Positions 1 to 64,000 of a stretch of DNA of 64,000 nt are shown piece by piece. Position 1 is the stretch's first letter, and the number at the start of each line of letters is the position of its first letter. The DNA lies in assembly GCF_014333585.1 (NCBI RefSeq), contig NZ_JACSCW010000002.1:806001-870000 (forward strand), given 5' to 3'. The stretch comes from Hymenobacter sp. BT188 (GTDB taxonomy: Bacteria; Bacteroidota; Bacteroidia; Cytophagales; Hymenobacteraceae). The translations under genes and the position numbers were made by a program. The notes beneath the pieces are model-generated. The model made no database searches, was not told the DNA's origin, and saw only the letters and a list, made by a program, of their open reading frames with translations.

Positions 1-215
1 CGTGCCACGGTCCCATCCAGAATATGGAGGTAGTGTATCAATATTCGCCCTTAACTATGGGCTGGTGCATCAACTGCCACCGTGAGCAACCGCTTAATAC
101 AAAGGGCAACGGCTATTATGATAACCTCGTGAAATTGCACGATGCTGCCAACCAAGGTGCCGCATTTACTGTGTCATCAAATGGTGGTACTGAGTGCTCT
201 AAGTGCCACTACTAA
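1..215 (+). CDS. actA: Alternative complex III multiheme cytochrome c, ActA (3' end only)
   Basis: Only the C-terminal ~70 codons are in the window, and the frame runs in from the left edge (bases 3 onward read CHGPIQNMEV). Two complete heme c motifs are visible, CINCH and CSKCH near the very end, and the CHG at the edge looks like the tail of a third. ActA is the periplasmic multiheme subunit of alternative complex III, which passes electrons from menaquinol toward a cytochrome oxidase. The assignment rests on the heme motifs and on the complete actBCDEF set directly downstream. A Met at 24 is internal and is not a start. Confidence 0.88.
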   Translation, partial: CHGPIQNMEVVYQYSPLTMGWCINCHREQPLNTKGNGYYDNLVKLHDAANQGAAFTVSSNGGTECSKCHY

Positions 216-351
216 GTTGTCATATAGCCTAAGTGTCAGCAGGTTTTCACTGATACGTTAAGTCCAGTATCTCAAAATAATACGTCTTACTTAGAGATCT
301 AACTGATTTGCTCTCAGACTTTTGAATCTCCAAGAATATAAGTCAAACAAA

Positions 352-3300
352 ATGCAAGAGTCGCCCAAGTACTGGAAAGGAATCGAAGAGCTAGAAAACT
401 CACCAGAGTTTGCAAAGAATGCTTTCAGCGAATTCGCCGATTTCCTGCCGGTTAGCGAAAAAAATAGCTCTACTGACGCCACTGTTTCTCCACGGCGTGA
501 TTTTTTGAAGCTAATGGGATTCAGCTTAGCCGCAGCCACTTTGGCTAGCTGTGAAGCACCCATTCATAAGGCAATTCCATACCTGAATAAACCCGAGGAG
601 GTCGATCCAGGCATTGCTAACTTCTATGCTTCGACTTATTTCAACGGTGCAGATTACAACAGCGTATTAGTAAAGACCCGGGACGGTCGTCCAATTAAGC
701 TGGAGGGAAACCCAGAGTCACCAATTACGCGTGGCGGTTTGTCAGCCCGTGCTCAAGCCTCCGTTTTGAGCTTGTATGATAGCGCTCGTCTGCAGCATTT
801 TGCCATCAAAGGTCAACAGGCCGATAAGGACCGCGTTGACCAAGAGATTCGCAGCAAGCTTGCAGCTACGGGGGGCAAAATTGCTATCGTATCCCCAACT
901 ATTATTAGCCCGTCGACTAAAAGAGCTATTGCTGAGTTCGCCTCACGCTATCCTACTACCGAACACGTGATGTACGATGCTCAATCGCAATCGGCATTGA
1001 TACAGGCTAATGGAGGTGTACTGCCTTCTTTCGACTTTAGCAAAGCTAATGTGATTGTGAGCATAGGAGCTGACTTCCTGGGTACTTGGATATCGCCAGT
1101 TGAGCATGCTCATCAGTATATCACTAATCGAAAAGTATCAAGCGAAAAAAGGACAATGTCGCGTCATTTTCAGTTTGAGCCCAATCTTTCTTTAACTGGC
1201 TCTAATGCTGATGTGCGCGTACCACTCAAGCCGTCAGAAATGGGGCAGGCTACGCTGGCACTCTATAATGAGGTGGTAGGTGGCGGTTCTGCATCAACAT
1301 ATAATAATGCACAACTGAAAAAGGCCGCATCTGAGCTGAAAGCTAATAGAGGACGTAGCTTAGTTGTAGCTGGCTCAAACGATGTAGCTATCCAGACGCT
1401 TGTAGCTGCTATCAACCAGTCGCTAGGCAACGTAGGCGCAGCTATAGATACTGCAAATCCTTCTTTGCTACGCCAGGGAGATGATGCACGCATGATCCGC
1501 TTGGTAAATGAGATGAATGCAGGCAGCGTTGGCGCTGTAATATTCTATCATGCCAATCCCATTTATGATCACCCACTAGCTGCTAAGGTAAAAACGGGGA
1601 TTGCTAAAGTGCCCCTGAGTATTTCTCTCAACGACCGCTTGGATGAGACAGGTAGCCTCTGTTATTACGCTGCTCCTGACCATCACTACCTAGAGTCGTG
1701 GAACGACTATGAGCCCAAGCGTGGCTCATTGAGCTTAGCTCAACCTACGATTTCGCCCTTATTTGCTACTCGTCAGGCTCAAGATAGTTTGCTAACTTGG
1801 GCGGGGAATTCCCAGAGCTACTATAATTTCTTGCGTGCCAACTGGAGAAGCATTCTAGGGGGCAATTTCCAGCAAGGTTGGGATAAGGCTGTCCATGATG
1901 GAGTTGCTGCTGGTACTCTCTCTCCTGCATCTGTTGCCCCGGTTGCTGCTTCAATTGATATTAACCAAGCAATCAGTTCTATATCCCGCGCACCAAAAGG
2001 TGCCGGCGTTGAATTCTCGCTTTATGAGAAGGTAGGTATCGGCAATGGTTTTGAAGCCAATAACCCTTGGTTACAAGAGTTACCTGACCCAATATCGAAA
2101 GCTACTTGGGGTAATTACGTAGCCGTACCACGGGATATGGCCGTAGCAAATGAGTGGGAGCAAGGTGATGTAGTTAAGATTACCGCGAACGGTATATCTA
2201 TTGAACTTCCTGTTCTTATTCAGCCGGGTCAAGCAAAAGGAGCAGTTAGTATTGCTGTCGGCTATGGCCGGGAGTTAGCTGGAAAAGTAGGTAGCAAAGT
2301 GGGAGCCAACGCTTATCCATTAGCCACCGTACGCGGCAATTCATTACAATATAATGGTACTGTCACGCTTGAGAAGACCGGCGCAAAGTCCCCTATAGCT
2401 CAAACGCAAACGCATCATACGGTCATGGACCGTAAGCCAGTAGTACAGGAAGCTACCTTGGCTGAGTATATAAAGAACCCTAAAGAAGTAACTGAATACG
2501 ACAAAATAGCCACTCCTGATGGTTTAGAGAAGCCAAATAAGGTTTCTCTATGGCAGGACTACGAATACAAGAACCATCACTGGGGTATGGTCATCGATCT
2601 GAACTCCTGTATCGGTTGCGGTGCATGCGTGATTGGTTGCCAAGTAGAAAACAACATAGCAGTAGTAGGTAAGCAGGAAGTAATCAATCGTCGTGAGATG
2701 CATTGGTTGCGTATTGACCGCTACTATAGCTCAGATACCACCAAAGAGGATTTCGCTGAAAAAGGTAAGCTAGATACTTATGCAGCAATGGAAGATCCAT
2801 CGGAAAACCCGAGTGTGATCTTCGAGCCAATGCTGTGTCAGCACTGCAACCATGCCCCCTGCGAGACGGTTTGCCCAGTGCTTGCTACAACGCACAGCAG
2901 CGAAGGCTTAAACCAGATGACTTACAACCGTTGTGTAGGTACTCGCTATTGCGCTAACAACTGTCCTTACAAAGTGCGGCGCTTTAACTGGTTCTCTTAT
3001 TACACAAACGAAAAGTTTGAGGCAGTGAACGGTCATATGTTCACGGATCTCGGTCGCATGGTTCTGAACCCCGATGTAACTGTACGGGCACGTGGTGTAA
3101 TGGAGAAGTGCAGCTTCTGTGTACAGCGTATTCAACTTGCGAAGCTTGAAGCTAAAAAAGAGCGTCGTCGTCCGGTGGATGGTGAAGTAGTAACTGCTTG
3201 CGCGCAATCTTGCCCTACTCAAGCCATCATTTTTGGTGACTTACGTGATCCAAACTCACGTGTATCACAAGTTACTCGTCGTGAAGATGGCGAGCGTGGC

Positions 3301-3393
3301 TTCCACGTACTTGATGCAATTAACGTGCAGCCAAACATCACGTATCTAACGAAGATCCGTAATGTGGAGCCAAACAAAGAGCTAACAGTCTAG
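352..3393 (+). CDS. actB: Alternative complex III molybdopterin-like/iron-sulfur subunit ActB
   Basis: This 1013-residue protein fuses a molybdopterin-oxidoreductase-like large domain (about 60-700) to a ferredoxin domain (about 735-1000). A Tat motif RRDFLK near residue 49 is followed by a lipobox ending at Cys67 (LASC), so Tat export and lipid anchoring are likely. Cys clusters CIGCGACVIGC (~753), CQHCNHAPCETVC (~829), CVGTRYCANNC (~860), CSFC (~920) and CAQSC (~950) fit three 4Fe-4S and one 3Fe-4S cluster, as known for the family. In complex III relatives the large domain carries no molybdenum cofactor; I infer the same here. The frame stays open to a TTG at 322, but ATG 352 (MQESPKYWKG) fits homologues better. 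Confidence 0.95.
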   Translation: MQESPKYWKGIEELENSPEFAKNAFSEFADFLPVSEKNSSTDATVSPRRDFLKLMGFSLAAATLASCEAPIHKAIPYLNKPEEVDPGIANFYASTYFNGADYNSVLVKTRDGRPIKLEGNPESPITRGGLSARAQASVLSLYDSARLQHFAIKGQQADKDRVDQEIRSKLAATGGKIAIVSPTIISPSTKRAIAEFASRYPTTEHVMYDAQSQSALIQANGGVLPSFDFSKANVIVSIGADFLGTWISPVEHAHQYITNRKVSSEKRTMSRHFQFEPNLSLTGSNADVRVPLKPSEMGQATLALYNEVVGGGSASTYNNAQLKKAASELKANRGRSLVVAGSNDVAIQTLVAAINQSLGNVGAAIDTANPSLLRQGDDARMIRLVNEMNAGSVGAVIFYHANPIYDHPLAAKVKTGIAKVPLSISLNDRLDETGSLCYYAAPDHHYLESWNDYEPKRGSLSLAQPTISPLFATRQAQDSLLTWAGNSQSYYNFLRANWRSILGGNFQQGWDKAVHDGVAAGTLSPASVAPVAASIDINQAISSISRAPKGAGVEFSLYEKVGIGNGFEANNPWLQELPDPISKATWGNYVAVPRDMAVANEWEQGDVVKITANGISIELPVLIQPGQAKGAVSIAVGYGRELAGKVGSKVGANAYPLATVRGNSLQYNGTVTLEKTGAKSPIAQTQTHHTVMDRKPVVQEATLAEYIKNPKEVTEYDKIATPDGLEKPNKVSLWQDYEYKNHHWGMVIDLNSCIGCGACVIGCQVENNIAVVGKQEVINRREMHWLRIDRYYSSDTTKEDFAEKGKLDTYAAMEDPSENPSVIFEPMLCQHCNHAPCETVCPVLATTHSSEGLNQMTYNRCVGTRYCANNCPYKVRRFNWFSYYTNEKFEAVNGHMFTDLGRMVLNPDVTVRARGVMEKCSFCVQRIQLAKLEAKKERRRPVDGEVVTACAQSCPTQAIIFGDLRDPNSRVSQVTRREDGERGFHVLDAINVQPNITYLTKIRNVEPNKELTV

Positions 3394-3464
3394 AAACAGC
3401 GAAGGGACAAGGGGTTTATCACGGTATAAAATAGCTTGTCTCGCCACTTTTTACATTCAATATT

Positions 3465-4931
3465 ATGCAGCACGTATCGCCAGTAAGAGAGCCGCTCGTT
3501 ACGGGGGGCAAAACTTACCACGACATCACACAGGACGTGTGCCGCCAAGTGGAAGCTAAGCCAAACATCCGGTGGATGGCAGCTCTGAGCGTGGCGCTCT
3601 TTTTTCTGGGTATATTCTTCTATTCTGTATACCGCACCTTATGGTACGGTATCGGAGAATGGGGGCTGAATAAAACAGTTGGCTGGGCTTGGGACATCAC
3701 CAATTTTGTATGGTGGGTAGGTATCGGCCACGCTGGTACTCTGATTTCAGCTGTATTGTTGCTATTCCGTCAGAAGTGGCGCAGCTCAATTAACCGCGCA
3801 GCTGAGGCAATGACCATATTCGCTGTAATATGTGCGGCGATGTTCCCAGTACTACACATGGGCCGTCCCTGGTTAGCCTATTGGGTATTCCCGTTCCAGA
3901 ATACATTTGGTTCGTTATGGGTAAACTTTAACTCTCCACTTCTGTGGGACGTTTTTGCCATCTCCACATACTTCTCCGTTTCACTGGTTTTCTGGTATAT
4001 CGGTCTCATCCCCGATTTCGCTACTATTCGTGATCGAGCCAAAGGCCCTATAGCTAAGCGCGCTTATGCATTGTTAAGCTTTGGATGGAAAGGATCTGCA
4101 AAGGCTTGGTCACGTTATGAGACTGTATCTTTAATCTTAGCTGGTGTTGCTACGCCTTTGGTGCTCTCAGTACACACTATTGTATCAATGGACTTTGCTA
4201 CCTCTGTGGTACCAGGATGGCACACTACTATCTTCCCTCCTTACTTCGTTGCAGGGGCCATTTTCTCAGGCTTTGCGATGGTTTTAACATTGATGCTTAT
4301 CACGCGGGTAGTCTTCAAACTCGAAGATTATATTACTATAGAACACATCGCTCTCATGAATAAAATCATGATGATTACGGGCTCTATTGTAGGTGTCGCA
4401 TACATCACTGAATTCTTTATTGCTTGGTATTCACAGGTTGAATTTGAGCAGTATGCATTCATCAACCGAGCCACAGGGCCATACTGGTGGGCATATGCAT
4501 CTATGATGACTTGCAACGTAATTACACCTCAGTTGGTGTGGTTCCGTCGCATCCGCTATAGCATTCCCGCTACGTTCATTCTTTCCATTATCGTGAACAT
4601 CGGTATGTGGTTCGAACGCTTCGTAATTATTGTGACGTCCTTGCACCGGGATTATTTGCCTTCAAGCTGGGTGATGTTCTCACCAACTTGGGTCGATATT
4701 GGAATTTATGTAGGTACGCTGGGCTTATTCTTTACTCTGTTCTTACTCTTTGCGAAGTTCTTTCCAGTAGTGAATATGGCTGAGGTTAAGACCATCCTTA
4801 AGTATGGGGTGGATAATGGCCCAACATATACTGGTCATCATGGCCATGGCCACCAAGTAACTCCAGCTCATCAACCCGTTGCTCCTGCTATCCCAGCTTC
4901 TGCTCCCGTAAATTATAATAAGCATGACTAA
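3465..4931 (+). CDS. actC: Alternative complex III quinol-oxidizing membrane subunit ActC (NrfD/PsrC family)
   Basis: A 488-residue polytopic protein with about ten hydrophobic helices. Family members (NrfD/PsrC) bind the quinone at the membrane surface and pass electrons to the iron-sulfur subunit ActB. Visible features include IGHAGTLISAVLLLFRQ in an early helix, PVLHMGRPW, and a His-rich C-terminal tail (HHGHGH) followed by Pro/Ala repeats. It lies 71 bp after actB and its last 8 bases overlap actD, which suggests translational coupling. GGGGGGC occurs at 3503 within the codons for Gly-Gly-Lys. Confidence 0.95.
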   Translation: MQHVSPVREPLVTGGKTYHDITQDVCRQVEAKPNIRWMAALSVALFFLGIFFYSVYRTLWYGIGEWGLNKTVGWAWDITNFVWWVGIGHAGTLISAVLLLFRQKWRSSINRAAEAMTIFAVICAAMFPVLHMGRPWLAYWVFPFQNTFGSLWVNFNSPLLWDVFAISTYFSVSLVFWYIGLIPDFATIRDRAKGPIAKRAYALLSFGWKGSAKAWSRYETVSLILAGVATPLVLSVHTIVSMDFATSVVPGWHTTIFPPYFVAGAIFSGFAMVLTLMLITRVVFKLEDYITIEHIALMNKIMMITGSIVGVAYITEFFIAWYSQVEFEQYAFINRATGPYWWAYASMMTCNVITPQLVWFRRIRYSIPATFILSIIVNIGMWFERFVIIVTSLHRDYLPSSWVMFSPTWVDIGIYVGTLGLFFTLFLLFAKFFPVVNMAEVKTILKYGVDNGPTYTGHHGHGHQVTPAHQPVAPAIPASAPVNYNKHD

Positions 4932-5451
4932 GCGCTTCGCCCTCGGCATCTTCGACGACGAGGACGTGCTATTGCACGCCATCGAGAACATCCGCGCCGC
5001 TGGGGTTAAGATCCACGATGTGTTCTCTCCTTACCCAGTTCACGGTATTGACGACGCTCTCGGTATTGAGCGCTCACGCTTACCAATCGCAGCATTCTTC
5101 TTTGGTCTAACAGGCTTGTCATTTGCCCTGTGGATGCAGATTTATATGCTAGGTTTCGATTGGCCAATGATCATTGGTGGTAAACCTCATATTGCTCTAC
5201 CAGCATTTATTCCTGTGAGCTTTGAAATGACGGTTCTTTTCTGTGCTCATGGAATGGTACTTACCTTCTTTACAATCAGTAAACTATATCCACGTTGGAA
5301 GGTGCCAGTGATGGATGTGCGTGCTACAGACGATAAGTTTGTAATGGCCATAGAATTAAAAGATGATGCTTCTGAATTGAGTCGCTTGACTCAACTACTC
5401 CGCGAAAACGGTGCATCAGAAGTCAACGAAAAAGAAATGACCCAGAAATAA
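4924..5451 (+). CDS. actD: Alternative complex III membrane subunit ActD (DUF3341)
   Basis: A 175-residue protein matching the DUF3341/ActD family. An N-terminal soluble region of about 55 residues begins KRFALGIFDDEDVLLHAI and includes the family signature YPVHGIDDALGI. Two transmembrane helices follow (about 57-80 and 95-120), then a short C-terminal soluble domain that ends in a regulatory-looking fold (LSRLTQLLRENGASEV). Its role in the complex is structural; no cofactor ligands are visible. It overlaps actC by 8 bp and its stop codon overlaps the actE start, so the genes are tightly coupled. Confidence 0.94.
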   Translation: MTKRFALGIFDDEDVLLHAIENIRAAGVKIHDVFSPYPVHGIDDALGIERSRLPIAAFFFGLTGLSFALWMQIYMLGFDWPMIIGGKPHIALPAFIPVSFEMTVLFCAHGMVLTFFTISKLYPRWKVPVMDVRATDDKFVMAIELKDDASELSRLTQLLRENGASEVNEKEMTQK

Positions 5452-6176
5452 TGATGCACTGGCTGAAATTAAGTCTTCAGGGGTCTACGATGCTCTTTGC
5501 TGCAGTATTAGCTACTAGCTGCAATCGTGCTGATGTTCCGGCTATTCAATATGCCCCCGAAATGTATGAGCCTATTCCATATGAAGCGCTCAAACAAACA
5601 AACGTCAATGTAATTAACCCACTGGGGACCAACCAACGTGTTCCAGTTGTGGGAACCGTTCCATTGGGTAAACTAGATTACTACACACACATACCTAAGG
5701 ATAGTGTTGGTATTGCGGAACGCGTGCTACGTAATCCTCATCCTTATTCGAAGGCCAACTTAGAAGAAGGAAAAGCACTCTATACTAGAGTTTGCTCTCA
5801 TTGCCACGGTGAAGACGGAAAAGGTCAGGGCCCTGTAGGCATTAAGTTTAAGGGTGTGCCGAGTTACTCTGCAGGCGCTTACAAAACAATGAATGATGGG
5901 CATATCTATCACGTCATTCAATGGGGACGTAACCGCATGATGCCACATGGCTCCATTGTTAATCCTGAGGAGCGTTGGAAAATAGCTATGTACGTTCGTG
6001 TACTACAGCAAGGTGAAGGTCCTGATGGTTTAGCTAAATTAGTAGACATTAGCCAAGATTCAACTGAGATGACTGATCGTGCTAACCAAAGTCCAATAGA
6101 AGAGGCTCAAGCTGACAAAGCCTCTAAGACCCCAGGACAAGGTGGCACGGAAGCAAGAAACGGAACGGCGAACTAA
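5451..6176 (+). CDS. actE: Alternative complex III monoheme cytochrome c lipoprotein ActE
   Basis: A 241-residue membrane-anchored cytochrome c. The N-terminus has a signal sequence ending in a lipobox (LATSC), so it is probably a periplasmic lipoprotein. A single heme motif CSHCH lies at residues 115-119, and GRNRMMPHG downstream supplies a plausible axial Met. The C-terminal ~45 residues are low-complexity. The start overlaps the actD stop (TAATGATG); the second ATG three bases later is equally possible. ActE would accept electrons from ActA/ActB and deliver them toward the CuA site of the oxidase encoded next. Confidence 0.94.
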   Translation: MMHWLKLSLQGSTMLFAAVLATSCNRADVPAIQYAPEMYEPIPYEALKQTNVNVINPLGTNQRVPVVGTVPLGKLDYYTHIPKDSVGIAERVLRNPHPYSKANLEEGKALYTRVCSHCHGEDGKGQGPVGIKFKGVPSYSAGAYKTMNDGHIYHVIQWGRNRMMPHGSIVNPEERWKIAMYVRVLQQGEGPDGLAKLVDISQDSTEMTDRANQSPIEEAQADKASKTPGQGGTEARNGTAN

Positions 6177-6180
6177 TAAT

Positions 6181-7497
6181 ATGGCAACTCTGACGCACCA
6201 AGACAGTGTTACGGCTGAACATTTACAGCTTCCGCCCAGCACTCGTAAGAAATTTATTATAATAATTGCGGCAGGTATTATCCTGTTGATAATTGGAGCT
6301 GTACTAGCTGCTCTCGGAATAGGAGAGGAGCATAGTGCTGTTGCAGGACATGAAGCCGGGACAGGAGCAGGAGCTTCTGCAGAACACCATGAAGGCAGTC
6401 CTACTTGGGTCAAGCGAATTCTTGTAAGCCTTTGGCATAGCAATGTGTACTTCATTGGTATTGCTGTAATCGGCACATTCTTCGTTGCACTACAGTATGT
6501 GGCTTACGCTGGTTGGTCAGTATTAATTAAGCGTATTTCAGAGGCATTGAGTGCTTGGCTACTACCGGGCGCGATCATTATGCTTATCGTGTTCTTCGTT
6601 GGTCGCCATGATCTTTTTCACTGGACGCATGATGGCATTATGACTCCTGGTCACGAAAATTATGACGCTATAGTTGCTGGCAAAAGTGGTTTTTTGAACT
6701 TGCCATTCTATGTTATTCGAATGGTCATATACCTGGGTATCTGGTGGTTCTTTTCAGAAAGGCTAAGAAAACTTTCGATTGAGGAAGACCTTAATGGCGG
6801 AACTGAGTATTTTCATAAAAGCATAAATGTTGGTGCTCTATTTCTAGTTCTATTTGCTGTTTCATCTTCTATGGCGGCGTGGGATTGGGTCATGTCAATT
6901 GACGTACATTGGTTCAGTACAATGTTTGGGTGGTATGTATTCGCAAGTTGGTGGGTATCAGGCCTAGCAGCTGTAACACTCACAGCCATTTATCTAAAGC
7001 AAGCCGGTTACCTACACTTCCTGAATGCTAACCATCTGCATGATCTAGGTAAATTCATGTTTGGCTTTAGTATCTTCTGGACATACATCTGGTTCTCGCA
7101 ATTTATGTTGATCTGGTATGCCAACTTGCCAGAAGAAGCAGTTTATTTCAATCAGCGCTTGGGGGGCTTTAATGGCCACTATACTTGGATCTTCTATTTC
7201 AATTTGATTATCAACTTTGCTTTCCCATTTCTGGTGATGATGACCCGGGATGCAAAGCGTCAAATGATCATGCTGAAAATTGTATGTATTGCCATCTTGA
7301 TAGGTCATTGGTTTGATTTCTACTTGATGATCATGCCCGCCACTATGAAAGGTGAAAGTGGATTTGTAATTGAAATAGGCATTGCACTGATCTTTTTGGG
7401 CTCTTTTCTGTTGTTATTTACGAAACGTTTAAGTCAGGCCTCATTGGTGCCTGTGAATCACCCTTTCCTCGATGAAAGTGTGCATCATACAACCTAA
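6181..7497 (+). CDS. actF: Alternative complex III second quinone-type membrane subunit ActF
   Basis: A 438-residue polytopic protein, related to ActC but shorter in the loops, with about ten hydrophobic segments from residue ~30 on. Recognizable stretches include FFVGRHDLFHWTHD and SMAAWDWVMSIDVHWFSTMFGWY, which are typical of ActF. The frame is open from 6142, overlapping actE, but ATG 6181 directly after the actE stop gives the usual N-terminus (MATLTHQDSV). It ends the act gene set; a 96-bp spacer with a small hairpin separates it from coxB. Confidence 0.93.
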   Translation: MATLTHQDSVTAEHLQLPPSTRKKFIIIIAAGIILLIIGAVLAALGIGEEHSAVAGHEAGTGAGASAEHHEGSPTWVKRILVSLWHSNVYFIGIAVIGTFFVALQYVAYAGWSVLIKRISEALSAWLLPGAIIMLIVFFVGRHDLFHWTHDGIMTPGHENYDAIVAGKSGFLNLPFYVIRMVIYLGIWWFFSERLRKLSIEEDLNGGTEYFHKSINVGALFLVLFAVSSSMAAWDWVMSIDVHWFSTMFGWYVFASWWVSGLAAVTLTAIYLKQAGYLHFLNANHLHDLGKFMFGFSIFWTYIWFSQFMLIWYANLPEEAVYFNQRLGGFNGHYTWIFYFNLIINFAFPFLVMMTRDAKRQMIMLKIVCIAILIGHWFDFYLMIMPATMKGESGFVIEIGIALIFLGSFLLLFTKRLSQASLVPVNHPFLDESVHHTT

Positions 7498-7511
7498 AAT
7501 TGATTTGAGTA

Positions 7512-7533
7512 TTAGGTGATAAATTACCTAAGT
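7512..7533 (+). promoter_or_regulatory. Small hairpin in the actF-coxB spacer
   Basis: TTAGGT and ACCTAA pair around an 8-base AT loop. An outer pair, AGTATT at about 7509 and AATACT at about 7546, could extend it into a branched structure. There is no T-run, so it is not a standard terminator. It may be an mRNA-processing or stability element that separates act from cox expression. This is inference from position only. Confidence 0.3.
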
Positions 7534-7593
7534 AGATAGTCTCAATACTATTTACACACTCAGTATCGCTGTATTCACATCTATCCCTAGATA

Positions 7594-8661
7594 ATGATTG
7601 CTCTTGGTATTCTACTGGTACTGGTGCTACTTCTAGTCGTATTCGGCTTGTTGTTCCGCCTCCAGATCCTTACTTCCATCTTTTCTGGTAGCTTGACCCG
7701 CGAAATCGGTATGAGCAACCGTGTTAATGCTATACTGATGATCATCTTCATGGTGGTCGGCGGAGGCGCTTTCGCATGGTCGTTTATTGAAAATTACGCC
7801 AAGATGAATCCTCCTATTGCATCCATTCATGGGTATGCGGTGGAAAATATGTTTTGGACTACGATGATCATTTTGGGTGTAGCGTTCGCGCTTACCCATC
7901 TTATGTTGTTCATCTTCTCATATCGTTATCAGCATAAGGATGGACGGAGAGCATTCTTCTTTTCTCACAATAACAAGATCGAGATTATCTGGACACTGAT
8001 TCCAGCCATCGTAATGGCTAGCCTCGTGTTCGCAGGTTGGAAGGAGTGGACTAAGATTACAGGTCCGGCCCCTAAGGATGCCATTGTACTTGAAGTAATG
8101 GGCAAGCAGTTCAACTGGCTGGTACGTTATCCCGGTCGTGATCAGAAATTAGGAGTTGTTAACTACCGCCTAATTGATGCTACTAATGAGTTCGGATTCG
8201 ACTTGAATGACAACAATGCCATGGATGATTTCACTGTGAACGAAATCCATGTGCCAAAGGGCCATCCTGTTTTGCTGAAGATTCGCTCGCGCGACGTACT
8301 GCACGGCGTCTATATGCCAAACTTCCGGGTTCAGATGTACGCGGTACCAGGCATGCCAACCAAGTTTTGGTTCACTCCCACTAAGACGACGGACGAGATG
8401 CGCGCGCAGTTGGGTAATCCAAAATTCAACTATGAGTTAGCATGCTCACAGATCTGTGGCCGAGGTCACTTTGCCATGAAAGCGATCATAGTTGTAGATG
8501 AGCCAGACGATTATGTAGCTTGGTTTGCTCAGCAAAAGTCATTTGCAGAGCAGAATCCTGATGTTTTAGCTAGCTTCAAACAGAAGTCGGATAAACTTGT
8601 TAAAAGCAAGAATGCTGATGCTGCCGCTGTCATGACTCAGACTACCAAAGCCTCGCTTTAA
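7594..8661 (+). CDS. coxB: Cytochrome c oxidase subunit II (CuA)
   Basis: A 355-residue subunit II. It has an extra N-terminal helix, then the two canonical helices (about 45-70 and 90-115), then the periplasmic cupredoxin domain. The CuA binding motif is intact: Cys284, Cys288, His292 and Met295 in ACSQICGRGHFAM. WTLIPAIVMASLVF and the aromatic patch GKQFNWLVRYPG, which feeds electrons to CuA, are typical. No fused cytochrome c domain follows CuA, so an external cytochrome, plausibly ActE or ActA of the adjacent complex, must donate electrons. Confidence 0.96.
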   Translation: MIALGILLVLVLLLVVFGLLFRLQILTSIFSGSLTREIGMSNRVNAILMIIFMVVGGGAFAWSFIENYAKMNPPIASIHGYAVENMFWTTMIILGVAFALTHLMLFIFSYRYQHKDGRRAFFFSHNNKIEIIWTLIPAIVMASLVFAGWKEWTKITGPAPKDAIVLEVMGKQFNWLVRYPGRDQKLGVVNYRLIDATNEFGFDLNDNNAMDDFTVNEIHVPKGHPVLLKIRSRDVLHGVYMPNFRVQMYAVPGMPTKFWFTPTKTTDEMRAQLGNPKFNYELACSQICGRGHFAMKAIIVVDEPDDYVAWFAQQKSFAEQNPDVLASFKQKSDKLVKSKNADAAAVMTQTTKASL

Positions 8662-8688
8662 CTTACCTTATAACGCACGCTCCACTGT

Positions 8689-10545
8689 ATGGCTGCTAAT
8701 ATTCCCACCAATGCTCCAGTGCATGGAATGCCCATCATGCCTCGTATCGAGCATGATGAGCACACGCATCATGATGAGCACCATGAGCAAAGCTTTCTGA
8801 CTAAATATATATTCAGTCAGGATCATAAAGTCATTGCTAAGCAATTTCTCATAACTGGTATTTTTTGGGCCATTTTAGGAGGAGCGCTTTCTAGCCTGTT
8901 CCGGATTCAATTAGGATGGCCTGAGTCAACTATGTCATGGTTGACACCTGTATTAGGTAAATGGGTTGAAGCCGGTAAGCTCAACCCAGAGTTTTATCTT
9001 GCTCTCGTTACGATGCACGGCACTATCATGGTGTTCTTTGTGCTAACTGCCGGATTAAGTGGTACATTTTCCAACTTCCTGATTCCATTACAGATTGGAG
9101 CGCGTGATATGGCTTCAGGATTTATGAACATGCTTTCGTACTGGTTTTTCTTCGCTTCCAGTATCATCATGTTCATCTCTATTTTTCTTGAGACTGGCCC
9201 TGCTTCAGCTGGTTGGACTATTTATCCCCCGTTGAGTGCATTACCTCAAGCAATTCCTGGTTCAGGGGCTGGCATGACGCTTTGGCTAGTGAGTATGGCT
9301 TTGTTCATCATATCTCAGTTGCTAGGTGGAGTTAACTATATTACCACGGTCATCAACCTGCGGACTCGTGGAATGTCGATGTCCAAATTGCCACTTACGA
9401 TTTGGTCATTCTTTTTGACAGCTGTATTAGGCTTGCTTTCATTCCCTGTATTATTTTCAGCTGCTCTATTGCTGATATTTGACCGTTCGTTTGGTACTAG
9501 CTTCTTTTTGTCAGACATATATATTGCTGGTCAAGCACTAAGCAACACAGGTGGTAGCCCTATCTTGTTCCAGCACTTATTTTGGTTCTTGGGTCACCCA
9601 GAGGTATACATTGTTATCATGCCTGCCATGGGTATGGTTTCAGAGATTCTTGCTACGAACTCACGTAAGCCTATTTTCGGCTATCGTGCTATGATTGGCT
9701 CGTTGCTCGGTATTTCTCTGCTCTCATTCGTAGTGTGGGCCCACCATATGTTTGTGACGGGCATGAACCCATTCTTAGGGTCAGTGTTCATGTTTCTAAC
9801 ATTGATCATTGCTGTGCCTTCTGGTGTAAAGGTGTTTAACTGGCTGGCTACGTTGTGGCGGGGTAACATTCGCTTCACTACGGCTATGCTGTTCTCGATT
9901 GGCTTTGTATCGTTGTTTATTTCAGGTGGTTTGACCGGTATTGTTCTGGGTAATGCTGCTCTGGATATTCAGATGCATAACACATATTTTGTAGTGGCCC
10001 ACTTTCACCTTGTGATGGGTAGCTCAGCGTTCTTTGGTCTGTTTGCTGGTGTGTATCACTGGTTCCCAAAGATGTTTGGACGTATGCTTGATGAAAAACT
10101 AGGTTACGTTCACTTCTGGCTCACCTTCATTGGTGTATACTTGGTGTTTATGCCGATGCACTACGTTGGTATAGCTGGTTTCCCACGTCGCTATTATGCT
10201 TTCACAGGATTTGACAGCTTTAGCCAATTTGCTGACTTGAATAAGTTCATATCCGCTGCTGCCATATTCGCTTTCTTTGGTCAATTCGTCTTTATCTTCA
10301 ACTTCTTCTATAGTATCTGGCGAGGCCGCCGTGCTACTGAGAACCCATGGAACTCGAATACCTTGGAATGGACCACTCCAATTAATCCTGGTCATGGTAA
10401 CTGGCCCGGTGCTATTCCAGCTGTACATCGTTGGCCTTACGATTATAGCAAGCCCGGTGCTGAAAAGGACTTTATTCCTCAGAACGTACCATATTCACAA
10501 ACGCAGTCGTCTAACCTGCCCAACGAGCGGGAGATGGCGGAATAA
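8689..10545 (+). CDS. coxA: Cytochrome c oxidase subunit I (heme-copper, A type)
   Basis: A 618-residue catalytic subunit that reduces O2 at a heme a3-CuB site and pumps protons. GHPEVYI near residue 302 carries the CuB/Tyr His and the proton-channel Glu of the A1 family. HHMF (~352) gives the CuB histidines, and HNTYFVVAHFHLVMG gives the heme a and a3 ligands. A His-rich N-terminal leader (HDEHTHHDEHHE) precedes the first helix. It follows coxB by 27 bp and is followed by a clear terminator, so it probably closes one transcript. Confidence 0.97.
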   Translation: MAANIPTNAPVHGMPIMPRIEHDEHTHHDEHHEQSFLTKYIFSQDHKVIAKQFLITGIFWAILGGALSSLFRIQLGWPESTMSWLTPVLGKWVEAGKLNPEFYLALVTMHGTIMVFFVLTAGLSGTFSNFLIPLQIGARDMASGFMNMLSYWFFFASSIIMFISIFLETGPASAGWTIYPPLSALPQAIPGSGAGMTLWLVSMALFIISQLLGGVNYITTVINLRTRGMSMSKLPLTIWSFFLTAVLGLLSFPVLFSAALLLIFDRSFGTSFFLSDIYIAGQALSNTGGSPILFQHLFWFLGHPEVYIVIMPAMGMVSEILATNSRKPIFGYRAMIGSLLGISLLSFVVWAHHMFVTGMNPFLGSVFMFLTLIIAVPSGVKVFNWLATLWRGNIRFTTAMLFSIGFVSLFISGGLTGIVLGNAALDIQMHNTYFVVAHFHLVMGSSAFFGLFAGVYHWFPKMFGRMLDEKLGYVHFWLTFIGVYLVFMPMHYVGIAGFPRRYYAFTGFDSFSQFADLNKFISAAAIFAFFGQFVFIFNFFYSIWRGRRATENPWNSNTLEWTTPINPGHGNWPGAIPAVHRWPYDYSKPGAEKDFIPQNVPYSQTQSSNLPNEREMAE

Positions 10546-10566
10546 TTGCCCCCCAATCAAATAAAA

Positions 10567-10599
10567 GGAGCCGCTGTATTTACGGCGGCTCCGTTTTTT
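10567..10599 (+). terminator. Rho-independent terminator after coxA
   Basis: GGAGCCGC and GCGGCTCC form an 8-bp GC-rich stem, extendable across a GTA/TAC core, followed directly by six T. It lies 21 bases after the coxA stop, which suggests that ctaA and later genes need their own promoter or read-through. Confidence 0.88.
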
Positions 10600-10712
10600 A
10601 TTAAAAGGGAAGTTCAGTGTCGGCTGGTCGACCTGAATTTCCCTTCTTTTTTGGGCAAAAAGTCAGTTATGATTGTTATATATCCAAACGTACTCGACAA
10701 CCCTTGAGCATA

Positions 10713-11789
10713 ATGATTCCTGCCTTCGTGCGCCGCTTTCGCTTTATTGGTATCCTGACAGTTGCTGCTGTTTACTTACTAATTCTAGTAGGTGGAGTGG
10801 TGAGAAGTACTGGTTCAGGAATGGGTTGCCCTGACTGGCCTAAGTGCTTTGGTACTTGGATACCACCAACTCATATAAGTCAACTCCCTTCTGATTACAA
10901 AGAAATTTATACAGCCCAACGAGTAGCCAAAAACAAACGGCTGGCTGCTACGCTGGAGCGTTTTGGATTTGCCCAAGTAGCCGGCGACATCTTCGCGCAC
11001 CCAACGCAGTACATTGAAACAGACTTCAATGTCACCAAAACTTGGATCGAGTATCTGAACAGGTTATTAGGAGCTTTAATTGGAGTCTTTGTTTTCCTAA
11101 CAGTGGTTTTTGCATTGCCCTATTGGCGACTCGACAAAACCGTCTTTTGGCTTGCCTTCGGAAGTTTTGTTCTGGTAGGGGTGCAAGGATGGTTGGGTTC
11201 ATTAGTCGTCTCCACGAACTTACTGCCTATTATGGTGACTATCCATATGGGATTAGCACTTGTTATCGTAGCTATGCTATTATATGCTGTCGATCGTTCT
11301 CAGCAATCCGCTGAGCGTACAGAAACAATACAGTTCTCTCCTGCCTTAGCAGTTGGGCTATGGGTAGTTGTTTTGCTCACGTTCGGCCAAATTGTACTAG
11401 GTACACAGGTACGTGAAGAAGTAGACCTAGTGGCATCATCAATGAATTATAGCAATCGTTCAGAATGGGTTGAGCAACTGGGGGGCATTTTTAAGGTACA
11501 TAGGACTTTCTCTTTGGTGTTATTGATTCTTAACATCTATGTCGCTTATCAATTGTACCAGCTACCATCCAAGCGGCTACACAAGTTAACTAGCGCAATG
11601 CTTGGCTTCTTGGGTTTGGAGATTCTAGCTGGTATTATCCTCGCTTATTTTGCGGTACCTGCCGCTGTGCAGCCTGTGCACCTTACGGTAGCTACTTTAT
11701 TATTTGGGGGGCAATTCTTGTTGTTGGTAGCTTATCATAGAAGGGCGAAATCAGTAGTAAAGCCCACTTATCCGCATGTTGTTGCGTAA
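10713..11789 (+). CDS. ctaA: Heme A synthase (COX15/CtaA family)
   Basis: A 358-residue protein with about eight helices that oxidizes heme O to heme A for the oxidase. The family signature GGVVRSTGSGMGCPDWPKCFG lies in the first helix and loop. Later histidines in HMGLALV, KVHRTF and VQPVHLTVATLLFG are the expected heme ligands. The frame is open from a GTG at 10617, but that adds 32 unlikely residues; ATG 10713 gives a normal start directly before the first helix. It sits between coxA and ctaB, as is common in this phylum. Confidence 0.93.
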   Translation: MIPAFVRRFRFIGILTVAAVYLLILVGGVVRSTGSGMGCPDWPKCFGTWIPPTHISQLPSDYKEIYTAQRVAKNKRLAATLERFGFAQVAGDIFAHPTQYIETDFNVTKTWIEYLNRLLGALIGVFVFLTVVFALPYWRLDKTVFWLAFGSFVLVGVQGWLGSLVVSTNLLPIMVTIHMGLALVIVAMLLYAVDRSQQSAERTETIQFSPALAVGLWVVVLLTFGQIVLGTQVREEVDLVASSMNYSNRSEWVEQLGGIFKVHRTFSLVLLILNIYVAYQLYQLPSKRLHKLTSAMLGFLGLEILAGIILAYFAVPAAVQPVHLTVATLLFGGQFLLLVAYHRRAKSVVKPTYPHVVA

Positions 11790-11794
11790 CTTTG
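11787..11794 (+). promoter_or_regulatory. Bacteroidota -7 element upstream of ctaB (TAACTTTG)
   Basis: TAACTTTG matches the consensus TAnnTTTG and overlaps the ctaA stop codon. It lies about 48 bases before ATG 11842, which supports that start over the in-frame upstream codon at 11776. I see no convincing -33 TTG. Confidence 0.45.
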
Positions 11795-11841
11795 CGGCCC
11801 CGTTTGACAAAGTTCAGGCGGGCGTTTTGTACCCATCCTTG

Positions 11842-12693
11842 ATGACGAAACTCAAAGCTTATTTTCAGCTACTCAAATTCCGGCTTTCAATCACTGTTGC
11901 CTTCTCAAGTGCTATCGGTTACCTTCTTGGGGTACACGAACTAGACTGGAGTCGGGCCTTGCTGGTAATGCTCGGTGGGTTAGCCGTAACAGGTTCGGCC
12001 AATACAATTAACCAGATCCATGAGCGGGATTTAGACAAGCTCATGAAGCGCACTGCTAAACGGCCTTTACCAACGGGAGTGCTCAGCATTCCAGAGGCTT
12101 GGGTATTCGCAGTAGTCTTAGGATTGGCAGGTTTAGGCCTATTGGCTTATTATTTTAACCCTTTGACTGCGGCCCTTTCTCTCCTGTCGCTCATTCTATA
12201 CGGTTTCATTTATACGCCCCTAAAAACCATTTCACCAATCTGCGTTTTTGTGGGGGCCATTCCTGGTGGTATGCCACCACTTATAGGTTGGGTAGCCGCC
12301 ACAGGGGTGTTAGGAGTAGAGGCCTGGGTGCTATTTGGGATCCAGTTTATGTGGCAGTTTCCGCACTTTTGGGCCATAGCTTGGGTTCTAGATGAGGACT
12401 ACAAGCGTGCGGGATTTAAGATGCTGCCTACTCCGGGGGGCAAAGATTTGCGCACCGCTTTCCAGATAATGACCTACACGCTTCTGCTGATTCCACTGAG
12501 CCTATTGCCACTTCAGTTTGGGATGGCCGGCAAGGTATCAGCCATGATCGCGGTTGTGTGTGGAGTATTATTTCTCATGCAGACTTTTTACCTGATGCGC
12601 ACCTGCTCCAAAAAAGCGGCGATGAACATCATGTTTGGGTCTTTTCTGTACCTGCCAATCGTTCAGATTGCGCTGGTATTCGACAAAATATAA
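11842..12693 (+). CDS. ctaB: Protoheme IX farnesyltransferase (heme O synthase)
   Basis: A 283-residue UbiA-family prenyltransferase with about nine helices. It adds a farnesyl group to heme b to make heme O, the substrate of CtaA. The two Asp-rich regions are seen as NTINQIHERDLDKLMKRTAKRPLPTG, with the motif around residues 60-80, and WVLDEDYKRAGFKMLP. The frame continues upstream to 11776 inside ctaA, but MTKLKAYFQLLKFRL at 11842 is the usual N-terminus and has a -7 promoter element upstream. Subunit III-type genes follow 12 bp later. Confidence 0.94.
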   Translation: MTKLKAYFQLLKFRLSITVAFSSAIGYLLGVHELDWSRALLVMLGGLAVTGSANTINQIHERDLDKLMKRTAKRPLPTGVLSIPEAWVFAVVLGLAGLGLLAYYFNPLTAALSLLSLILYGFIYTPLKTISPICVFVGAIPGGMPPLIGWVAATGVLGVEAWVLFGIQFMWQFPHFWAIAWVLDEDYKRAGFKMLPTPGGKDLRTAFQIMTYTLLLIPLSLLPLQFGMAGKVSAMIAVVCGVLFLMQTFYLMRTCSKKAAMNIMFGSFLYLPIVQIALVFDKI

Positions 12694-12705
12694 AGCTTTT
12701 GCTGT

Positions 12706-13293
12706 ATGCATCCTTCTGAAACGCTTACCGACAAAGAGACCGGCACTGGCTTGCATCCGTTGCGGCTACTTCTCATTCTGCTAATTATCAGTATTCTGAT
12801 GATGTTTGCAGGCTTAACCAGCGGCTACATTGTCCGTCGAGACGAGGGTAACTGGCTGGAGTTCGATCTGCCTACCGGGTTACTGTTTAACACGATCATC
12901 ATTGCCATTAGCTCTGCTACTATGCAATGGGCTTGGTTTTCTGCCCGCAAAGACAATCTACGACAGGTTAAAATCGGAATGCTTGTTACCCTGGCTTTAG
13001 GGATACTTTTTCTGATTGGGCAGTGGCAGGTGTGGAGCGAATTAGTGAGTAACAGGGTATACTTTGGCGGGGCTGATTCTAATCCGTCGGGCTCCTTTAT
13101 GTATGTACTCACGGGGCTTCACGGATTTCACTTAATCACTGGACTTATTTTTCTCGTACTGGTAGTAGTTAAGAGTCTGCGCTATCAGGTGCATTCTCGC
13201 CAAATGCTAGCCATAACGAATGGAACTATCTACTGGCACTTCTTAGGAGCGCTTTGGTTGTACTTGTATTTGTTCCTACTTTTGAACCACTGA
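12706..13293 (+). CDS. Cytochrome c oxidase subunit III-like protein (first copy)
   Basis: A 195-residue polytopic protein of the heme-copper oxidase subunit III family with five helices. Family residues include LFLIGQWQVWSEL and the signature GLHGFHLITGLIFL (HGxHxxxG). It is followed closely by a longer subunit III gene at 13315. Paired subunit III genes are common in Bacteroidota caa3-type clusters; the two halves probably both join the oxidase. It lies 12 bp after ctaB, within one operon. Confidence 0.9.
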   Translation: MHPSETLTDKETGTGLHPLRLLLILLIISILMMFAGLTSGYIVRRDEGNWLEFDLPTGLLFNTIIIAISSATMQWAWFSARKDNLRQVKIGMLVTLALGILFLIGQWQVWSELVSNRVYFGGADSNPSGSFMYVLTGLHGFHLITGLIFLVLVVVKSLRYQVHSRQMLAITNGTIYWHFLGALWLYLYLFLLLNH

Positions 13294-13314
13294 TTTCGTC
13301 CTTACCCGCTTTAT

Positions 13315-14088
13315 ATGGCCACTACCTCCACGACACAGACTCTATCCTCGCCATCTACCCAAGAGCAGCCACGCACTGGCACCTGGGATGGGGGCAATGA
13401 GCCTTTTAAGGCTAGCTATGGCAAGCTGATGATGTGGTTCTTCCTGTTGTCGGATGCCTTTACGTTTGCTGCCTTTCTAACTACCTATGGCTTGATGCGT
13501 CATCGCCATTTGGCTTACACCGGCACCAACGAAGCTTTCGAGTTCTCAACAGCTTATTGGCCTATTCCGGATAAAGTTTTTAACGCTTTTCCTGGACTCC
13601 ACGGCATAGATTTGCCTCTAGGATTCGTGGCTCTAATGACCATGATTCTCATTTTCAGCTCTGTTACAATGGTGTTAGCTGTAGAGGCTGGCCATCGTAT
13701 GGATAAGAACGATGTTCAGAAGTGGTTGCTATGGACTATTTTGTTTGGTGCCACCTTTTTGAGTTGCCAAGCTTGGGAGTGGTCTCACTTTATTGCCGGA
13801 ACTGATGAAGGTACCGTAATGGAAGATGGGACGCGTTTCTTCGGCGCTAACCTGCAAAGAAACCAGTACGGTCCAGTGCTTTTCGCTGATCTCTTCTTCT
13901 TCATCACCGGCTTCCATGGTACCCACGTATTCAGTGGTATTTGCTTACTAATCTGGTCGTTTATTGCTACTACTAATGGTACCTTCGAAAAAAGGGGCCA
14001 TTATGAGATGGTAGAGAAGATCGGTTTGTACTGGCACTTTGTAGACTTAGTATGGGTGTTCGTGTTTACCTTCTTCTACCTCGTTTAA
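13315..14088 (+). CDS. coxC: Cytochrome c oxidase subunit III (second copy)
   Basis: A 257-residue subunit III. A Thr/Ser-rich leader of about 30 residues precedes the helices. The conserved ends are clear: LMMWFFLLSDAFTFAAFLTTYG early, FITGFHGTHVFSGICLLIW in the middle and IGLYWHFVDLVWVFVFTFFYLV at the C-terminus, which is the classic subunit III terminus. An insertion of about 30 residues around positions 60-95 (ending LHGIDLPLG) lengthens the first loop. It stabilizes the catalytic core and has no redox center. Confidence 0.94.
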   Translation: MATTSTTQTLSSPSTQEQPRTGTWDGGNEPFKASYGKLMMWFFLLSDAFTFAAFLTTYGLMRHRHLAYTGTNEAFEFSTAYWPIPDKVFNAFPGLHGIDLPLGFVALMTMILIFSSVTMVLAVEAGHRMDKNDVQKWLLWTILFGATFLSCQAWEWSHFIAGTDEGTVMEDGTRFFGANLQRNQYGPVLFADLFFFITGFHGTHVFSGICLLIWSFIATTNGTFEKRGHYEMVEKIGLYWHFVDLVWVFVFTFFYLV

Positions 14089-14114
14089 TACCTTAGAAGC
14101 TAAAACCCTAATAA

Positions 14115-14137
14115 AAACGATCTGCATTTGATCGTTT
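14115..14137 (+). promoter_or_regulatory. Intra-operon hairpin between subunit III and subunit IV genes
   Basis: AAACGATC and GATCGTTT form an 8-bp perfect stem around a 7-base loop. It lies 26 bases after the subunit III stop. No T-run follows, so attenuation or RNA processing to set subunit ratios is more likely than full termination. Confidence 0.4.
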
Positions 14138-14162
14138 GAGTTAAGATCTAAATTCAAAAGTT

Positions 14163-14504
14163 ATGGCTCAACATAGCAACAATCAGCCGCCACAGCTAGG
14201 CGAAATTCCAAAGCCTAATACGGGCTGGATATGGAAGACATTTTGGGTACTTGTAGGTATTACAGCACTTGAGTTCGTGTTCGTGTTCCTTATGGATCCG
14301 GGCACTCTGCGTAATACAATCTTCATCATCCTCACAATTTTCAAGGCTTTCTTTATTGTGGCCGAATTCATGCACTTAAAGCATGAAACGAAAGGACTGA
14401 TTTGGACTATTCTTATTCCAATGGGCCTCCTGATTTGGCTATTGGTAGCTTTAGTTAGTGAAGGCTCTTATGTGGGAGAGTCGATCCAAAACGCTCTTAA
14501 TTAA
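14163..14504 (+). CDS. Cytochrome c oxidase subunit IV (prokaryotic type)
   Basis: A 113-residue protein with three hydrophobic helices (about 20-40, 50-70 and 78-100) and the typical KAFFIVAEFMHLKHETKGL segment of the prokaryotic COX4 family. It is a small accessory subunit of the terminal oxidase. It lies between subunit III and the SCO gene, and its stop is 3 bp before the SCO start. Confidence 0.9.
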   Translation: MAQHSNNQPPQLGEIPKPNTGWIWKTFWVLVGITALEFVFVFLMDPGTLRNTIFIILTIFKAFFIVAEFMHLKHETKGLIWTILIPMGLLIWLLVALVSEGSYVGESIQNALN

Positions 14505-14507
14505 GTA

Positions 14508-15185
14508 ATGAGGCCCAAACAAACACTGTTTCTGGGCCTTATTCTTTTGGTGCCTGTACTGGCTTTTTTGTTTCTTAAATCATTCGGTACAAACCGTTTC
14601 GCGCTGCCAACTTACCTACCCAACAGTGTTGACTCAACACAGGTCGATGGTAAGTGGCAGCGCGATACTGTTTTTCACCAATTGCAGGATTACAGCTTTC
14701 TGTCTCAAACGGGAAGGATTATAGGCCAAAAGGATCTGAAAGACGGTCTTTATGTAACCAGTTTCTTTTACACAGCCTGTTCTCAGGATTGTGCACAGCG
14801 GAACAGCCAGCTTACGCGTGTACAGGAGAAATTTCGCCTTGAGCCAAGAGTTCGGTTGGTTTCTTATACCGTGAACCCAGCGCAGGATTCAGTAGCTGTG
14901 CTGGAGCGCTATGCCGAGCGATACGGAGCTATTGCCGGCAAATGGTTTTTTCTAACTGGTGACAAAAACCAACTCAACCGGTTATTAACGGAAGAGTATC
15001 GACTTCCTGCCCTTACGGGAGAGGCGCCTACAATACAGCATAGTCAACAGTTGTTCTTAGTAGATCGCAACCACCGGGTACGGGGCATTTATGACGGTAC
15101 GAAAGCAAGAGAGATTGATCGCCTGATCACCGAAATTACCGTGTTGCTTTACACCTATGACCACAACGACGAACCCCGCACTTAA
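14508..15185 (+). CDS. SCO1/SenC-family copper chaperone for CuA assembly
   Basis: A 225-residue protein with an N-terminal membrane anchor (residues ~5-22) and a thioredoxin-fold domain. Copper ligands are visible as Cys91 and Cys95 (FFYTACSQDC) and His in IQHSQQLFLVD. The usual family motif is CxxxCP; here the Pro is Ala. SCO proteins load or reduce the CuA site of subunit II. The gene overlaps the next one by 29 bp. Confidence 0.92.
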   Translation: MRPKQTLFLGLILLVPVLAFLFLKSFGTNRFALPTYLPNSVDSTQVDGKWQRDTVFHQLQDYSFLSQTGRIIGQKDLKDGLYVTSFFYTACSQDCAQRNSQLTRVQEKFRLEPRVRLVSYTVNPAQDSVAVLERYAERYGAIAGKWFFLTGDKNQLNRLLTEEYRLPALTGEAPTIQHSQQLFLVDRNHRVRGIYDGTKAREIDRLITEITVLLYTYDHNDEPRT

Positions 15186-15714
15186 GCCGGGCGATTTTAC
15201 CAAGTATAAAATCATCCTGGGTATTCTAGCGGCTGTTGTACCTCTGCTAGTTGCTGTCCTCCATTATTTCCCCCATACTTTCCGTATTCCGGGCGCAGAA
15301 GTAAAGTTTTTACCTGCCCTAAATGCCGTGCTTAACTCGCTAACGGCATTGTGCTTATTACTAGGGTTCTACTTTATTAGAAACAAACAAGTAGCTCGTC
15401 ACCGAGCTATGATGGCTACTGCTTTCACGCTGGGGGGTATTTTTTTGCTCTCTTATGTGGTGTACCACTCTCAGGTAGATTCTACTCGGTTTGGGGGAGT
15501 CGGTGCTATACGATATGTGTACTTCTTTCTTCTGCTTACGCACATTGCTTTAGCAGTTGTAACAGTAGGGTTGGTGTTGTTCACACTCTATTTTGCTTTG
15601 ACGGAGCAGTTCGTCAAACACCGCAAAATAGCTCGCTGGGCTTTTCCGGTCTGGCTGTATGTATCGGTCACGGGCGTTATCGTGTACTTCATGATATCGC
15701 CTTATTACACCTAG
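15157..15714 (+). CDS. DUF420 membrane protein
   Basis: A 185-residue integral membrane protein with five predicted helices, matching DUF420 (CtaM-like), a family recurrently found in cytochrome oxidase clusters and linked to oxidase assembly in some bacteria. Conserved polar residues HRAMMATAF, YVVYHSQVD and LLLTHIALA lie at helix ends. It begins inside the SCO gene (29-bp overlap, different frame), so the pair is probably translationally coupled. Function beyond oxidase assembly is inference. Confidence 0.85.
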   Translation: MTTTTNPALKPGDFTKYKIILGILAAVVPLLVAVLHYFPHTFRIPGAEVKFLPALNAVLNSLTALCLLLGFYFIRNKQVARHRAMMATAFTLGGIFLLSYVVYHSQVDSTRFGGVGAIRYVYFFLLLTHIALAVVTVGLVLFTLYFALTEQFVKHRKIARWAFPVWLYVSVTGVIVYFMISPYYT

Positions 15715-15754
15715 CAATAAAGAAACTTTGTCTTATTAAATATGTTGAAATAGT

Positions 15755-16006
15755 ATGAAAAAGGCAGTTGTTACCGGTTTGTATACCTTCCTGTTGGGCT
15801 TATTACTTTGTATAGCTCCAATTTCGGCACAAGCTCAATGCTCAATGTGCAAAACGCAGGTTGAGTCGGCGCGGGGCGATAAAGATGAGTACGATGCTTC
15901 CGGCTTAAATAAAGGAATATTGATGCTTATGACGGTGCCCTATGTTCTGATGGGGGTCGTCGGATTTATTTGGTATCGGCATAGCCAGGCTAAAAAACAG
16001 GGCTAA
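15755..16006 (+). CDS. Small exported membrane protein with a CxxC motif
   Basis: An 83-residue protein. A signal peptide (about 1-27, ending SAQAQ) is followed at once by CSMCK, then a polar stretch (TQVESARGDKDEYDASG), one transmembrane helix (about 55-73) and a basic tail. I cannot name a family with certainty. Position as the last gene of the oxidase block, and the CxxC at the mature N-terminus, suggest copper handling or disulfide exchange during oxidase assembly; that is inference. A terminator follows about 55 bases downstream. Confidence 0.75.
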   Translation: MKKAVVTGLYTFLLGLLLCIAPISAQAQCSMCKTQVESARGDKDEYDASGLNKGILMLMTVPYVLMGVVGFIWYRHSQAKKQG

Positions 16007-16059
16007 GAAGCACTGATTATCTAGTGTTGATAAAGAGCATGGCTTTTAATAGAATAGGA

Positions 16060-16086
16060 AATGCCGCCGAATGGCGGCATTTTTGT
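16060..16086 (+). terminator. Terminator closing the respiratory gene block
   Basis: ATGCCGCC and GGCGGCAT pair around the tetraloop GAAT and are followed by TTTTGTT. It lies between the small CxxC protein and the histidine kinase. Confidence 0.85.
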
Positions 16087-16128
16087 TGAAACCCTATTCT
16101 CATTTCTGGTGGTGCCTTAGCATCCTGA

Positions 16129-19100
16129 TTGCCTTTGAAGCTAGTCCGTTCCTCTCCGTTGGTCTTGCTGTTAGCTGCCACGCTTTGCTTCGTAGCGGCT
16201 TATCTGAGCAATCGATATGGCCAAGTGCCGGAGGTGTTATTGCGTGCCGAAACGACGCGTCTGCAAAACCTGGTAATTGAAGCTCAGCGCACCGCCGAAC
16301 GCGAAGCCGACGAAGTGGCTGAGCGCTTGCAGGGCCAAGCACTCAATTTCAACTCCCTTATTGGTTTAACGACTTACCCTTGCTTCGTATTTGAGGGCGA
16401 GAAGCTATTGTATTGGTCGGACCATACTATCCGGCCGGAGGTAGCTAACGCAGGCCAAGACTTCCGCGAGAAGCTGGTAGATATGCGTTTTGGGCAATAC
16501 CTGGTGTTGCGCCGCTCCGTTGGGCGGCACGTTATTCTGACGTATGTGCCCCTGGAAAAGCGGTATGGCATCAGCAACCGCTATCTGCGCGAGGGAGCTG
16601 AGCAAGCTCTGTTCCGGGGGGCAAATGTGCGTTTAGTAGTCAATAATAACCCCCGATTACCACGCCTGTTTTCTGAAGAAGGTGATTATCTCTTCTCGAT
16701 AGAAAGCTCTGCTCCCGACCCTGTTACGGGTAAATACCTGCCCGTGGCGTTCCTGCTATTGGGTTTCGGGTTGTATCTGGCGGGTTGCCTTCGTTTGGCC
16801 ATCGGGTTGTTCTCTACCGGTCGGGTATTTGCCGGCGTCGGTTCCGTCGTACTGTCGCTCATGGCGATGCGAGCGGCTCTGCTATTTTTAGGGCTTCCCT
16901 TCTCACTGGTGGAAGTGCCCTTGTTCGATCCGCGCTTGTATGCGGCTTCGTGGCTTTCCCCCTCACTGGGCGACTTGTTGATCAATGCCTTCCTGTTTGT
17001 GGCCCTGGCGTATTATGCCCTGTTATTGTTTCGGCGCTTTGGAATAGTGCGCCGGGTGCGGCAAATCCGTCGTTTTTACTTGCTTTTTATCATAGGTACT
17101 GCGGCAGTACTGAGCTTCTATGGCTTATTACAACTGCTGTTTAGTTTCTATTCCAATAGCTTCAATAACTCTCAGTTAGTTCTCGATGTGACCCAAAGTA
17201 TCGATGTATCGGTATTCAAGGGGTTGTTGTGTCTGGCTATCATTCTGCATACCGGCAGCTATCTGGTTGGGTTTTACATGCTGTCGCAGTTGTTCATAGC
17301 AGCAGTTCGGCCAGCTACACGCAGTGCAGGCATTATCTTGTTAGGGCTCGCTACGCTTACAATACTGCCTTTGGGGCTTGCCTTTGGCCTGACCAACGGA
17401 ATACTGTTTGGGCTCACCCTGCTCTTCTTCTTCATCGTACGGCTGACGGGTCTGCGCCAAGTAGCGTCGGTGGTGCCTTATCAGGTCTACCTGTTTATCT
17501 TCCTGATGCTGGGGGTGAGCTCGGTAGTAGGCGCTTTGGCTTTGTATGAGCATTTTGATCGTCAGCTGGTTATTAATAAACAGCGTATTGCTAGCAATCT
17601 TCTGGTCGATAATGACTTGCAGGGCGAGTACCTGTTAGCGGAGCGCTCCCGCCAGATGGCCGCCGACCCATTGATCCAGACCATGCTGGCGCGACCATTT
17701 GCCAACCAGGATGTGGTGCGTCAGAAGATCATTAAGTATTATCTCCGTGACTATTTCGATAAGTATGAAATTGTAGTCACGCTCTTCGACCCAGCGGGGC
17801 GCTCGTTGGATGGGAACGAGGAAACGCTGAATCTGCCTCAGTTGCGGCGGCGCCTTCTGCGCACGGCCTTGTCCACGGACCATCCCGACCTGTATCTGAT
17901 TCACAACAGCAACTCCTTTAGCTCCCGGCGCTATGTGGCTTTTGTGCCGGTTGTTACTTCTGCGGGCGGTACGAGCACCGTTCTGCTGGAGCTTTCGCTG
18001 AAAAAACTGACAGCCTATAGCGTAGTACCTGAACTGTTGGTCGATCAGAAGTTTTTCCAGCCTGGCCTGGGCTCTGATTTAAGTTATGCCGGCTACGAAA
18101 ACGGACGGCTAATTTATAAGGAAGGCGACTTTGATTACGTAAATCAGCTTACCTCAGCTCAACGGCAGGATCCGCGCCTGTTTAGCGTGGGGTTGTCTGT
18201 TGATGGCTTCCATCATCTGGCTGTTCGTGGTGCACAGCGTCGCATGGTAGTCGTAACGACGGCCACTTATGCCTTCAACGACTGGCTAGCTAATTTCTCC
18301 TTCCTCTTCTTGCTGCATACTTTCTTTAGCTTGTTGGTAATAGGAGGCTACATGCTGGCGCGCGGGCAATACTTTCAGGTTTTTCGTACCACGTTCAGCA
18401 CCAAGATTCAGCTGTTTCTCAACTTCGGTATTCTCGTTCCGCTCCTCATTGTGAGTATCGCCACGGCTAGCCAGGTTACGTCGTCGTACCAGCGAGATTT
18501 GCGGCGTACGTATGAGCGCAGGGGCAAAACGGTACAGGAAAACCTGCTGAAAAATCGGGCGCTGCTGGCCGATTCCTCCGGCCGGGCCGCTCTGATTGAT
18601 TTGGCGGAAAACGTGTCGGATCTGACCGAAACGGATCTTAACCTGTACGGCGCCGATGGCACCCTGCAAGTGAGCAGTCAGCCCTTGATTTTTGAGTCAG
18701 GGCTGTTGAGCACCTTAATGCACCCGCGTGCGGTAGCCGAATTGGCAGAGAAAGGGCAACCACAAGTGCTACTCACTGAAACGGCCGGTTCATTGTCCTT
18801 CAATACGCTGTATCTGCCACTGCGGGCAGTGGTGCGGCCCGGCCGCCCCGACGTGGTCGTTGGCTACGTCGGTATTCCATTCTTCGATTCCGAGAAAGAG
18901 CTTGATAATAAGCTCATTGAGTTGATTTCTACTATCCTGAACATCTTCACGGTGATGTTCATTATCTTTTTGGTGCTGGCTTTTGTCGCTTCCCGTATTC
19001 TGACGGCCCCGCTCAAAATCATCACGGAAAAGCTTAAGCAAACTACGCTTACGGGGCAAAACGAGATGCTGGCCTACGAATCGTCGGATGAGATTGGGCT

Positions 19101-19860
19101 GCTGGTGCGGGAATACAATGCCATGCTGCTGAAGCTGGAGGAAAGTAAGCAGGAGCTGGCAACTCAGGAAAAGGAAGCCGCGTGGCGCGAAATGGCCCGC
19201 CAAGTGGCCCACGAAATCAAGAACCCGTTGACGCCGATGAAGCTTTCCCTACAGTATTTGCAGAAAGCCATTGCGGAGCGCCGCCCGAATACGGAGGAAC
19301 TGATAGGTAAAATATCCCAAACGCTCATCACCCAAATCGATGTGCTCAGCGACATCGCTACGTCGTTTTCTACCTTCACCAACCTGCCAGCCATGCGCCC
19401 CGAGCGCTTGGATGTAGTGCCTATTTTGCGGCGTTGCGTGAGTTTGCACAAAGGCGGAGTGGGCGAAGGCAGCATTCGATTGAAAGTGCCAGCTGACGCG
19501 AAGAACGGCCGGTATATTGTTTTTGCCGACGAAAACCTGTTGGTGCGTACCTTTAACAACTTGCTGATCAACGCGCTACAATCGGTGCCGGAGGGGCGCA
19601 AGCCGCAGATAAATGCCAGTCTGGAACTCCGTGGTACCGACCGCATCGTGATTTGCATAGCCGACAACGGGGCCGGTATTCCCGAGGAGGTGCAGGCGAA
19701 GGTGTTCGTGCCCAATTTCACCACCAAGACGTCCGGGTCGGGAATTGGCTTAGCTGTTGCCCGGCGAGGAATCGAAAGCGCTGGGGGGCAAATATGGTTT
19801 GAAACGGAGGAAAATGTGGGTACGCGGTTCTGTATTGAGCTGCCATTGGCACCGGAATAA
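16129..19860 (+). CDS. Giant multi-membrane sensor histidine kinase (NtrY-like)
   Basis: A 1243-residue kinase. Residues 5-27 form a first helix, ~30-195 an extracytoplasmic domain, and ~203-480 a block of about eight to nine helices. A second extracytoplasmic region (~485-710), further helices near 715-735 and 755-780, and a third periplasmic loop lead to a last helix (~930-955). A HAMP-like linker follows, then the H-box VAHEIKNPLTP with His ~1028, and the ATPase domain with NNLLINAL, ADNGAGIPEE, FTTKTSGSGIGLAV and a glycine-rich end. A stop lies just before codon 16129, so TTG 16129 or TTG 16135 must start translation. No response regulator is adjacent, so it is an orphan here. Confidence 0.9.
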   Translation: MPLKLVRSSPLVLLLAATLCFVAAYLSNRYGQVPEVLLRAETTRLQNLVIEAQRTAEREADEVAERLQGQALNFNSLIGLTTYPCFVFEGEKLLYWSDHTIRPEVANAGQDFREKLVDMRFGQYLVLRRSVGRHVILTYVPLEKRYGISNRYLREGAEQALFRGANVRLVVNNNPRLPRLFSEEGDYLFSIESSAPDPVTGKYLPVAFLLLGFGLYLAGCLRLAIGLFSTGRVFAGVGSVVLSLMAMRAALLFLGLPFSLVEVPLFDPRLYAASWLSPSLGDLLINAFLFVALAYYALLLFRRFGIVRRVRQIRRFYLLFIIGTAAVLSFYGLLQLLFSFYSNSFNNSQLVLDVTQSIDVSVFKGLLCLAIILHTGSYLVGFYMLSQLFIAAVRPATRSAGIILLGLATLTILPLGLAFGLTNGILFGLTLLFFFIVRLTGLRQVASVVPYQVYLFIFLMLGVSSVVGALALYEHFDRQLVINKQRIASNLLVDNDLQGEYLLAERSRQMAADPLIQTMLARPFANQDVVRQKIIKYYLRDYFDKYEIVVTLFDPAGRSLDGNEETLNLPQLRRRLLRTALSTDHPDLYLIHNSNSFSSRRYVAFVPVVTSAGGTSTVLLELSLKKLTAYSVVPELLVDQKFFQPGLGSDLSYAGYENGRLIYKEGDFDYVNQLTSAQRQDPRLFSVGLSVDGFHHLAVRGAQRRMVVVTTATYAFNDWLANFSFLFLLHTFFSLLVIGGYMLARGQYFQVFRTTFSTKIQLFLNFGILVPLLIVSIATASQVTSSYQRDLRRTYERRGKTVQENLLKNRALLADSSGRAALIDLAENVSDLTETDLNLYGADGTLQVSSQPLIFESGLLSTLMHPRAVAELAEKGQPQVLLTETAGSLSFNTLYLPLRAVVRPGRPDVVVGYVGIPFFDSEKELDNKLIELISTILNIFTVMFIIFLVLAFVASRILTAPLKIITEKLKQTTLTGQNEMLAYESSDEIGLLVREYNAMLLKLEESKQELATQEKEAAWREMARQVAHEIKNPLTPMKLSLQYLQKAIAERRPNTEELIGKISQTLITQIDVLSDIATSFSTFTNLPAMRPERLDVVPILRRCVSLHKGGVGEGSIRLKVPADAKNGRYIVFADENLLVRTFNNLLINALQSVPEGRKPQINASLELRGTDRIVICIADNGAGIPEEVQAKVFVPNFTTKTSGSGIGLAVARRGIESAGGQIWFETEENVGTRFCIELPLAPE

Positions 19861-19948
19861 AAATTGGTAGTGGCCCTCCACTTCTTTTGTCCGCGCGTTA
19901 TCCCTGATTCTAGCATAGCGGCACGAATCTGGCGGCTTCGCACGTTGT

Positions 19949-19970
19949 GGGGCTGAAAAAAAGCCCCCCG
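19949..19970. repeat. Solo intergenic GGGGGGC motif in a short hairpin
   Basis: GGGGCT and AGCCCC flank a GAAAAAA loop just upstream of the next gene. The right arm contains a minus-strand copy of the dispersed G6C motif at 19963. No T-run follows on the plus strand, so it is a weak terminator at best. Confidence 0.5.
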
Positions 19971-19987
19971 CTTGTAACATACCTAGC

Positions 19988-22900
19988 ATGAGTAGCAGCA
20001 TTACGCAAAGTCTTCCGCGTTTCAGCCTGCTACTCACGTTTTTACTGTTGGCTCAGGTAGTAGCGGCTCAGCAAATTGGGCCGCCTACTACGCGGCGCTG
20101 CCATTGGGTGCGCCTGCTACCCAACCGCGACACCACCAACTTTTCGTTGCCCGATACCCTAACGATTGTTCCGGCGTCGGTAACGGCTAATGGGCGCTCC
20201 GTCGGCTACAACCCAAACACGGATCAGTACCGTATTATCCGGCCGTCCCGACGATTTCCGGCCCCCGACCCCGGCCAGCCGGATATTGTGTTTCAGCCTA
20301 CTGGTCCCGATTCAGTGCTAGTTTGTTATCGGGTGCTGCCACTACGGCTGGCGGCGCCGGTAGCTCGGCGCCCGCGTACGCTTATTGATAGCGTCAATTT
20401 TGCCCCCCGGTCTTTCGGCTACAATGATTTTGCAGTGAAAGAGCAGATTCTGGCCACGCCGGGCATCAACAAAACGGGTAGTCTGGCGCGGGGCATTTCC
20501 TTCGGCAACACGCAGAACGTATTTGTGAACTCGGCTCTGAACCTACAGTTGGAGGGCAAGCTTACCGATCAGATCAACCTCACGGCTGCTATTTCCGACC
20601 AGAATGTGCCATTTCAGCCCGAAGGCAATACCCAGCAATTGCAGGAGTTTGACCGACTTTATATTACGCTCACGCATCCGCGCTGGAGCCTGACGGCCGG
20701 TGACGTGGTGTTGCGCAACCGCCCCGATTATTTTCTGCGCTTCTACAAAAACGTGCAAGGAGCCGCCATAGAAGCAAAATTAACGCAAGGCGTCGGCAAG
20801 CGTAGCGTGACCACCGCCGCGGCCGGCGTAGCCAAGGGAAAATTTGCTTCCATCGAATTGCCCCCTCTGGAAAATGTTCAGGGCCCGTACCGGCTGCGCG
20901 GCACAAATGGCGAGCAGTTTATCGTGGTTCTGGCTAATTCAGAGCGGGTGTACCTCGATGGTCGACTGATGACGCGAGGCTTCGATTTCGATTATATCAT
21001 TGACTACAACCAAGCCGAAATTACGTTTTCGCCCCAGCACCTGATCACTCGTAATTCCCGCATTCGGGTCGATTTCGAGTATTCAGATTTCAACTATGCC
21101 CGCTCCCTGTTTGATCTGAGCCATTATCAGGAGTTGGGAAAGCTGAGTGTGCACCTGAATTATTACCGCGAGTCTGACAATCCAGACAACTCACCCAACC
21201 TGATTCTGAACGAAAGCGACCGTGAGCTGCTGCGCAATATCGGCGACAACGTGAGCCTGGCAACCACACCCGGCGCCGATTCAGTTGCCTACGACCGTCG
21301 CCAGGTGCAGTACCGCCGCGAAGTGCTGACGCGGCCCGGCGAAGAGCCCGTGCCCATATTTGTGTACAGCACCGACTCCACGCGCGGCGTGTATAATGTG
21401 CGCTTTACGAGCGTGACTCAGAATGAAGGAGATTATATTCTGAGCACCAGCGCGGAGAATATCAACGCCAATGGCCGCGTATTTCAATACGTAGGAGCGG
21501 GGAGGGGAAACTACCGGGCCGAGCGCCGCTTGCCCACGCCCCTGCAAAAGCAGCTCGTGACGGCCGGGGCCAGCTATCGTCTTGATTCGACCTCTACCGT
21601 GTTCATGGATCTGGCCTCCTCAGAGCTGGATTTGAATCGATTTTCGCCTCAGTCAGATCAAGGCCGCGCTTTTCGGGTGGGCTACGCAGTGCTTGATAAA
21701 CCGGTGAATCTGCCCTTTATGAAGCAATACAAGCTACGTTCTACGCTGGACTATGAATATAGCAGTCGGCAGTTTGCCCCCATCGACCGCTACCGCGATA
21801 TTGAGTTTGACCGCAACTGGAGCACTGCCAGCACGGTGCAGGGCAATGCCGCTTTCCGACCCGCCCGCGAGGATAATATTTTTAACTTCTCGGCTGGCTT
21901 AGTCAAAAATGAGAAGAACGCTTTTTCCTATCGTCTGAGTCGGCGCTACCGGGCCGGCGAGGTGAGTGGCGTGCAGCACTGGGTGGATGCGGCCCAACAA
22001 ATTGGCGACGTGGAGCTGCGTGGGGGGCTTTTTGTATTGAACTCGCAGGCGGGGGCGCGCCAGTCCAACTGGGCAAGGGGCGAGGCCACGGCGCGTTTCG
22101 TGCGGGGGGAAATTGTGCCGGGCTACGCGTATCGTTTCGACAAAAACCGGGTGTCGTTGCCTGATGGCACTGCGCTCACGTCGGCTAACTATTTCGATGA
22201 GCACTCCGTGTTTGTGCAAAGCCGCGACAGCGCGACCACGCGCTTTCGCCTCGACTACACCTACCGCCGCGACCAAGCGCCACTTAATGACGAGCTGCGC
22301 ACGCGCGGCCGGGCCCAAACCTGGCAAGGAATGTTTGCGAGTCGCTTGGGCAAAAACCAGGACTTATCCGTGCTGCTTACCTACCGCGACCTGGCCGCCC
22401 GCGACAGTGCTCGCCAACGCACTGTACTGGGTAAGCTCGACTGGAACGCTTCTTTCTTCAATAATCTGCTGCGCTCGGAGCTAAGCTACAGCGTGGCTAC
22501 AGGCCGCGAGCTGCGACGTGACTACTCTTTCCTGCCCGTGCCCAACGGGCAGGGAACCCACTTTTACGCGGGCGATGCCAACGCCAACAATCGGCAGGAC
22601 AAGGAGGAGTTTTTTGAGGCCCAAACGCCCGACGCGCAGTATCGCACGCATATCAAGGTGTTTTTGCCCACCGATGACTATATCATCGCCTTCACCAACC
22701 GCTTCAGCTACCGCCTCACCAGCAGTTTGCCCCGGCAATGGCGCGATCAGCCAGGCATTCGTGGTTTTGCTGCCCGGTTTACTAGCATCAGCACTGTATC
22801 ACTGGACCGGCGCACTACCGAGCGTGACCTGAGCTCCCGTCTCAATCCATTTGCCTTTCAGACCGAAGATCAGTTTTTGCTTTCGCTCAATAAAATGCTG

Positions 22901-23539
22901 CGTAATACGCTGTATTTCAATCGTTCCAATCCCATTTTTGGGGCTGAGTTCACGGTGCAGCAAACCCAGCAAAAGGCGCTGCTCACCCAAGGCACTGACA
23001 TTCGCAATCTGGCCAGCCAGTCGGTGTTGTTGCGGCGGACGCTGGCGCAGTCATTCACAGGCCGTCTTATCACCACCCGCAGTATTCGGGAAAACACTTC
23101 AAACTACCTCGAAGCCCGCAACTTTCGGGTGCTCCTATACGAAGTTGCTCCCGAGCTGAGCTACCAGCCAAGCCCGGCCCTGCGCTTTACCGGTACCTAT
23201 ATGCATTCCAACAAACGCAACACCTTTGCCGGGCCCGATGAGAATACCCGCGGCGTGTTCGACGAACTAGGAGTAGAAACCCGTCTGAGTCAGGTGAGTA
23301 AGCGCACCCTTACGGCGGCCACGCGGTACGTGCGCATCGATTTTGAAGGTAATCAAGCTTCGGTAGTAGCTCTGGAAATCCTGAATGCACTGCGCCCCGG
23401 CAACAACGTGACATGGAATTTGAACGTGGAGCAACGGCTGAGCAACGGTCTGAACGTGACGTTAGCCTATGATGGCCGTAAGCCCAATGGCCTGAGCGCC
23501 GTCCATACGGGTCGGATGCAGGTATCGGTGCTGTTTTAG
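19988..23539 (+). CDS. Large exported protein, probable outer-membrane beta-barrel
   Basis: A 1183-residue protein with a signal peptide (~1-27, ending VVAAQ). The body alternates polar and hydrophobic residues as in beta-strands, and the last residue is Phe (MQVSVLF), as in many outer-membrane barrels. A conserved-looking block near 160-230 reads LARGISFGNTQNVFVNSALN and IQPEGNTQQLQEFDR-like text (here FQPEGNTQQLQEFDRLY), which I recall from large uncharacterized Cytophagales surface proteins. I cannot assign a function. It is 127 bp downstream of the histidine kinase and converges with the hexosaminidase gene, with six bases between stop codons. Confidence 0.7.
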   Translation: MSSSITQSLPRFSLLLTFLLLAQVVAAQQIGPPTTRRCHWVRLLPNRDTTNFSLPDTLTIVPASVTANGRSVGYNPNTDQYRIIRPSRRFPAPDPGQPDIVFQPTGPDSVLVCYRVLPLRLAAPVARRPRTLIDSVNFAPRSFGYNDFAVKEQILATPGINKTGSLARGISFGNTQNVFVNSALNLQLEGKLTDQINLTAAISDQNVPFQPEGNTQQLQEFDRLYITLTHPRWSLTAGDVVLRNRPDYFLRFYKNVQGAAIEAKLTQGVGKRSVTTAAAGVAKGKFASIELPPLENVQGPYRLRGTNGEQFIVVLANSERVYLDGRLMTRGFDFDYIIDYNQAEITFSPQHLITRNSRIRVDFEYSDFNYARSLFDLSHYQELGKLSVHLNYYRESDNPDNSPNLILNESDRELLRNIGDNVSLATTPGADSVAYDRRQVQYRREVLTRPGEEPVPIFVYSTDSTRGVYNVRFTSVTQNEGDYILSTSAENINANGRVFQYVGAGRGNYRAERRLPTPLQKQLVTAGASYRLDSTSTVFMDLASSELDLNRFSPQSDQGRAFRVGYAVLDKPVNLPFMKQYKLRSTLDYEYSSRQFAPIDRYRDIEFDRNWSTASTVQGNAAFRPAREDNIFNFSAGLVKNEKNAFSYRLSRRYRAGEVSGVQHWVDAAQQIGDVELRGGLFVLNSQAGARQSNWARGEATARFVRGEIVPGYAYRFDKNRVSLPDGTALTSANYFDEHSVFVQSRDSATTRFRLDYTYRRDQAPLNDELRTRGRAQTWQGMFASRLGKNQDLSVLLTYRDLAARDSARQRTVLGKLDWNASFFNNLLRSELSYSVATGRELRRDYSFLPVPNGQGTHFYAGDANANNRQDKEEFFEAQTPDAQYRTHIKVFLPTDDYIIAFTNRFSYRLTSSLPRQWRDQPGIRGFAARFTSISTVSLDRRTTERDLSSRLNPFAFQTEDQFLLSLNKMLRNTLYFNRSNPIFGAEFTVQQTQQKALLTQGTDIRNLASQSVLLRRTLAQSFTGRLITTRSIRENTSNYLEARNFRVLLYEVAPELSYQPSPALRFTGTYMHSNKRNTFAGPDENTRGVFDELGVETRLSQVSKRTLTAATRYVRIDFEGNQASVVALEILNALRPGNNVTWNLNVEQRLSNGLNVTLAYDGRKPNGLSAVHTGRMQVSVLF

Positions 23540-23545
23540 TGGGGG

Positions 23546-25645
23546 TTATTTGCTCTCGATCAACTTTCGTACGCTTGCCACTACCGCCAGTTCTGCCTGT
23601 CCGGCCGGTGCTTTGGCAGCGTCGAGTTGCTTGAGCGCTGCGGCTTGCCAGGCAGTTGAAGGCGTTTCGCCTTTCTCCATTTGCCGTAGCCGCTCCAGCG
23701 CCAGCGCTGAAATACTGCTTAGCTGCGCTGACAACGGTGCGTATTCCTGCAAGCTAGGCTGAGCCAGTAGCATCGGGCGCACAAGGGCGTCATTCAATTG
23801 CCATTGGCGCAACGACGTCGCGACGGGTACGGCGGCCACCTTGGCTTCAGCATGGAGAGCAGAACCAGTCTGGGGGGCATTTTGGCGCAGCCGCAACAGA
23901 TTATCGACTGCTATACCGAACTCGCGGGCCGCGTCCGACTCCGCGGGCGCGGCATCGACTAGCCGGTTTAAGGGCGTCTGGGTTGTGTATTTCATGCCCT
24001 GGAAATGGCGCTTGTATTCTTTCACCGGCTCCAGCACGCTGGCAAATGTGCGTAGCGGAGCCACCTCCCGACCCGCGGCCAGCTGAGTCAGGAGTTTCTC
24101 CGGCGCACGCTTATGCTGGAGGCCCAGCGTTTCGAGCAGAGTAGAAATGCCCCCCAGGCGCCGGTACATATCCGGTACATCCTTCACAGTAGCCGGCGAC
24201 CAAAGCCGTTCAGCGATAGCGGCCGCGCGTGGCCAAATGCGACTGTCGACAATGACCGAATCGGTAAACTCGGCCCACATCGTAGCCTCACCGCCCAGGA
24301 TGCGCTGCTTTTCAACGGCCGTAAGTGGCGCGTCGGCGGGCAGCGGATCGTTGAGGTAATGCGAAGCAGCACTGTAGTTTAGGTCGATGTAATAGCCATT
24401 TGATAAAATAGTGGCGTGACCAGCTTTTGCAGCTTCGTAAAGGCCCTTACGGCCGCGCCAGCTCTGAATAACGGCACTGGGGGGCAAACCTGGACCAAGA
24501 ATCTCGTCCCAACCCACCATCTTCTTATTCCGCGCCGTTACCGATTCCAGAATGCGCCGATTAAAATAGGTTTGCAAAGCGTGTTTGTCGGGCTGCCCCT
24601 TTGCGGTCATAAAGCCTTTCTGCTTCATAAACTCCACGATGCGCGGATTGCGCTTCCACTGCCGACCGTCATTCTCATCGCCGCCAATATGAAAGTAGGG
24701 GTCCGGAAATAGCGCCGTCATTTCGCCAACTAAGGTGTCGAGCATCTGATAGGTCGTTTCCCGGCTTGGGTCCATGGCAATGTTGAGTACTCCCCAGCGT
24801 TGGGCCACGCCATAGGTTGAGTCGTTGCTGGCCAGCACGGGATATGCAGCTAGCCAGCTGGTAGCATGGCCGGGCATATCGAACTCCGGGATAACCCGAA
24901 TGCCGCGGGCGGCAGCGTAGCGTATTACCTCTCGCACTTGCGCCTGGGTATAGTACTGCCCTTCGCTTCCTACTTCGTGAAGGCGGGGTAATGTTTTGCT
25001 CTCCACCCTAAAGCCTTGATCATCTGATAGATGCCAGTGCATCACGTTCAGCTTCACCGCCGCCATACCATCCAGGTTGCGCTTGATCACGGCTACCGGC
25101 ATAAAGTGTCGAGCCGCATCAATGAGAAGGCCCCGCCAACCAAACCGGGGCTGATCGGTGATGTATACTTCAGCGAAATAGAAGTTCTTTTTGTCCTTGG
25201 TCAGCAGTTGCCGAAGCGTTTCCAGCCCCCGCAAGGCTCCTAAGCTCGTAGGCGCATCCAGTGCAATGCCCGCCGGAGTTACACACAGACTATAGCGCTC
25301 CTCGTCGCCAGCCTCCATACGACCTACCTTACCGTAACGAATGGTAAGATCGGCGGCGCCGGAAGTAGTAAACTCAGGAGTTAAGCGCTTTCCATCGGTT
25401 TGCTGAACTAGCCAGGTGCCAAGGCGCTGAGCAGCGGCTCGCACAGCAGAGTCAGAAGTGGCCGGAGCATTAAGCTGTATGCGCCAAGTATTTTTCAGCG
25501 CAAAACGGCTTGCTCCCCATTTTACCTGAGCTGGCACCGGCAATAAGTTGCGCGTTTCCGTCGCAGGCTGGGCGTAGCTGTTATGGCCGAGAAGCAGTAG
25601 GAAACAGGTAAACAGGAAAGGAATATAGGCGAAAGAACGGAGCAT
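23546..25645 (-). CDS. Beta-N-acetylhexosaminidase, glycoside hydrolase family 20
   Basis: A 699-residue exported enzyme that removes terminal N-acetylglucosamine or N-acetylgalactosamine from glycans or chitin fragments. A signal peptide (~1-25, ending NSYAQ) precedes an N-terminal GH20b-like domain, and then the TIM barrel begins with RFGWRGLLIDAARHFMP and MHWHLSDDQGFR. The catalytic Asp-Glu pair is in HIGGDEND (~320), and the substrate-binding Trp in ATMWAE is present. The C-terminal ~150 residues are an extra helical region. It starts at ATG 25645 with a -7 promoter element 23 bases upstream. Confidence 0.93.
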   Translation of the reverse strand: MLRSFAYIPFLFTCFLLLLGHNSYAQPATETRNLLPVPAQVKWGASRFALKNTWRIQLNAPATSDSAVRAAAQRLGTWLVQQTDGKRLTPEFTTSGAADLTIRYGKVGRMEAGDEERYSLCVTPAGIALDAPTSLGALRGLETLRQLLTKDKKNFYFAEVYITDQPRFGWRGLLIDAARHFMPVAVIKRNLDGMAAVKLNVMHWHLSDDQGFRVESKTLPRLHEVGSEGQYYTQAQVREVIRYAAARGIRVIPEFDMPGHATSWLAAYPVLASNDSTYGVAQRWGVLNIAMDPSRETTYQMLDTLVGEMTALFPDPYFHIGGDENDGRQWKRNPRIVEFMKQKGFMTAKGQPDKHALQTYFNRRILESVTARNKKMVGWDEILGPGLPPSAVIQSWRGRKGLYEAAKAGHATILSNGYYIDLNYSAASHYLNDPLPADAPLTAVEKQRILGGEATMWAEFTDSVIVDSRIWPRAAAIAERLWSPATVKDVPDMYRRLGGISTLLETLGLQHKRAPEKLLTQLAAGREVAPLRTFASVLEPVKEYKRHFQGMKYTTQTPLNRLVDAAPAESDAAREFGIAVDNLLRLRQNAPQTGSALHAEAKVAAVPVATSLRQWQLNDALVRPMLLAQPSLQEYAPLSAQLSSISALALERLRQMEKGETPSTAWQAAALKQLDAAKAPAGQAELAVVASVRKLIESK

Positions 25646-25667
25646 ATGGACAGGAGCAGATAGGTGT

Positions 25668-25675
25668 CAAAATTA
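25668..25675 (-). promoter_or_regulatory. -7 promoter element for the hexosaminidase gene (TAATTTTG)
   Basis: Minus-strand TAATTTTG fits TAnnTTTG and lies 22 bases before the start codon. A TTG 17 bases upstream could serve as the -33 element. Confidence 0.5.
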
Positions 25676-25730
25676 AACAGCTTATTTTATCTCAACTGTT
25701 TGTTACGCATTCTAAGCTTTTTGAGAAGAA

Positions 25731-25764
25731 AAAGCCCCTCACAAGACTATGTGGGGGGCTTTTG
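25731..25764 (-). terminator. Terminator built from a G6C motif pair
   Basis: The minus strand reads AAAAGCCCCCCACA, a short loop, then TGTGAGGGGC followed by five T. It lies about 25 bases after the stop of the GNAT-nitrilase gene. One arm is a full GGGGGGC motif (25753 on the plus strand); the other has one substitution (GAGGGGC). Confidence 0.85.
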
Positions 25765-25787
25765 TACCTTATCGACAATAAACTAGC

Positions 25788-27497
25788 TTATCCAGCCGCA
25801 ATAGCTTTGCGCTTGCTCGTGCGGGGCGCACGCTCTTCGCCCTGACTTAGCAGTTCGTCATCACGCTCGGCTTTCTTTACCACCCAACTCACCGAGTACA
25901 AATCCTTACGACGGTCGCGGAGGTTGCGCACGGCGCCGCTGCTGTTCAGATCCTTGAGCAAGTCCAGGTCGAGGTCAGCAATAAGAGTCATCTCGGTATT
26001 AGGCGTTGCCTCGGCCACGATGGCGTCGTGGGGGAAAGCAAAGTCGGAGGGACTAAACACAGCTGATTGCGAATATTGAATGTCCATGTTCTCAACGCGG
26101 GGCAAGTTGCCAACCGAGCCTGTAATAGCAACATAGCACTCATTTTCAATGGCCCGCGCCTGCGCACAAAGCCGCACCCGCTGGTAGGCATTTTTAGTGT
26201 CCGTCCAGAAGGGTACGAACAGAATTTTCATGCCTTCATCGGAGAGCATGCGGGCCAGTTCAGGAAACTCTACATCGTAGCACACGAGAATACCGATTTT
26301 GCCGAAGTCGGTATCAAAGCATTTGAGCTTATCACCGCCACGCATACCCCAATAACTCGCTTCATCAGGCGTTACGTGGAGCTTGTACTGCTCGTCCATG
26401 GTGCCGTCGCGGCGGCAGAGGAAAGCCACGTTGTGCAGCTTACCATCTTCATACACAGGCATAGAGCCGGCCACAATGTTGATGTTGTAGCTTACTGCCA
26501 GCTCCATCATTTTGGCTTTGATGGGCTCTGTGAAAGCAGCCATGGCCCGGATAGCTACCGAAGGCGAATCCTCGTTGGTAAGCGCCATCAGCGGAGCATT
26601 GAAGAACTCCGGGAACATCACACAGTCCGACTTATAGCCGCTGACCGTGTCCACGAAGAACTCAATTTGCTGCAATAAATCTTCCAAGCTGCGAGTAGCA
26701 CGCATTTGCCACTGTACAATGCCAATGCGCACGTTGCTTTTCTGGTTACCGATGAGCTTTTCTTCCTCCTCGTAGTACACATTCAGCCATTCCAGAAGCG
26801 TAGCAAAGGCTTTCGACTCAGAATCATAAGGCAGGTAGCCACGAATGATTTTGCGAACGTGAAACTCGTTGGAAAGCTGGAAAGTCAGGATCGGGTCCGT
26901 GATTTCCTTGTTACGCACCATTTCCACGTACTTGGCTGGGGTCATTTGATCGGCATAAGCCGCGTAGCCCGGAATTCGCCCCCCAGCTACCATCGCACGC
27001 AGGTTCAGGTTCTCGCAAAGCTCCTTACGGGCATCATAAAGCCGCCGACCCAGCCGTAGGGAACGGTACTCGGGGTCAACGAATACGTCAACTCCATACA
27101 GCGTATCCCCGTCAGGATTGTGAGTGTCGAACTTGCCGTTGCCCGTGATTTTGGCGTAGGTATGGCGGTCTCCGAAGTCGCTGTATTGCACGATGATAGC
27201 CAAAGCGGCAGCTACTAAAGTGCCGTTGTCCTCAATGCCAATTTGCCCCTCCGGAAATTTCCGGATCAAAGCCGCGTACTCGTCTGACGACCAGGAGCCC
27301 TCCATGTTGGAGTACACCTTGTCCATGATGCCTTTCACCGCCTTGAAATCGGAGCGGCGCAGGGTCCGGAGTACCAACTTGTGGGCTGGTACTGCTGTCG
27401 GCGTAAGCAACTCAGGAATTGGCAGCGATGGTTTATCCGTTATTTTTTTGGCGTGGCTGCCACCAGTGCCAGCCTTACTGTTTGAACTTGTTGCCAT
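25788..27497 (-). CDS. Fusion of GNAT acetyltransferase and carbon-nitrogen hydrolase (nitrilase superfamily)
   Basis: A 569-residue two-domain protein. Residues ~30-215 form a GNAT N-acetyltransferase domain, with VDVFVDPEYRSLRLGRRLYD as the acetyl-CoA loop. Residues ~245-530 are a nitrilase-type amidohydrolase with the catalytic triad Glu in MFPEFFNAP (~294), Lys in YKLHVTPDE (~373) and Cys in ILVCYDVEFPE (~405). The fusion is a known bacterial architecture, but its substrate is unclear; an amide or deaminated-metabolite repair role is possible. The frame stays open to TTG 27524, but ATG 27497 gives MATSSNSK. Ser/Lys-rich ends look disordered. Confidence 0.9.
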   Translation of the reverse strand: MATSSNSKAGTGGSHAKKITDKPSLPIPELLTPTAVPAHKLVLRTLRRSDFKAVKGIMDKVYSNMEGSWSSDEYAALIRKFPEGQIGIEDNGTLVAAALAIIVQYSDFGDRHTYAKITGNGKFDTHNPDGDTLYGVDVFVDPEYRSLRLGRRLYDARKELCENLNLRAMVAGGRIPGYAAYADQMTPAKYVEMVRNKEITDPILTFQLSNEFHVRKIIRGYLPYDSESKAFATLLEWLNVYYEEEEKLIGNQKSNVRIGIVQWQMRATRSLEDLLQQIEFFVDTVSGYKSDCVMFPEFFNAPLMALTNEDSPSVAIRAMAAFTEPIKAKMMELAVSYNINIVAGSMPVYEDGKLHNVAFLCRRDGTMDEQYKLHVTPDEASYWGMRGGDKLKCFDTDFGKIGILVCYDVEFPELARMLSDEGMKILFVPFWTDTKNAYQRVRLCAQARAIENECYVAITGSVGNLPRVENMDIQYSQSAVFSPSDFAFPHDAIVAEATPNTEMTLIADLDLDLLKDLNSSGAVRNLRDRRKDLYSVSWVVKKAERDDELLSQGEERAPRTSKRKAIAAG

Positions 27498-27823
27498 AGG
27501 TATTATGTGATTTTGTAAACGCAAGCGAAAGCCCAGTATCCTATTGGAAGTATACTGTTAGAACGTGGCTTGTGGGTAGGGTACTCTGCTTTGGCCCCTA
27601 AGGTTTATAGAAGGGCCATCCAAAACCGGAAAGATTGCCACAATTTTAAGGTTCAGCTTGTTAGCAAGCCCAGTTCCTTGAAGTGCAGCGGCCTGCTACA
27701 TTAGAGCAGAGTGGAGAACAGCCACTAGGCTTAAAGCAAGATAAGCACGTGCCGTGGGAGATAACTACAAGGTGCAAAGATTCGTTTCGGGTAGTAGTAA
27801 TTCACTCTTAGCACCCTAGCCTT
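27498..27823. other. Gene-free stretch between divergent genes
   Basis: About 325 bases between the start of the minus-strand fusion gene and the start of the small plus-strand lipoprotein. I find no credible ORF, no RNA gene, and no good TAnnTTTG element on either strand. It presumably holds the promoters of both genes. Confidence 0.5.
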
Positions 27824-28072
27824 ATGCGCGCTGCTCGCTTTCTTCTCCTATTCTTTGTGCTTGCGTCCGTTGGGGCGTGTACTGCTGATCCTGCCGCTTC
27901 CGATGCGCCAACAACCGGCGCCGATATGACGCCAGCAGCCACTTCCAACGATACATCAGCCGTTGCTGAACGCGTTGATTCAGCCGGGCCGGTACCCGAC
28001 ATGCCCCAGAATGTTCGCTCAGAGGAATATTCTGCCCCTCCCCGCAAAACGACAACAACCGGCAACCAGTAA
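27824..28072 (+). CDS. Small putative lipoprotein
   Basis: An 82-residue protein with a hydrophobic signal (RFLLLFFVLASVGAC) ending in a lipobox Cys at residue 19. The mature part is Ala/Ser/Thr/Pro-rich and probably unstructured, ending in a basic KTTTTGNQ tail. I recognize no family. A longer frame on the opposite strand (27808-28080) lacks any signal and is judged a shadow. The gene is followed at once by a long perfect inverted repeat that probably ends its transcript. Confidence 0.6.
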   Translation: MRAARFLLLFFVLASVGACTADPAASDAPTTGADMTPAATSNDTSAVAERVDSAGPVPDMPQNVRSEEYSAPPRKTTTTGNQ

Positions 28073-28082
28073 TGCCACACGT

Positions 28083-28147
28083 TGGTAGTGCGATAAATAG
28101 TAAAAGCGGGCTGTTGCGGCCCGCTTTTACTATTTATCGCACTACCA
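28083..28147. terminator. 29-bp perfect inverted repeat between convergent genes, probable bidirectional terminator
   Basis: Arms 28083-28111 and 28119-28147 are exact reverse complements around a 7-base loop (TGTTGCG). The stem core AGCGGGC/GCCCGCT is GC-rich and is flanked by AAAA/TTTT, then by a further ~16 paired bases. It starts 11 bases after the lipoprotein stop and ends 10 bases before the scoB stop codon on the other strand. Its length and perfection exceed an ordinary terminator. Confidence 0.8.
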
Positions 28148-28156
28148 GTTATTAGA

Positions 28157-28813
28157 CTATAGTTGCATTTCCGGCACGTCGCCCTCAGGTACTACGAGCT
28201 TGCCGGCTGTCGCGGCTTTAATTTGTTCTACACTCACGCCGGGTGCTCGTTCACGGAGCACAAAGCCATCGGGCGTAACGTCGATTACGGCCAACTCAGT
28301 TACAATTTTCTTCACGCAGCGCAAACCAGTAATCGGCAAGGTGCAGTCAGTCAATAGCTTGCTGCTGCCGTCCTTGGCTACGTGCTGCATGGCTACAATA
28401 ATGTTTTTGGCTGAGGCTACTAAGTCCATGGCGCCGCCCATGCCCTTCACCATCTTGCCCGGAATCTTCCAGTTGGCAATGTCGCCGCGCTCGGATACTT
28501 CCATAGCTCCCAAAATGGTCAGGTCCACGTGCTCGCCCCGAATCATGCCGAAGCTGTCGGCTGAGCTGAAGAGGCTGGAGCCGGGGAGCGTGGTTACGGT
28601 TTGCTTGCCCGCGTTGATAAGGTCAGGATCTACTTCGGCCTCGGTAGGGAAGGGCCCCATGCCCAGCAAGCCATTTTCGGACTGTAGCTCGACGTTGATT
28701 CCCGCCGGAATATAATTCGCTACCAGCGTGGGAATGCCGATGCCAAGGTTGACGTAAGAACCATCGCGCACTTCCTGAGCGATGCGTTTAGCGATGCCGT
28801 GTTTATCAAGCAT
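28157..28813 (-). CDS. scoB: 3-oxoacid CoA-transferase subunit B
   Basis: A 218-residue beta subunit of succinyl-CoA:3-ketoacid CoA-transferase or a close relative. It moves CoA between carboxylic acids in ketone body or branched-chain acid use. The family start [17 protein letters not shown] and the catalytic Glu motif [10 protein letters not shown] (Glu ~50) are present. ATG 28813 (MLDKHGIAK) fits homologues better than ATG 28825. Its partner subunit A is not adjacent: a serine hydrolase gene lies between them, all on the minus strand and likely co-transcribed. Confidence 0.92.
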
Positions 28814-28894
28814 AAGAAGTGTCATGAACCACTGATTCGACGTATGGGTCGGAGTCGCGGATTATGTGGGTGGGAAAGTGGGAGGGTTACAGAA

Positions 28895-30229
28895 TTACTT
28901 CGCTGCGGGAGCCGCCACCGCTGCGGGAGCCGTTTGCTGGGGTGCCAGCGACTGATAAACAGCCGTTTTGAACTTATCGGCCAGGGCGCGGGCCGTGCCA
29001 CTTGGGTACTTCTGGGTATAAATCAGGGCTACCAGCTTTTCTTTAGGGTCGACCCAGTAAGTAGTGCCAAAAATGCCCCCCCACTCGTATGAGCCTTCCG
29101 ATAAGCCGGGCTGTTTGGCAGCCGCGCTCTGGGCGGTAGTGATACTGAAACCCAGGCCGAACTTGTTGTTGCCCTGGTTAACTTCACCCATCTGGTTCTG
29201 AGTTATCAAGGCGACTGTGGCAGGCTTGAGCAGACGGCGGCCGTTGTGCGTGCCGTTGTTGAGCATCATTTGCAGGAAGACAGCGTAGTCATCGATGGTT
29301 GACGATAAGCCCGCGCCGCCCGAAAAGTATGTGCCTGCCGCCTTGGGATAATCTGGTATCATGCCCTGGCGCGGACGCATAAGCACAGTGGTTTTCGTAG
29401 CCTCATCCTCGGTGTAGAGCTTGGCTAAGCGCGCTTGCTTGGCTTCGGGCAGGTAGAAATACGTGTCCCGCATACCCAGCGGCTCGAAAAGTCGCGTGCG
29501 CAGGTACTGGTCCAGCGACTGGCCCGACAGCACCTCAATTAAGCGGCCCAGCACGTCTACGCTCAGCCCGTAGGTGAACCGCTCGCCCGGCTGGTGCATG
29601 AGCGGCAGCGGTCCTAGCGCGTCCATGGACTTAGCCAAATTGCCCCCCGGCGTACCGATGCCGCTGGGAATGTTGGCCTTTGCATAAATGGCCTGCGCTT
29701 CCTTGCTGCCGATTACCGGATAGCTGATGCCCGACGTATGCGTAAACAGCTGTCGGATGGTGATTTCGCTTTTGGCCGGTACAGTGGTGTATGTGGAATC
29801 CTGCTCATTAAATGTTGCCAGTACTTTGGGGTTGGCGAAGGCTGGCAAATACTTCGAAATAGGGTCGTCGAGCTGAAACTTCCCTTCGTCATAGAGCAAC
29901 ATTAGGCCAACGCTGGCCACCGCTTTGGTTTGGGAGGCAATGCGCATAATGGCATCGGGGCGTAGTGGGGTTTTGGCCGCCATGTCGTCCACCCCGAAAG
30001 CTTTGCGGTACACTACTTTGCCGTCGCGCATCACCAGAGCAATAGCGCCGGGCACGCGACTGTCGGTCGTGTATTCTTGCAGTAATTGGTCGATGCGCTG
30101 GAAGTGGGCTGGCTTCGGCGCCATCATCGCCTTGCTCGGGCGAGTGGTCTTTTTAGCCGGTGCCGCAACCTGAGCAAAAGTGCCGTAGCTACTCAGCGCC
30201 AACAACAGAATAAGGGAAGTCTTTTTCAT
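28895..30229 (-). CDS. Exported serine hydrolase, beta-lactamase/class C penicillin-binding family
   Basis: A 444-residue protein with a signal peptide (~1-20, ending GTFAQ). The family nucleophile motif SxxK is in MRIASQTKAVAS (~92-98), and the second motif appears as YGLS in place of the usual YxN. The third region near the C-terminus reads YEWGGIFGTTYWVDPKEKL, typical of serine hydrolases such as esterases or D-amino peptidases. It begins at ATG 30229 (MKKTSLILLL), since the upstream in-frame Met adds ten residues before a clean signal peptide. It sits between scoA and scoB with spacers of 73 and 81 bp. Confidence 0.88.
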   Translation of the reverse strand: MKKTSLILLLALSSYGTFAQVAAPAKKTTRPSKAMMAPKPAHFQRIDQLLQEYTTDSRVPGAIALVMRDGKVVYRKAFGVDDMAAKTPLRPDAIMRIASQTKAVASVGLMLLYDEGKFQLDDPISKYLPAFANPKVLATFNEQDSTYTTVPAKSEITIRQLFTHTSGISYPVIGSKEAQAIYAKANIPSGIGTPGGNLAKSMDALGPLPLMHQPGERFTYGLSVDVLGRLIEVLSGQSLDQYLRTRLFEPLGMRDTYFYLPEAKQARLAKLYTEDEATKTTVLMRPRQGMIPDYPKAAGTYFSGGAGLSSTIDDYAVFLQMMLNNGTHNGRRLLKPATVALITQNQMGEVNQGNNKFGLGFSITTAQSAAAKQPGLSEGSYEWGGIFGTTYWVDPKEKLVALIYTQKYPSGTARALADKFKTAVYQSLAPQQTAPAAVAAPAAK

Positions 30230-30302
30230 AGTACCGTCTAAAACTTCAGTCAACGCCAATCAGCTGGGCTGAATCACAACTTCCGCAAACCAGCCACTAA
30301 AC

Positions 30303-30998
30303 TTAGCTGCGCACGGTCCGTTGCTCGATGCGCTTCTCGTAATTCTTGCCCTCAAATATGCGCTGCACGAAGATACCGGGCGTATGAATCTGGTTGGGAT
30401 CAAGTTCGCCGGCGGGCACAAGTTCCTCTACTTCGGCCACGGTAATCTTGCCGGCCGTCGCCATCATGGGATTGAAATTGCGGGCGGTGCCTTTATAAAT
30501 GAGGTTACCTGCCGTATCGCCGCGCCAGGCCTTTACGAAGGCGTAATCAGCGGTGAGGCCGGTTTCGAGTAGGTACATCTTGCTTTTAAACTCCCGGCTT
30601 TCCTTGCCTTCGCCCACTTCGGTGCCGTAGCCAGCGGGCGTATAAAAGGCTGGAATACCGGCTCCACCCGCCCGGATGCGCTCAGCCAGGGTGCCCTGCG
30701 GAATTAGCTCTACCTCAAGCTCACCCGATAATAGCTGCCGCTCAAACTCTGCATTCTCCCCCACATAGCTCGATATCATCTTGCGCACCTGCTTGGTTTG
30801 CAGCAAAAGCCCGATGCCAAAATCGTCGACACCGGCGTTGTTGCTGATGCAGGTTAAGTTTTTAACACCGAGGCGCAGCAGCTCCTGAATAGCGTTTTCG
30901 GGGATGCCACAGAGGCCAAAGCCGCCGAGCATGAGCGTCATGCCGTCGGTGATGCCTTGTAGTGCCGCATGGGCGTCGGCTACAACTTTGTTTATCAT
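30303..30998 (-). CDS. scoA: 3-oxoacid CoA-transferase subunit A
   Basis: A 231-residue alpha subunit of the CoA-transferase. The signature [19 protein letters not shown] matches the glycine-rich CoA-binding region of the family, and [18 protein letters not shown] and the [22 protein letters not shown] block are conserved. The frame is open to 31067, but ATG 30998 ([10 protein letters not shown]) is the family start. Subunit B lies two genes downstream. Together they would activate acetoacetate or a similar acid. Confidence 0.93.
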
Positions 30999-31068
30999 AT
31001 CAGGTGGGTGGGGTAATTGGGAGCGGGAAGTTAAAAGGATAATAGGTTTCGCGGAAGCAGGCTGCAAA

Positions 31069-32022
31069 TTAGCCCCCCACTAAGTGCTGGCGGGCAGCAT
31101 CGGCGTCTTTGGCCAATTGTGCCTTCAACTCATCCAGGTTCGCAAATTTCTGCTCATCGCGGAGGCGGGCTATCAACTGAATAGTCAGCGGCTGGTCGTA
31201 AATGTCGTCCGAGAAATCCAGCAGATGTACTTCAATAGTCTGCGCTAAATTGCCCCCCACAGTAGGGCGCACGCCAATATTGAGCATGCCCTGTTGCACG
31301 TCGCCGTCGGCGGTGGTAGCCAGTACGGCGTACACGCCATGAGCCGGCACCAGCTTAGAAGCCTCTGCCAGTTCCAGATTGGCCGTAGGAAAACCGATGG
31401 TGCGGCCGAGCTGCTGACCACGTACCACTTTGCCAGTCAGTGAATAAGCGTAGCCGAGGTGACGGTTGGCCGTGGCAATATCGCCGCTCAGCAGGGCGCG
31501 ACGGATACGAGTGCTGCTCACACCCACGGCATCCACGTCTTCGCGTGGAATCTCTTCTACTTCCAGGCCGTAGCGGTCGGCGTGCTTGCTGAGATATTCA
31601 AATCCTCCTTCGCGGTTTTTGCCAAAACGATGATCGTAGCCAATTACTAATTTCTTGGTGCCAACGGTCCGCAGCAATAGCTGCTGAATATATTCTTCGG
31701 AAGTCAGCTGCGCGAACTCGCGGGTGAATGGCACAATCAGCAAGTAATCGACGCCAAACTGTTCGAGGCGCTCAATTCGCTCATCCAAGGTAGAAAGCAG
31801 CTGTAAATCAAGCGGCTCTGGGTGAGTGGGTGGCGGGTCGAGCACCAGGCGCGGGTGCGGCCAGTAGGTAATAACTACGGCAGGGCCACCGCTTTGACGG
31901 GCCACTTCCAGCAGCCGATGCAGAATTTTCTGGTGCCCTACGTGTACGCCATCGAAGGTGCCGCTCGTCACGACGGCTTGACCTAGAAAGGGAAATTGCG
32001 CCGGGTCGCGGAAAACTTGCAT
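31069..32022 (-). CDS. ribF: Bifunctional riboflavin kinase/FAD synthetase
   Basis: A 317-residue enzyme that phosphorylates riboflavin to FMN and adenylates it to FAD. The N-terminal nucleotidyltransferase motif [11 protein letters not shown] lies at ~20-30. The kinase domain begins near 180 with [27 protein letters not shown], where PTAN binds the nucleotide. The last codons encode Val-Gly-Gly-stop within a GGGGGGC motif (31072). It is followed upstream on the minus strand by truB. Confidence 0.95.
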
Positions 32023-32050
32023 CTGCTTGGGTGGCTAAATGACGGGGAAA

Positions 32051-32863
32051 TTATTCCTGGGGGGCTTTTTCGTCGGGGGCGGAAGCTGCCGCGGCAGTAG
32101 AAGCGTCGTAGTAAGCTAAGCCTTGGCGCACGGGCCGCCGCCGATTATCGGCTGGCCGTGGTGGCTTGGCTAAGTCAGCTTCTGAGCGGGGTGGGCGCAG
32201 GGCCTCAATATCAGCTATAGTAAGAGCATCCGATAACGAGTACTCCCCAATACGAGTACGAGCGAGCTGGGTAAGATGGGCGCCGCAGCCAAGGGCGGCA
32301 CCAAAATCGCGGGCCAGGCTGCGGATGTAAGTGCCTTTGGAACACACCACCCGAAACTGAACGGTAGGCAAATCAATGCTGGTTAGCTCGAAGGCAGTAA
32401 TGTTAATCTGCTTACTCTTAATTTCGACAGTATCGCCACGGCGGGCTACTTCGTAGGCGCGCTCGCCGTTGATTTTTACAGCTGAGAATAGCGGTGGCGT
32501 CTGCTCGATAAGGCCAATAAAAGGCGCAGTAGCTGCTTGCAGATCGGCCTCGGTGAGGTGAGCGTAGGGGAGCTCGGCATCGACGGGCGTTTCCAGATCG
32601 AAGCTGGGCGTGGTCTGGCCGAGGCGGAAGGTGCCGGTGTACTCTTTTTCCTGCGCCTGAATGGTGTCAATTTCCTTAGTTTTCTTGCCCGTGCACAAAA
32701 TGAGCAGGCCCGTCGCCAGCGGATCGAGGGTGCCCGCGTGCCCGATTTTCTTGATGCGCAACATGTTCTTCACCTTGCGCACCACGTCAAACGACGTCCA
32801 GGTAAGCGGCTTGTCCAGCAATAGAACCTCACCGGTCTCAAAGTCAAATTCTTTCTGCTTCAT
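32051..32863 (-). CDS. truB: tRNA pseudouridine(55) synthase
   Basis: A 270-residue enzyme that makes pseudouridine 55 in the T-loop of tRNAs. The catalytic segment [16 protein letters not shown] carries the essential Asp (~47). [11 protein letters not shown] and [25 protein letters not shown] motifs (here [17 protein letters not shown]) are intact. The C-terminal ~40 residues are Pro/Arg/Ala-rich and look disordered. Its start overlaps the uppP stop by 4 bp (ATGA), so the two are coupled. Confidence 0.95.
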
Positions 32864-33648
32864 ATCAATTGCAAATCAATACCCAACCCTATCATTAGCA
32901 GAATAATAACGCCGATACCAATGCGATATATGCCAAAGGACCGGAAGCCGAAGCGCGAGACAAAGTTTACAAACGAATTAACCGCCAACAGCGCCACCAC
33001 AAACGCTACCACATTGCCAAACGCCAGCACCTGCAGGTCGCCGGGCTGTAGCGGCGTGATTTTGTAGGCTTTATAGAGTTGATACGCAGTAATAACAAAC
33101 ATGGTGGGCACCGCCAGCAGAAACGAAAAGTCGGCGGCGGAGCGGCGGTCGAAGCCCTGGCTAAGTCCACCGACGATGGTGGCCGCCGAGCGCGACACGC
33201 CCGGAATCAGGGCGATACACTGAAACAACCCGATTTTGAACGCCTGCTTGATGTTGGGCGTCGTCACTTGCTTGCGCTCCCCATCAAACCACTTATCAAC
33301 GAACAGCAGAATAAGGCCCCCCAGCACCAAGGAAACGGCTACCACCGTCACGCTCTTCAATAATTCGGTAATAACATCTTTGAGCACGAAGCCCAGAATA
33401 CCAAATGGAATAAAGGCAACGGCCAGCTTCAGGTAGAAATCAAAGCTCTGCAAAAAACGGCGCCAGTACAGCGCTACCACCGACAGAATGGCCCCAAACT
33501 GAATAGAGGTGATGTAAACTTCCGTAAACGGAGCCTGCCCGATTCCGAGCAGATTGGCCACAATAATCATGTGGCCGGTGCTTGATACCGGTAAAAACTC
33601 CGTCAGACCCTCCACAATCGCGAGGATCAGCGCATGCCAATAATTCAT
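32860..33648 (-). CDS. uppP: Undecaprenyl-diphosphatase
   Basis: A 262-residue membrane enzyme (BacA/UppP family) that recycles undecaprenyl diphosphate to the monophosphate carrier for cell-wall synthesis. Family motifs are intact: [16 protein letters not shown] near the N-terminus, and [14 protein letters not shown] in the middle, which with the first forms the active site. About eight helices are visible. It starts 3 bp after the DUF3098 stop, as part of the ftsX-DUF3098-uppP-truB-ribF run. Confidence 0.95.
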
Positions 33649-33651
33649 CTA

Positions 33652-33975
33652 TTAACGCTTGTAAGTAGGGCGAGCTGCCGGGGTAGGGGCAACCACTGGT
33701 GGCGAGACACTGGCAGTTGAGGATGCCTCCACTGAAATAGTCTCGGCGGGGTTTGAACTTTGCCCTCCAGGCTTAGCCATAATGGCAAAAAACTCAATAA
33801 TGAACCCAACAACCAATAAGATGGGACCAAGTGTGATGCCCAGAAACCCAAGGCCGTAGTCCGCAGTGTCGAGGGTCATGGTGATAAAGCCCGCCACCAA
33901 TACGGCCAAGCCTATGAACATGAGCCGATAATTACGGGGCCCAAATGCGAAATGGGAAGTGGGGCGTTGTTCCAT
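33652..33975 (-). CDS. DUF3098 membrane protein
   Basis: A 107-residue protein with two helices (about 17-38 and 48-68). FAFGPRNYRLMFIGLAVLVAGFI is the typical DUF3098 opening. The C-terminal ~35 residues are Ser/Pro/Val-rich and probably disordered, ending in a basic YKR. In Bacteroidota the family commonly sits between ftsX and uppP, as here, which hints at an envelope role; the function is not known to me. ATG 33975 is chosen over the longer frame from 34008. Confidence 0.85.
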   Translation of the reverse strand: MEQRPTSHFAFGPRNYRLMFIGLAVLVAGFITMTLDTADYGLGFLGITLGPILLVVGFIIEFFAIMAKPGGQSSNPAETISVEASSTASVSPPVVAPTPAARPTYKR

Positions 33976-34034
33976 GGAATCCAAATGGGGTTTCAAGCGG
34001 TGGTTCAATACAGCTTGATAAAAGTGAATTGATG

Positions 34035-34934
34035 TTAATATAAATCGTCGAGCGACATGCCTAGGTACTTACGCACGGCGCGGTAGGAGCTGAAAAAACC
34101 GATGACGCAGCCTAGCACGACCATCAGCACCAGCAAAGCACCAATTAGACGCTCATCGAGCAAAAGCCGAAGCTCATCTACCTGCAAGTAAGCGTATTGC
34201 TGCAGCGCCAGCAAAATAAGAGCCGCCAGCGTGCCACTGACAAAGCCTTGCCAGGTAGCGCGCCGCAAAAACGGGCGTTGAATAAAGAAGGAAGTAGCCC
34301 CCACCAGCTGCATACTCCGAATCAGGAAACGCTGGGAGAAAAGAGCCAACTTGATGGTGTTGTTAATCAGGATGGTTACAACGAGCGTAAGCACTACGGC
34401 AAAACCGAGCAGTACCAAGCTGAGCTTGCGTACGTTTTGATTGATGCTGGTAATCAGGCTTTGTACGTATTGTACCTCATGCACGCCGCTTTCGGCCCGC
34501 AGCTCCTGCTCTATTTTGCGCAGATTGAGCGAATCAGTATACTCCGAATTTATGCGCAAGATATAAGCATCGCGCAACGGATTATCGCCCAGAAACTGCT
34601 GAAAGTCCTCGCCGGTTTGCTCGATGAACTGACGAGCTCCTTCTTCTTTGGATAGGAAGCGCACTTGGGGTTGCCGGTCGCGGAAGGCGATGTAGGGCTT
34701 GCTCGAAAAGGCTTGCTGCAAGCGCAGGAGCTGCGCTTCGGGCAGGTCGCGGTCTAGGTACACCTGCATTTCCAGGTTCTCTTTTACCAGGTTGGAAAGC
34801 TTGTGGGCGTGAACCAGCAGCAGCCCAAAAAGCCCAATTACCAGCAACGCCAGTGTGATACTAAACACGACCATCGTGTGCGGATAGTTACCCAGCTTTT
34901 TCTTACGAGTGGACGAACGGGGAGGGGAAGCCAT
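34035..34934 (-). CDS. ftsX: Cell division protein FtsX-like permease
   Basis: A 299-residue ABC-type permease with an N-terminal helix (~20-45), a periplasmic domain (~50-170) and three C-terminal helices (~175-200, 225-245 and 265-285). This is the FtsX layout, in which ATP-bound FtsE drives FtsX to activate peptidoglycan hydrolases. No ftsE gene is adjacent. FYRAVRKYLGMSLDDLY-like text (SSYRAVRKYLGMSLDDLY) at the C-terminus is characteristic. A -7 promoter box ends only five bases before the start codon. Confidence 0.9.
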   Translation of the reverse strand: MASPPRSSTRKKKLGNYPHTMVVFSITLALLVIGLFGLLLVHAHKLSNLVKENLEMQVYLDRDLPEAQLLRLQQAFSSKPYIAFRDRQPQVRFLSKEEGARQFIEQTGEDFQQFLGDNPLRDAYILRINSEYTDSLNLRKIEQELRAESGVHEVQYVQSLITSINQNVRKLSLVLLGFAVVLTLVVTILINNTIKLALFSQRFLIRSMQLVGATSFFIQRPFLRRATWQGFVSGTLAALILLALQQYAYLQVDELRLLLDERLIGALLVLMVVLGCVIGFFSSYRAVRKYLGMSLDDLY

Positions 34935-34938
34935 GCCG

Positions 34939-34946
34939 CAAAGGTA
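34939..34946 (-). promoter_or_regulatory. -7 promoter element just before ftsX (TACCTTTG)
   Basis: Minus-strand TACCTTTG matches TAnnTTTG. The transcript would begin within about five bases of the ftsX ATG, so the mRNA may be leaderless or nearly so. Confidence 0.5.
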
Positions 34947-34990
34947 GGATTAGCAATTAGCAATGAACGCAATTACCAGGTTTGAATTCG

Positions 34991-35043
34991 AAAAAAGCCC
35001 CCCAGAGCTATTTGAGCGTCATGCACAGAATGCTCTGCATGAC
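34991..35043. repeat. Solo G6C motif followed by a mini REP-like hairpin
   Basis: The stretch between tamB and ftsX holds AAAAAAGCCCCCCAGA (motif at 34997), then GTCATGCA and TGCATGAC pairing around ten bases (35018-35043). The hairpin shares the GTCATGCA edge with the larger element at 42888-42989 and may be its shortened relative. Confidence 0.5.
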
Positions 35044-35065
35044 ACTTACCTGGGCAACAACCCTA

Positions 35066-38000
35066 TCACATGATCGTGCGAGGATCATCGTCTACGATGA
35101 GGGCTTCGCGGGCTTTGCGGGCGGCCTCGTCGCGGCGACGAACGCGCTTACGAGCGAACAGCTCTTGTAACGAATCGAACTGCTCCGTATGAAGCAAGCT
35201 GACAGCCGCGCGGGGCTGGTTAATAGTTTCCAGGTCGCGAGGCGTAGTTTGGTAGCGCAAACGAGCCCGAAAGCGACCATCGGGCTGTAGGTAATATTCC
35301 AAGCTAAGGTCGCCGAGCAAGGACGTTTGGGCCGTTTGGTCGATGTCGCCGGAGCCCGGTACGGTGCCCAGGTTGGTTGAATTCGTAAAGCCGCCTTCGC
35401 GCGTCACGCGCAGGCGGCCATTCATAAAGCTGTAGCTCAGCCGCACCTGCAACGCTTGAAGCTGCTCCTGGGAAAGCCCGTTGAGGTTAAAATCAATCTC
35501 CAGATTCTGGTCAATCTGAGAGGTGAGCAGACCCAACTGCGTAGAAAGAACCTGCCCCAGGCTATTGCCCACCGTGTTGTTGCTGCCGCTCAGTGAAAGC
35601 TGAGCAAAAGAGCCGGGGGGCGAAAGCTGCTTAAATACCAGTAAGCTGAATACCTGACGGTTAAGCTCCTGTTCGTCGTTGCGTAGCGAGTTAGTAAACG
35701 AAGCCAAATCGCCCTCTAAAGCGGAAGGCGCGTCATTAAACTCCAGCCCCAGCTGAATGGCTGGCAGCAGCAATGGACCCGTCAGATTCATAACGGCCGT
35801 AACAGGAACTACCGCACCCGCGCTGGGAGTAGCCGTGCCCAACACCGGCGCAAGGGAGGTGCGCTGCGTGTAAGCGGCCGTCACGTTCATCTGGCCATCC
35901 AGCGGGTTGCCATTCCACGAAATGGTGCCGCCGGGCCGCACCACAAATTCCTTATTGATAAGGCCTTGCAAAGTGAAATTATAAGCCCCCCGCACAATCT
36001 CAATCTGGCCATACATATTGAATTCGCCGCGGGTATCCACGTTTAGTCGCAACTGGCCCACGGCCGTGCCCCGAATTACGTCGCCGGTGCTTTCATCGAG
36101 AATAATCTCCACGTAAGCATCCTCGGTGACTGTCAGGTTGAAGTTGAGCTGCAAGCCCGACAGATCCACACGGCCAGCGGCGGCCGCTACAATGGGCACA
36201 GTGGAAGTAGTATCGGTAGGCAGGTTGCGGTTTACGAACTTGATATAGCTGGCCTGCTCGGCCTTGGCTGCATTATCCAAGGGAAGTGAAACCCGGGTGC
36301 CCGCCTCGCTACGTGCCGTAACGTTCACAGTCAGGTTATCGACCGGGCCAAACACACGTGCCTCGCCCGTACCGTAGGCTCGGCCGAAGTACAGCTCGTT
36401 TTCCTTACGGGTGGTATTAAGCAGCTGGAGCTTGCGGAAATCGGCGCTCAGATTAAGCACCATGTTTTGAAAGCCCTGATGTCGAATTTCCCCGTCGAGC
36501 GTGCCCGTGTTGCCGAACACGTCGCGCAGAGTTACCTCCCGGAAAACAATACGGTCTTCGCGGAAGGAAATACGGTCGGTAAAACGGTAGGTGGTGCCCA
36601 GGTAAATAAACTTGAAGCGACCATTGCTCACATCCACATCACCCACAAGGTTGGGGCCGGCCAGCGGGCCAGTCAGCCGCAGCCGACCGACGGCCGTGCC
36701 ACGCATATTATCGAAGAGCGTGCCTAGTAAAGGCTCCGCTATTTTCACTGGCGCACTGTCGAGCACGGCGGTAAGATCGAGCTGGCGTATGGGCTCGCGC
36801 GGCGCTACAGTGCCGGTGACCGTGAGCACACGCTGCTCGCTGTTCATCACATCCAGGTTCACTCCTAGCTTACTAGTAGTGTTATCCCAGTCGCTGCTGC
36901 CCGTAACGTTACCGATCAGAATATCATCAAAGCGAAGCGAATCGACAACCAGCGAGCTGTTCACAACCAGGGCGCCAAAAACGCCACTCACGGTTCCCTG
37001 CGCATTGGCCACGCCCGTAATGTTCTGCTTGGTCAGCGAGCTTAGCGTAGCCAGCTCCAAGTTCTGAACGGCCAACTGCAAGGTTTTGGCCGGATCGGTG
37101 GAAATGAAGCCCTGGGCACTTACCTGTTGGGCACCATTCGATAGGGTGAGGCTGCGGATATCAATCTCTTTGCCTCCATTGGAAATCAAGACTACGTTTT
37201 CAGGCGCCAGCGTCCAGTCTTTCCCCAAAAGGTTGAGGCCCGACTGCCGGAATATCACTTGCACGGCCCGCGGCAGAAACGCAACCGAGCCATTAATTGC
37301 CCCCCGGTTGGTGGTGCCGGTTTGGGCGAGCGAGGTCGAGAAATTGATTTTATCCTGATCCCAAACTCCCTCCACGTAGAAGTTTTCCGTCTGATTCAGA
37401 AGAGGAAGTTTTTGCTTTGCGGAAGTAATATTAGCCTGCGCGAGTATTTCGGGTTGATAAGGCAGCTTGGAGGTGAGCAGTTCCATTGACGTATTCACGG
37501 CCCGAATGCTGTCGTAGCGCAGGCTGTCAAATTGCCCGGCCAGGGTGAAAATAGAAGTAGGGCCATTGCGGAAAGAGCCATCCACCCGTGAGTAGTCGGA
37601 TATCTCCAGCTTGGGCACAAATAGCTGAATAACCGGATTAGCCCGCTTCAGATAAAGGTCTAAATCGATAGCATACTCGGAAATTGCCCCCTGGCGCTTG
37701 CGGCGGTAGTAGTTGGCGGTTTCAGTGTCGTTGCTTTCGAAGTTGAGCTGATATTCCTTGATGAGCGTTTGTACGTCGCGGGCTACGGTGGTGAAAATGA
37801 AGTCGCCGTTGGCGGTAAGGTTCAGCACTTCGGAGCGCACGGCTACGCTGCGCTGCCCGTTCTGGCGCTGGCTTACGATGTCGAGGGTGTCGATGGCTAC
37901 GTTGCGGCCGGCGTAGCCCACCTTGGTTTCGCGCAGGATAATGCGCCCAATCAGATCATCAAGCTTCAATCCTTGAAACCGCAAATCAGCTTTGGTGGCA

Positions 38001-39634
38001 ACGGTAACGGCCTGATCGGTGAGGCCAAGGGCGCGCAGATCGGCGCGACGTACCTGCGCCCGCAAATCGAAAGCCTGGCGTTTTTTGTTCAGGTCTACGC
38101 GGCCGTCGGCGGATATCTGCAGGGCGGGATCGTTCACGGTCAGCTTGCCCTCAAAGGTTTCGCGGCTGAACTGCCCATTGGTGGTGATGTTGCGAAGACG
38201 GTAGCCTTTCAGCCAAATGCTTTGCACGGTTGCATTGGCCCGCAGGCGGGCACCTTCAGGCGTAAAACCTATGCCTTCTACACGTCCACTAAAGGCAATG
38301 TCGCGCACGGTGCTTTGGTCGCCCAGAAACTTGCCCAGCTGGAAGCCGGTAGTTTTTACTTGCCCTTCATAATTAGAATAGCGAGGGTCAGTCTTGAACT
38401 TGATATTAACATCCGAAACTACATCACCCAAAGCCGTATTGAAGGAGCCGTTGGCGACGAAGTCGTTGTAGAAGCCCAAAAATTGCCCCTTGAGCCGCAC
38501 TGTACCTAGGCGCTGCACATAGGCCCAACCCTTGGCCGGTACGAATTTGCGGATGTCGCGTCCGTCTATCACGGAGGGCTGCAGACGCATTTCCACGAAG
38601 CTTTCCTTAATATTGGGCAGCCCTTCCACGTTAATGCTGCCTACCACGTGCGTGCTTTGCCCGTAGCGCACGTCGAGGTTGCGGGTCGTGAAATTGGTGA
38701 CGTAGCCTTTGGCTTCCCCTGAGAGCAGCACCGTTTCGTTCAGGTCGCGTAGCTGGGGGGCAAAATGGGCGATGTCGTCGGAGAAAAGCCGCGTTGGACC
38801 CAGTCGTGCCGTTACGCGTACCGAGTCGTTGAAGTGGGTGAAGTTGAGAAAGCGCTTATAATCAAAGCGCACGTAGTCTTTGAGGTAGCTGCGGCCCACG
38901 CGCAGGTCGGTATTGGCAAACTCCCAATACGTAGGCGCAAACGTCATGTCGGTATCCCAGTGCTGCACGCGGGTTTTTGAGGGCTTTTCTACGGCGCGCA
39001 TATCCCGAATGCGGGTGACGATGGTGTCGCCGTGCATTTTGATGCCCGAGAAATCAGCATAGATGCTGTCGACTCGCATGTGCGCGTAGTCGATGCCGTA
39101 TTTGACGCGCGGCTGGTTCTGCCTCTCTAATACGAAGCGGCCATTGCGCAGCCCAACGCTTCTAATTTGAAAATCGAAGGGCTTCTTGACTTTAGTGGTG
39201 TCGGTGGGGCCAAGAAGGCGGCGCACGGCAGACACAAACTGACTTAAGTTGGTAGAATCAGGTGCGTCGGCGTAAGTGACTAGAGCAAAGCGTGGCTCAT
39301 TCAGGATTAGCTGGCCCACATGCAGACGGCGCGGATTCAACAGCGAAAACAGCTGAATATCCGCCTCCGCCTGCCCTATGTGAAATAGCTCACCGCCGCG
39401 CCGGTCCAGCACTTGCACGTTCTGGAGCAGCACCCGCGAAAACGGCCGCACATCTAACCGCCCAATACTAACGCGCTGCCCCAGCTTATCCGACAAAAAA
39501 GTGGCTGCCCGCTGCGCTACCCGCGTCTGCACGCTCGGTATCCGCAGCGCCACCAACACCGTGCCCACCGCCAGCACCACAAGCAGGAGCAGCCCCAGCA
39601 GGATTTTGAGCAGAACGGAGATAAAACGGGGCAC
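35066..39634 (-). CDS. TamB/AsmA-like translocation and assembly module protein
   Basis: A 1522-residue protein with one N-terminal helix (~7-30) and a very long beta-rich body, ending in a TamB-type C-terminal domain (DUF490) that includes ITVVRGAYNFTLQGLINKEF-like text (here EIVRGAYNFTLQGLINKEF) and PGGTISWNGNPLDG. TamB bridges inner and outer membranes, and is thought to move phospholipids or help outer-membrane protein assembly. The start ATG 39634 gives a short basic leader before the helix. No tamA/BamA gene is next to it. Three or more G6C motifs lie within the gene. Confidence 0.9.
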   Translation of the reverse strand: MPRFISVLLKILLGLLLLVVLAVGTVLVALRIPSVQTRVAQRAATFLSDKLGQRVSIGRLDVRPFSRVLLQNVQVLDRRGGELFHIGQAEADIQLFSLLNPRRLHVGQLILNEPRFALVTYADAPDSTNLSQFVSAVRRLLGPTDTTKVKKPFDFQIRSVGLRNGRFVLERQNQPRVKYGIDYAHMRVDSIYADFSGIKMHGDTIVTRIRDMRAVEKPSKTRVQHWDTDMTFAPTYWEFANTDLRVGRSYLKDYVRFDYKRFLNFTHFNDSVRVTARLGPTRLFSDDIAHFAPQLRDLNETVLLSGEAKGYVTNFTTRNLDVRYGQSTHVVGSINVEGLPNIKESFVEMRLQPSVIDGRDIRKFVPAKGWAYVQRLGTVRLKGQFLGFYNDFVANGSFNTALGDVVSDVNIKFKTDPRYSNYEGQVKTTGFQLGKFLGDQSTVRDIAFSGRVEGIGFTPEGARLRANATVQSIWLKGYRLRNITTNGQFSRETFEGKLTVNDPALQISADGRVDLNKKRQAFDLRAQVRRADLRALGLTDQAVTVATKADLRFQGLKLDDLIGRIILRETKVGYAGRNVAIDTLDIVSQRQNGQRSVAVRSEVLNLTANGDFIFTTVARDVQTLIKEYQLNFESNDTETANYYRRKRQGAISEYAIDLDLYLKRANPVIQLFVPKLEISDYSRVDGSFRNGPTSIFTLAGQFDSLRYDSIRAVNTSMELLTSKLPYQPEILAQANITSAKQKLPLLNQTENFYVEGVWDQDKINFSTSLAQTGTTNRGAINGSVAFLPRAVQVIFRQSGLNLLGKDWTLAPENVVLISNGGKEIDIRSLTLSNGAQQVSAQGFISTDPAKTLQLAVQNLELATLSSLTKQNITGVANAQGTVSGVFGALVVNSSLVVDSLRFDDILIGNVTGSSDWDNTTSKLGVNLDVMNSEQRVLTVTGTVAPREPIRQLDLTAVLDSAPVKIAEPLLGTLFDNMRGTAVGRLRLTGPLAGPNLVGDVDVSNGRFKFIYLGTTYRFTDRISFREDRIVFREVTLRDVFGNTGTLDGEIRHQGFQNMVLNLSADFRKLQLLNTTRKENELYFGRAYGTGEARVFGPVDNLTVNVTARSEAGTRVSLPLDNAAKAEQASYIKFVNRNLPTDTTSTVPIVAAAAGRVDLSGLQLNFNLTVTEDAYVEIILDESTGDVIRGTAVGQLRLNVDTRGEFNMYGQIEIVRGAYNFTLQGLINKEFVVRPGGTISWNGNPLDGQMNVTAAYTQRTSLAPVLGTATPSAGAVVPVTAVMNLTGPLLLPAIQLGLEFNDAPSALEGDLASFTNSLRNDEQELNRQVFSLLVFKQLSPPGSFAQLSLSGSNNTVGNSLGQVLSTQLGLLTSQIDQNLEIDFNLNGLSQEQLQALQVRLSYSFMNGRLRVTREGGFTNSTNLGTVPGSGDIDQTAQTSLLGDLSLEYYLQPDGRFRARLRYQTTPRDLETINQPRAAVSLLHTEQFDSLQELFARKRVRRRDEAARKAREALIVDDDPRTIM

Positions 39635-39986
39635 GGGGAGAGGATAAGCAGAAAGGAATGTAACGACGAAGATGCTGCTTTTCGCCTAATCGTTGGCTGA
39701 CGCTGCCATAAGTACGAATCAGGGACTTAAACGTGGCCCCAAGAATTCATTATTTCCTTAGAGAGTTTAACGCGCCTGTTTAGTTTAATCGACAGCTCGG
39801 CTTTTTTGATTTTAAAGTAGAAAACGTGCCTGACATATTCTCCAAAAAGCCCCCCAATGAGCCAAATTAGAGCCTCTGAAATATTCTTTAAGTAAGACCA
39901 TAAATAGTGCATCCTTAGCAAATCTCTCTACGTTAGAAAATATATAAGTTAAATTTTTATTGTTTAAATCCTAAAAGATTAGATGA
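39635..39986. other. AT-rich gene-poor stretch with a doubtful small ORF
   Basis: About 350 bases between tamB and the DUF4394 gene. On the minus strand a frame from ATG 39912 to 39727 could encode 61 residues, but it has no family I know, and its codons for Gly-Gly fall in a G6C motif (39849). It is AT-rich compared with its surroundings. I find no good promoter or RNA gene. Confidence 0.4.
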
Positions 39987-41597
39987 ATGAAAAAAGCCAT
40001 TTACTTATCGAAGCTCTGCATTTGCCTGCTGCTATTAGCTTCTCTGACTAGTTGTGAGGATATTCTGGAGCAGTACTTTCCAAAGCCCACTCCACCACCA
40101 CCTGCTTTTCCTAGTCTAGGTTTAGATATTCCATTCTATACCTTGTCTGGTGGTACCAAGTTAGATGCCTATTCTACCAAAGATCCTGCTGTCCGTACTT
40201 CATCGGTAAACATTACAGGTTTGCAGAGTGGAGAGCGCATCTTAGCTATCGATTTTCGGCCCGCCTCAGGTCAGCTTTATGGCGTAAGTAGCTCTAACCG
40301 CATTTATATAATTAACCATCTGACTGGCCGAGCCCATGCTGTTGGTTCGGGAGCGTTTACGCCTGGATTAGAGGGTAACTTAGTTGGGTTTGACTTTAAT
40401 CCTACGGTAGACCGCATCCGGATCGTGACCAGCACGGGGCAGAACCTGCGGCTGAATCCGGAAACTGGAGCCGGAACTATCGTTGACGGAACTATTAATG
40501 GCGCCGCCGGAGCCACTATCACGGCTTCCGCTTATACAAATAACGTGGCTGGTGCAAGTACCACTGTGCTCTACGACCTCGACCCAGCCACCGACAAGCT
40601 CTACCGCCAGGATCCGCCCAACAATGGTACGCTGGCGGCCGTGGGCAATTTGAACTTAGACATCACAGGTGAGGGCGGCTTCGACATTGATGCCAAAAGT
40701 GGTGCCGCTTTGGGCTTATTTGAGGTAGCAGGCAAAATCACCTTATTTACTGTCAACCTGACTTCGGGTGACAGCCAACCGCTCGCGCAATACAGTCAGA
40801 GCCTTGGGTATTCAGGCCTAGCTATTCCAACGCAACCCGTGGCCTATGCTATACTTGCTAATTTTGAGAATACAAACCCTATCAAATTCAACGATTTAGT
40901 AATTTTTAATCCGACTAATCCCGCTGCTCGCATCATCAAACCCATTACCGGATTACTCACCAACGAATTTATTCAGGGAATAGACTTCCGTCCGGCTAAT
41001 GGGCAGATTTATGCAATCACTACGAATAACCGGCTTATTACGCTGAACGCAGCCACGGCCGCGGCTACGTTTGTTGGCTCCTTAAATGTACCGCTTACAA
41101 GATTCTTCCTTGGCTTTGATTTTAATCCCGTAACGGATCAAATCCGCATCACGGAGGCTTACACTAACACCAATCTGCGTATAAATCCACTTAAAGCAAC
41201 TGTTACTGTAGATGGGAGTTATAATCAGCTCTTTGATTCCTTTAGGCCATTCGTTGTCGCAGCGGCCTATGATAACAACTTTGTGGGGGCTACATCCACG
41301 AATTTGTATGTAATTAGTATCAATGCTAATAAGCTATATCTGGAGAATCCGCCAAACGCGGGCACGTTGGTAGAAATCGGTAGCCTAGGTGTTAGAAACG
41401 GCAGGACCGATTTCGACATCGGTAGCACCAGCAATACTGGTTATGCTATCATGAATGCGAGTGGTAGCAGCTTTACGAGCGGTCTCTACACCATTAGTCT
41501 GTCGACGGGTAGGGCAACGTTCGTAAGTAACATTGAATCGTTTGTTCCTAATTCTGATAAAGACATTAGTGGTTTCACAATGGGTTTAGGCTTTTAA
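39987..41597 (+). CDS. Lipoprotein with two DUF4394 domains
   Basis: A 536-residue lipoprotein with lipobox LTSC (Cys23), followed by a Pro-rich linker (PKPTPPPP). Two homologous halves follow, about 60-285 and 310-530. Each contains an ID-F-RPA-GQ-Y pattern (ILAIDFRPASGQLYGVSS and IQGIDFRPANGQIYAITT), then GFDFNP and a YDLD- or LYVI-type segment. This matches the DUF4394 family of beta-propeller-like surface proteins. Function is unknown. It stands alone and ends in a strong terminator. A terminal signal for type IX secretion is not evident. Confidence 0.85.
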   Translation: MKKAIYLSKLCICLLLLASLTSCEDILEQYFPKPTPPPPAFPSLGLDIPFYTLSGGTKLDAYSTKDPAVRTSSVNITGLQSGERILAIDFRPASGQLYGVSSSNRIYIINHLTGRAHAVGSGAFTPGLEGNLVGFDFNPTVDRIRIVTSTGQNLRLNPETGAGTIVDGTINGAAGATITASAYTNNVAGASTTVLYDLDPATDKLYRQDPPNNGTLAAVGNLNLDITGEGGFDIDAKSGAALGLFEVAGKITLFTVNLTSGDSQPLAQYSQSLGYSGLAIPTQPVAYAILANFENTNPIKFNDLVIFNPTNPAARIIKPITGLLTNEFIQGIDFRPANGQIYAITTNNRLITLNAATAAATFVGSLNVPLTRFFLGFDFNPVTDQIRITEAYTNTNLRINPLKATVTVDGSYNQLFDSFRPFVVAAAYDNNFVGATSTNLYVISINANKLYLENPPNAGTLVEIGSLGVRNGRTDFDIGSTSNTGYAIMNASGSSFTSGLYTISLSTGRATFVSNIESFVPNSDKDISGFTMGLGF

Positions 41598-41629
41598 GGC
41601 TAACCATCCTTATTGTTGAACTCTGATAC

Positions 41630-41662
41630 AAAAAGCCTTGGCCCGTAAGCCAAGGCTTTTTA
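41630..41662 (+). terminator. Terminator after the DUF4394 gene
   Basis: AAAAAGCCTTGGC and GCCAAGGCTTTTT form a 13-bp perfect stem around CCGTAA. The T-run works on the plus strand and the flanking A-run makes it usable on both. Confidence 0.9.
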
Positions 41663-41843
41663 AGTTTCTCAATCAATTGTCGAGTCAGGTTACCATGGCC
41701 CCAAGTGTCGACAGCAGAGCAGAAATCTAGGTATTTAGACGACCTTTGGGTGATAAATCTGGTGGCGGTTGGTTAACAAAATGCTAACTGCTGTTTACTC
41801 TCTTTTGACGCCAATAGCACTAAGGCACATTGGCTTGCGACAT

Positions 41844-42857
41844 ATGAATCCTTATCCTATCATTCTGGCCATCGAATCATCCTGCGACGATACCTCGGCC
41901 GCCGTGCTGGCTGGGGGGCAAATTCGCTCCAATGTAGTAGCCACCCAGCGTGTGCACGAACAATATGGCGGCGTGGTGCCGGAGCTGGCCTCGCGTGCCC
42001 ACCAGCAGCACCTGATTCCGGTGGTGCAGGAGGCGCTGCGCCAAGCCGGCGTAACCAAAACGGAACTCGACGCGGTGGCTTTCACCCAAGGGCCGGGGCT
42101 GCTGGGCTCGTTGCTGGTCGGCAGCATGTTTGCCAAAACCTTTGCGCTAGCGCTCGGCAAGCCGTTGCTGGCCGTGAATCATATGCGGGCGCACATTCTG
42201 GCGCACTTTATCAATGAGCCACGCCCCACGTTTCCCTTTCTCTGCCTGACAGTGAGTGGTGGCCACACGCAGCTGGTGGTTGTAAAAAGCCCCCCAGACA
42301 TGCAGGTAATTGGCCAGACCATCGACGACGCAGCTGGCGAAGCTTTCGACAAAACCGGTAAGCTACTCGGCCTGCCGTATCCTGCCGGTCCGCACCTAGA
42401 TAAGCTGGCCAGCACCGGCAATCCCACGCGCTTCCCGTTTCCGGTAGGCGCTATGCCCGGCTACGATTTCTCGTTCAGCGGCCTCAAAACGGCCGTGATG
42501 TACTTTCTGCGCCAGCAAACGGCTAAGAATCCGGAGTTTATTCGGGAAAACCTGTCCGACCTGTGCGCCAGCATTCAGTACACGATTATTCAAACCTTGC
42601 TGCGCCAGCTTCAGCGCGCCGCTGCAGATCTGGGTCTGACGCAGATTGCCTTGGCTGGTGGCGTGGCTGCTAATTCCGGCTTGCGCGCCGCTTTGCAGGA
42701 ATTAGCGTTGGAAAAAGGTTGGGCTGTATTTATTCCCGAGTTTCAGTACTGCACCGACAACGCTGCTATGGTCGCCATGACAGCGCATTTCCAGTTCGAG
42801 GCCGGCGATTTTGCCCCCCAGCTTGTTAGCCCGGACCCTCGGTTGAAGTTGGGGTAG
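41844..42857 (+). CDS. tsaD: tRNA N6-adenosine threonylcarbamoyltransferase
   Basis: A 337-residue Kae1/TsaD protein that completes t6A37 on tRNAs reading ANN codons, together with TsaB, TsaE and TsaC/Sua5. The start AIESSCDDTSAAV, the metal-binding His pair in NHMRAHIL (~112 and ~116), TVSGGHTQLVVV and GGVAANSGLR, and the end YCTDNAAMVAM are all conserved. The frame extends to TTG 41769, but ATG 41844 (MNPYPIILAIES) fits the family. Three G6C motifs lie in the gene, in two orientations. Confidence 0.96.
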   Translation: MNPYPIILAIESSCDDTSAAVLAGGQIRSNVVATQRVHEQYGGVVPELASRAHQQHLIPVVQEALRQAGVTKTELDAVAFTQGPGLLGSLLVGSMFAKTFALALGKPLLAVNHMRAHILAHFINEPRPTFPFLCLTVSGGHTQLVVVKSPPDMQVIGQTIDDAAGEAFDKTGKLLGLPYPAGPHLDKLASTGNPTRFPFPVGAMPGYDFSFSGLKTAVMYFLRQQTAKNPEFIRENLSDLCASIQYTIIQTLLRQLQRAAADLGLTQIALAGGVAANSGLRAALQELALEKGWAVFIPEFQYCTDNAAMVAMTAHFQFEAGDFAPQLVSPDPRLKLG

Positions 42858-42887
42858 GGGGATTTAAGTGGAGTTAATAACTGAAAA

Positions 42888-42989
42888 AAAGGCGGTCATG
42901 CAGAGCGGAGCATCTCGCGTGCTGATGAGAGGTTAGTAATTCAACCAAACACGCGAGATGCTTCGCTGCGCTCTGCATGACCGCCTTTA
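42888..42989. repeat. REP-like imperfect inverted repeat
   Basis: Left arm 42888-42921 and right arm 42950-42989 share AAAGGCGGTCATGCAGAGCG and GCATCTCGCGTG, with a loop of about 28 bases. The right arm (read on the minus strand) has CAGAGCGCAGCGAAGCATC, while the left arm has CAGAGCGGAGCATC, which is five bases shorter. No coding sense is evident. I recall a similar GTCATGCAGAGCG element from Hymenobacter genomes, but cannot verify it here. It could also serve as a terminator for tsaD. Confidence 0.75.
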
Positions 42990-43012
42990 GTGTAATATTC
43001 TCTTAGTGTTTG

Positions 43013-43426
43013 ATGAAAATCCCTTTTCAGCCCGGCGACGTCAAAACCTATTCTCTCATTGTGACAGCTTCTGACTTTGCAACAATGGAGGGCCACACAG
43101 TACACGAAGTATTGAGCACATTTGCGCTGGGGCGGGGCATGGAGTGGGTGGGGCGGTTGTTTGTGCTGGAAATGCTGGAGGCGGGGGAGGAGGGCATTGG
43201 CACGATGCTGCACGTGGAGCACCACGCGCCGGCCTTTGCGGGCGAAACCGTCGAATTTCGCGCTACTTTTGCGGCCCTGGAAAATCGGGAACTGACTTGC
43301 GCCGTAGAAGTCCGTGTGGGCGAGCGGCTGGTAGCAACTGGTCGCACCGGACAGCGCATCGTACGGAGCGAAAAGCTGGCAGCTCGTTTTGCTGCCTTGC
43401 GCGCCAACTCCCCAACATCTGCTTAA
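43013..43426 (+). CDS. Hotdog-fold thioesterase, FlK-like
   Basis: A 137-residue single-domain protein resembling the fluoroacetyl-CoA thioesterase (FlK) family. It has a central helix (EVLSTFALGRGMEWVGRLFVLEML) and a beta-sheet with TMLHVEHHAPAFAGETVEFRA, which contributes His residues. Family enzymes hydrolyse short acyl-CoA esters; the substrate here is unknown. It begins at ATG 43013, after an in-frame TTG. It is followed 28 bp later by smpB. Confidence 0.75.
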   Translation: MKIPFQPGDVKTYSLIVTASDFATMEGHTVHEVLSTFALGRGMEWVGRLFVLEMLEAGEEGIGTMLHVEHHAPAFAGETVEFRATFAALENRELTCAVEVRVGERLVATGRTGQRIVRSEKLAARFAALRANSPTSA

Positions 43427-43454
43427 TCAGCGCCTCACCGCGCTTTCAATTATT

Positions 43455-43925
43455 ATGGCCAAAGAAAAAGACGCTCCGCGCAAAGTCAATATTGTTAATC
43501 GCCGGGCCAGCCACGAGTATTCTTTCCTGACGAAGTACGACGCTGGTATGATGCTGCAAGGCACCGAAATAAAGAGTATCCGCGACGGCAACGTGAACAT
43601 GCAGGACGGCTTCTGCATTTTCCACCCCGATGGCAGTCTGTGGGTGCACAATCTCTCCATATCTAAGTACACCGAAGGTACTTACAACAACCACGAGCCC
43701 ACCCGCGAACGGAAGTTGCTGCTCACCAAGCGCGAGCTGCGCCAGCTTTCCGACAAAAGTCAGGAGCAGGGCCTCACTATTGTTCCCATTCGCTTATTTG
43801 TGAGCGACCGGGGCTTTGCGAAGCTGGAAATTGCGCTGGCCAAAGGCAAAAAGCTCTACGACAAGCGCGAAGATATCAAAGCCAAAGACCAGAAGCGCGA
43901 AATGGACCGGGCGCGCGACTACTAA
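43455..43925 (+). CDS. smpB: SsrA-binding protein
   Basis: A 156-residue partner of tmRNA in ribosome rescue. Visible are VNIVNRRASHEYSFLTKYDAGMMLQGTEIKSIR, the RNA-binding beta-barrel KLLLTKRELRQL, and the basic C-terminal tail KKLYDKREDIKAKDQKREMDRARDY, which enters the ribosomal mRNA path. The frame is open to 43389, but ATG 43455 is the conserved start. tmRNA itself was not seen in this window. Confidence 0.96.
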   Translation: MAKEKDAPRKVNIVNRRASHEYSFLTKYDAGMMLQGTEIKSIRDGNVNMQDGFCIFHPDGSLWVHNLSISKYTEGTYNNHEPTRERKLLLTKRELRQLSDKSQEQGLTIVPIRLFVSDRGFAKLEIALAKGKKLYDKREDIKAKDQKREMDRARDY

Positions 43926-43966
43926 AGTTTAGAGCTGAATAGGGTGCATTTCCCTTATTAGGAATA

Positions 43967-43974
43967 TAGCTTTG
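43967..43974 (+). promoter_or_regulatory. -7 promoter element for the NlpC/P60 gene (TAGCTTTG)
   Basis: TAGCTTTG matches TAnnTTTG and lies about 90 bases before the start of the gene at 44063. No clear -33 element. Confidence 0.45.
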
Positions 43975-44062
43975 CCGGTGGTTTTTAAAAACCGTTGCTA
44001 CCAGACCGAATGGCCGCTAGTAGCTAGCTTTCTGGCTTCAAAACTTAAACCTTCAAATTTCC

Positions 44063-44854
44063 TTGGAATACGGAATTTGCCCCCTGAGCGTGGTGCCGGT
44101 GCGGGCCGAGCCTAATGATCGGGCCGAAATTGTCACCCAGCTCATTTTTGGCGAGTGCTACACCGTTAAGCTTATTCAGGGCAATTGGTGCCAGGTCCGC
44201 ATTGCCGCCGACCAATACGTGGGCTGGATGGACGTGAAGCAACACCAGCCCGTGACCGGTACTTACTTTGCCGAATGGGGCGCGCATGCTCACCCGCGCA
44301 GCCTCGATGTAGTCCAAATGGTAAGCGATGCTGACTCGCGCCAGCCTATTTCATTGGGCGCCCGCCTGCCTTTTTTTGATGGCATGACCTTTCGTCTGGG
44401 TGAGCGGCAACTCTTTTATAATGGAGCCGCCACCAATCCTACGTCTAACGGGGACCCGGGGCGCAAGGCCGCGCTGCTTCAAAAAATGGGCTTGGCCTTT
44501 CTGAAAGCGCCTTATCTGTGGGGAGGCAAAACGCTGTTCGGTATCGACTGTTCGGGGCTTATGCAGCAATTGTATGGCTTGGTTGATATCCAACTGCCCC
44601 GCGACGCCCGTCAGCAGATTGACCACGGCCGCACTGTCCATTTCGTTTCGCAGACCCAGCCTGGTGATCTGGCCTTTTTTGATAATGCTGAAGGCAACAT
44701 CGTGCACGTAGGCATGCTGCTGGAAGACCAACAAATTCTGCACGCCAGCGGTGAAGTTCGTATCGACCCGCTCGACCACAACGGCATCTATAACCGGCAG
44801 CGCCAGAAATACTCGCATAAGCTGCGCCTGATTAAGCGGCTGTTGCCGGATTGA
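44063..44854 (+). CDS. NlpC/P60 cysteine peptidase with SH3-like domains
   Basis: A 263-residue protein. An N-terminal SH3-like region (~1-125) begins with CPLSVVPVRAEPNDRAEIV. The C-terminal NlpC/P60 domain has the catalytic Cys in GIDCSGLMQQLY (~159), His in NIVHVGMLL (~214) and a third polar residue, His in ILHASGEV. These enzymes cut gamma-D-Glu-diamino acid bonds in peptidoglycan peptides. No signal peptide is visible, so a cytoplasmic recycling role is more likely than an exported one. The only start is TTG 44063; the family N-terminus supports it. Confidence 0.9.
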   Translation: MEYGICPLSVVPVRAEPNDRAEIVTQLIFGECYTVKLIQGNWCQVRIAADQYVGWMDVKQHQPVTGTYFAEWGAHAHPRSLDVVQMVSDADSRQPISLGARLPFFDGMTFRLGERQLFYNGAATNPTSNGDPGRKAALLQKMGLAFLKAPYLWGGKTLFGIDCSGLMQQLYGLVDIQLPRDARQQIDHGRTVHFVSQTQPGDLAFFDNAEGNIVHVGMLLEDQQILHASGEVRIDPLDHNGIYNRQRQKYSHKLRLIKRLLPD

Positions 44855-44884
44855 AATAGTACCAAGCCTAGGCTTGGTACTATT
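44855..44884. terminator. 30-bp perfect palindrome after the NlpC/P60 gene
   Basis: AATAGTACCAAGCCT joins its exact reverse complement with no spacer, so the stem is 15 bp and the loop must be made by opening the center. It begins right at the stop codon. A short run GCTTTAAAAAA follows; termination is likely but the tail is weak. A G6C motif follows at 44896. Confidence 0.65.
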
Positions 44885-44994
44885 GCTTTAAAAAAGCCCC
44901 CCACAGCCCTGGACTAAAGGAAACTTAACCCAGCGGCTGTTGTTAATGCGCTAAGAATCACCTAGCTTTCGCTAACCGGATTCTCCCTGAGCGT

Positions 44995-45486
44995 ATGGAT
45001 CAAAAAGTGCTTGTCTTAAACGGTGACTACACCGCGATTACGCTTTGCAGCGTGCAGAAGGCTTTTGTGTTGCTTTTTTTGGATAAGGCGGAGATGATTG
45101 CCAAGTCTGATGGCACGCTGCGTACTATTAGCCAAGCTTTCCCAAAGCCCAGCATTATCCGCTTGCAGCGCTATGTGCGCGTGCCTTACAAAGGCATTGC
45201 CTTGAGTCGCCACAACATTATGAAACGCGACCATTTTGAGTGTCAGTACTGCGGATCTACCAAAAACCTGACGCTGGACCACGTACTGCCCCGTTCTCGC
45301 GGTGGCGAATCGTCGTGGACTAATCTGCTCACGGCGTGTGCCCGCTGCAACCACGCCAAAGGGCATCGCACACCACACGAAGCGGGCCTCACGGTGCGGC
45401 AGCAGCCCAAGAAGCCTACCTTGGCGGGCTTCCTGAAGCTCTCGGCCGGTACGATAGATCAGAACTGGCATGATTACCTTAATTGA
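44995..45486 (+). CDS. HNH endonuclease domain protein
   Basis: A 163-residue protein. The N-terminal half (VLVLNGDYTAITLCSVQKAF) is a conserved region often found before the HNH domain in this family. Two zinc Cys pairs (CQYC ~82 and CARC ~115) frame the HNH core with LDHVLPRSRGGESSWTNLL. Such short stand-alone HNH proteins are widespread in Bacteroidota and not necessarily mobile. No phage or restriction genes surround it. DNA or RNA processing is an inference. Confidence 0.85.
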   Translation: MDQKVLVLNGDYTAITLCSVQKAFVLLFLDKAEMIAKSDGTLRTISQAFPKPSIIRLQRYVRVPYKGIALSRHNIMKRDHFECQYCGSTKNLTLDHVLPRSRGGESSWTNLLTACARCNHAKGHRTPHEAGLTVRQQPKKPTLAGFLKLSAGTIDQNWHDYLN

Positions 45487-45492
45487 ACTAAG

Positions 45493-45526
45493 AATGGGTC
45501 GGTAAACAAAGGTTTGCCGACCCATT
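45493..45526 (+). terminator. Terminator after the HNH gene
   Basis: AATGGGTCGG and CCGACCCATT pair, with a partial inner AAAC/GTTT pairing, followed by TTTTCTT. It begins 6 bases after the stop. Confidence 0.8.
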
Positions 45527-45593
45527 TTCTTCTCGTACCAAAAGGAATTACTGCTCTGCTTTAAACTAACCGTCGCTGGTTGAGGTTAGAGGC

Positions 45594-45608
45594 ATACCTT
45601 TGCCCCCC
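45594..45608 (+). promoter_or_regulatory. -7 promoter element for the desaturase gene merged with a G6C motif
   Basis: TACCTTTG (45594-45601) fits TAnnTTTG. Its last bases run into TTTGCCCCCC, a minus-strand copy of the G6C motif at 45602. The gene starts 21 bases further. Confidence 0.55.
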
Positions 45609-45628
45609 GTTCCACCCAATTAGCGTTC

Positions 45629-46693
45629 ATGTCAGTTCCTAAGTTTGCGGCTTCCCGCTCTTTTCATACCGAACTAAAGTCTCGGATTAACGCCTACTTC
45701 GAGGAAGCGGGCAAATCGCAAACCGGTAATTCTGGGCTTTTCGTCAAAGCGCTTATTCTGACGACTGCTTTTGTGCTGGTGTATCTGCACTTAGTGTTTT
45801 TCACACCAAGCGCCTTCATAGGTATTCTGGAGTGTATTCTGCTCGGTGGTATTGGGGCGGCTATCGGCTTCAACGTCATGCACGACGGCGCCCACGGCAG
45901 CTTCAGTAAATCGAAGTGGCTCAACCAGTTCGCGGCGTTTACCCTGAATGTGCTGGGCGGCAATAGCTTCATGTGGAATATGAAGCACAACCTCATTCAC
46001 CACATGTATACCAATGTGGACGGCGTAGACGACGACCTCGACGTGCAGCCGTGGATGCGCATGAGCAGCACTCAGCCCCGCCGTAAGCTCCACCGCTTCC
46101 AGCACCTTTACTTTTGGTTTCTATACGCCCTGCTCTACATCGCCTGGATCTTCTTTATGGACTACCAGAAGTATTTCAAAGGCAAAATCGGTGGCATGCC
46201 CATCAAAAAAATGACGGCCACCGACCAATCGGTTTTCTGGGGCTTCAAGGTGATTCATCTCTTACTCTTTATGGCCCTTCCCATCTACACGGTAGGGTTT
46301 GTGTCGTGGCTAGTAGGTTTCGTAGTATTCGCGGCAGTAGCTGGTTTCACTCTTAGTTTGGTGTTCCAACTGGCACATACAGTAGAGCACGCCGCCTTTC
46401 CCATGCCCGATGAAATCACGAATAAGTTAGAGGACGAATGGGCTATTCACCAGATTAAAACTACTGCCAACTTCGCCACGCATAATAAAGTCATCAGCTG
46501 GCTAGTTGGTGGCCTGAATTTTCAGGTAGAACATCACTTGTTTCCTAAGATTTCGCACGTACACTACCCAGCCATCAGTAAGATCATCAAGCAGATGTGC
46601 GAGGAGTTTGACATTACTTACAACGAGTATCCCAAGATGCGCTACGCTGTAGCCTCGCACGTATCGTATCTGCGCGAAATGGGCCGTAAGTAA
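45629..46693 (+). CDS. Membrane fatty acid desaturase
   Basis: A 354-residue integral membrane di-iron desaturase. The three His boxes are HDGAHGS (~85), HNLIHHM (~120) and QVEHHLFP (~300); the last is the QxxHH type. Hydrophobic helices lie between. Front-end or acyl-CoA/acyl-lipid desaturases of this type introduce double bonds that keep membranes fluid, for example in the cold. No cytochrome b5 domain is fused. The gene stands alone with its own promoter and terminator. Confidence 0.9.
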   Translation: MSVPKFAASRSFHTELKSRINAYFEEAGKSQTGNSGLFVKALILTTAFVLVYLHLVFFTPSAFIGILECILLGGIGAAIGFNVMHDGAHGSFSKSKWLNQFAAFTLNVLGGNSFMWNMKHNLIHHMYTNVDGVDDDLDVQPWMRMSSTQPRRKLHRFQHLYFWFLYALLYIAWIFFMDYQKYFKGKIGGMPIKKMTATDQSVFWGFKVIHLLLFMALPIYTVGFVSWLVGFVVFAAVAGFTLSLVFQLAHTVEHAAFPMPDEITNKLEDEWAIHQIKTTANFATHNKVISWLVGGLNFQVEHHLFPKISHVHYPAISKIIKQMCEEFDITYNEYPKMRYAVASHVSYLREMGRK

Positions 46694-46707
46694 TATGTAT
46701 TATTTAT

Positions 46708-46745
46708 AAAAAAGCCCCTCAGAAATGTTTCTGGGGGGCTTTTTT
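46708..46745. terminator. Bidirectional terminator built from a G6C motif pair
   Basis: AAAAAAGCCCCTCAGAAA and TTTCTGGGGGGCTTTTTT form an 18-bp stem with one T-G wobble and a TG loop. It ends both the desaturase gene (plus) and the small lipoprotein gene (minus), whose stop codon overlaps its right edge. Confidence 0.9.
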
Positions 46746-46908
46746 ATGCAAGCGGTAACCTATCCTCAATAATAACTTGGCCACATAAAGCAATAAGAAC
46801 GTTGTCTTCCTGCTGCTGATAGAAAACGGAATTGGGGTGATGTACATCGATTTCCTTATCACAACCCATAAGTGTAAACAGGAAGCTAAATAGGAGGCAG
46901 TACTTCAT
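46744..46908 (-). CDS. Small putative lipoprotein, 54 residues
   Basis: Read from ATG at 46908, the minus strand gives 54 codons and a TAA at 46744. The N-terminus KYCLLFSFLFTLMGC is a signal with lipobox Cys16, and the mature part continues DKEIDVHHPNSVFYQQQEDN. No Asn- or Pro-only low-complexity bias is seen, and the frame ends exactly in the terminator hairpin. I recognize no family. The length and lipobox make it more plausible than a chance frame, but homologue data are needed for certainty. Confidence 0.6.
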   Translation of the reverse strand: MKYCLLFSFLFTLMGCDKEIDVHHPNSVFYQQQEDNVLIALCGQVIIEDRLPLA

Positions 46909-46967
46909 AGTCTGAAAGTAAGTAGATTCTGCTCCAAACAGTGCTTAGTTTCCTGCATCAAACTCCG

Positions 46968-46975
46968 TATCTTTG
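46968..46975 (+). promoter_or_regulatory. -7 promoter element for rpsA (TATCTTTG)
   Basis: TATCTTTG matches TAnnTTTG. It gives an untranslated leader of about 105 bases before rpsA. Confidence 0.55.
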
Positions 46976-46982
46976 CCGCCCC

Positions 46983-47085
46983 GCCAGGGTGGTGGGTCTG
47001 AAGCCTCAGCTTCAGCGAGTTACTCATAACGCGTTCCGGTAGGTGGCCCTGAGCCGGACGTGTAGATAAGGGCCAAACAGTAACT
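46983..47085 (+). promoter_or_regulatory. Structured leader of the rpsA mRNA
   Basis: CTGAAGC/GCTTCAG make a stem with a CTCA loop near 46998-47016. TGGCCCT (47044) and AGGGCCA (47070) can pair, as can TCCGG and CCGGA. This could be an autoregulatory leader, since S1 represses its own translation in enterobacteria; for this lineage that is inference. Confidence 0.35.
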
Positions 47086-49215
47086 ATGGCAGAAGTAGCA
47101 GATAACTTCGACTGGGACAACGTCGGAGCGACCGGCTTTGGTGGCAATTATAGCCCCGAGCAGCGCGCCGAGATGGAGAAAATGTACGGCGACACGCTGA
47201 CCACCGTCCAGGAGGAAGAAGTTGTGAAGGGCACCGTAGTCGGCATCACCGACCGCGACGTGATCCTTAACATTGGCTTCAAATCAGACGGCCTCGTGCC
47301 CCTGTCCGAATTCCGCGATTTGGTTGACCTGAAAATTGGTGACCAAGTAGAGGTATTCATTGAAGACCAGGAAGATTTGAACGGTCAGTTGATCCTTTCG
47401 CGCAAGAAGGCGAAGATCAAGCAGGCTTGGAAGTCGATTTACGACGCTCTGGAGTTTGATAACATCCTGGAAGGTGTAGTAAAGCGTCGGACCAAAGGTG
47501 GTCTGATCATGGAATTGGATGGCGTTGAAGCCTTCCTACCCGGCTCGCAGATTGACGTGAAGCCTATCCGTGACTTCGACATTTATGTTGGTCGCCGCAT
47601 GGAAGTGAAAGTGGTAAAAATCAATGCCGCTTTCGACAACGTAGTTGTTTCGCACAAAGTCCTGATTGAGAAGGACCTGGAGAAGCAGCGCGAAGCCATC
47701 CTGAACAACCTCGAAAAAGGTCAGATTCTGGAAGGTGTGATCAAGAACATGACAAACTTCGGTGTGTTCATCGACCTCGGCGGTGTCGACGGTCTGTTGC
47801 ACATCACCGATATCTCGTGGGGCCGCATCGCTCATCCAAGCGAAGTATTGCAGCTTGACCAGAAACTCAACGTGGTTGTTCTTGACTTCGACGAAGCCAA
47901 GAAGCGTATCTCGTTGGGCCTGAAGCAGCTGACTCCTCACCCATGGGATTCGCTGCCTGCCGATATGGGCGTAGGCTCGAAAGTAAAAGGCCGTATCGTG
48001 AACGTAGCCGACTATGGCGCATTCATGGAAATCGTGCCTGGCGTAGAAGGCCTGATCCACGTTTCAGAAATGAGCTGGAGCCAGCACCTGCGCAACCCGC
48101 AGGATTTCATCAAGCAGGGCGACGTAGTTGAAGCGCAGATTTTGACGCTGGACCGCGAAGACCGCAAGATGAGCTTGGGTATCAAGCAATTGAGCGAAGA
48201 TCCATGGACTCGTGGTGACTTCGGCGGCAAGTACGCTGTGGGTACCAAGCACAACGGCCTCGTGCGCAACCTGACCAACTTCGGCCTGTTCGTAGAACTG
48301 GAAGAGGGTGTAGACGGCCTAGTACACGTGTCTGACCTGTCATGGACCAAAAAGATCAAGCACCCATCCGAAGTGGTGAAGGTGGGCGACCGTCTGGACG
48401 TGCTCGTGTTGGAGCTGGACGTTGCTAACCGTCGTTTGGCCCTTGGTCACAAGCAATTGGAGGAAAACCCATGGGATACGTTCCAGACGGTATTCACTCC
48501 TGGTTCGGTGCACAAAGCCACTATCACGGAGAAAAACGACCGTGGCGCGGTACTCGAGTTGCCTTATGGCATCGAAGGTTTCGCTTACCCCAAGTCGTTG
48601 GTGAAGGAAGATGGTTCGAACGCCGAAAACGGCGAATCGCTCGACTTCCGTGTGGTTGAGTTCTCGAAGGATGATCGTCGTATCGTGTTGTCGCACACTG
48701 CCGTCTTCAATCAGGCGCAGCAGGAAGAAGACACCCGTGCTTCGAAGTTCGCGAAGAAGAAGCCAGCCGGTGGCCAAGCTGCTGGTGCCGCACAAGGCGA
48801 AGGCAAGCTGAGCGACCTCAAAAAGCCGGCAACGGCTGACAAGTCTACCCTCGGTGACCTGGATGCTTTGTCCGCTCTGCGCGATAAGATGATGGGCAAC
48901 GAGCGCGACGCTGGTGTTCAGAAGCTAGAAGCAAAAGCTCCTAAGGCTGCTAAAGCCGAAGAAGCTCCTGCTGCTGAAGCTGACACTACCGAAGATGCTC
49001 CGGCCGCTGAAGGTGGTATCCTTGCTGCCGTAACCGGCGCTGCATCCGCTGCTTTCGACAAAGTAACTGAAGTAGCTGGCGACGTAGTTGACACTGTAGC
49101 TGATTCGGCCGCTTTCGCAAAAGCGAAGGAAGTAGCTGGTGATGTTGTAGAGAAAGCAAAAGACCTCCTACCTGGCAACGAAGATGCCGACAAGAAGGAC
49201 GAAGAGAAAGCCTAG
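47086..49215 (+). CDS. rpsA: 30S ribosomal protein S1
   Basis: A 709-residue protein with six S1 repeats, about residues 38-105, 120-190, 205-275, 290-360, 377-447 and 464-530. Repeats 3 to 5 have the clearest form (ILEGVIKNMTNFGVFIDLGGVDGLLHITDISW). S1 unfolds and delivers mRNA to the 30S subunit. After repeat 6 there is a tail of about 170 residues rich in Ala, Lys and Glu, with two copies of EVAGDVV separated by about 22 residues. That tail is unlike the enterobacterial protein. The gene has its own promoter and terminator. Confidence 0.95.
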   Translation: MAEVADNFDWDNVGATGFGGNYSPEQRAEMEKMYGDTLTTVQEEEVVKGTVVGITDRDVILNIGFKSDGLVPLSEFRDLVDLKIGDQVEVFIEDQEDLNGQLILSRKKAKIKQAWKSIYDALEFDNILEGVVKRRTKGGLIMELDGVEAFLPGSQIDVKPIRDFDIYVGRRMEVKVVKINAAFDNVVVSHKVLIEKDLEKQREAILNNLEKGQILEGVIKNMTNFGVFIDLGGVDGLLHITDISWGRIAHPSEVLQLDQKLNVVVLDFDEAKKRISLGLKQLTPHPWDSLPADMGVGSKVKGRIVNVADYGAFMEIVPGVEGLIHVSEMSWSQHLRNPQDFIKQGDVVEAQILTLDREDRKMSLGIKQLSEDPWTRGDFGGKYAVGTKHNGLVRNLTNFGLFVELEEGVDGLVHVSDLSWTKKIKHPSEVVKVGDRLDVLVLELDVANRRLALGHKQLEENPWDTFQTVFTPGSVHKATITEKNDRGAVLELPYGIEGFAYPKSLVKEDGSNAENGESLDFRVVEFSKDDRRIVLSHTAVFNQAQQEEDTRASKFAKKKPAGGQAAGAAQGEGKLSDLKKPATADKSTLGDLDALSALRDKMMGNERDAGVQKLEAKAPKAAKAEEAPAAEADTTEDAPAAEGGILAAVTGAASAAFDKVTEVAGDVVDTVADSAAFAKAKEVAGDVVEKAKDLLPGNEDADKKDEEKA

Positions 49216-49237
49216 GCTTTTGTAGCTTATGATTAAT

Positions 49238-49270
49238 AAAAAGGCCCTGACAGTTGTCAGGGCCTTTTTT
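49238..49270 (+). terminator. Terminator after rpsA
   Basis: AAAAAGGCCCTGACA and TGTCAGGGCCTTTTT are exact complements with only GT between, followed by an extra T. It ends the rpsA transcript and, with its A-run, could act on both strands. Confidence 0.92.
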
Positions 49271-49345
49271 GTGAGCTGCAGGCGCTAGTGATTTGAATCT
49301 ACTTCGCACGCAACCAATAGCTTAGGATGCCAATGGTTGAAAAAA

Positions 49346-49352
49346 GCCCCCC
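49346..49352 (-). repeat. Solo intergenic G6C motif upstream of tRNA-Cys
   Basis: AAAAAAGCCCCCCAGG lies immediately before the -33 element of the tRNA promoter. It has no partner arm nearby. Confidence 0.5.
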
Positions 49353-49355
49353 AGG

Positions 49356-49387
49356 TTTGGCGAAGGTCAGATAATGGCGTAAGTTTG
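49356..49387 (+). promoter_or_regulatory. Promoter of the tRNA-Cys gene
   Basis: TTTG (49356-49359) and TAAGTTTG (49380-49387) are separated by 20 bases, matching the Bacteroidota consensus well. The tRNA begins 15 bases after the -7 element. Confidence 0.7.
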
Positions 49388-49401
49388 CACCCTCATTACC
49401 C

Positions 49402-49472
49402 GGTGACGTGACCGAGTGGCTAGGTAGAGGTCTGCAAAACCTCCTACGGCGGTTCGAATCCGCCCGTCACCT
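49402..49472 (+). tRNA. tRNA-Cys (GCA)
   Basis: All arms fold. The acceptor is GGTGACG/CGTCACC with discriminator T, the D arm ACC/GGT, and the anticodon stem GAGGT/ACCTC with loop CTGCAAA. The anticodon GCA is at 49434-49436, and the T arm GGCGG/CCGCC carries TTCGAAT. No CCA is encoded. Confidence 0.96.
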
Positions 49473-49503
49473 CTTTCCTGTTCCTGTTTTCTTTTGCCTA
49501 GTG

Positions 49504-49535
49504 CCCCGGTTGATTAGCCCCAACCGGGGTTTTTT
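49504..49535 (+). terminator. Terminator after tRNA-Cys
   Basis: CCCCGGTT and AACCGGGG pair around about ten bases, followed by six T. Confidence 0.85.
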
Positions 49536-49763
49536 GCTTTTTTCCCTAATTACTTTAGCAAAGAAGCAGTTGCGCCAGACGTATTTGTGAATCCTGTGCG
49601 TGGCAGGTAGTGAAGAATGGTCGTAAAGCCAATATGTTAGCTAAAAGCTAGTCTGAGGGCTTACATTGCACCTCGACACATGGCTTTATGGGCGCATTAT
49701 CCATACATTTCATTTGTGCGTACAACCGCCCGCTAGCATTCCCTCTTTTCGCCTCTATTTCCT
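49536..49763. other. Intergenic stretch upstream of cphA
   Basis: I find no ORF with support, no RNA gene and no exact TAnnTTTG here. CATTTCATTTG at about 49708 is the nearest approach to a promoter for cphA. Confidence 0.4.
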
Positions 49764-52403
49764 ATGAAAATTACCGATCTCCGCACCATGCGCGGCCCAA
49801 GCTATTGGTCTGTTAAGCACCTGAAGCTTATTGTGATGAAAGTAGACCTCGAGGATCTGGCCGAAAAATGGTCTAATTCCATACCAGGCTTAGCAGGCCG
49901 ACTCACAAAACTGCTACCTGGAGTAGGTCAGCCTTGTGCCACGCCCGACTCATCCAAACAGGCTACTAAGCATCCGCCTTTAACTCAAGAGCAACTCATG
50001 GATGGCGAGCCGCTGGGCCACGTGATTCAGCACGTAGCATTAGAACTGCAGCGCTTAGCAGGCATGCCGGTGTACTGGGGCAAATCGTATCCGGCCACGC
50101 AGGAGCAAGGAGTCGAGTACGTCGTATTTACGTACCAAGAAGAGCGCGCCGGACGCGTGGCTGCTAATGCTGCCGTAGAGATTGTGGATGCCTTATGCCA
50201 CAAGCAGAAGGTAGATATAAAGCCCATTATTGCGGAGCTGCACAATATTCGTGAGGAAGAATTTTTCGGACCTAGTACCTATAGTATTGTGTCGGAGGCA
50301 GTGTCGCGCAAGATTCCTTATATCCGGCTTAGAAATACTTCGGTTATTCAACTCGGCTACGGTGTGAATCAAAAGCGTATTCAGGCCACTACGTCGTCCA
50401 ATACAAGCTATTTCGCCGTTGAAATCGCCGGCAATAAGAACCGCACAAAAGCAATGCTTGCTGATGCCGGTGTGCCTGTGCCGCGTGGTACCACGGTTTA
50501 TTCACTTGATGGATTGCGCGATGCCATTGAAGAACTAGGTTTTCCTATCGTGACGAAGCCACTGGATGGGAATCATGGCAAAGGAGCTAGTATTAATATT
50601 ATGGACTGGAAATCGGCCCAAACTGGCTTTAAAGAGGCGCAGGAATACTCGCGCGCCGTTATCGTAGAGCAATTTATCGAAGGGTTTGACCACCGGCTAT
50701 TGGTGGTAAATGGCAAGTTGGTAGCTGCCGCTAAGCGTACCCCAGCGGCCGTGGTTGGTGATGGGCACAGCACGATTCAGGAACTGATTGACCAAGTAAA
50801 TTTGGACCCACGTCGGGGGGAAGGCCATGAGAAAGTACTCACCAAAATCAAAGCCGACAAGCATACCAGCGCTATTCTTAAGGCCCGCGACTTGACGCTA
50901 AAATCAGTGTTGCCGGAAGGGGAGGAGCTATTTCTGAAGAGCACTGCCAATATCAGCACGGGTGGTACCGCTACCGATGTTACCGACTTGGTACATCCTT
51001 ATAATGTGCTATTAGCGGAGCGCGCGGCCGGTATTATCGGCCTCGATATCTGCGGCATTGACTTGCTGACCTCAGATATTGCCATTCCGTTGAATGAAAC
51101 GCGCGGCGCGGTGATTGAGGTGAATGCTGCTCCTGGCTTCCGCATGCATATCTCACCTACCAAAGGCTTGCCGCGCAATGTGGCAGCGCCTGTAGTAGAT
51201 ATGCTTTTCCCACGCGACTCTACTTCGCGCATTCCCATTATTGCTGTAACGGGCACCAATGGCAAAACCACCACTACTCGCCTGATTGCTCATATGGTGG
51301 CGGCCCAAGGCTATAAAGTAGGCTTTACGACTACCGATGGCATTTATATCCAAGGTAACCAGTTGCAGAAAGGCGACTGCACGGGTAGCCAAAGCACGGA
51401 GTTTGTGTTGCGCGACCCAACTGTAAACTATGCAGTGCTGGAAGTAGCACGTGGCGGCATGCTACGGTCAGGCTTGGGGTTTGACACTTGTGATATTGCC
51501 GTGGTTACCAACGTAGCCGCTGACCACTTGGGCATGCGGGACATTTATACGGTAGAGGATATGGCCGCTGTTAAGGGTGTGCTGCCTCGCACGGTTAACA
51601 AAAGCGGCTGGGCCATTCTGAACGCCGACGACGACTTGGTGTACGCTATGGGCGAACGGCTGCAGTGCAGGGTAGCGTTCTTTAGTATGAACGAAAACAA
51701 CCCGCGCATCCTCGATCACGTGGAAGCGGGTGGCGTAGCAGCCGTGTACGAGGAAGGCTACGTAACCATCTATCAGAATAGCTATAAGCTGCGCATAGAT
51801 CGGGCAGCTGAGTTCCCAGTTACACTAGGCGGGCGCGCTGGGTTTAACATTGAAAACTGCCTAGCTGTGGCCCTAACAGGCTATGTAGCCGGCTTTGAGC
51901 GCGATGACATAAAGACCGCCCTGCGCACCTTTGTGCCGTCAGCGGCCAAGACGCCGGGTCGGATGAACGTGTTCAAATTTCCCAATTTTGAGGTCATTGT
52001 CGACTACGCGCACAACACAGCGGGTATCAGCAAGTATGCTGAGTTCTTGAATAACACGCCGGCTACGCACAAAGTCGGGATAGTGTCAGGGCTGGGAGAT
52101 CGGCGCGATGAAGACACACTAGGCTTTGCGCGCATCGCGGGAAGTATTTTCGACGAAGTCGTATTGCGCCAAGACCGCGACTTGCGAGGAAAAACGGCTG
52201 AATACCTCAAGGAGATTATGATGCGAGGGCTGCGCTTAGATAAGCCTGATCTGCCAATTACCTATATCGAAAACGAAGTGGACGCCATTCGCCATGTGCT
52301 GACCACGGCCCGCGATGGATCGGTTGTTACTATTTTCACAGAGAACATCAGTGCGACTATAAAGCAGATTGAGGAGTTTGAAGCGCAGATTATGCAGGCG
52401 TAA
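49764..52403 (+). CDS. cphA: Cyanophycin synthetase
   Basis: An 879-residue non-ribosomal polymerase that builds cyanophycin, a polymer with an aspartate backbone carrying arginine side chains. The N-terminal domain starts MKITDLRTMRGPSYWSVKH, followed by an ATP-grasp domain (~210-480) with TKPLDGNHGKGASINI. The C-terminal Mur-ligase-like domain has the P-loop VTGTNGKTTTT (~494-504), a central MFxxDHL-type region (NVAADHLGMRD), and HNTAGI near the end. Length agrees with the CphA1 family. No cyanophycinase gene is adjacent, so degradation must be encoded elsewhere. Confidence 0.95.
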   Translation: MKITDLRTMRGPSYWSVKHLKLIVMKVDLEDLAEKWSNSIPGLAGRLTKLLPGVGQPCATPDSSKQATKHPPLTQEQLMDGEPLGHVIQHVALELQRLAGMPVYWGKSYPATQEQGVEYVVFTYQEERAGRVAANAAVEIVDALCHKQKVDIKPIIAELHNIREEEFFGPSTYSIVSEAVSRKIPYIRLRNTSVIQLGYGVNQKRIQATTSSNTSYFAVEIAGNKNRTKAMLADAGVPVPRGTTVYSLDGLRDAIEELGFPIVTKPLDGNHGKGASINIMDWKSAQTGFKEAQEYSRAVIVEQFIEGFDHRLLVVNGKLVAAAKRTPAAVVGDGHSTIQELIDQVNLDPRRGEGHEKVLTKIKADKHTSAILKARDLTLKSVLPEGEELFLKSTANISTGGTATDVTDLVHPYNVLLAERAAGIIGLDICGIDLLTSDIAIPLNETRGAVIEVNAAPGFRMHISPTKGLPRNVAAPVVDMLFPRDSTSRIPIIAVTGTNGKTTTTRLIAHMVAAQGYKVGFTTTDGIYIQGNQLQKGDCTGSQSTEFVLRDPTVNYAVLEVARGGMLRSGLGFDTCDIAVVTNVAADHLGMRDIYTVEDMAAVKGVLPRTVNKSGWAILNADDDLVYAMGERLQCRVAFFSMNENNPRILDHVEAGGVAAVYEEGYVTIYQNSYKLRIDRAAEFPVTLGGRAGFNIENCLAVALTGYVAGFERDDIKTALRTFVPSAAKTPGRMNVFKFPNFEVIVDYAHNTAGISKYAEFLNNTPATHKVGIVSGLGDRRDEDTLGFARIAGSIFDEVVLRQDRDLRGKTAEYLKEIMMRGLRLDKPDLPITYIENEVDAIRHVLTTARDGSVVTIFTENISATIKQIEEFEAQIMQA

Positions 52404-52432
52404 GTAACATTCATTTATTCGCTATTAACTAC

Positions 52433-52469
52433 AAAAAAGCCCCCCAGAAATAATCTGGGGGGCTTTTTA
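52433..52469. terminator. Bidirectional terminator built from an inverted G6C motif pair
   Basis: AAAAAAGCCCCCCAGA and TCTGGGGGGCTTTTT pair around AATAA. Both arms are full motif copies (52439 minus, 52457 plus). It ends cphA and the minus-strand coiled-coil gene. Confidence 0.92.
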
Positions 52470-52489
52470 TAAGCAAAAAGATCTGCGAC

Positions 52490-53437
52490 CTACTTCAAAG
52501 TGAAAGTTGATTTGCCAATCATTACGCCGCCTTCATACAGCTCAACGGTGTGCAAACCAGTCTTATAGGCTGCACCTTTGGCGTACACAAACTGCACAGG
52601 CTGACGGGTGTTGTCGTACACGATGTCCTGCTTAGCGGTGTAAAAGGCTTCTGAGCCATCAATCATGAAAGTGCCACCACCGGTGCTCAGATTATACAGT
52701 GCCGAGCCATCAGGCTCCACAAGACGCATCATAATCTGTTTGGTTTCCTTGGGCGATACGTCGTTGCGAGCAAGGTTGAAAGTAACCTTGATTTTCTCTA
52801 CACGCTTAGCCCGAAACTCGTTATCGTCGTCGTCCTTCTCTTTGTTCCGGGCGTTAATCACGTTCACCCGAATGTTGTCGGCCTGAAGGCGGGATGCTAC
52901 GGCCACCTTCTCCGAAAGCTCCTGGTTGGTGCGAGCAATAGTCGAAATAGTGTCAGTCAGCTTGTTCTGACGCTCTTTTAGCGTAGTCGTTTCGGTGTAC
53001 AACACCTCGTTATCAGCTTTTAGCTGAGCAATCTCCTCGTCTTTCTTTCGCAGCTGCTGCTCCAAGTTGGTAGCGCGGTTGCGGAAGCGAGCTTGCTCAG
53101 CCAGCGAGAAGCTGCCTTTGCGGAAGGAGCGAAGTTTCAGCAAATCAGAGTTGATCGTAGCAATGCGGGCTTCCAACGAGTCATTGGCAAGACCCATCGC
53201 CTGTACTTCTTGGCTTTGACGCTCAAAATCAGCCTTGAGGGTCTCGTACTGTTTAATCTGTTCTTCAAGCCGTACATCCTTTGCTTTTACCTCAGCTGTC
53301 AACTGCTCATTCTGCTTGCCTTTCTGATTGTTCATGTAGAAAAGCAGGGCATTAATACCGGCCAGAACCAGAAATAGAGCCACTATTAGCAAAAGACGGC
53401 TCTTGTTTTTAGGCTCCGTGTTTTCGTTTTGTTCCAT
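52490..53437 (-). CDS. Membrane-anchored coiled-coil protein
   Basis: A 315-residue protein. A short polar N-terminus (MEQNENTEPKNKS) precedes one transmembrane helix (~14-34). A long coiled coil (~40-190) with heptads such as LRSFRKGSFSLAEQARFRNRATNLEQQL follows, and the C-terminal ~100 residues form a beta-rich domain with VKVTFNLARNDVSPKE-like text (here KVTFNLARNDVSPKET). I recognize it as a conserved Bacteroidota hypothetical protein type but cannot give a function. It has a good promoter with a palindrome in the spacer. Confidence 0.8.
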   Translation of the reverse strand: MEQNENTEPKNKSRLLLIVALFLVLAGINALLFYMNNQKGKQNEQLTAEVKAKDVRLEEQIKQYETLKADFERQSQEVQAMGLANDSLEARIATINSDLLKLRSFRKGSFSLAEQARFRNRATNLEQQLRKKDEEIAQLKADNEVLYTETTTLKERQNKLTDTISTIARTNQELSEKVAVASRLQADNIRVNVINARNKEKDDDDNEFRAKRVEKIKVTFNLARNDVSPKETKQIMMRLVEPDGSALYNLSTGGGTFMIDGSEAFYTAKQDIVYDNTRQPVQFVYAKGAAYKTGLHTVELYEGGVMIGKSTFTLK

Positions 53438-53506
53438 TGAGGAAGGGAATTGGTTAATTAATGTGGGAGTACGCGGCTAGTTAGGACGGTACGCTACCTT
53501 TACGCA

Positions 53507-53538
53507 CAAAAATAAAGGACTTACCCACGTGGGCAAGT
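53507..53538 (-). promoter_or_regulatory. Promoter of the coiled-coil gene with a palindromic operator-like site
   Basis: On the minus strand a TTG (-33) and TATTTTTG (-7, plus-strand 53507-53514) are separated by 19 bases, an ideal match. Within the spacer CCCACGTGGG is a perfect 10-base palindrome, extended to ACTTaCCCACGTGGGcAAGT with one mismatched pair (53519-53538). Confidence 0.6.
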
Positions 53539-53568
53539 TTCGGCACTAAATACTGCATTTGCGCGAAT

Positions 53569-54168
53569 ATGGATTTACTGCTTGATGAGACCTACTGGCG
53601 AGCCCGTTACGCTACTGGCCAAACAGGTTGGGATGTGGGAGCAATAACGCCTCCGCTACAGGATTATTTTAAGCAACTAGGTCCGCCCGATGCTCGGCGT
53701 ATCCTCATTCCAGGTGCGGGAAGGGCGTACGAAGCCGAATGCCTACACAATCAAGGATTTAGTGAAGTGTTTGTAATTGACCTGGCGCCAGAGGCGCTGG
53801 AAGCGTTGCAGCAGCGTGTGCCCAGCTTTCCTGGGGGGCATTTATTGCAGCATGATTTTTTTACGCTGTCGGCTGAGCCCCCTTACGATTTAATTGTAGA
53901 GCAAACGTTTTTTTGCGCACTGCCCCGCACGCTTCGTCCGGATTATGCCCGTCAGTGTGCGCATTTACTGCGGCCGGGGGGCAAATTGGTAGGCTTGCTC
54001 TTCGAAACGGATTTTGGCCCCTCATCCGAACCTCCCTTCGGCGGCACCCGCGACGAATACCGAGCGTACTTTGAGCCGTATTTTAAGTTCGTCCATTTTG
54101 ATACTGCCTACAACTCTATTCGGCCCCGGCAGGATAGGGAGTTGTTTATTTGTTTAGAGAAAAAGTAA
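53569..54168 (+). CDS. TPMT-family SAM-dependent methyltransferase
   Basis: A 199-residue Rossmann methyltransferase of the thiopurine S-methyltransferase family. The start YWRARYATGQTGWDVG and the SAM-binding RILIPGAGRAYEAECLHNQGF are characteristic, as is VEQTFFCALPRTLRPDYARQ. Bacterial members methylate thiols, selenium or tellurium compounds, or halides; the substrate here is unknown. It is followed 16 bp later by kdsA. Two G6C motifs lie within it. Confidence 0.88.
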   Translation: MDLLLDETYWRARYATGQTGWDVGAITPPLQDYFKQLGPPDARRILIPGAGRAYEAECLHNQGFSEVFVIDLAPEALEALQQRVPSFPGGHLLQHDFFTLSAEPPYDLIVEQTFFCALPRTLRPDYARQCAHLLRPGGKLVGLLFETDFGPSSEPPFGGTRDEYRAYFEPYFKFVHFDTAYNSIRPRQDRELFICLEKK

Positions 54169-54184
54169 ATCATATACCCAGCTC

Positions 54185-55009
54185 ATGTTTGACTCACTCG
54201 CCAACGCGCTTCCTCATTTTCGTAATACCAACTCCGGCCAGTTTTTTCTGATGGCTGGCCCCTGCGTAATTGAGGGTGAAGACATGGCCTTACGCATCGC
54301 GGAGCGCGTGCGCCATATCACGGATAAGCTGCAAATTCCATATATCTTCAAAGGCTCTTATCGGAAGGCAAACCGCTCCCGCCTCGATTCTTACACTGGC
54401 ATTGGTGATGAAACGGCGCTGCGCATCCTGCAGAAAGTAGGACGCGAAATTGGAGTGCCGACCGTCACGGATATTCACGAGTCGGATGAAGCGGCTCTCG
54501 CGGCCGAGTATGTGGATGTCCTTCAGATTCCCGCCTTCCTGTGCCGCCAGACGGATTTGCTCATAGCAGCGGCCAAGACCGGCAAGGTGGTCAATATCAA
54601 AAAAGGCCAGTTCCTGTCGGGCGAGGCTATGCAATTTGCGGTAGACAAAGTGCGCCAGTCGGGCAACGAGCACGTGGTGCTCACCGACCGTGGTAACTCC
54701 TTTGGGTATGCCGATTTGGTGGTCGATTTTCGCAATTTGCCTGTTATGCAGCGCTTCGAAGTACCCGTGGTGATGGACGTAACGCACTCATTACAGCAGC
54801 CCAACCAAGCCAGTGGTGTCACGGGCGGTCAGCCGGCTCTTATTGAAACCATCGCTAAGGCCGCTATTGCCGTTGGCGCTGATGGTTTGTTTATCGAAAC
54901 GCATCCTACGCCAGCCACTGCCAAATCGGATGGGGCCAATATGTTGCCTTTGGATCAGCTGGAAGCGTTGATGGTGAAGCTCACACGGGTTCGGGATGCG
55001 ATTCGGTAG
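54185..55009 (+). CDS. kdsA: 3-deoxy-8-phosphooctulonate synthase
   Basis: A 274-residue enzyme that condenses arabinose 5-phosphate with phosphoenolpyruvate to make KDO 8-phosphate, the precursor of the lipopolysaccharide core sugar. Conserved motifs include MAGPCVIEGEDMALRIAE, YIFKGSYRKANRS, VLQIPAFLCRQTDLL, LTDRGNSFGYADLVVDFR and DVTHSLQQPNQASGVTGG. ATG 54185 follows the methyltransferase stop. It supports an organism with a lipopolysaccharide outer membrane. Confidence 0.97.
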   Translation: MFDSLANALPHFRNTNSGQFFLMAGPCVIEGEDMALRIAERVRHITDKLQIPYIFKGSYRKANRSRLDSYTGIGDETALRILQKVGREIGVPTVTDIHESDEAALAAEYVDVLQIPAFLCRQTDLLIAAAKTGKVVNIKKGQFLSGEAMQFAVDKVRQSGNEHVVLTDRGNSFGYADLVVDFRNLPVMQRFEVPVVMDVTHSLQQPNQASGVTGGQPALIETIAKAAIAVGADGLFIETHPTPATAKSDGANMLPLDQLEALMVKLTRVRDAIR

Positions 55010-55028
55010 CTAACAGTCTACCTCTAGC

Positions 55029-55859
55029 TTACGCAGACAAGCGGCGGGCTCTATCTAACAAATTGTCCAACACATTATCGAACCGAAGCGAGAAATGCTG
55101 TTTTGGCTGGTTTTTTCTGAAAAACACTAACCCCATAAAAAATAGGTCAACGGTCAACATCACTTCCGGGTGCACTTTAATGGTTTGCCAGGCGCCTTCC
55201 ATTTCCGCTGACCAATGAATATCGTCGAAGACGAACACACTTTGATCGGTGCGGCGAGTTAGGCACTGCTCAAAGTAGCGTACCGTTGGCTCGTAGCGGT
55301 GGTTACCGTCGAAAAAAACGAAGTCGACGGGTGTATCTAGCGCGGCTAGGGTAGGAGCAAGGGTAGCGTCGAGGTTGCCTTCAATAAGCTCCGCATTGCG
55401 AAGTCCCAAACTGCTGAATGTTTCGCGGGCCACAGCAGCGGTAGCTGGACAGCCCTCAAACGTAATGACACGGCTGTGGCTGTTTGGCGTAGCTAAGTAG
55501 GCAGTAGTGAGCCCCAATGATGTGCCTAGCTCCAGCACCGTGCGCGGCTGAAAATGGTTAACCAACCGAAACAGAAGCTGCCCAAGCTGCCGCGACTTAG
55601 CGGCGGTGCGCGCAATGTCACGCACGCGGCGCTGCTGACCGGCACCCGTATGAGAGCCAGCACCAAAGTCGGTTACGGTTATCGTTTGCTCACTGGCTTG
55701 CAATTCAGTGCGGCGGTGCTCCACAGCCTCATAGGGAGCAAAAAAGCCCGTGTGGCGAACCACATGGTTGTAGAGGGCAAAAACGAACGGGGAATGCAGT
55801 CCGTGTGCATTCCCCGATCGGAGCAAAAATCGGATGTAACTGAATGCTTGGTAAAGCAA
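55029..55859 (-). CDS. Class I SAM-dependent methyltransferase
   Basis: A 276-residue protein. The N-terminal ~75 residues (IRFLLRSGNAHGLHSPFVFALY) belong to a conserved Bacteroidota lead-in. The SAM-binding motif is TVLELGTSLGLTTAYLA (~112-128), and acidic DFVFFDGNHRYEPTVRYFE and VFDDIHWSAEMEGAW are typical of O-methyltransferases of the Methyltransf_24 type. The only start is TTG 55859. It converges with kdsA with 19 bases between the stops. Substrate is unknown. Confidence 0.85.
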   Translation of the reverse strand: MLYQAFSYIRFLLRSGNAHGLHSPFVFALYNHVVRHTGFFAPYEAVEHRRTELQASEQTITVTDFGAGSHTGAGQQRRVRDIARTAAKSRQLGQLLFRLVNHFQPRTVLELGTSLGLTTAYLATPNSHSRVITFEGCPATAAVARETFSSLGLRNAELIEGNLDATLAPTLAALDTPVDFVFFDGNHRYEPTVRYFEQCLTRRTDQSVFVFDDIHWSAEMEGAWQTIKVHPEVMLTVDLFFMGLVFFRKNQPKQHFSLRFDNVLDNLLDRARRLSA

Positions 55860-55917
55860 GTACTTGGGGTTGCGGGTTGAAAGAAGTGAGTTAGAAAATG
55901 AAACTCACAGCTTGCCG

Positions 55918-56304
55918 CTAATTTAGGCGATATGGTACAACCAGCGTGAATTCGGGAATCTCAACTGTGAATTCGCGGCCGTCGGCGAGGCGCTCCATCT
56001 GGTAGGTGCCCCGCATCTTACCCAGACCGGTCTTAAGATTACAGCCCGATACGTACTGATGTGCCTCACTGGGCTCCAGTACGGGTTGCTGGCCTACCAC
56101 ACCTTCGCCCTCCACTTCGCGCACGACGCCGTTGGCATCATATATATACCAATGGCGACGGAGCAACTTTACGGTATACTCGCTGTTGTTGCGAATATCG
56201 ATTTTATAAGCAAACACGTAATGTTCCTGGCCGGGGCTGGAATAATCGGGTAAATAGTTGGTCGTAACACTTACGGTCACTCCCTGCGTAGTGGTAGTAT
56301 TCAT
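55918..56304 (-). CDS. apaG: ApaG domain protein
   Basis: A 128-residue protein with one ApaG domain, a fibronectin-like beta-sandwich. YVFAYKIDIRNNSEYTVKLLRRHWYI and the GEGVVGQQPVLEPSEAHQYVSGC block are typical. ApaG is linked to Co2+/Mg2+ resistance or phosphorylated compounds in other bacteria, and its biochemical role is unsettled. It lies alone between a methyltransferase and ung, on the opposite strand to ung. Confidence 0.92.
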   Translation of the reverse strand: MNTTTTQGVTVSVTTNYLPDYSSPGQEHYVFAYKIDIRNNSEYTVKLLRRHWYIYDANGVVREVEGEGVVGQQPVLEPSEAHQYVSGCNLKTGLGKMRGTYQMERLADGREFTVEIPEFTLVVPYRLN

Positions 56305-56411
56305 GGCGCCTGTGCGGTTCGGTGGATAACTAACAGCCGTTCTCGGAATTTGGTTTATCTACGCAAGCTATCCACAGAAAGGCTTGCCGAACCTGTAAAA
56401 AACTTTTCCCT

Positions 56412-57077
56412 ATGTCCATAAAGATAGAAGAAAGCTGGCGCAAAGTACTACAAGACGAGTTCGAAAAGCCCTATTTTCAACATCTTACTGCCTTCGTCCG
56501 GGGCGAGTACGCCACGACTACTGTGTATCCGCCCGGGGGGCAAATTTTTCATGCTTTTGAGGCGTGCCCTTTCGATAAAACCAAAGTGGTGATTCTGGGC
56601 CAGGACCCATACCATGGAAAAGGTCAGGCGCATGGTTTAGCGTTTTCCGTGGCAGAAGGAGTGCGCACCCCGCCTTCCTTGCAAAACGTTTTTAAGGAGT
56701 TGCAGGCCGATTTACCTGAAACGCCGCCTGCCCCCAATGGCAACCTCGATCGCTGGGCCGAACAAGGCGTGCTTTTGCTTAACGCTACGCTTACTGTTCG
56801 GGCTGCAGAGCCCGGCTCGCACCAAAAAAAGGGCTGGGAGCAATTCACCGATACGGTTATTCAGCGCGTTTCGGAACAGAAAGAACACGTCGTATTTATC
56901 CTGTGGGGCGCTTATGCACAAAAGAAGGTGGAGCTAATCGACGAGAAAAAACACTTGGTGCTTAAAGCTGCACACCCGTCGCCCTACGCCGCCGACCGTG
57001 GTTTTTTTGGCTCTCGACCTTTCAGCAAAACCAACGAATACCTGCGTCAGCATGGGCTAGAGCCAATTAAGTGGTAA
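56412..57077 (+). CDS. ung: Uracil-DNA glycosylase, family 1
   Basis: A 221-residue enzyme that removes uracil from DNA to start base excision repair. The catalytic loop [21 protein letters not shown] (Asp near 65), the insertion loop [23 protein letters not shown] (~185-207) and the [10 protein letters not shown] segment are intact. Length matches the family. A G6C motif (56535) lies in codons for Pro-Gly-Gly. It is followed by a strong terminator. Confidence 0.97.
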
Positions 57078-57108
57078 AACAACGTTTAATATGTGAGCCA
57101 TATATCGG

Positions 57109-57144
57109 AAAAAGCCCCCCAGAATCATTCTGGGGGGCTTTTTT
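57109..57144. terminator. Bidirectional terminator built from an inverted G6C motif pair
   Basis: AAAAAGCCCCCCAGAA and TTCTGGGGGGCTTTTTT pair around TCA. Both arms are full motif copies (57114 and 57132). It separates ung from the minus-strand lepB. Confidence 0.93.
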
Positions 57145-57164
57145 GATACCAAGTCAAGGTAGAC

Positions 57165-58325
57165 TTAGTGGATAATGTCGAATAGACGGCTCCAACGGAT
57201 TTTGCTGAAGAAATCAGCATAAGGGTCAACCGAGAGCCATATCAGAACTGCTTTACCTACAATATGATCTTCGGGTACAAAGCCCCAGTAGCGTGAATCA
57301 AGCGAGTTGTGGCGGTTGTCGCCCATCATGAAGTAGTAATTCTGCTTAAACGTGTAGCTCGTGAGCGGCTTGCCATTCTGCGACAACACACCATTCGCAT
57401 ACGTCACGCCTTCATTGCGCTCGTAGCGCATAATGATTTTCTGATAGATAGCCGTATTCTGGGACGTAAGCTCCACTGTCTGACCTTCTTTCGGGATTTG
57501 CAGCGGACCATAGTTGTCCCGGTTCCAAGGAAAAGCAGCCGTAGGCGTGCTGTGCGGGTAGTCTGGGTTGTTCGGGAAAACTTCCGATTCAGCTTGGCCC
57601 GGCTGCGCTACTTCTTCCACCACACCTTTGATAAAAGGCTGCTGCTTGAAATAAGCTGCAATAGTGGACGTAGTATTTACCACGTAAGCAGGTCCCATGG
57701 CCGTCGTTTGCGCTTGGGGCACACCGTTAGGCGTGTTGGAGTCCGTTACCCCCAAATCCTGGAATACCTTATCACGCACGGGCTCAGCTACCTGTAGGTA
57801 GTAGCTGGATTGCATTTGTGGCGGGTTCGCCAACGGCTGTCCGTTGATATACACCTGCGTCTTCTTTATTTCCAGTACATCGCCAGCTACGGCTACGCAA
57901 CGCTTGATATAGTTAGTGCGCAAGTCGGCGGGGTGTTCGCTTTCAAATGGAATATTAAAGACTACAACATCACCACGCGTTACTTCTGAAAAACCAGGTA
58001 GGCGGTAGGAGGGAAGCTGAATAGCATCGGAGTAGCTCTTAATGTTGGTGCCCCAGATGGTTTGGTGCGTAAGCGGCACCTGCAGAGGCGTTTGAGGCGT
58101 GCGTGGGCCGTAGTGCAACTTGCTTACAAATAGATAATCGCCGACTAGCAAGGAGCTTTCCATGGAAGGCGTCGGGATAGTATACGCCTCAAAAGTGGCC
58201 CAGCGAATAAGCGAGGCCACCACCACGGCAAAGAGAATGGCGTCGCCCCACTCCCGCAAAAAGCCCTTTGGCTTCTTCGGTACTGCTTCGGTAGTGGAGG
58301 TTTTCTCCCAAAATTTTACGGCCAT
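57165..58325 (-). CDS. lepB: Signal peptidase I
   Basis: A 386-residue S26 serine peptidase that removes signal peptides at the periplasmic face. One helix (~25-45) precedes the nucleophile Ser in IPTPSMESSLLVGDYLFVSK (~57), and the general-base Lys is in TNYIKRCVAVAGDVL (~141). The box NYYFMMGDNRHNSLDSRYWGFVPEDHIVGKA is intact near the end. It is longer than the enterobacterial protein because of an insertion (~165-255) in the periplasmic domain. ATG 58325 is the start. Confidence 0.95.
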   Translation of the reverse strand: MAVKFWEKTSTTEAVPKKPKGFLREWGDAILFAVVVASLIRWATFEAYTIPTPSMESSLLVGDYLFVSKLHYGPRTPQTPLQVPLTHQTIWGTNIKSYSDAIQLPSYRLPGFSEVTRGDVVVFNIPFESEHPADLRTNYIKRCVAVAGDVLEIKKTQVYINGQPLANPPQMQSSYYLQVAEPVRDKVFQDLGVTDSNTPNGVPQAQTTAMGPAYVVNTTSTIAAYFKQQPFIKGVVEEVAQPGQAESEVFPNNPDYPHSTPTAAFPWNRDNYGPLQIPKEGQTVELTSQNTAIYQKIIMRYERNEGVTYANGVLSQNGKPLTSYTFKQNYYFMMGDNRHNSLDSRYWGFVPEDHIVGKAVLIWLSVDPYADFFSKIRWSRLFDIIH

Positions 58326-58341
58326 AAATCAAGACGAAAAC

Positions 58342-58357
58342 GGGCAGCACGCTGCCC
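58342..58357. promoter_or_regulatory. Palindrome just upstream of lepB
   Basis: GGGCAGC, AC, then GCTGCCC form a perfect 7-bp inverted repeat with a 2-base center, 17 bases before the lepB start. It could be an operator or an mRNA leader structure; there is no T-run. Confidence 0.35.
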
Positions 58358-58474
58358 AAACAAAGCAAGGATACAATTGAATGATTAAATATCCGAATTA
58401 ATGTAAGAATGTGATTTGTAGAGATAAGACACTGAATAATCACCTGATAACACACATCATAACAGGGTGCGTTC

Positions 58475-59194
58475 CTACAATCCGAGTAGCTCCTTCATCC
58501 CAAATACACCCTTGCGCCCCGGCAGCCATTCGGCAGCTAGCAGTGCTCCCTGAACAAAGCCATCCCGCGTATGTGCTTCGTGCTTCAGCTCAATGGTATC
58601 AGCGGGTGAGGAATATGTAACAATGTGTGTACCAACTACCTGACCTGTGCGCTCCGAAAGTACAGCCAGCTCTTGCGGAGCCGTAGTAGGTTCGTTGCGC
58701 CAGATGGTCTTGGTCGGAAAGTGACGAATGATAGATTCAGCGGTGGTAAGAGCTGTACCGCTGGGCTGATCTACCTTCTGCGTGTGGTGAATTTCGCGAA
58801 CCTGCACATCGTAGCCCCCAAAGTGGTGCATTTTGGCGGCGATATACTCATTGAAATGAAAGAACAAGTTTACGCCCACGCTGTAGTTGGAAGCGTAAAA
58901 AAGCCCCCCACCCATCTCCTTACATAGGTCGCGGGCTTCCTGAAAATGATGGAGCCAACCTGTAGAGCCACAAACCACTGGCAACCCTTGGCGCAGGGCA
59001 GCGCTCACATTAGCGAAGGCAGCATCAGGATGGGTGAACTCAATGGCCGCGTCAACGGTCGTAGCGTCGAAGTCGGAGATGCGTACACCGGGCCGTGAGG
59101 GATCCACGATGCCAACAATCTGGTGGCCTCGGGCAATAGCCTGGGCCTCAATGGCCTGGCCCATCTTGCCGTAGCCAATCAGCAGCAATTTCAT
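58475..59194 (-). CDS. dapB: 4-hydroxy-tetrahydrodipicolinate reductase
   Basis: A 239-residue enzyme of the lysine and meso-diaminopimelate pathway. The N-terminal NAD(P)-binding motif is LLIGYGKMGQAIEAQA. VVCGSTGWLHHF and SNYSVGVNLFFHFNEYIA belong to the active site, and the catalytic region HHTQKVDQPSGTALTTAE is conserved. It begins within the end of the DUF5683 gene (4-bp overlap), so the two are coupled. It supplies the peptidoglycan precursor. Confidence 0.95.
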   Translation of the reverse strand: MKLLLIGYGKMGQAIEAQAIARGHQIVGIVDPSRPGVRISDFDATTVDAAIEFTHPDAAFANVSAALRQGLPVVCGSTGWLHHFQEARDLCKEMGGGLFYASNYSVGVNLFFHFNEYIAAKMHHFGGYDVQVREIHHTQKVDQPSGTALTTAESIIRHFPTKTIWRNEPTTAPQELAVLSERTGQVVGTHIVTYSSPADTIELKHEAHTRDGFVQGALLAAEWLPGRKGVFGMKELLGL

Positions 59195-59838
59195 TTCGTT
59201 GAGCGGGAAGTAGACTTCAAGTTTAAACTAAGGTTGATGCCGGCCGTGGGCTGCGCCGTGGGCATATAGAGCATCGTGGGCTCCCAGCGCAGGCTCAGAT
59301 CGTCACTGACGTCAAAGTCGCGTAAGTGGGCATCAACAAGGGCATCAACCACGCCTATGGCATACGCCACGGCGGAAAAGGCAATCCATTTGTCGCGGTT
59401 GCGGCGGTAGATAATTAACCCTCGATCTATCGTCGCATTGTCCTCAATGGTGCTAGAAAGAGGTCCAGTATCGATGGTCAACGGGTCGTTGTCATTGCGG
59501 GCTATTTTGGCTTCCCGAAACTCTTTAAAGCGACTTTGATAGAAAAACTCCACCGTAAGTGCCGTGCCTAACACGCCATACACAATGGGGAGCTTCCAGT
59601 ACTTGCGGTTATAAATCTGGCCAGCACCAGGCACGAGCGCCGACAGCATAGCTGCTTTGGCAGGCCGCGTCAAGTGAAGTCCGAACAGCCTTTCGGTGCG
59701 CCTCGTAGTATCAGCTACCGCTGGTGTACTCACGCGGGTCGAATCGGGCCCAGTAGTCACTACTTGGGCTTGCGCCGACTGGGCTAGTGGAACTCCCACT
59801 AAGCAAAACAAAAGCGCTGCTTTACAATACCCAGTCAT
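59191..59838 (-). CDS. DUF5683 exported protein
   Basis: A 215-residue protein with a signal peptide (~1-24). A conserved family segment PAKAAMLSALVPGAGQIYNRKYWKLPIVYG (~60-90) carries a hydrophobic helix, and a second helix follows near 155-175 (AVAYAIGVVDALVDAHLRDFDV). This is DUF5683, common next to parB and dapB in Bacteroidota. The function is unknown; the gene order parA-parB-DUF5683-dapB-lepB is conserved in the phylum as far as I recall. Confidence 0.85.
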   Translation of the reverse strand: MTGYCKAALLFCLVGVPLAQSAQAQVVTTGPDSTRVSTPAVADTTRRTERLFGLHLTRPAKAAMLSALVPGAGQIYNRKYWKLPIVYGVLGTALTVEFFYQSRFKEFREAKIARNDNDPLTIDTGPLSSTIEDNATIDRGLIIYRRNRDKWIAFSAVAYAIGVVDALVDAHLRDFDVSDDLSLRWEPTMLYMPTAQPTAGINLSLNLKSTSRSTK

Positions 59839-59854
59839 CTGCTGTTGCTATGTA

Positions 59855-60802
59855 CTAAGACGGTTGAAGAATATGAAGAATACGCTGCATATCCTCCACC
59901 GAGTCAAACGCGATTCTGATCTCGCCATTGCCCTGGGGATTTGGTTTCACCTGCACTCGGCTGCCGAAGCGGTCGGAAAGGTGGCGCTCGGTGCGGCGCA
60001 GTTCGGCTACAGGAACCGGCTGGGGGGCATTTTCGGCAGCCTTCTGACCAGGCGCAGTGGCCGGAGCAGTAGCTGCGCCACCACCACGCACAATCTGTTC
60101 TACACGACGCACCGAAAGGTCTTCGGCTACAATGCGACGATAAAGCATCAGCTGTTGCTCGGCATCCTCAATGTTGATGAGGGCGCGGGCATGGCCCATT
60201 GAAATTTCAGCGTCGCGCAAACCAATCTGGATGTCGGGAGGCAATTTTAGGAGCCGCAGATAGTTGGTTACTGTCGAGCGGTTCTTGCCTACCCGGTCGC
60301 CGAGTTCTTCCTGCTTTAGGCTGCACTCACTCACCAATCGCTGGTAGCTAAGCGCAATTTCTATTGCGTTAAGATTCTCGCGCTGAATATTCTCAATCAG
60401 GGCCATTTCCAGCATTTGCTGGTCGTCGGCCTTGCGGATGTACGCCGGAATCGTATCCAAGCCCGCCAGCTTAGAAGCCTGCAAACGCCGCTCGCCGCTG
60501 ATAAGCTGATAAGAATTGGTACCCAACTGGCGCACGGTTACGGGCTGAATGATGCCCTGGATCCGAATAGACTCGGCCAATTCCTGCAGCGCCTGTTGGT
60601 CAAAGTGAGTGCGAGGCTGGTACGGGTTCGCCTCGATATGATTCACCGAAATGAAGCCTACCGAATTGACCGGATGCGGCACCAGCCGTTCGCCTTTTTT
60701 CTCGTAGCTGCCTTCAATAAGGGCATTTAGCCCGCGACCCAAGCCGCCAATTTTGCGCTTCGGAACTGATGCGGGAGTTTTTTCTTCGTTCTTCTCTGAC
60801 AT
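59855..60802 (-). CDS. parB: Chromosome partitioning protein ParB
   Basis: A 315-residue ParB/Spo0J protein. A basic start (KRKIGGLGRGLNALI) leads into the ParB/Srx CTPase domain with ANPYQPRTHFDQQALQELA and the GERRLQASKLAG motif (~115). The helix-turn-helix DNA-binding domain LGDRVGKNRSTVTNYLRLL (~170-195) follows, and then a linker rich in Ala/Pro and a C-terminal dimer domain. It binds parS sites and loads onto chromosomes. parA lies upstream on the same strand, 171 bases away with a hairpin between. Confidence 0.95.
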   Translation of the reverse strand: MSEKNEEKTPASVPKRKIGGLGRGLNALIEGSYEKKGERLVPHPVNSVGFISVNHIEANPYQPRTHFDQQALQELAESIRIQGIIQPVTVRQLGTNSYQLISGERRLQASKLAGLDTIPAYIRKADDQQMLEMALIENIQRENLNAIEIALSYQRLVSECSLKQEELGDRVGKNRSTVTNYLRLLKLPPDIQIGLRDAEISMGHARALINIEDAEQQLMLYRRIVAEDLSVRRVEQIVRGGGAATAPATAPGQKAAENAPQPVPVAELRRTERHLSDRFGSRVQVKPNPQGNGEIRIAFDSVEDMQRILHILQPS

Positions 60803-60845
60803 ACCTACTAACAGCCTAAGCCCAGTACCGGGCCAAAGCGGGATT

Positions 60846-60853
60846 CAAAAATA
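60846..60853 (-). promoter_or_regulatory. -7 promoter element for parB (TATTTTTG)
   Basis: Minus-strand TATTTTTG matches TAnnTTTG and lies about 43 bases before the parB start. I see no clear -33 TTG. Confidence 0.45.
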
Positions 60854-60908
60854 CACAAACGCCGGGGAAGGACCGGAAATTTTACTCACTACTATCGTCA
60901 TTGCCCTT

Positions 60909-60952
60909 AAACGAAAGCTGGCAGATGGAATACCACCTGCCAGCTTTCGTTT
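60909..60952 (-). terminator. Hairpin between parA and parB
   Basis: AAACGAAAGCTGGCAG and CTGCCAGCTTTCGTTT form a 16-bp stem, with an inner TGG/CCA. On the minus strand it is followed by only three T, so it may attenuate rather than end parA transcription. Confidence 0.65.
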
Positions 60953-60972
60953 CTTTATCAAGAAGTCAGACG

Positions 60973-61779
60973 TTAAGCTGCTTCATCCTCAGCCGCTTCC
61001 GGGTCGGCCGCTACCGAGTTCTTCTCCACAATCTCGCGGGCTAAGTTCAGGTAACTGATAGAGCCTTTGCTGTCGGCATCGTGCAGAATAACCGGAATAC
61101 CGAAGCTTGGCGACTCGCTCAGCTTCACGTTGCGCGGAATAATTGTATCAAAAACCAGCTGCTGGAAATGCAGCTTTACTTCTTCTACTACTTGGTTGGA
61201 GAGGCGCAGGCGCACATCATACATAGTCAGCAGAATACCTTCAATTTCGAGCTCAGGGTTGAGTCGGCTCTGAATGATTTTGATGGTATTCAGCAATTTG
61301 CCCAAGCCTTCCAACGCGAAGTATTCGCACTGAACCGGAATAATGACGGAGTGAGCGGCCGTAAGGGCATTCACTGTAATCAAACCTAAGCTAGGCGAGC
61401 AGTCGATGATGATGAAATCATACTGATCGGCCAATGGCCGCAACGCCTCTTTCATCTTCTCCTCCCGATTAGGAAGGTTAATCATCTCTACTTCCGCTCC
61501 CACCAAATCGATGTGGGAAGGCATGAGGTCGAGGTGAGGCAAGATGTTGGTTTGCAGAATGATATCCTGAGCGTTGATGCCATCCACCATGCACTCATAG
61601 ATGCTGTTCTGAATATCCTTGGGGTCGAAGCCAACACCGGAAGTAGCATTGGCTTGCGGGTCGGCATCTACGAGCAGAGTACGGTATTCCAAAGCTGCCA
61701 AGCTAGCCGCAAGGTTGATGGATGAGGTGGTCTTGCCCACTCCACCCTTCTGATTGGCTACCGCGATAATTTTTCCCAT
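60973..61779 (-). CDS. parA: Chromosome partitioning ATPase ParA/Soj
   Basis: A 268-residue Walker-type ATPase that moves ParB-parS complexes and separates sister chromosomes. The deviant Walker A motif [18 protein letters not shown] (~11-28), the signature [14 protein letters not shown], and [19 protein letters not shown] are intact, and [17 protein letters not shown] follows. It starts at ATG 61779 and is followed by a hairpin and parB. Confidence 0.96.
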
Positions 61780-61878
61780 GTGGGTTTATTCTTACTTGTT
61801 TAATAGTTGACAGTTTAAGTAGTAAAAGGCTGAAGGCTGATGTTATAGATCAATGATTCAGCTATTTAACTAGTTAAA

Positions 61879-62559
61879 TTACAACTCCATTGTCGACCCG
61901 ATGGCCATCAACACTAATTCTTTTCCGGCTTGCGTGGCCTGTTCACGGGCCGCGTCATGGTCGATTTTAATAGGCGGGAAAGTGTCGTAATGCATGCCGA
62001 TAAACTGACGAACTCCTACCCAGTTGGCTGCCTCAATTGCATCGTCAACGCCCATGGTGAAGTTATCACCAATGGGCAGAATAGCAAAATCCAATTCATG
62101 CCGCTCATTAATGAGCTTCATGTCGTAGGTGAGGGCAGTATCGCCGGCGAAGTAAAAGTTTTTTTCGGCTGTTTCAATCACAAAGCCGGCCGCCAAGCCC
62201 CCATAGGAGCCATCGGGCATAGAGCTGGAGTGAGCCGCGGGAACAAGTTTTACCGTACCGAAAGGCAGCTGTATTTTGCCCCCCAGGTTCATTTTGTAGT
62301 TCGCTTTCAAGCCCTTCGCTTCAAACCAGCTAAGCACCTCAAACATCCCTACCAACTCGGCACCTGTGCGCTTACCGATTTCCTCGACATCGGCAACGTG
62401 GTCGCCGTGGCCGTGGCTGAGCAGGATAAAATCAGCCCCAATTTTCTCGACGTCAATGTTCTTCGCTAATTCATTAGGACGAATAAAAGGGTCGAAGAGC
62501 ACTTTAGTGCCGCCAATCTCAGCCAAGAAGCAGGAGTGGCCGTAATAGGTCAATTTCAT
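61879..62559 (-). CDS. MBL-fold metal-dependent hydrolase (UPF0173 family)
   Basis: A 226-residue metallo-beta-lactamase-fold protein. The first motif LSHGHGDHVADVEEIG (~50-65) carries the metal-binding HxHxDH. FYFAGDTALTYDMKLI and the late MHYDTFPPIKID (His ligand) complete the set. Substrate is unknown in this family. The frame is open to 62637, but ATG 62559 (MKLTYYGHSCF) is the family start. A -7 element lies upstream. Confidence 0.9.
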   Translation of the reverse strand: MKLTYYGHSCFLAEIGGTKVLFDPFIRPNELAKNIDVEKIGADFILLSHGHGDHVADVEEIGKRTGAELVGMFEVLSWFEAKGLKANYKMNLGGKIQLPFGTVKLVPAAHSSSMPDGSYGGLAAGFVIETAEKNFYFAGDTALTYDMKLINERHELDFAILPIGDNFTMGVDDAIEAANWVGVRQFIGMHYDTFPPIKIDHDAAREQATQAGKELVLMAIGSTMEL

Positions 62560-62626
62560 AAATAAAGCGAAGCGGAAAGGAGCGGTCAGACGCCAATTTA
62601 GCGTTACACTTGCACCGAACTTAGCA

Positions 62627-62634
62627 CAAATATA
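62627..62634 (-). promoter_or_regulatory. -7 promoter element for the MBL-fold gene (TATATTTG)
   Basis: Minus-strand TATATTTG matches TAnnTTTG and lies 68 bases before ATG 62559. The upstream start of the peptide-binding gene faces the other way from here. Confidence 0.5.
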
Positions 62635-62652
62635 CACTGTTTCGCCTTTCTC

Positions 62653-64000
62653 ATGTTTCCGTTTTTGCGTCGTTTTGCTGGTTTTGCCCTTCCGTTGCTC
62701 ACGGCATTAGCTAGCTGCGGCGGCCCAAGTAGCCCTACCGACGAGCGCCGCGTTTTCCGTTATAACCAGCCAGAAGCCCTCAGTTCACTTGACCCTGCTT
62801 TTGCCCGCAACCAAGCTAATACCTGGGCGGTGACGCAGTTATATAATGGCTTGGTGGAGCTAGACGACCAGTTGAAACCCGGTCCCGCGCTGGCCCGCCA
62901 CTATGATATTTCGTCTGACGGCCGCCGCTACACGTTTACTCTACGGCCTAACGTATTCTTCCACGACAGCGAGGTGTTTCCGGGGGGCAAAGGCCGGCGA
63001 GTAACGGCCCAAGATTTCGTGTACAGCTTTCGGCGGCTGCTCGATCCTGTTACGGCCAGCACTGGCGGCTGGATTTTTAGGGGGAAAGTGCTGGAAAACG
63101 CGGCAGGTGAGCCTTCGGATACGGCCTTTGTTGCGGTGAACGATAGTACTGTGCGTATTTATTTGCAGGAGCCGTTTATTCCTTTTTTGAGCATCCTGAC
63201 GATGCCTTACGCCTACGTGGTGCCCCGCGAGGCGGTGCAGCGCTATGGCAAAGACTTTCGGGAGCACCCGGTGGGTACGGGGCCGTTTCAGTTTAAGGAT
63301 TGGGACGAAGGAAATGCGATTGTTTACCACCGTAATCCGCACTATTGGCGCAAGGATGCGCAGGGCCAGGCGCTGCCGTATCTCGATGCGGTCCAGATTT
63401 CTTTCATTCAGGACCGAAAAACGGAGTTTCTAACCTTTCAGCAGGGTAAACTCGACTTTGTAAGCGGTATTCGGGCCGGCTCTCGTGATTTGATTTTACA
63501 CCCTGATGGCACTGTTCGCGAAGATTTTGAGGGCAAGTTCCGCTTTGAGAAAGTGCCGTATCTGAATACGGAATACCTCGGGATTCAGCAGGATCCTACT
63601 AACCTGCGGGGGGATGCGGCTAACCCGGCGCTGCGCGATAAACGGGTGCGCCAGGCTTTAAGCTACGCGCTTAATAAGCCTGAACTGATTGCTTATTTCC
63701 TGAATAATGTAGGCCGGCCTGGCAACTCGGGGTTTGTGCCCGCTTCATTGCCATCGTTTAGCGAAAAGCTGGTTCCGGGCTACACGTATCAACCCGAAAA
63801 GGCCCGCGAGCTACTGAAGGCTGCTGGCTACGGCGTTGGCAAACCGCTACGCCTGCGCCTTGGTACGGTAGCCGAGACCAAGGAAATAACAGAGTACCTG
63901 CAGAAGAAATGGGCCGAAGTAGGGGTACAGGTAACCATTGATGTGAGCCAAGGGGCGGCTCATCAGGAGAACGTAGATAACGGCCGCGCTGCATTCTTTA
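62653..64000 (+). CDS. Peptide ABC transporter substrate-binding lipoprotein (3' end outside the window)
   Basis: The frame runs from ATG 62653 to the right edge, 449 codons without a stop. The signal FAGFALPLLTALASCGG has a lipobox at Cys22. The body matches family 5 solute-binding proteins (OppA/DppA type): NQPEALSSLDPAFARNQANT, VTQLYNGLVELDDQLKPGPALA, VTAQDFVYSFRRLLDP, VGTGPFQFKDW and VRQALSYALNKPELIAYFL. These proteins capture peptides or similar ligands for an ABC importer. Partner permease genes would lie to the right, outside the window. Confidence 0.93.
   Translation, partial: MFPFLRRFAGFALPLLTALASCGGPSSPTDERRVFRYNQPEALSSLDPAFARNQANTWAVTQLYNGLVELDDQLKPGPALARHYDISSDGRRYTFTLRPNVFFHDSEVFPGGKGRRVTAQDFVYSFRRLLDPVTASTGGWIFRGKVLENAAGEPSDTAFVAVNDSTVRIYLQEPFIPFLSILTMPYAYVVPREAVQRYGKDFREHPVGTGPFQFKDWDEGNAIVYHRNPHYWRKDAQGQALPYLDAVQISFIQDRKTEFLTFQQGKLDFVSGIRAGSRDLILHPDGTVREDFEGKFRFEKVPYLNTEYLGIQQDPTNLRGDAANPALRDKRVRQALSYALNKPELIAYFLNNVGRPGNSGFVPASLPSFSEKLVPGYTYQPEKARELLKAAGYGVGKPLRLRLGTVAETKEITEYLQKKWAEVGVQVTIDVSQGAAHQENVDNGRAAFF

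Follow-up and report, generated by a model that had tools for sequence, protein, structure and literature searches.

To our knowledge, words that mark DNA for uptake are established only in the Neisseriaceae and the Pasteurellaceae (DUS and USS, respectively), both of which are pilus-bearing Proteobacteria. The DUS has a density of about one copy per kb and is said to occur as dialects. Like the DUS, the Hymenobacter word described here is present in many copies on both strands and has clade-specific counterparts; it differs from the DUS in the word itself, in its Bacteroidota host, and in having neither a pilus ATPase match over the cut-off nor permissive flanks. Further features of these systems are reported. 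DUS copies are highly conserved and absent from recently acquired genes (PMC2397512), DUS and USS form inverted pairs in one configuration that are enriched between tail-to-tail genes (PMC1852404), the USS has A/T-rich extensions attached to its core and also serves in terminators (PMC1852404), and one USS orientation is favoured in genes (PMC2346458). The Hymenobacter word is similar in each of these respects, its role in terminators being a prediction, and its coding copies favour the sense orientation (163/107). Unlike the USS, however, it has one A/T tract directly after its core and no visible bias towards gene termini, and no pilus route was found. Cyanobacterial HIP1 and the alternate HIPs are GC-rich words iterated genome-wide and swapped for others in some relatives (PMC4390886), as is the Hymenobacter word. 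Within the Bacteroidota, Riemerella anatipestifer transforms using ComEC, DprA, ComF and RecA along with proteins that do not resemble the familiar machinery; the available part of that report describes no uptake word (PMC8459023).

The window, a 64-kb stretch of Hymenobacter DNA, contains 47 copies of GGGGGGC by direct count, 24 on the plus and 23 on the minus strand. (A preliminary description gave the correct plus-strand number but 22 minus-strand copies and a total of 46; the extra copy lies in a seven-G run at 29075-29081.) Its other counts were reproduced exactly: 46 of 50 G6 runs are followed by C, a pyrimidine (C or T) precedes the heptamer in 46/46 cases, A or T follows it in 43/46 (44/47 once the G7 run is counted), and the outermost coordinates are 870 and 62988. 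As had also been claimed, the copies occupy more than one reading frame, on the sense and the antisense strand of genes, and are found between genes too. They are given below, one GGGGGGC copy per line, from the count in the sequence and from home-made, approximate gene calls.

870..876, plus, in gene 322-3393 (+)
3503..3509, plus, in gene 3465-4931 (+), previously named actC
7161..7167, plus, in gene 6142-7497 (+)
10548..10554, minus, intergenic
11480..11486, plus, in ORF 10617-11789 of the ORF list, intergenic by the home-made calls
11706..11712, plus, in ORF 10617-11789 of the ORF list, intergenic by the home-made calls
12435..12441, plus, in gene 11776-12693 (+)
16616..16622, plus, in gene 16129-19860 (+)
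19783..19789, plus, in gene 16129-19860 (+)
19963..19969, minus, intergenic, with T tract
20402..20408, minus, antisense in gene 19988-23539 (+)
22022..22028, plus, in gene 19988-23539 (+)
23872..23878, plus, antisense in gene 23546-25645 (-)
24149..24155, minus, in gene 23546-25645 (-)
24479..24485, plus, antisense in gene 23546-25645 (-)
25753..25759, plus, intergenic
26978..26984, minus, in gene 25788-27524 (-), followed by G
29075..29081, minus, in gene 28895-30259 (-), in the seven-G run
29642..29648, minus, in gene 28895-30259 (-)
31072..31078, minus, in gene 31069-32022 (-)
31252..31258, minus, in gene 31069-32022 (-)
32059..32065, plus, antisense in gene 32051-32863 (-)
33316..33322, minus, in gene 32860-33648 (-), followed by C
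34997..35003, minus, intergenic, with T tract
35615..35621, plus, antisense in gene 35066-39634 (-), followed by G
35985..35991, minus, in gene 35066-39634 (-)
37299..37305, minus, in gene 35066-39634 (-)
38755..38761, plus, antisense in gene 35066-39634 (-)
39849..39855, minus, intergenic, with T tract
41913..41919, plus, in gene 41769-42857 (+)
42289..42295, minus, antisense in gene 41769-42857 (+)
42813..42819, minus, antisense in gene 41769-42857 (+)
44896..44902, minus, intergenic, with T tract
45602..45608, minus, intergenic
46733..46739, plus, intergenic, with T tract
49346..49352, minus, intergenic, with T tract
52439..52445, minus, left arm of inverted pair 52434..52470
52457..52463, plus, right arm of inverted pair 52434..52470
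53833..53839, plus, in gene 53569-54168 (+)
53976..53982, plus, in gene 53569-54168 (+)
56535..56541, plus, in gene 56412-57077 (+)
57114..57120, minus, left arm of inverted pair 57106..57146
57132..57138, plus, right arm of inverted pair 57106..57146
58903..58909, minus, in gene 58475-59194 (-)
60022..60028, plus, antisense in gene 59855-60802 (-)
62278..62284, minus, in gene 61879-62637 (-)
62982..62988, plus, intergenic by the home-made calls

(For the gene formerly called actC, NCBIfam gives only a below-cut-off DsrP match.) The proposal that the heptamer is the signal holds in that a DNA-level word is real, but the heptamer understates this word, which continues into an A/T tract. The full word is CTGGGGGGC followed by 4-6 A/T, about 15 bp with GGGGGGC as its core, and it is non-palindromic, the core differing from its own reverse complement. 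A tract of at least four A/T follows 209/267 single coding copies versus 276/4181 GGGC controls, the latter taken from all DNA. Near-copies of the form WWGCCCCCT/AGGGGGCWW are found in the window at 1857, 2852, 20858, 37684 and 44077. Two near-copies had been placed at about 37681 and 44078; the exact form, AATTGCCCCCT, is found at 20856 and 37682, with its complement at 1857, but is absent at 44078.

The excess extends over the whole genome, in which 4288 copies of GGGGGGC (2163 plus, 2125 minus) are present in 5.0 Mb versus 497/524 of the reversed word; the density of G6CWW in the sampled chromosome stretches is 0.70-0.84 per kb. Against a codon-shuffled null (352 genes from the approximate home-made calls, 100 shuffles), TGGGGGGCWWW occurs 164 times in genes rather than 8.9 +- 2.6 times (maximum 16), an 18.5-fold excess, and GGGGGGC occurs 282 times rather than 77.9. 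The near-copy is also over-represented in genes (26 versus 8.5), while the reversed control WWCGGGGGG is at the null level (9 versus 9.7). When 402 copies were placed, 270 were coding and 132 intergenic, with 68 in pairs. The word is spaced a little more evenly than expected by chance (CV 0.857 versus 0.945 +- 0.052; 3.75% of 2000 simulations gave a value as low).

Among 120 genomes of the genus, TGGGGGGCWWW is present in 2,042-2,875 copies in four and in at most 33 in the other 116. In a ComEC tree built from 56 of these genomes the carriers group as one clade with 100/100 support, and two of the four are H. radiodurans and H. qilianensis, as identified by plasmid match. In a phylum-wide sample of 395 genomes only the genome studied here is high, the next having 45 copies. 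Within one 100-kb region around comEC, orthologous word 9-mers are identical in 42/53 (G102), 38/48 (G010) and 23/32 (G103) cases, or 72-79%, versus 24-41% for background 9-mers (0.34, 0.41 and 0.24); a G4 control word is kept in only 15/36 cases in G102 (Fisher p 0.0006). Thus the assertion that the word is a DNA-level signal beyond codon preference is upheld by the codon shuffles, the whole genome, the relatives and ortholog conservation; the two refuting outcomes named in the preliminary description, a count at the codon-shuffled null and loss of the bias elsewhere in the genome, were both checked and neither was observed. The flanks of the copies are unrelated past the consensus, and their identity (0.875/0.897/0.839) gives no sign of the permissive, more divergent flanks reported for the DUS when set against random places (0.877/0.892/0.836). 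Word sites fall in alignment gaps against outgroups in only 2/18 and 2/12 cases; together with the unrelated flanks, this speaks against a mobile short repeat (REP/MITE) whose copies are insertions with shared flanks.

The word is about seven-fold rarer on the sampled plasmids and secondary replicons, with 35 copies in 320 kb (0.11 per kb) versus 167 in 220 kb of chromosome (0.76 per kb) from the same two genomes. A phage-type integrase lies in an 11.8-kb stretch where the word occurs just once. Five word-free stretches are at least 4.5 kb long; of the three whose contents were examined, two adjoining ones hold the integrase island and one, the second longest, contains rpoB, a core gene. Amino-acid changes that appear to be driven by the motif were seen in one region (14/16 and 9/10) and not in another (10/28, a figure in which a handful of sites recurs across nine outgroups); no claim is made of this effect, because it is seen in one region and absent in another.

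Close inverted pairs of the word have a single configuration: in 464 kb, 34 are convergent and none divergent. Nearly all of the 34 have A and T tails, and 17/34 lie between tail-to-tail genes, compared with 61/350. Two are found in the window.

52434..52470, no strand assigned, inverted pair, predicted bidirectional intrinsic terminator (-27.0 and -27.4 kcal/mol, z -5.48 and -5.84), between tail-to-tail ORFs 49764-52403 (+) and 52490-53437 (-)
57106..57146, no strand assigned, inverted pair, predicted bidirectional intrinsic terminator (-28.8 and -27.4 kcal/mol, z -5.99 and -5.45), between tail-to-tail ORFs 56412-57077 (+) and 57165-58325 (-)

These tailed hairpins, strongly predicted for both pairs in the window, would suit a word that is primarily an intrinsic terminator module, with all other copies as by-products. 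However, only 68/402 copies are paired while 270 are coding, the coding copies have the same A/T tract and are 18.5-fold over the null, and 37 of the 67 single copies in intergenic DNA carry a T tail yet lack a C-rich arm upstream. This reading, which we consider very improbable, is largely refuted by the coding copies.

Most genomic hallmarks of the word match those of the Neisseria DUS and the Haemophilus USS. Taken together, they suggest with moderate confidence that CTGGGGGGC plus its A/T tract is a likely DNA uptake sequence of this Hymenobacter clade, a DUS/USS-like label for self-recognition. In such a process, cells would release DNA, a surface receptor would bind the word on double-stranded DNA, and the DNA would cross the outer membrane by a route that does not use type IV pili. 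ComEC would then bring one strand into the cell, where DprA and RecA would recombine it. Because uptake would favour alleles with the word, these would replace alleles that have lost it, a molecular drive that could preserve the thousands of copies; inverted pairs lying close together may later have been reused as terminators. ComEC matches are present in 120/120 genus genomes (some partial or broken) and DprA matches in 12/12, but both are also found in genomes without the word and therefore do not explain it. The type IV pilus/T2SS ATPase, PF00437, is over the cut-off in 0/22 genus genomes (weak sub-threshold matches occur only in G113 and G026, both without this word), and thus the known DUS/USS receptor route looks to be missing. 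For the same reason the word is not classed within the pilus-linked DUS/USS family, although it would work like a member of it. A surface-protein receptor of the Riemerella DUF5689 type was also considered, but this lead failed, with no match to the family in the four carriers. If the uptake reading is right, whether self-recognition is tied to pilins or has evolved independently becomes testable in a Bacteroidota clade with no detectable pilus ATPase; even otherwise, the maintenance of a 15-bp word at thousands of sites needs explaining.

Of the possibilities raised in the preliminary description, an uptake sequence fits best. Replichore-oriented segregation fits poorly since the suggested check of strand bias gave no clear polarity: 317/597 copies are on the GC-skew leading strand (p 0.14), a weak replichore proxy because the skew is small (0.009-0.017; G103, at 0.004, was left out). 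The word is therefore unlikely to orient a translocase, and a KOPS-type polar sequence, with strand polarity towards the terminus, finds no support in the same count and proxy. More generally, a protein that organises or segregates the chromosome (nucleoid, SMC/Noc/KOPS type) could bind the word inside the cell. The word is chromosome-specific in the samples, dense and fairly even, and the sister-clade word GGGGGTAGG, with a GGGTAGGG that we take to resemble the KOPS consensus, is strand-biased (85/116); but the studied word has no clear bias of this kind, and its several thousand sites are far above the tens to hundreds of Noc/MatP/parS-type sites, which makes this explanation unlikely. We find it slightly more doubtful that the copies are Chi-like recombination hotspots regulating an AddAB/RecBCD nuclease. 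Although the word is G-rich, non-palindromic, over-represented, conserved, clade-specific and chromosomal, Chi sites show a strong orientation relative to replication, which is not what the weak GC-skew proxy indicates here, and an A/T tract and intergenic pairs are not features of Chi.

Neither a HIP1-type palindrome nor cytosine methylation is a good fit, because the word is non-palindromic and the C5 cytosine methyltransferase PF00145 is found in 0/4 carriers. The core also contains no A. Of the two methyltransferase families covered by the search, PF00145 and PF01555, the second is present in 2/4 carriers, in G010 only as weaker split matches. A DNA methyltransferase acting with a repair system to create and keep the word is quite improbable, even though other Hymenobacter clades have palindromic words and HIP words are at least as dense or nearly so and differ between clades along with their methyltransferases (PMC4390886). 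That the core is a G run might point instead to mutational bias or homopolymer slippage; this is extremely unlikely given a run length that is sharply six (356 G6C versus 12 G7C in 400 kb), the lack of enrichment of 19/21 one-base neighbours, and orthologous copies that are more conserved than other DNA.

Other iterated words in sister clades, some of them palindromic or strand-biased, weigh against the uptake reading and may point to a broader process. More tentatively than for the word itself, it is possible that Hymenobacter has a new kind of sequence-specific uptake system with clade dialects (CTGGGGGGC-A/T tract; GGGGGTAGGG and others), in which a putative surface receptor would have switched specificity repeatedly. 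The genus may thus serve as a natural experiment on how iterated words start, spread and are replaced. Some of its genomes have no such word in a 20-kb sample, while at least five different iterated words are found across its clades. These include another non-palindromic word, found outside the carrier clade, and, in two groups, palindromic words: the ACCTAGGT-type and GGGGCCCC.

The heptamer GGGGGGC is a shortened version of a longer word of about 15 bp, one copy of which can be written CTGGGGGGCTTTTT. Across 402 copies in 464 kb (the window plus 400 kb of contig 13), the consensus is C-T-GGGGGG-C, then A/T, with T at the end, and the commonest reading of the intergenic copies is TCTGGGGGGCTTTTTT. 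At least four A/T residues follow the core in 209 of 267 single coding copies versus 276 of 4181 GGGC controls taken from all DNA. The heptamer alone is less specific: another genome of the genus, G012, has 1100 GGGGGGC but only 12 TGGGGGGCWWW. For the window (bases 806001-870000 of contig 13, in a 5.0 Mb genome of 20 contigs) the preliminary description gave 46 heptamers; we count 47, so that its 24 plus-strand copies stand and its 22 minus-strand copies become 23. Its tally of six-G runs (50, with C next in 46 and A/T after that in 43 of the 46) is reproduced. Genome-wide, the heptamer occurs 2163 times on the plus and 2125 times on the minus strand, the reversed word 497 and 524 times. The 402 copies divide into 270 coding and 132 intergenic, an approximate split that rests on home-made gene calls. 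The protein of gene 3465-4931, termed actC in the preliminary description, has its closest named relatives in Hymenobacter spp. (91%), very near records possibly being excluded from this comparison.

Codon preference, already rejected in the preliminary description, is ruled out as the cause: when synonymous codons were permuted within 352 genes (home-made calls, 100 shuffles), TGGGGGGCWWW was found 164 times versus 8.9 +- 2.6 in the shuffles, and the reversed control in the same genes lay at the null (9 versus 9.7). The one-base neighbours, which had been thought to add to the set, mostly lie at this null as well; only two are enriched, that with the first G changed to A (26 versus 8.5) and that with the sixth G changed to C (32 versus 14.3). 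Run lengths and the codon shuffles together rule out slippage as the origin.

When relatives are counted, as had been proposed, the word is high in 4 of 120 genomes of the genus, namely the window's genome G000 (2875 TGGGGGGCWWW), G102 (2310), G103 (2280), and G010 (2042); the other 116 have at most 33, and the next highest count among 395 genomes of the phylum is 45. When 56 of the genomes are placed in a ComEC tree, these four carriers form one clade (support 100/100), and the genome nearest to them has a ComEC identity of only 70%.

Within this clade the word is maintained. In one 100-kb region around comEC, the 9-bp core is kept identical at 42 of 53 orthologous sites in G102, 38 of 48 in G010, and 23 of 32 in G103 (orthologs were available for 66, 61, and 44 of the 75 genes, respectively), versus fractions of 0.34, 0.41, and 0.24 for other 9-mers in the orthologs. 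Outgroups have the core at 0 of 16 and 0 of 10 sites, and a G4 control word is kept at 15 of 36 (Fisher p 0.0006). No permissive flanks were seen at these sites, flank identity being ordinary; conservation of the core above controls within such flanks argues that selection or drive preserves the word itself. A claim of motif-driven amino-acid change, found in one region and absent in another, was abandoned.

In the replicons sampled, the word is mainly chromosomal. In two carriers G6CWW occurs 35 times in 320 kb of secondary replicons versus 167 times in 220 kb of chromosome; for two of the five secondary replicons a sequence match identified a named plasmid, stretches in G102 and G010 having 100.0% identity to H. 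radiodurans and H. qilianensis plasmids. Contents were read for three of the five word-free stretches longer than 4.5 kb: two adjoining ones (4.6 and 7.2 kb, separated by a single copy) carry a phage-type integrase, and the second longest contains rpoB, simply a constrained gene. In viral contigs the 15-mer was found in 98 stretches; among the 80 listed, TG6CWWW occurs once in 77 and twice in 3, and therefore no word-rich virus was found. Chromosome stretch G000:C13:280001-300000 had no match to phages.

Inverted pairs number 34. Every one reads GCCCCCC...GGGGGGC, the reverse arrangement does not occur, and nearly all carry A and T tails. They lie between tail-to-tail genes in 17 of 34 cases versus 61 of 350 gene pairs (p 4.5e-5), and the two in the window are predicted to fold on either strand, with energies of -27 to -29 kcal/mol. 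Terminators are nevertheless ruled out as the sole explanation, most copies being coding. According to PMC1852404, the Neisseria uptake sequence has the same configuration bias, weaker in Pasteurellaceae, and the same tail-to-tail enrichment as the Hymenobacter word.

An uptake sequence is the best fit, because the word is non-polar, non-palindromic, and chromosomal, with drive-like upkeep, an A/T-extended core, and reuse at terminators. Strand polarity of the Chi/KOPS type was not found with a weak skew proxy (317 of 597 copies, a set that omits G103, skew 0.004), and a C5 methyltransferase is absent from the four carriers. We put an uptake function at about an even chance, mainly because the words of other clades may be either dialects of a single system or products of more than one process. 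As for machinery, ComEC matches are present in 120 of 120 genomes, some partial or broken, and DprA was matched in 12 of 12. In G014, which is also rich in the sister word GGGGGTAGGS, ComEC is matched by two pieces separated by about 36 kb (G014:C32:287523-289283 and 325470-326096), with a stop inside each. The outer-membrane step is the weak point: no type IV pilus ATPase exceeded the cut-off in 22 genomes, the two weak sub-threshold matches both being in genomes without the word. PMC8459023 describes Riemerella, of the Bacteroidota, as able to transform via unfamiliar surface proteins. The DUF5689 surface-protein family of Riemerella was rejected as a receptor lead, with matches in 15 of 30 genomes and 0 of 4 carriers; because the seven strong matches adjoin SusD-like genes and a metallophosphatase-like gene (named by reading of sequences), its locus looks like one for nutrient uptake. 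In literature outside subscription journals and preprints, we found no description of an uptake word in Hymenobacter, and no paper since 2020 on an uptake word with competence in Bacteroidota; among the titles listed, none deals with an uptake word in this phylum.

The sister word is iterated in other Hymenobacter clades (2091-3200 copies in G034, G115, G099, G014, and G028; 229-995 in nine more genomes) and is at background in the four carriers (10-20 copies). It is kept between G099 and G115 at 15 of 22 and 14 of 19 sites versus 0.30-0.31, and less clearly against G034 (4 of 9 versus 0.41; 4 of 7 versus 0.32). It is strand-biased (85 of 116, a count that omits G026, 1 of 3, though within the skew limit), forms no inverted pairs among 209 copies, and includes GGGTAGG(G), which resembles KOPS. 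The sampled loci of this word and of two iterated palindromes are as follows.

L119-L123, L151-L162, L201: GGGGGTAGGS.
L215, L216, L218, L231, L232: HIP1-like palindromes ACCTAGGT / CCCTAGGG, whose genomes fall into two distinct regions of the ComEC tree.

These palindromes are iterated in 20-kb samples of G066, G133, G072, G021, and G033. Another HIP1-like palindrome, GGGGCCCC, is strongly over-represented in G012, G092, and G114 (L188, L189, L226, L227; two genomes from 20-kb samples, G012 from a separate sample). TGGCCTAG occurs 29 times in 60 kb of G137, and two genomes show it in 20-kb samples; AGTGGCCTAG is iterated in G137 (L167, L190, L191) and G141 (L220). In G106 (L165), TTGGGCTGA has seven copies in 20 kb, dispersed over the two strands, and is a possible further iterated word. 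CGGATGCTG in G012 was rejected as a dialect, 12 of 15 CGGATGCT copies being a 12-bp tandem repeat in a single gene; at about 8111-8250 of L163 in this genome, CGGATGCTGCGG is a 12-bp tandem repeat within one gene. The window also carries, at 49764-52403, a cyanophycin synthetase (TIGR02068, 1124 bits, above cut-off) in a Hymenobacter genome. In 21-kb samples of Pontibacter (L022-L024), GCTATAGTT, GCTATACTT, and TTTATACTT are over-represented and are possibly promoter-like.
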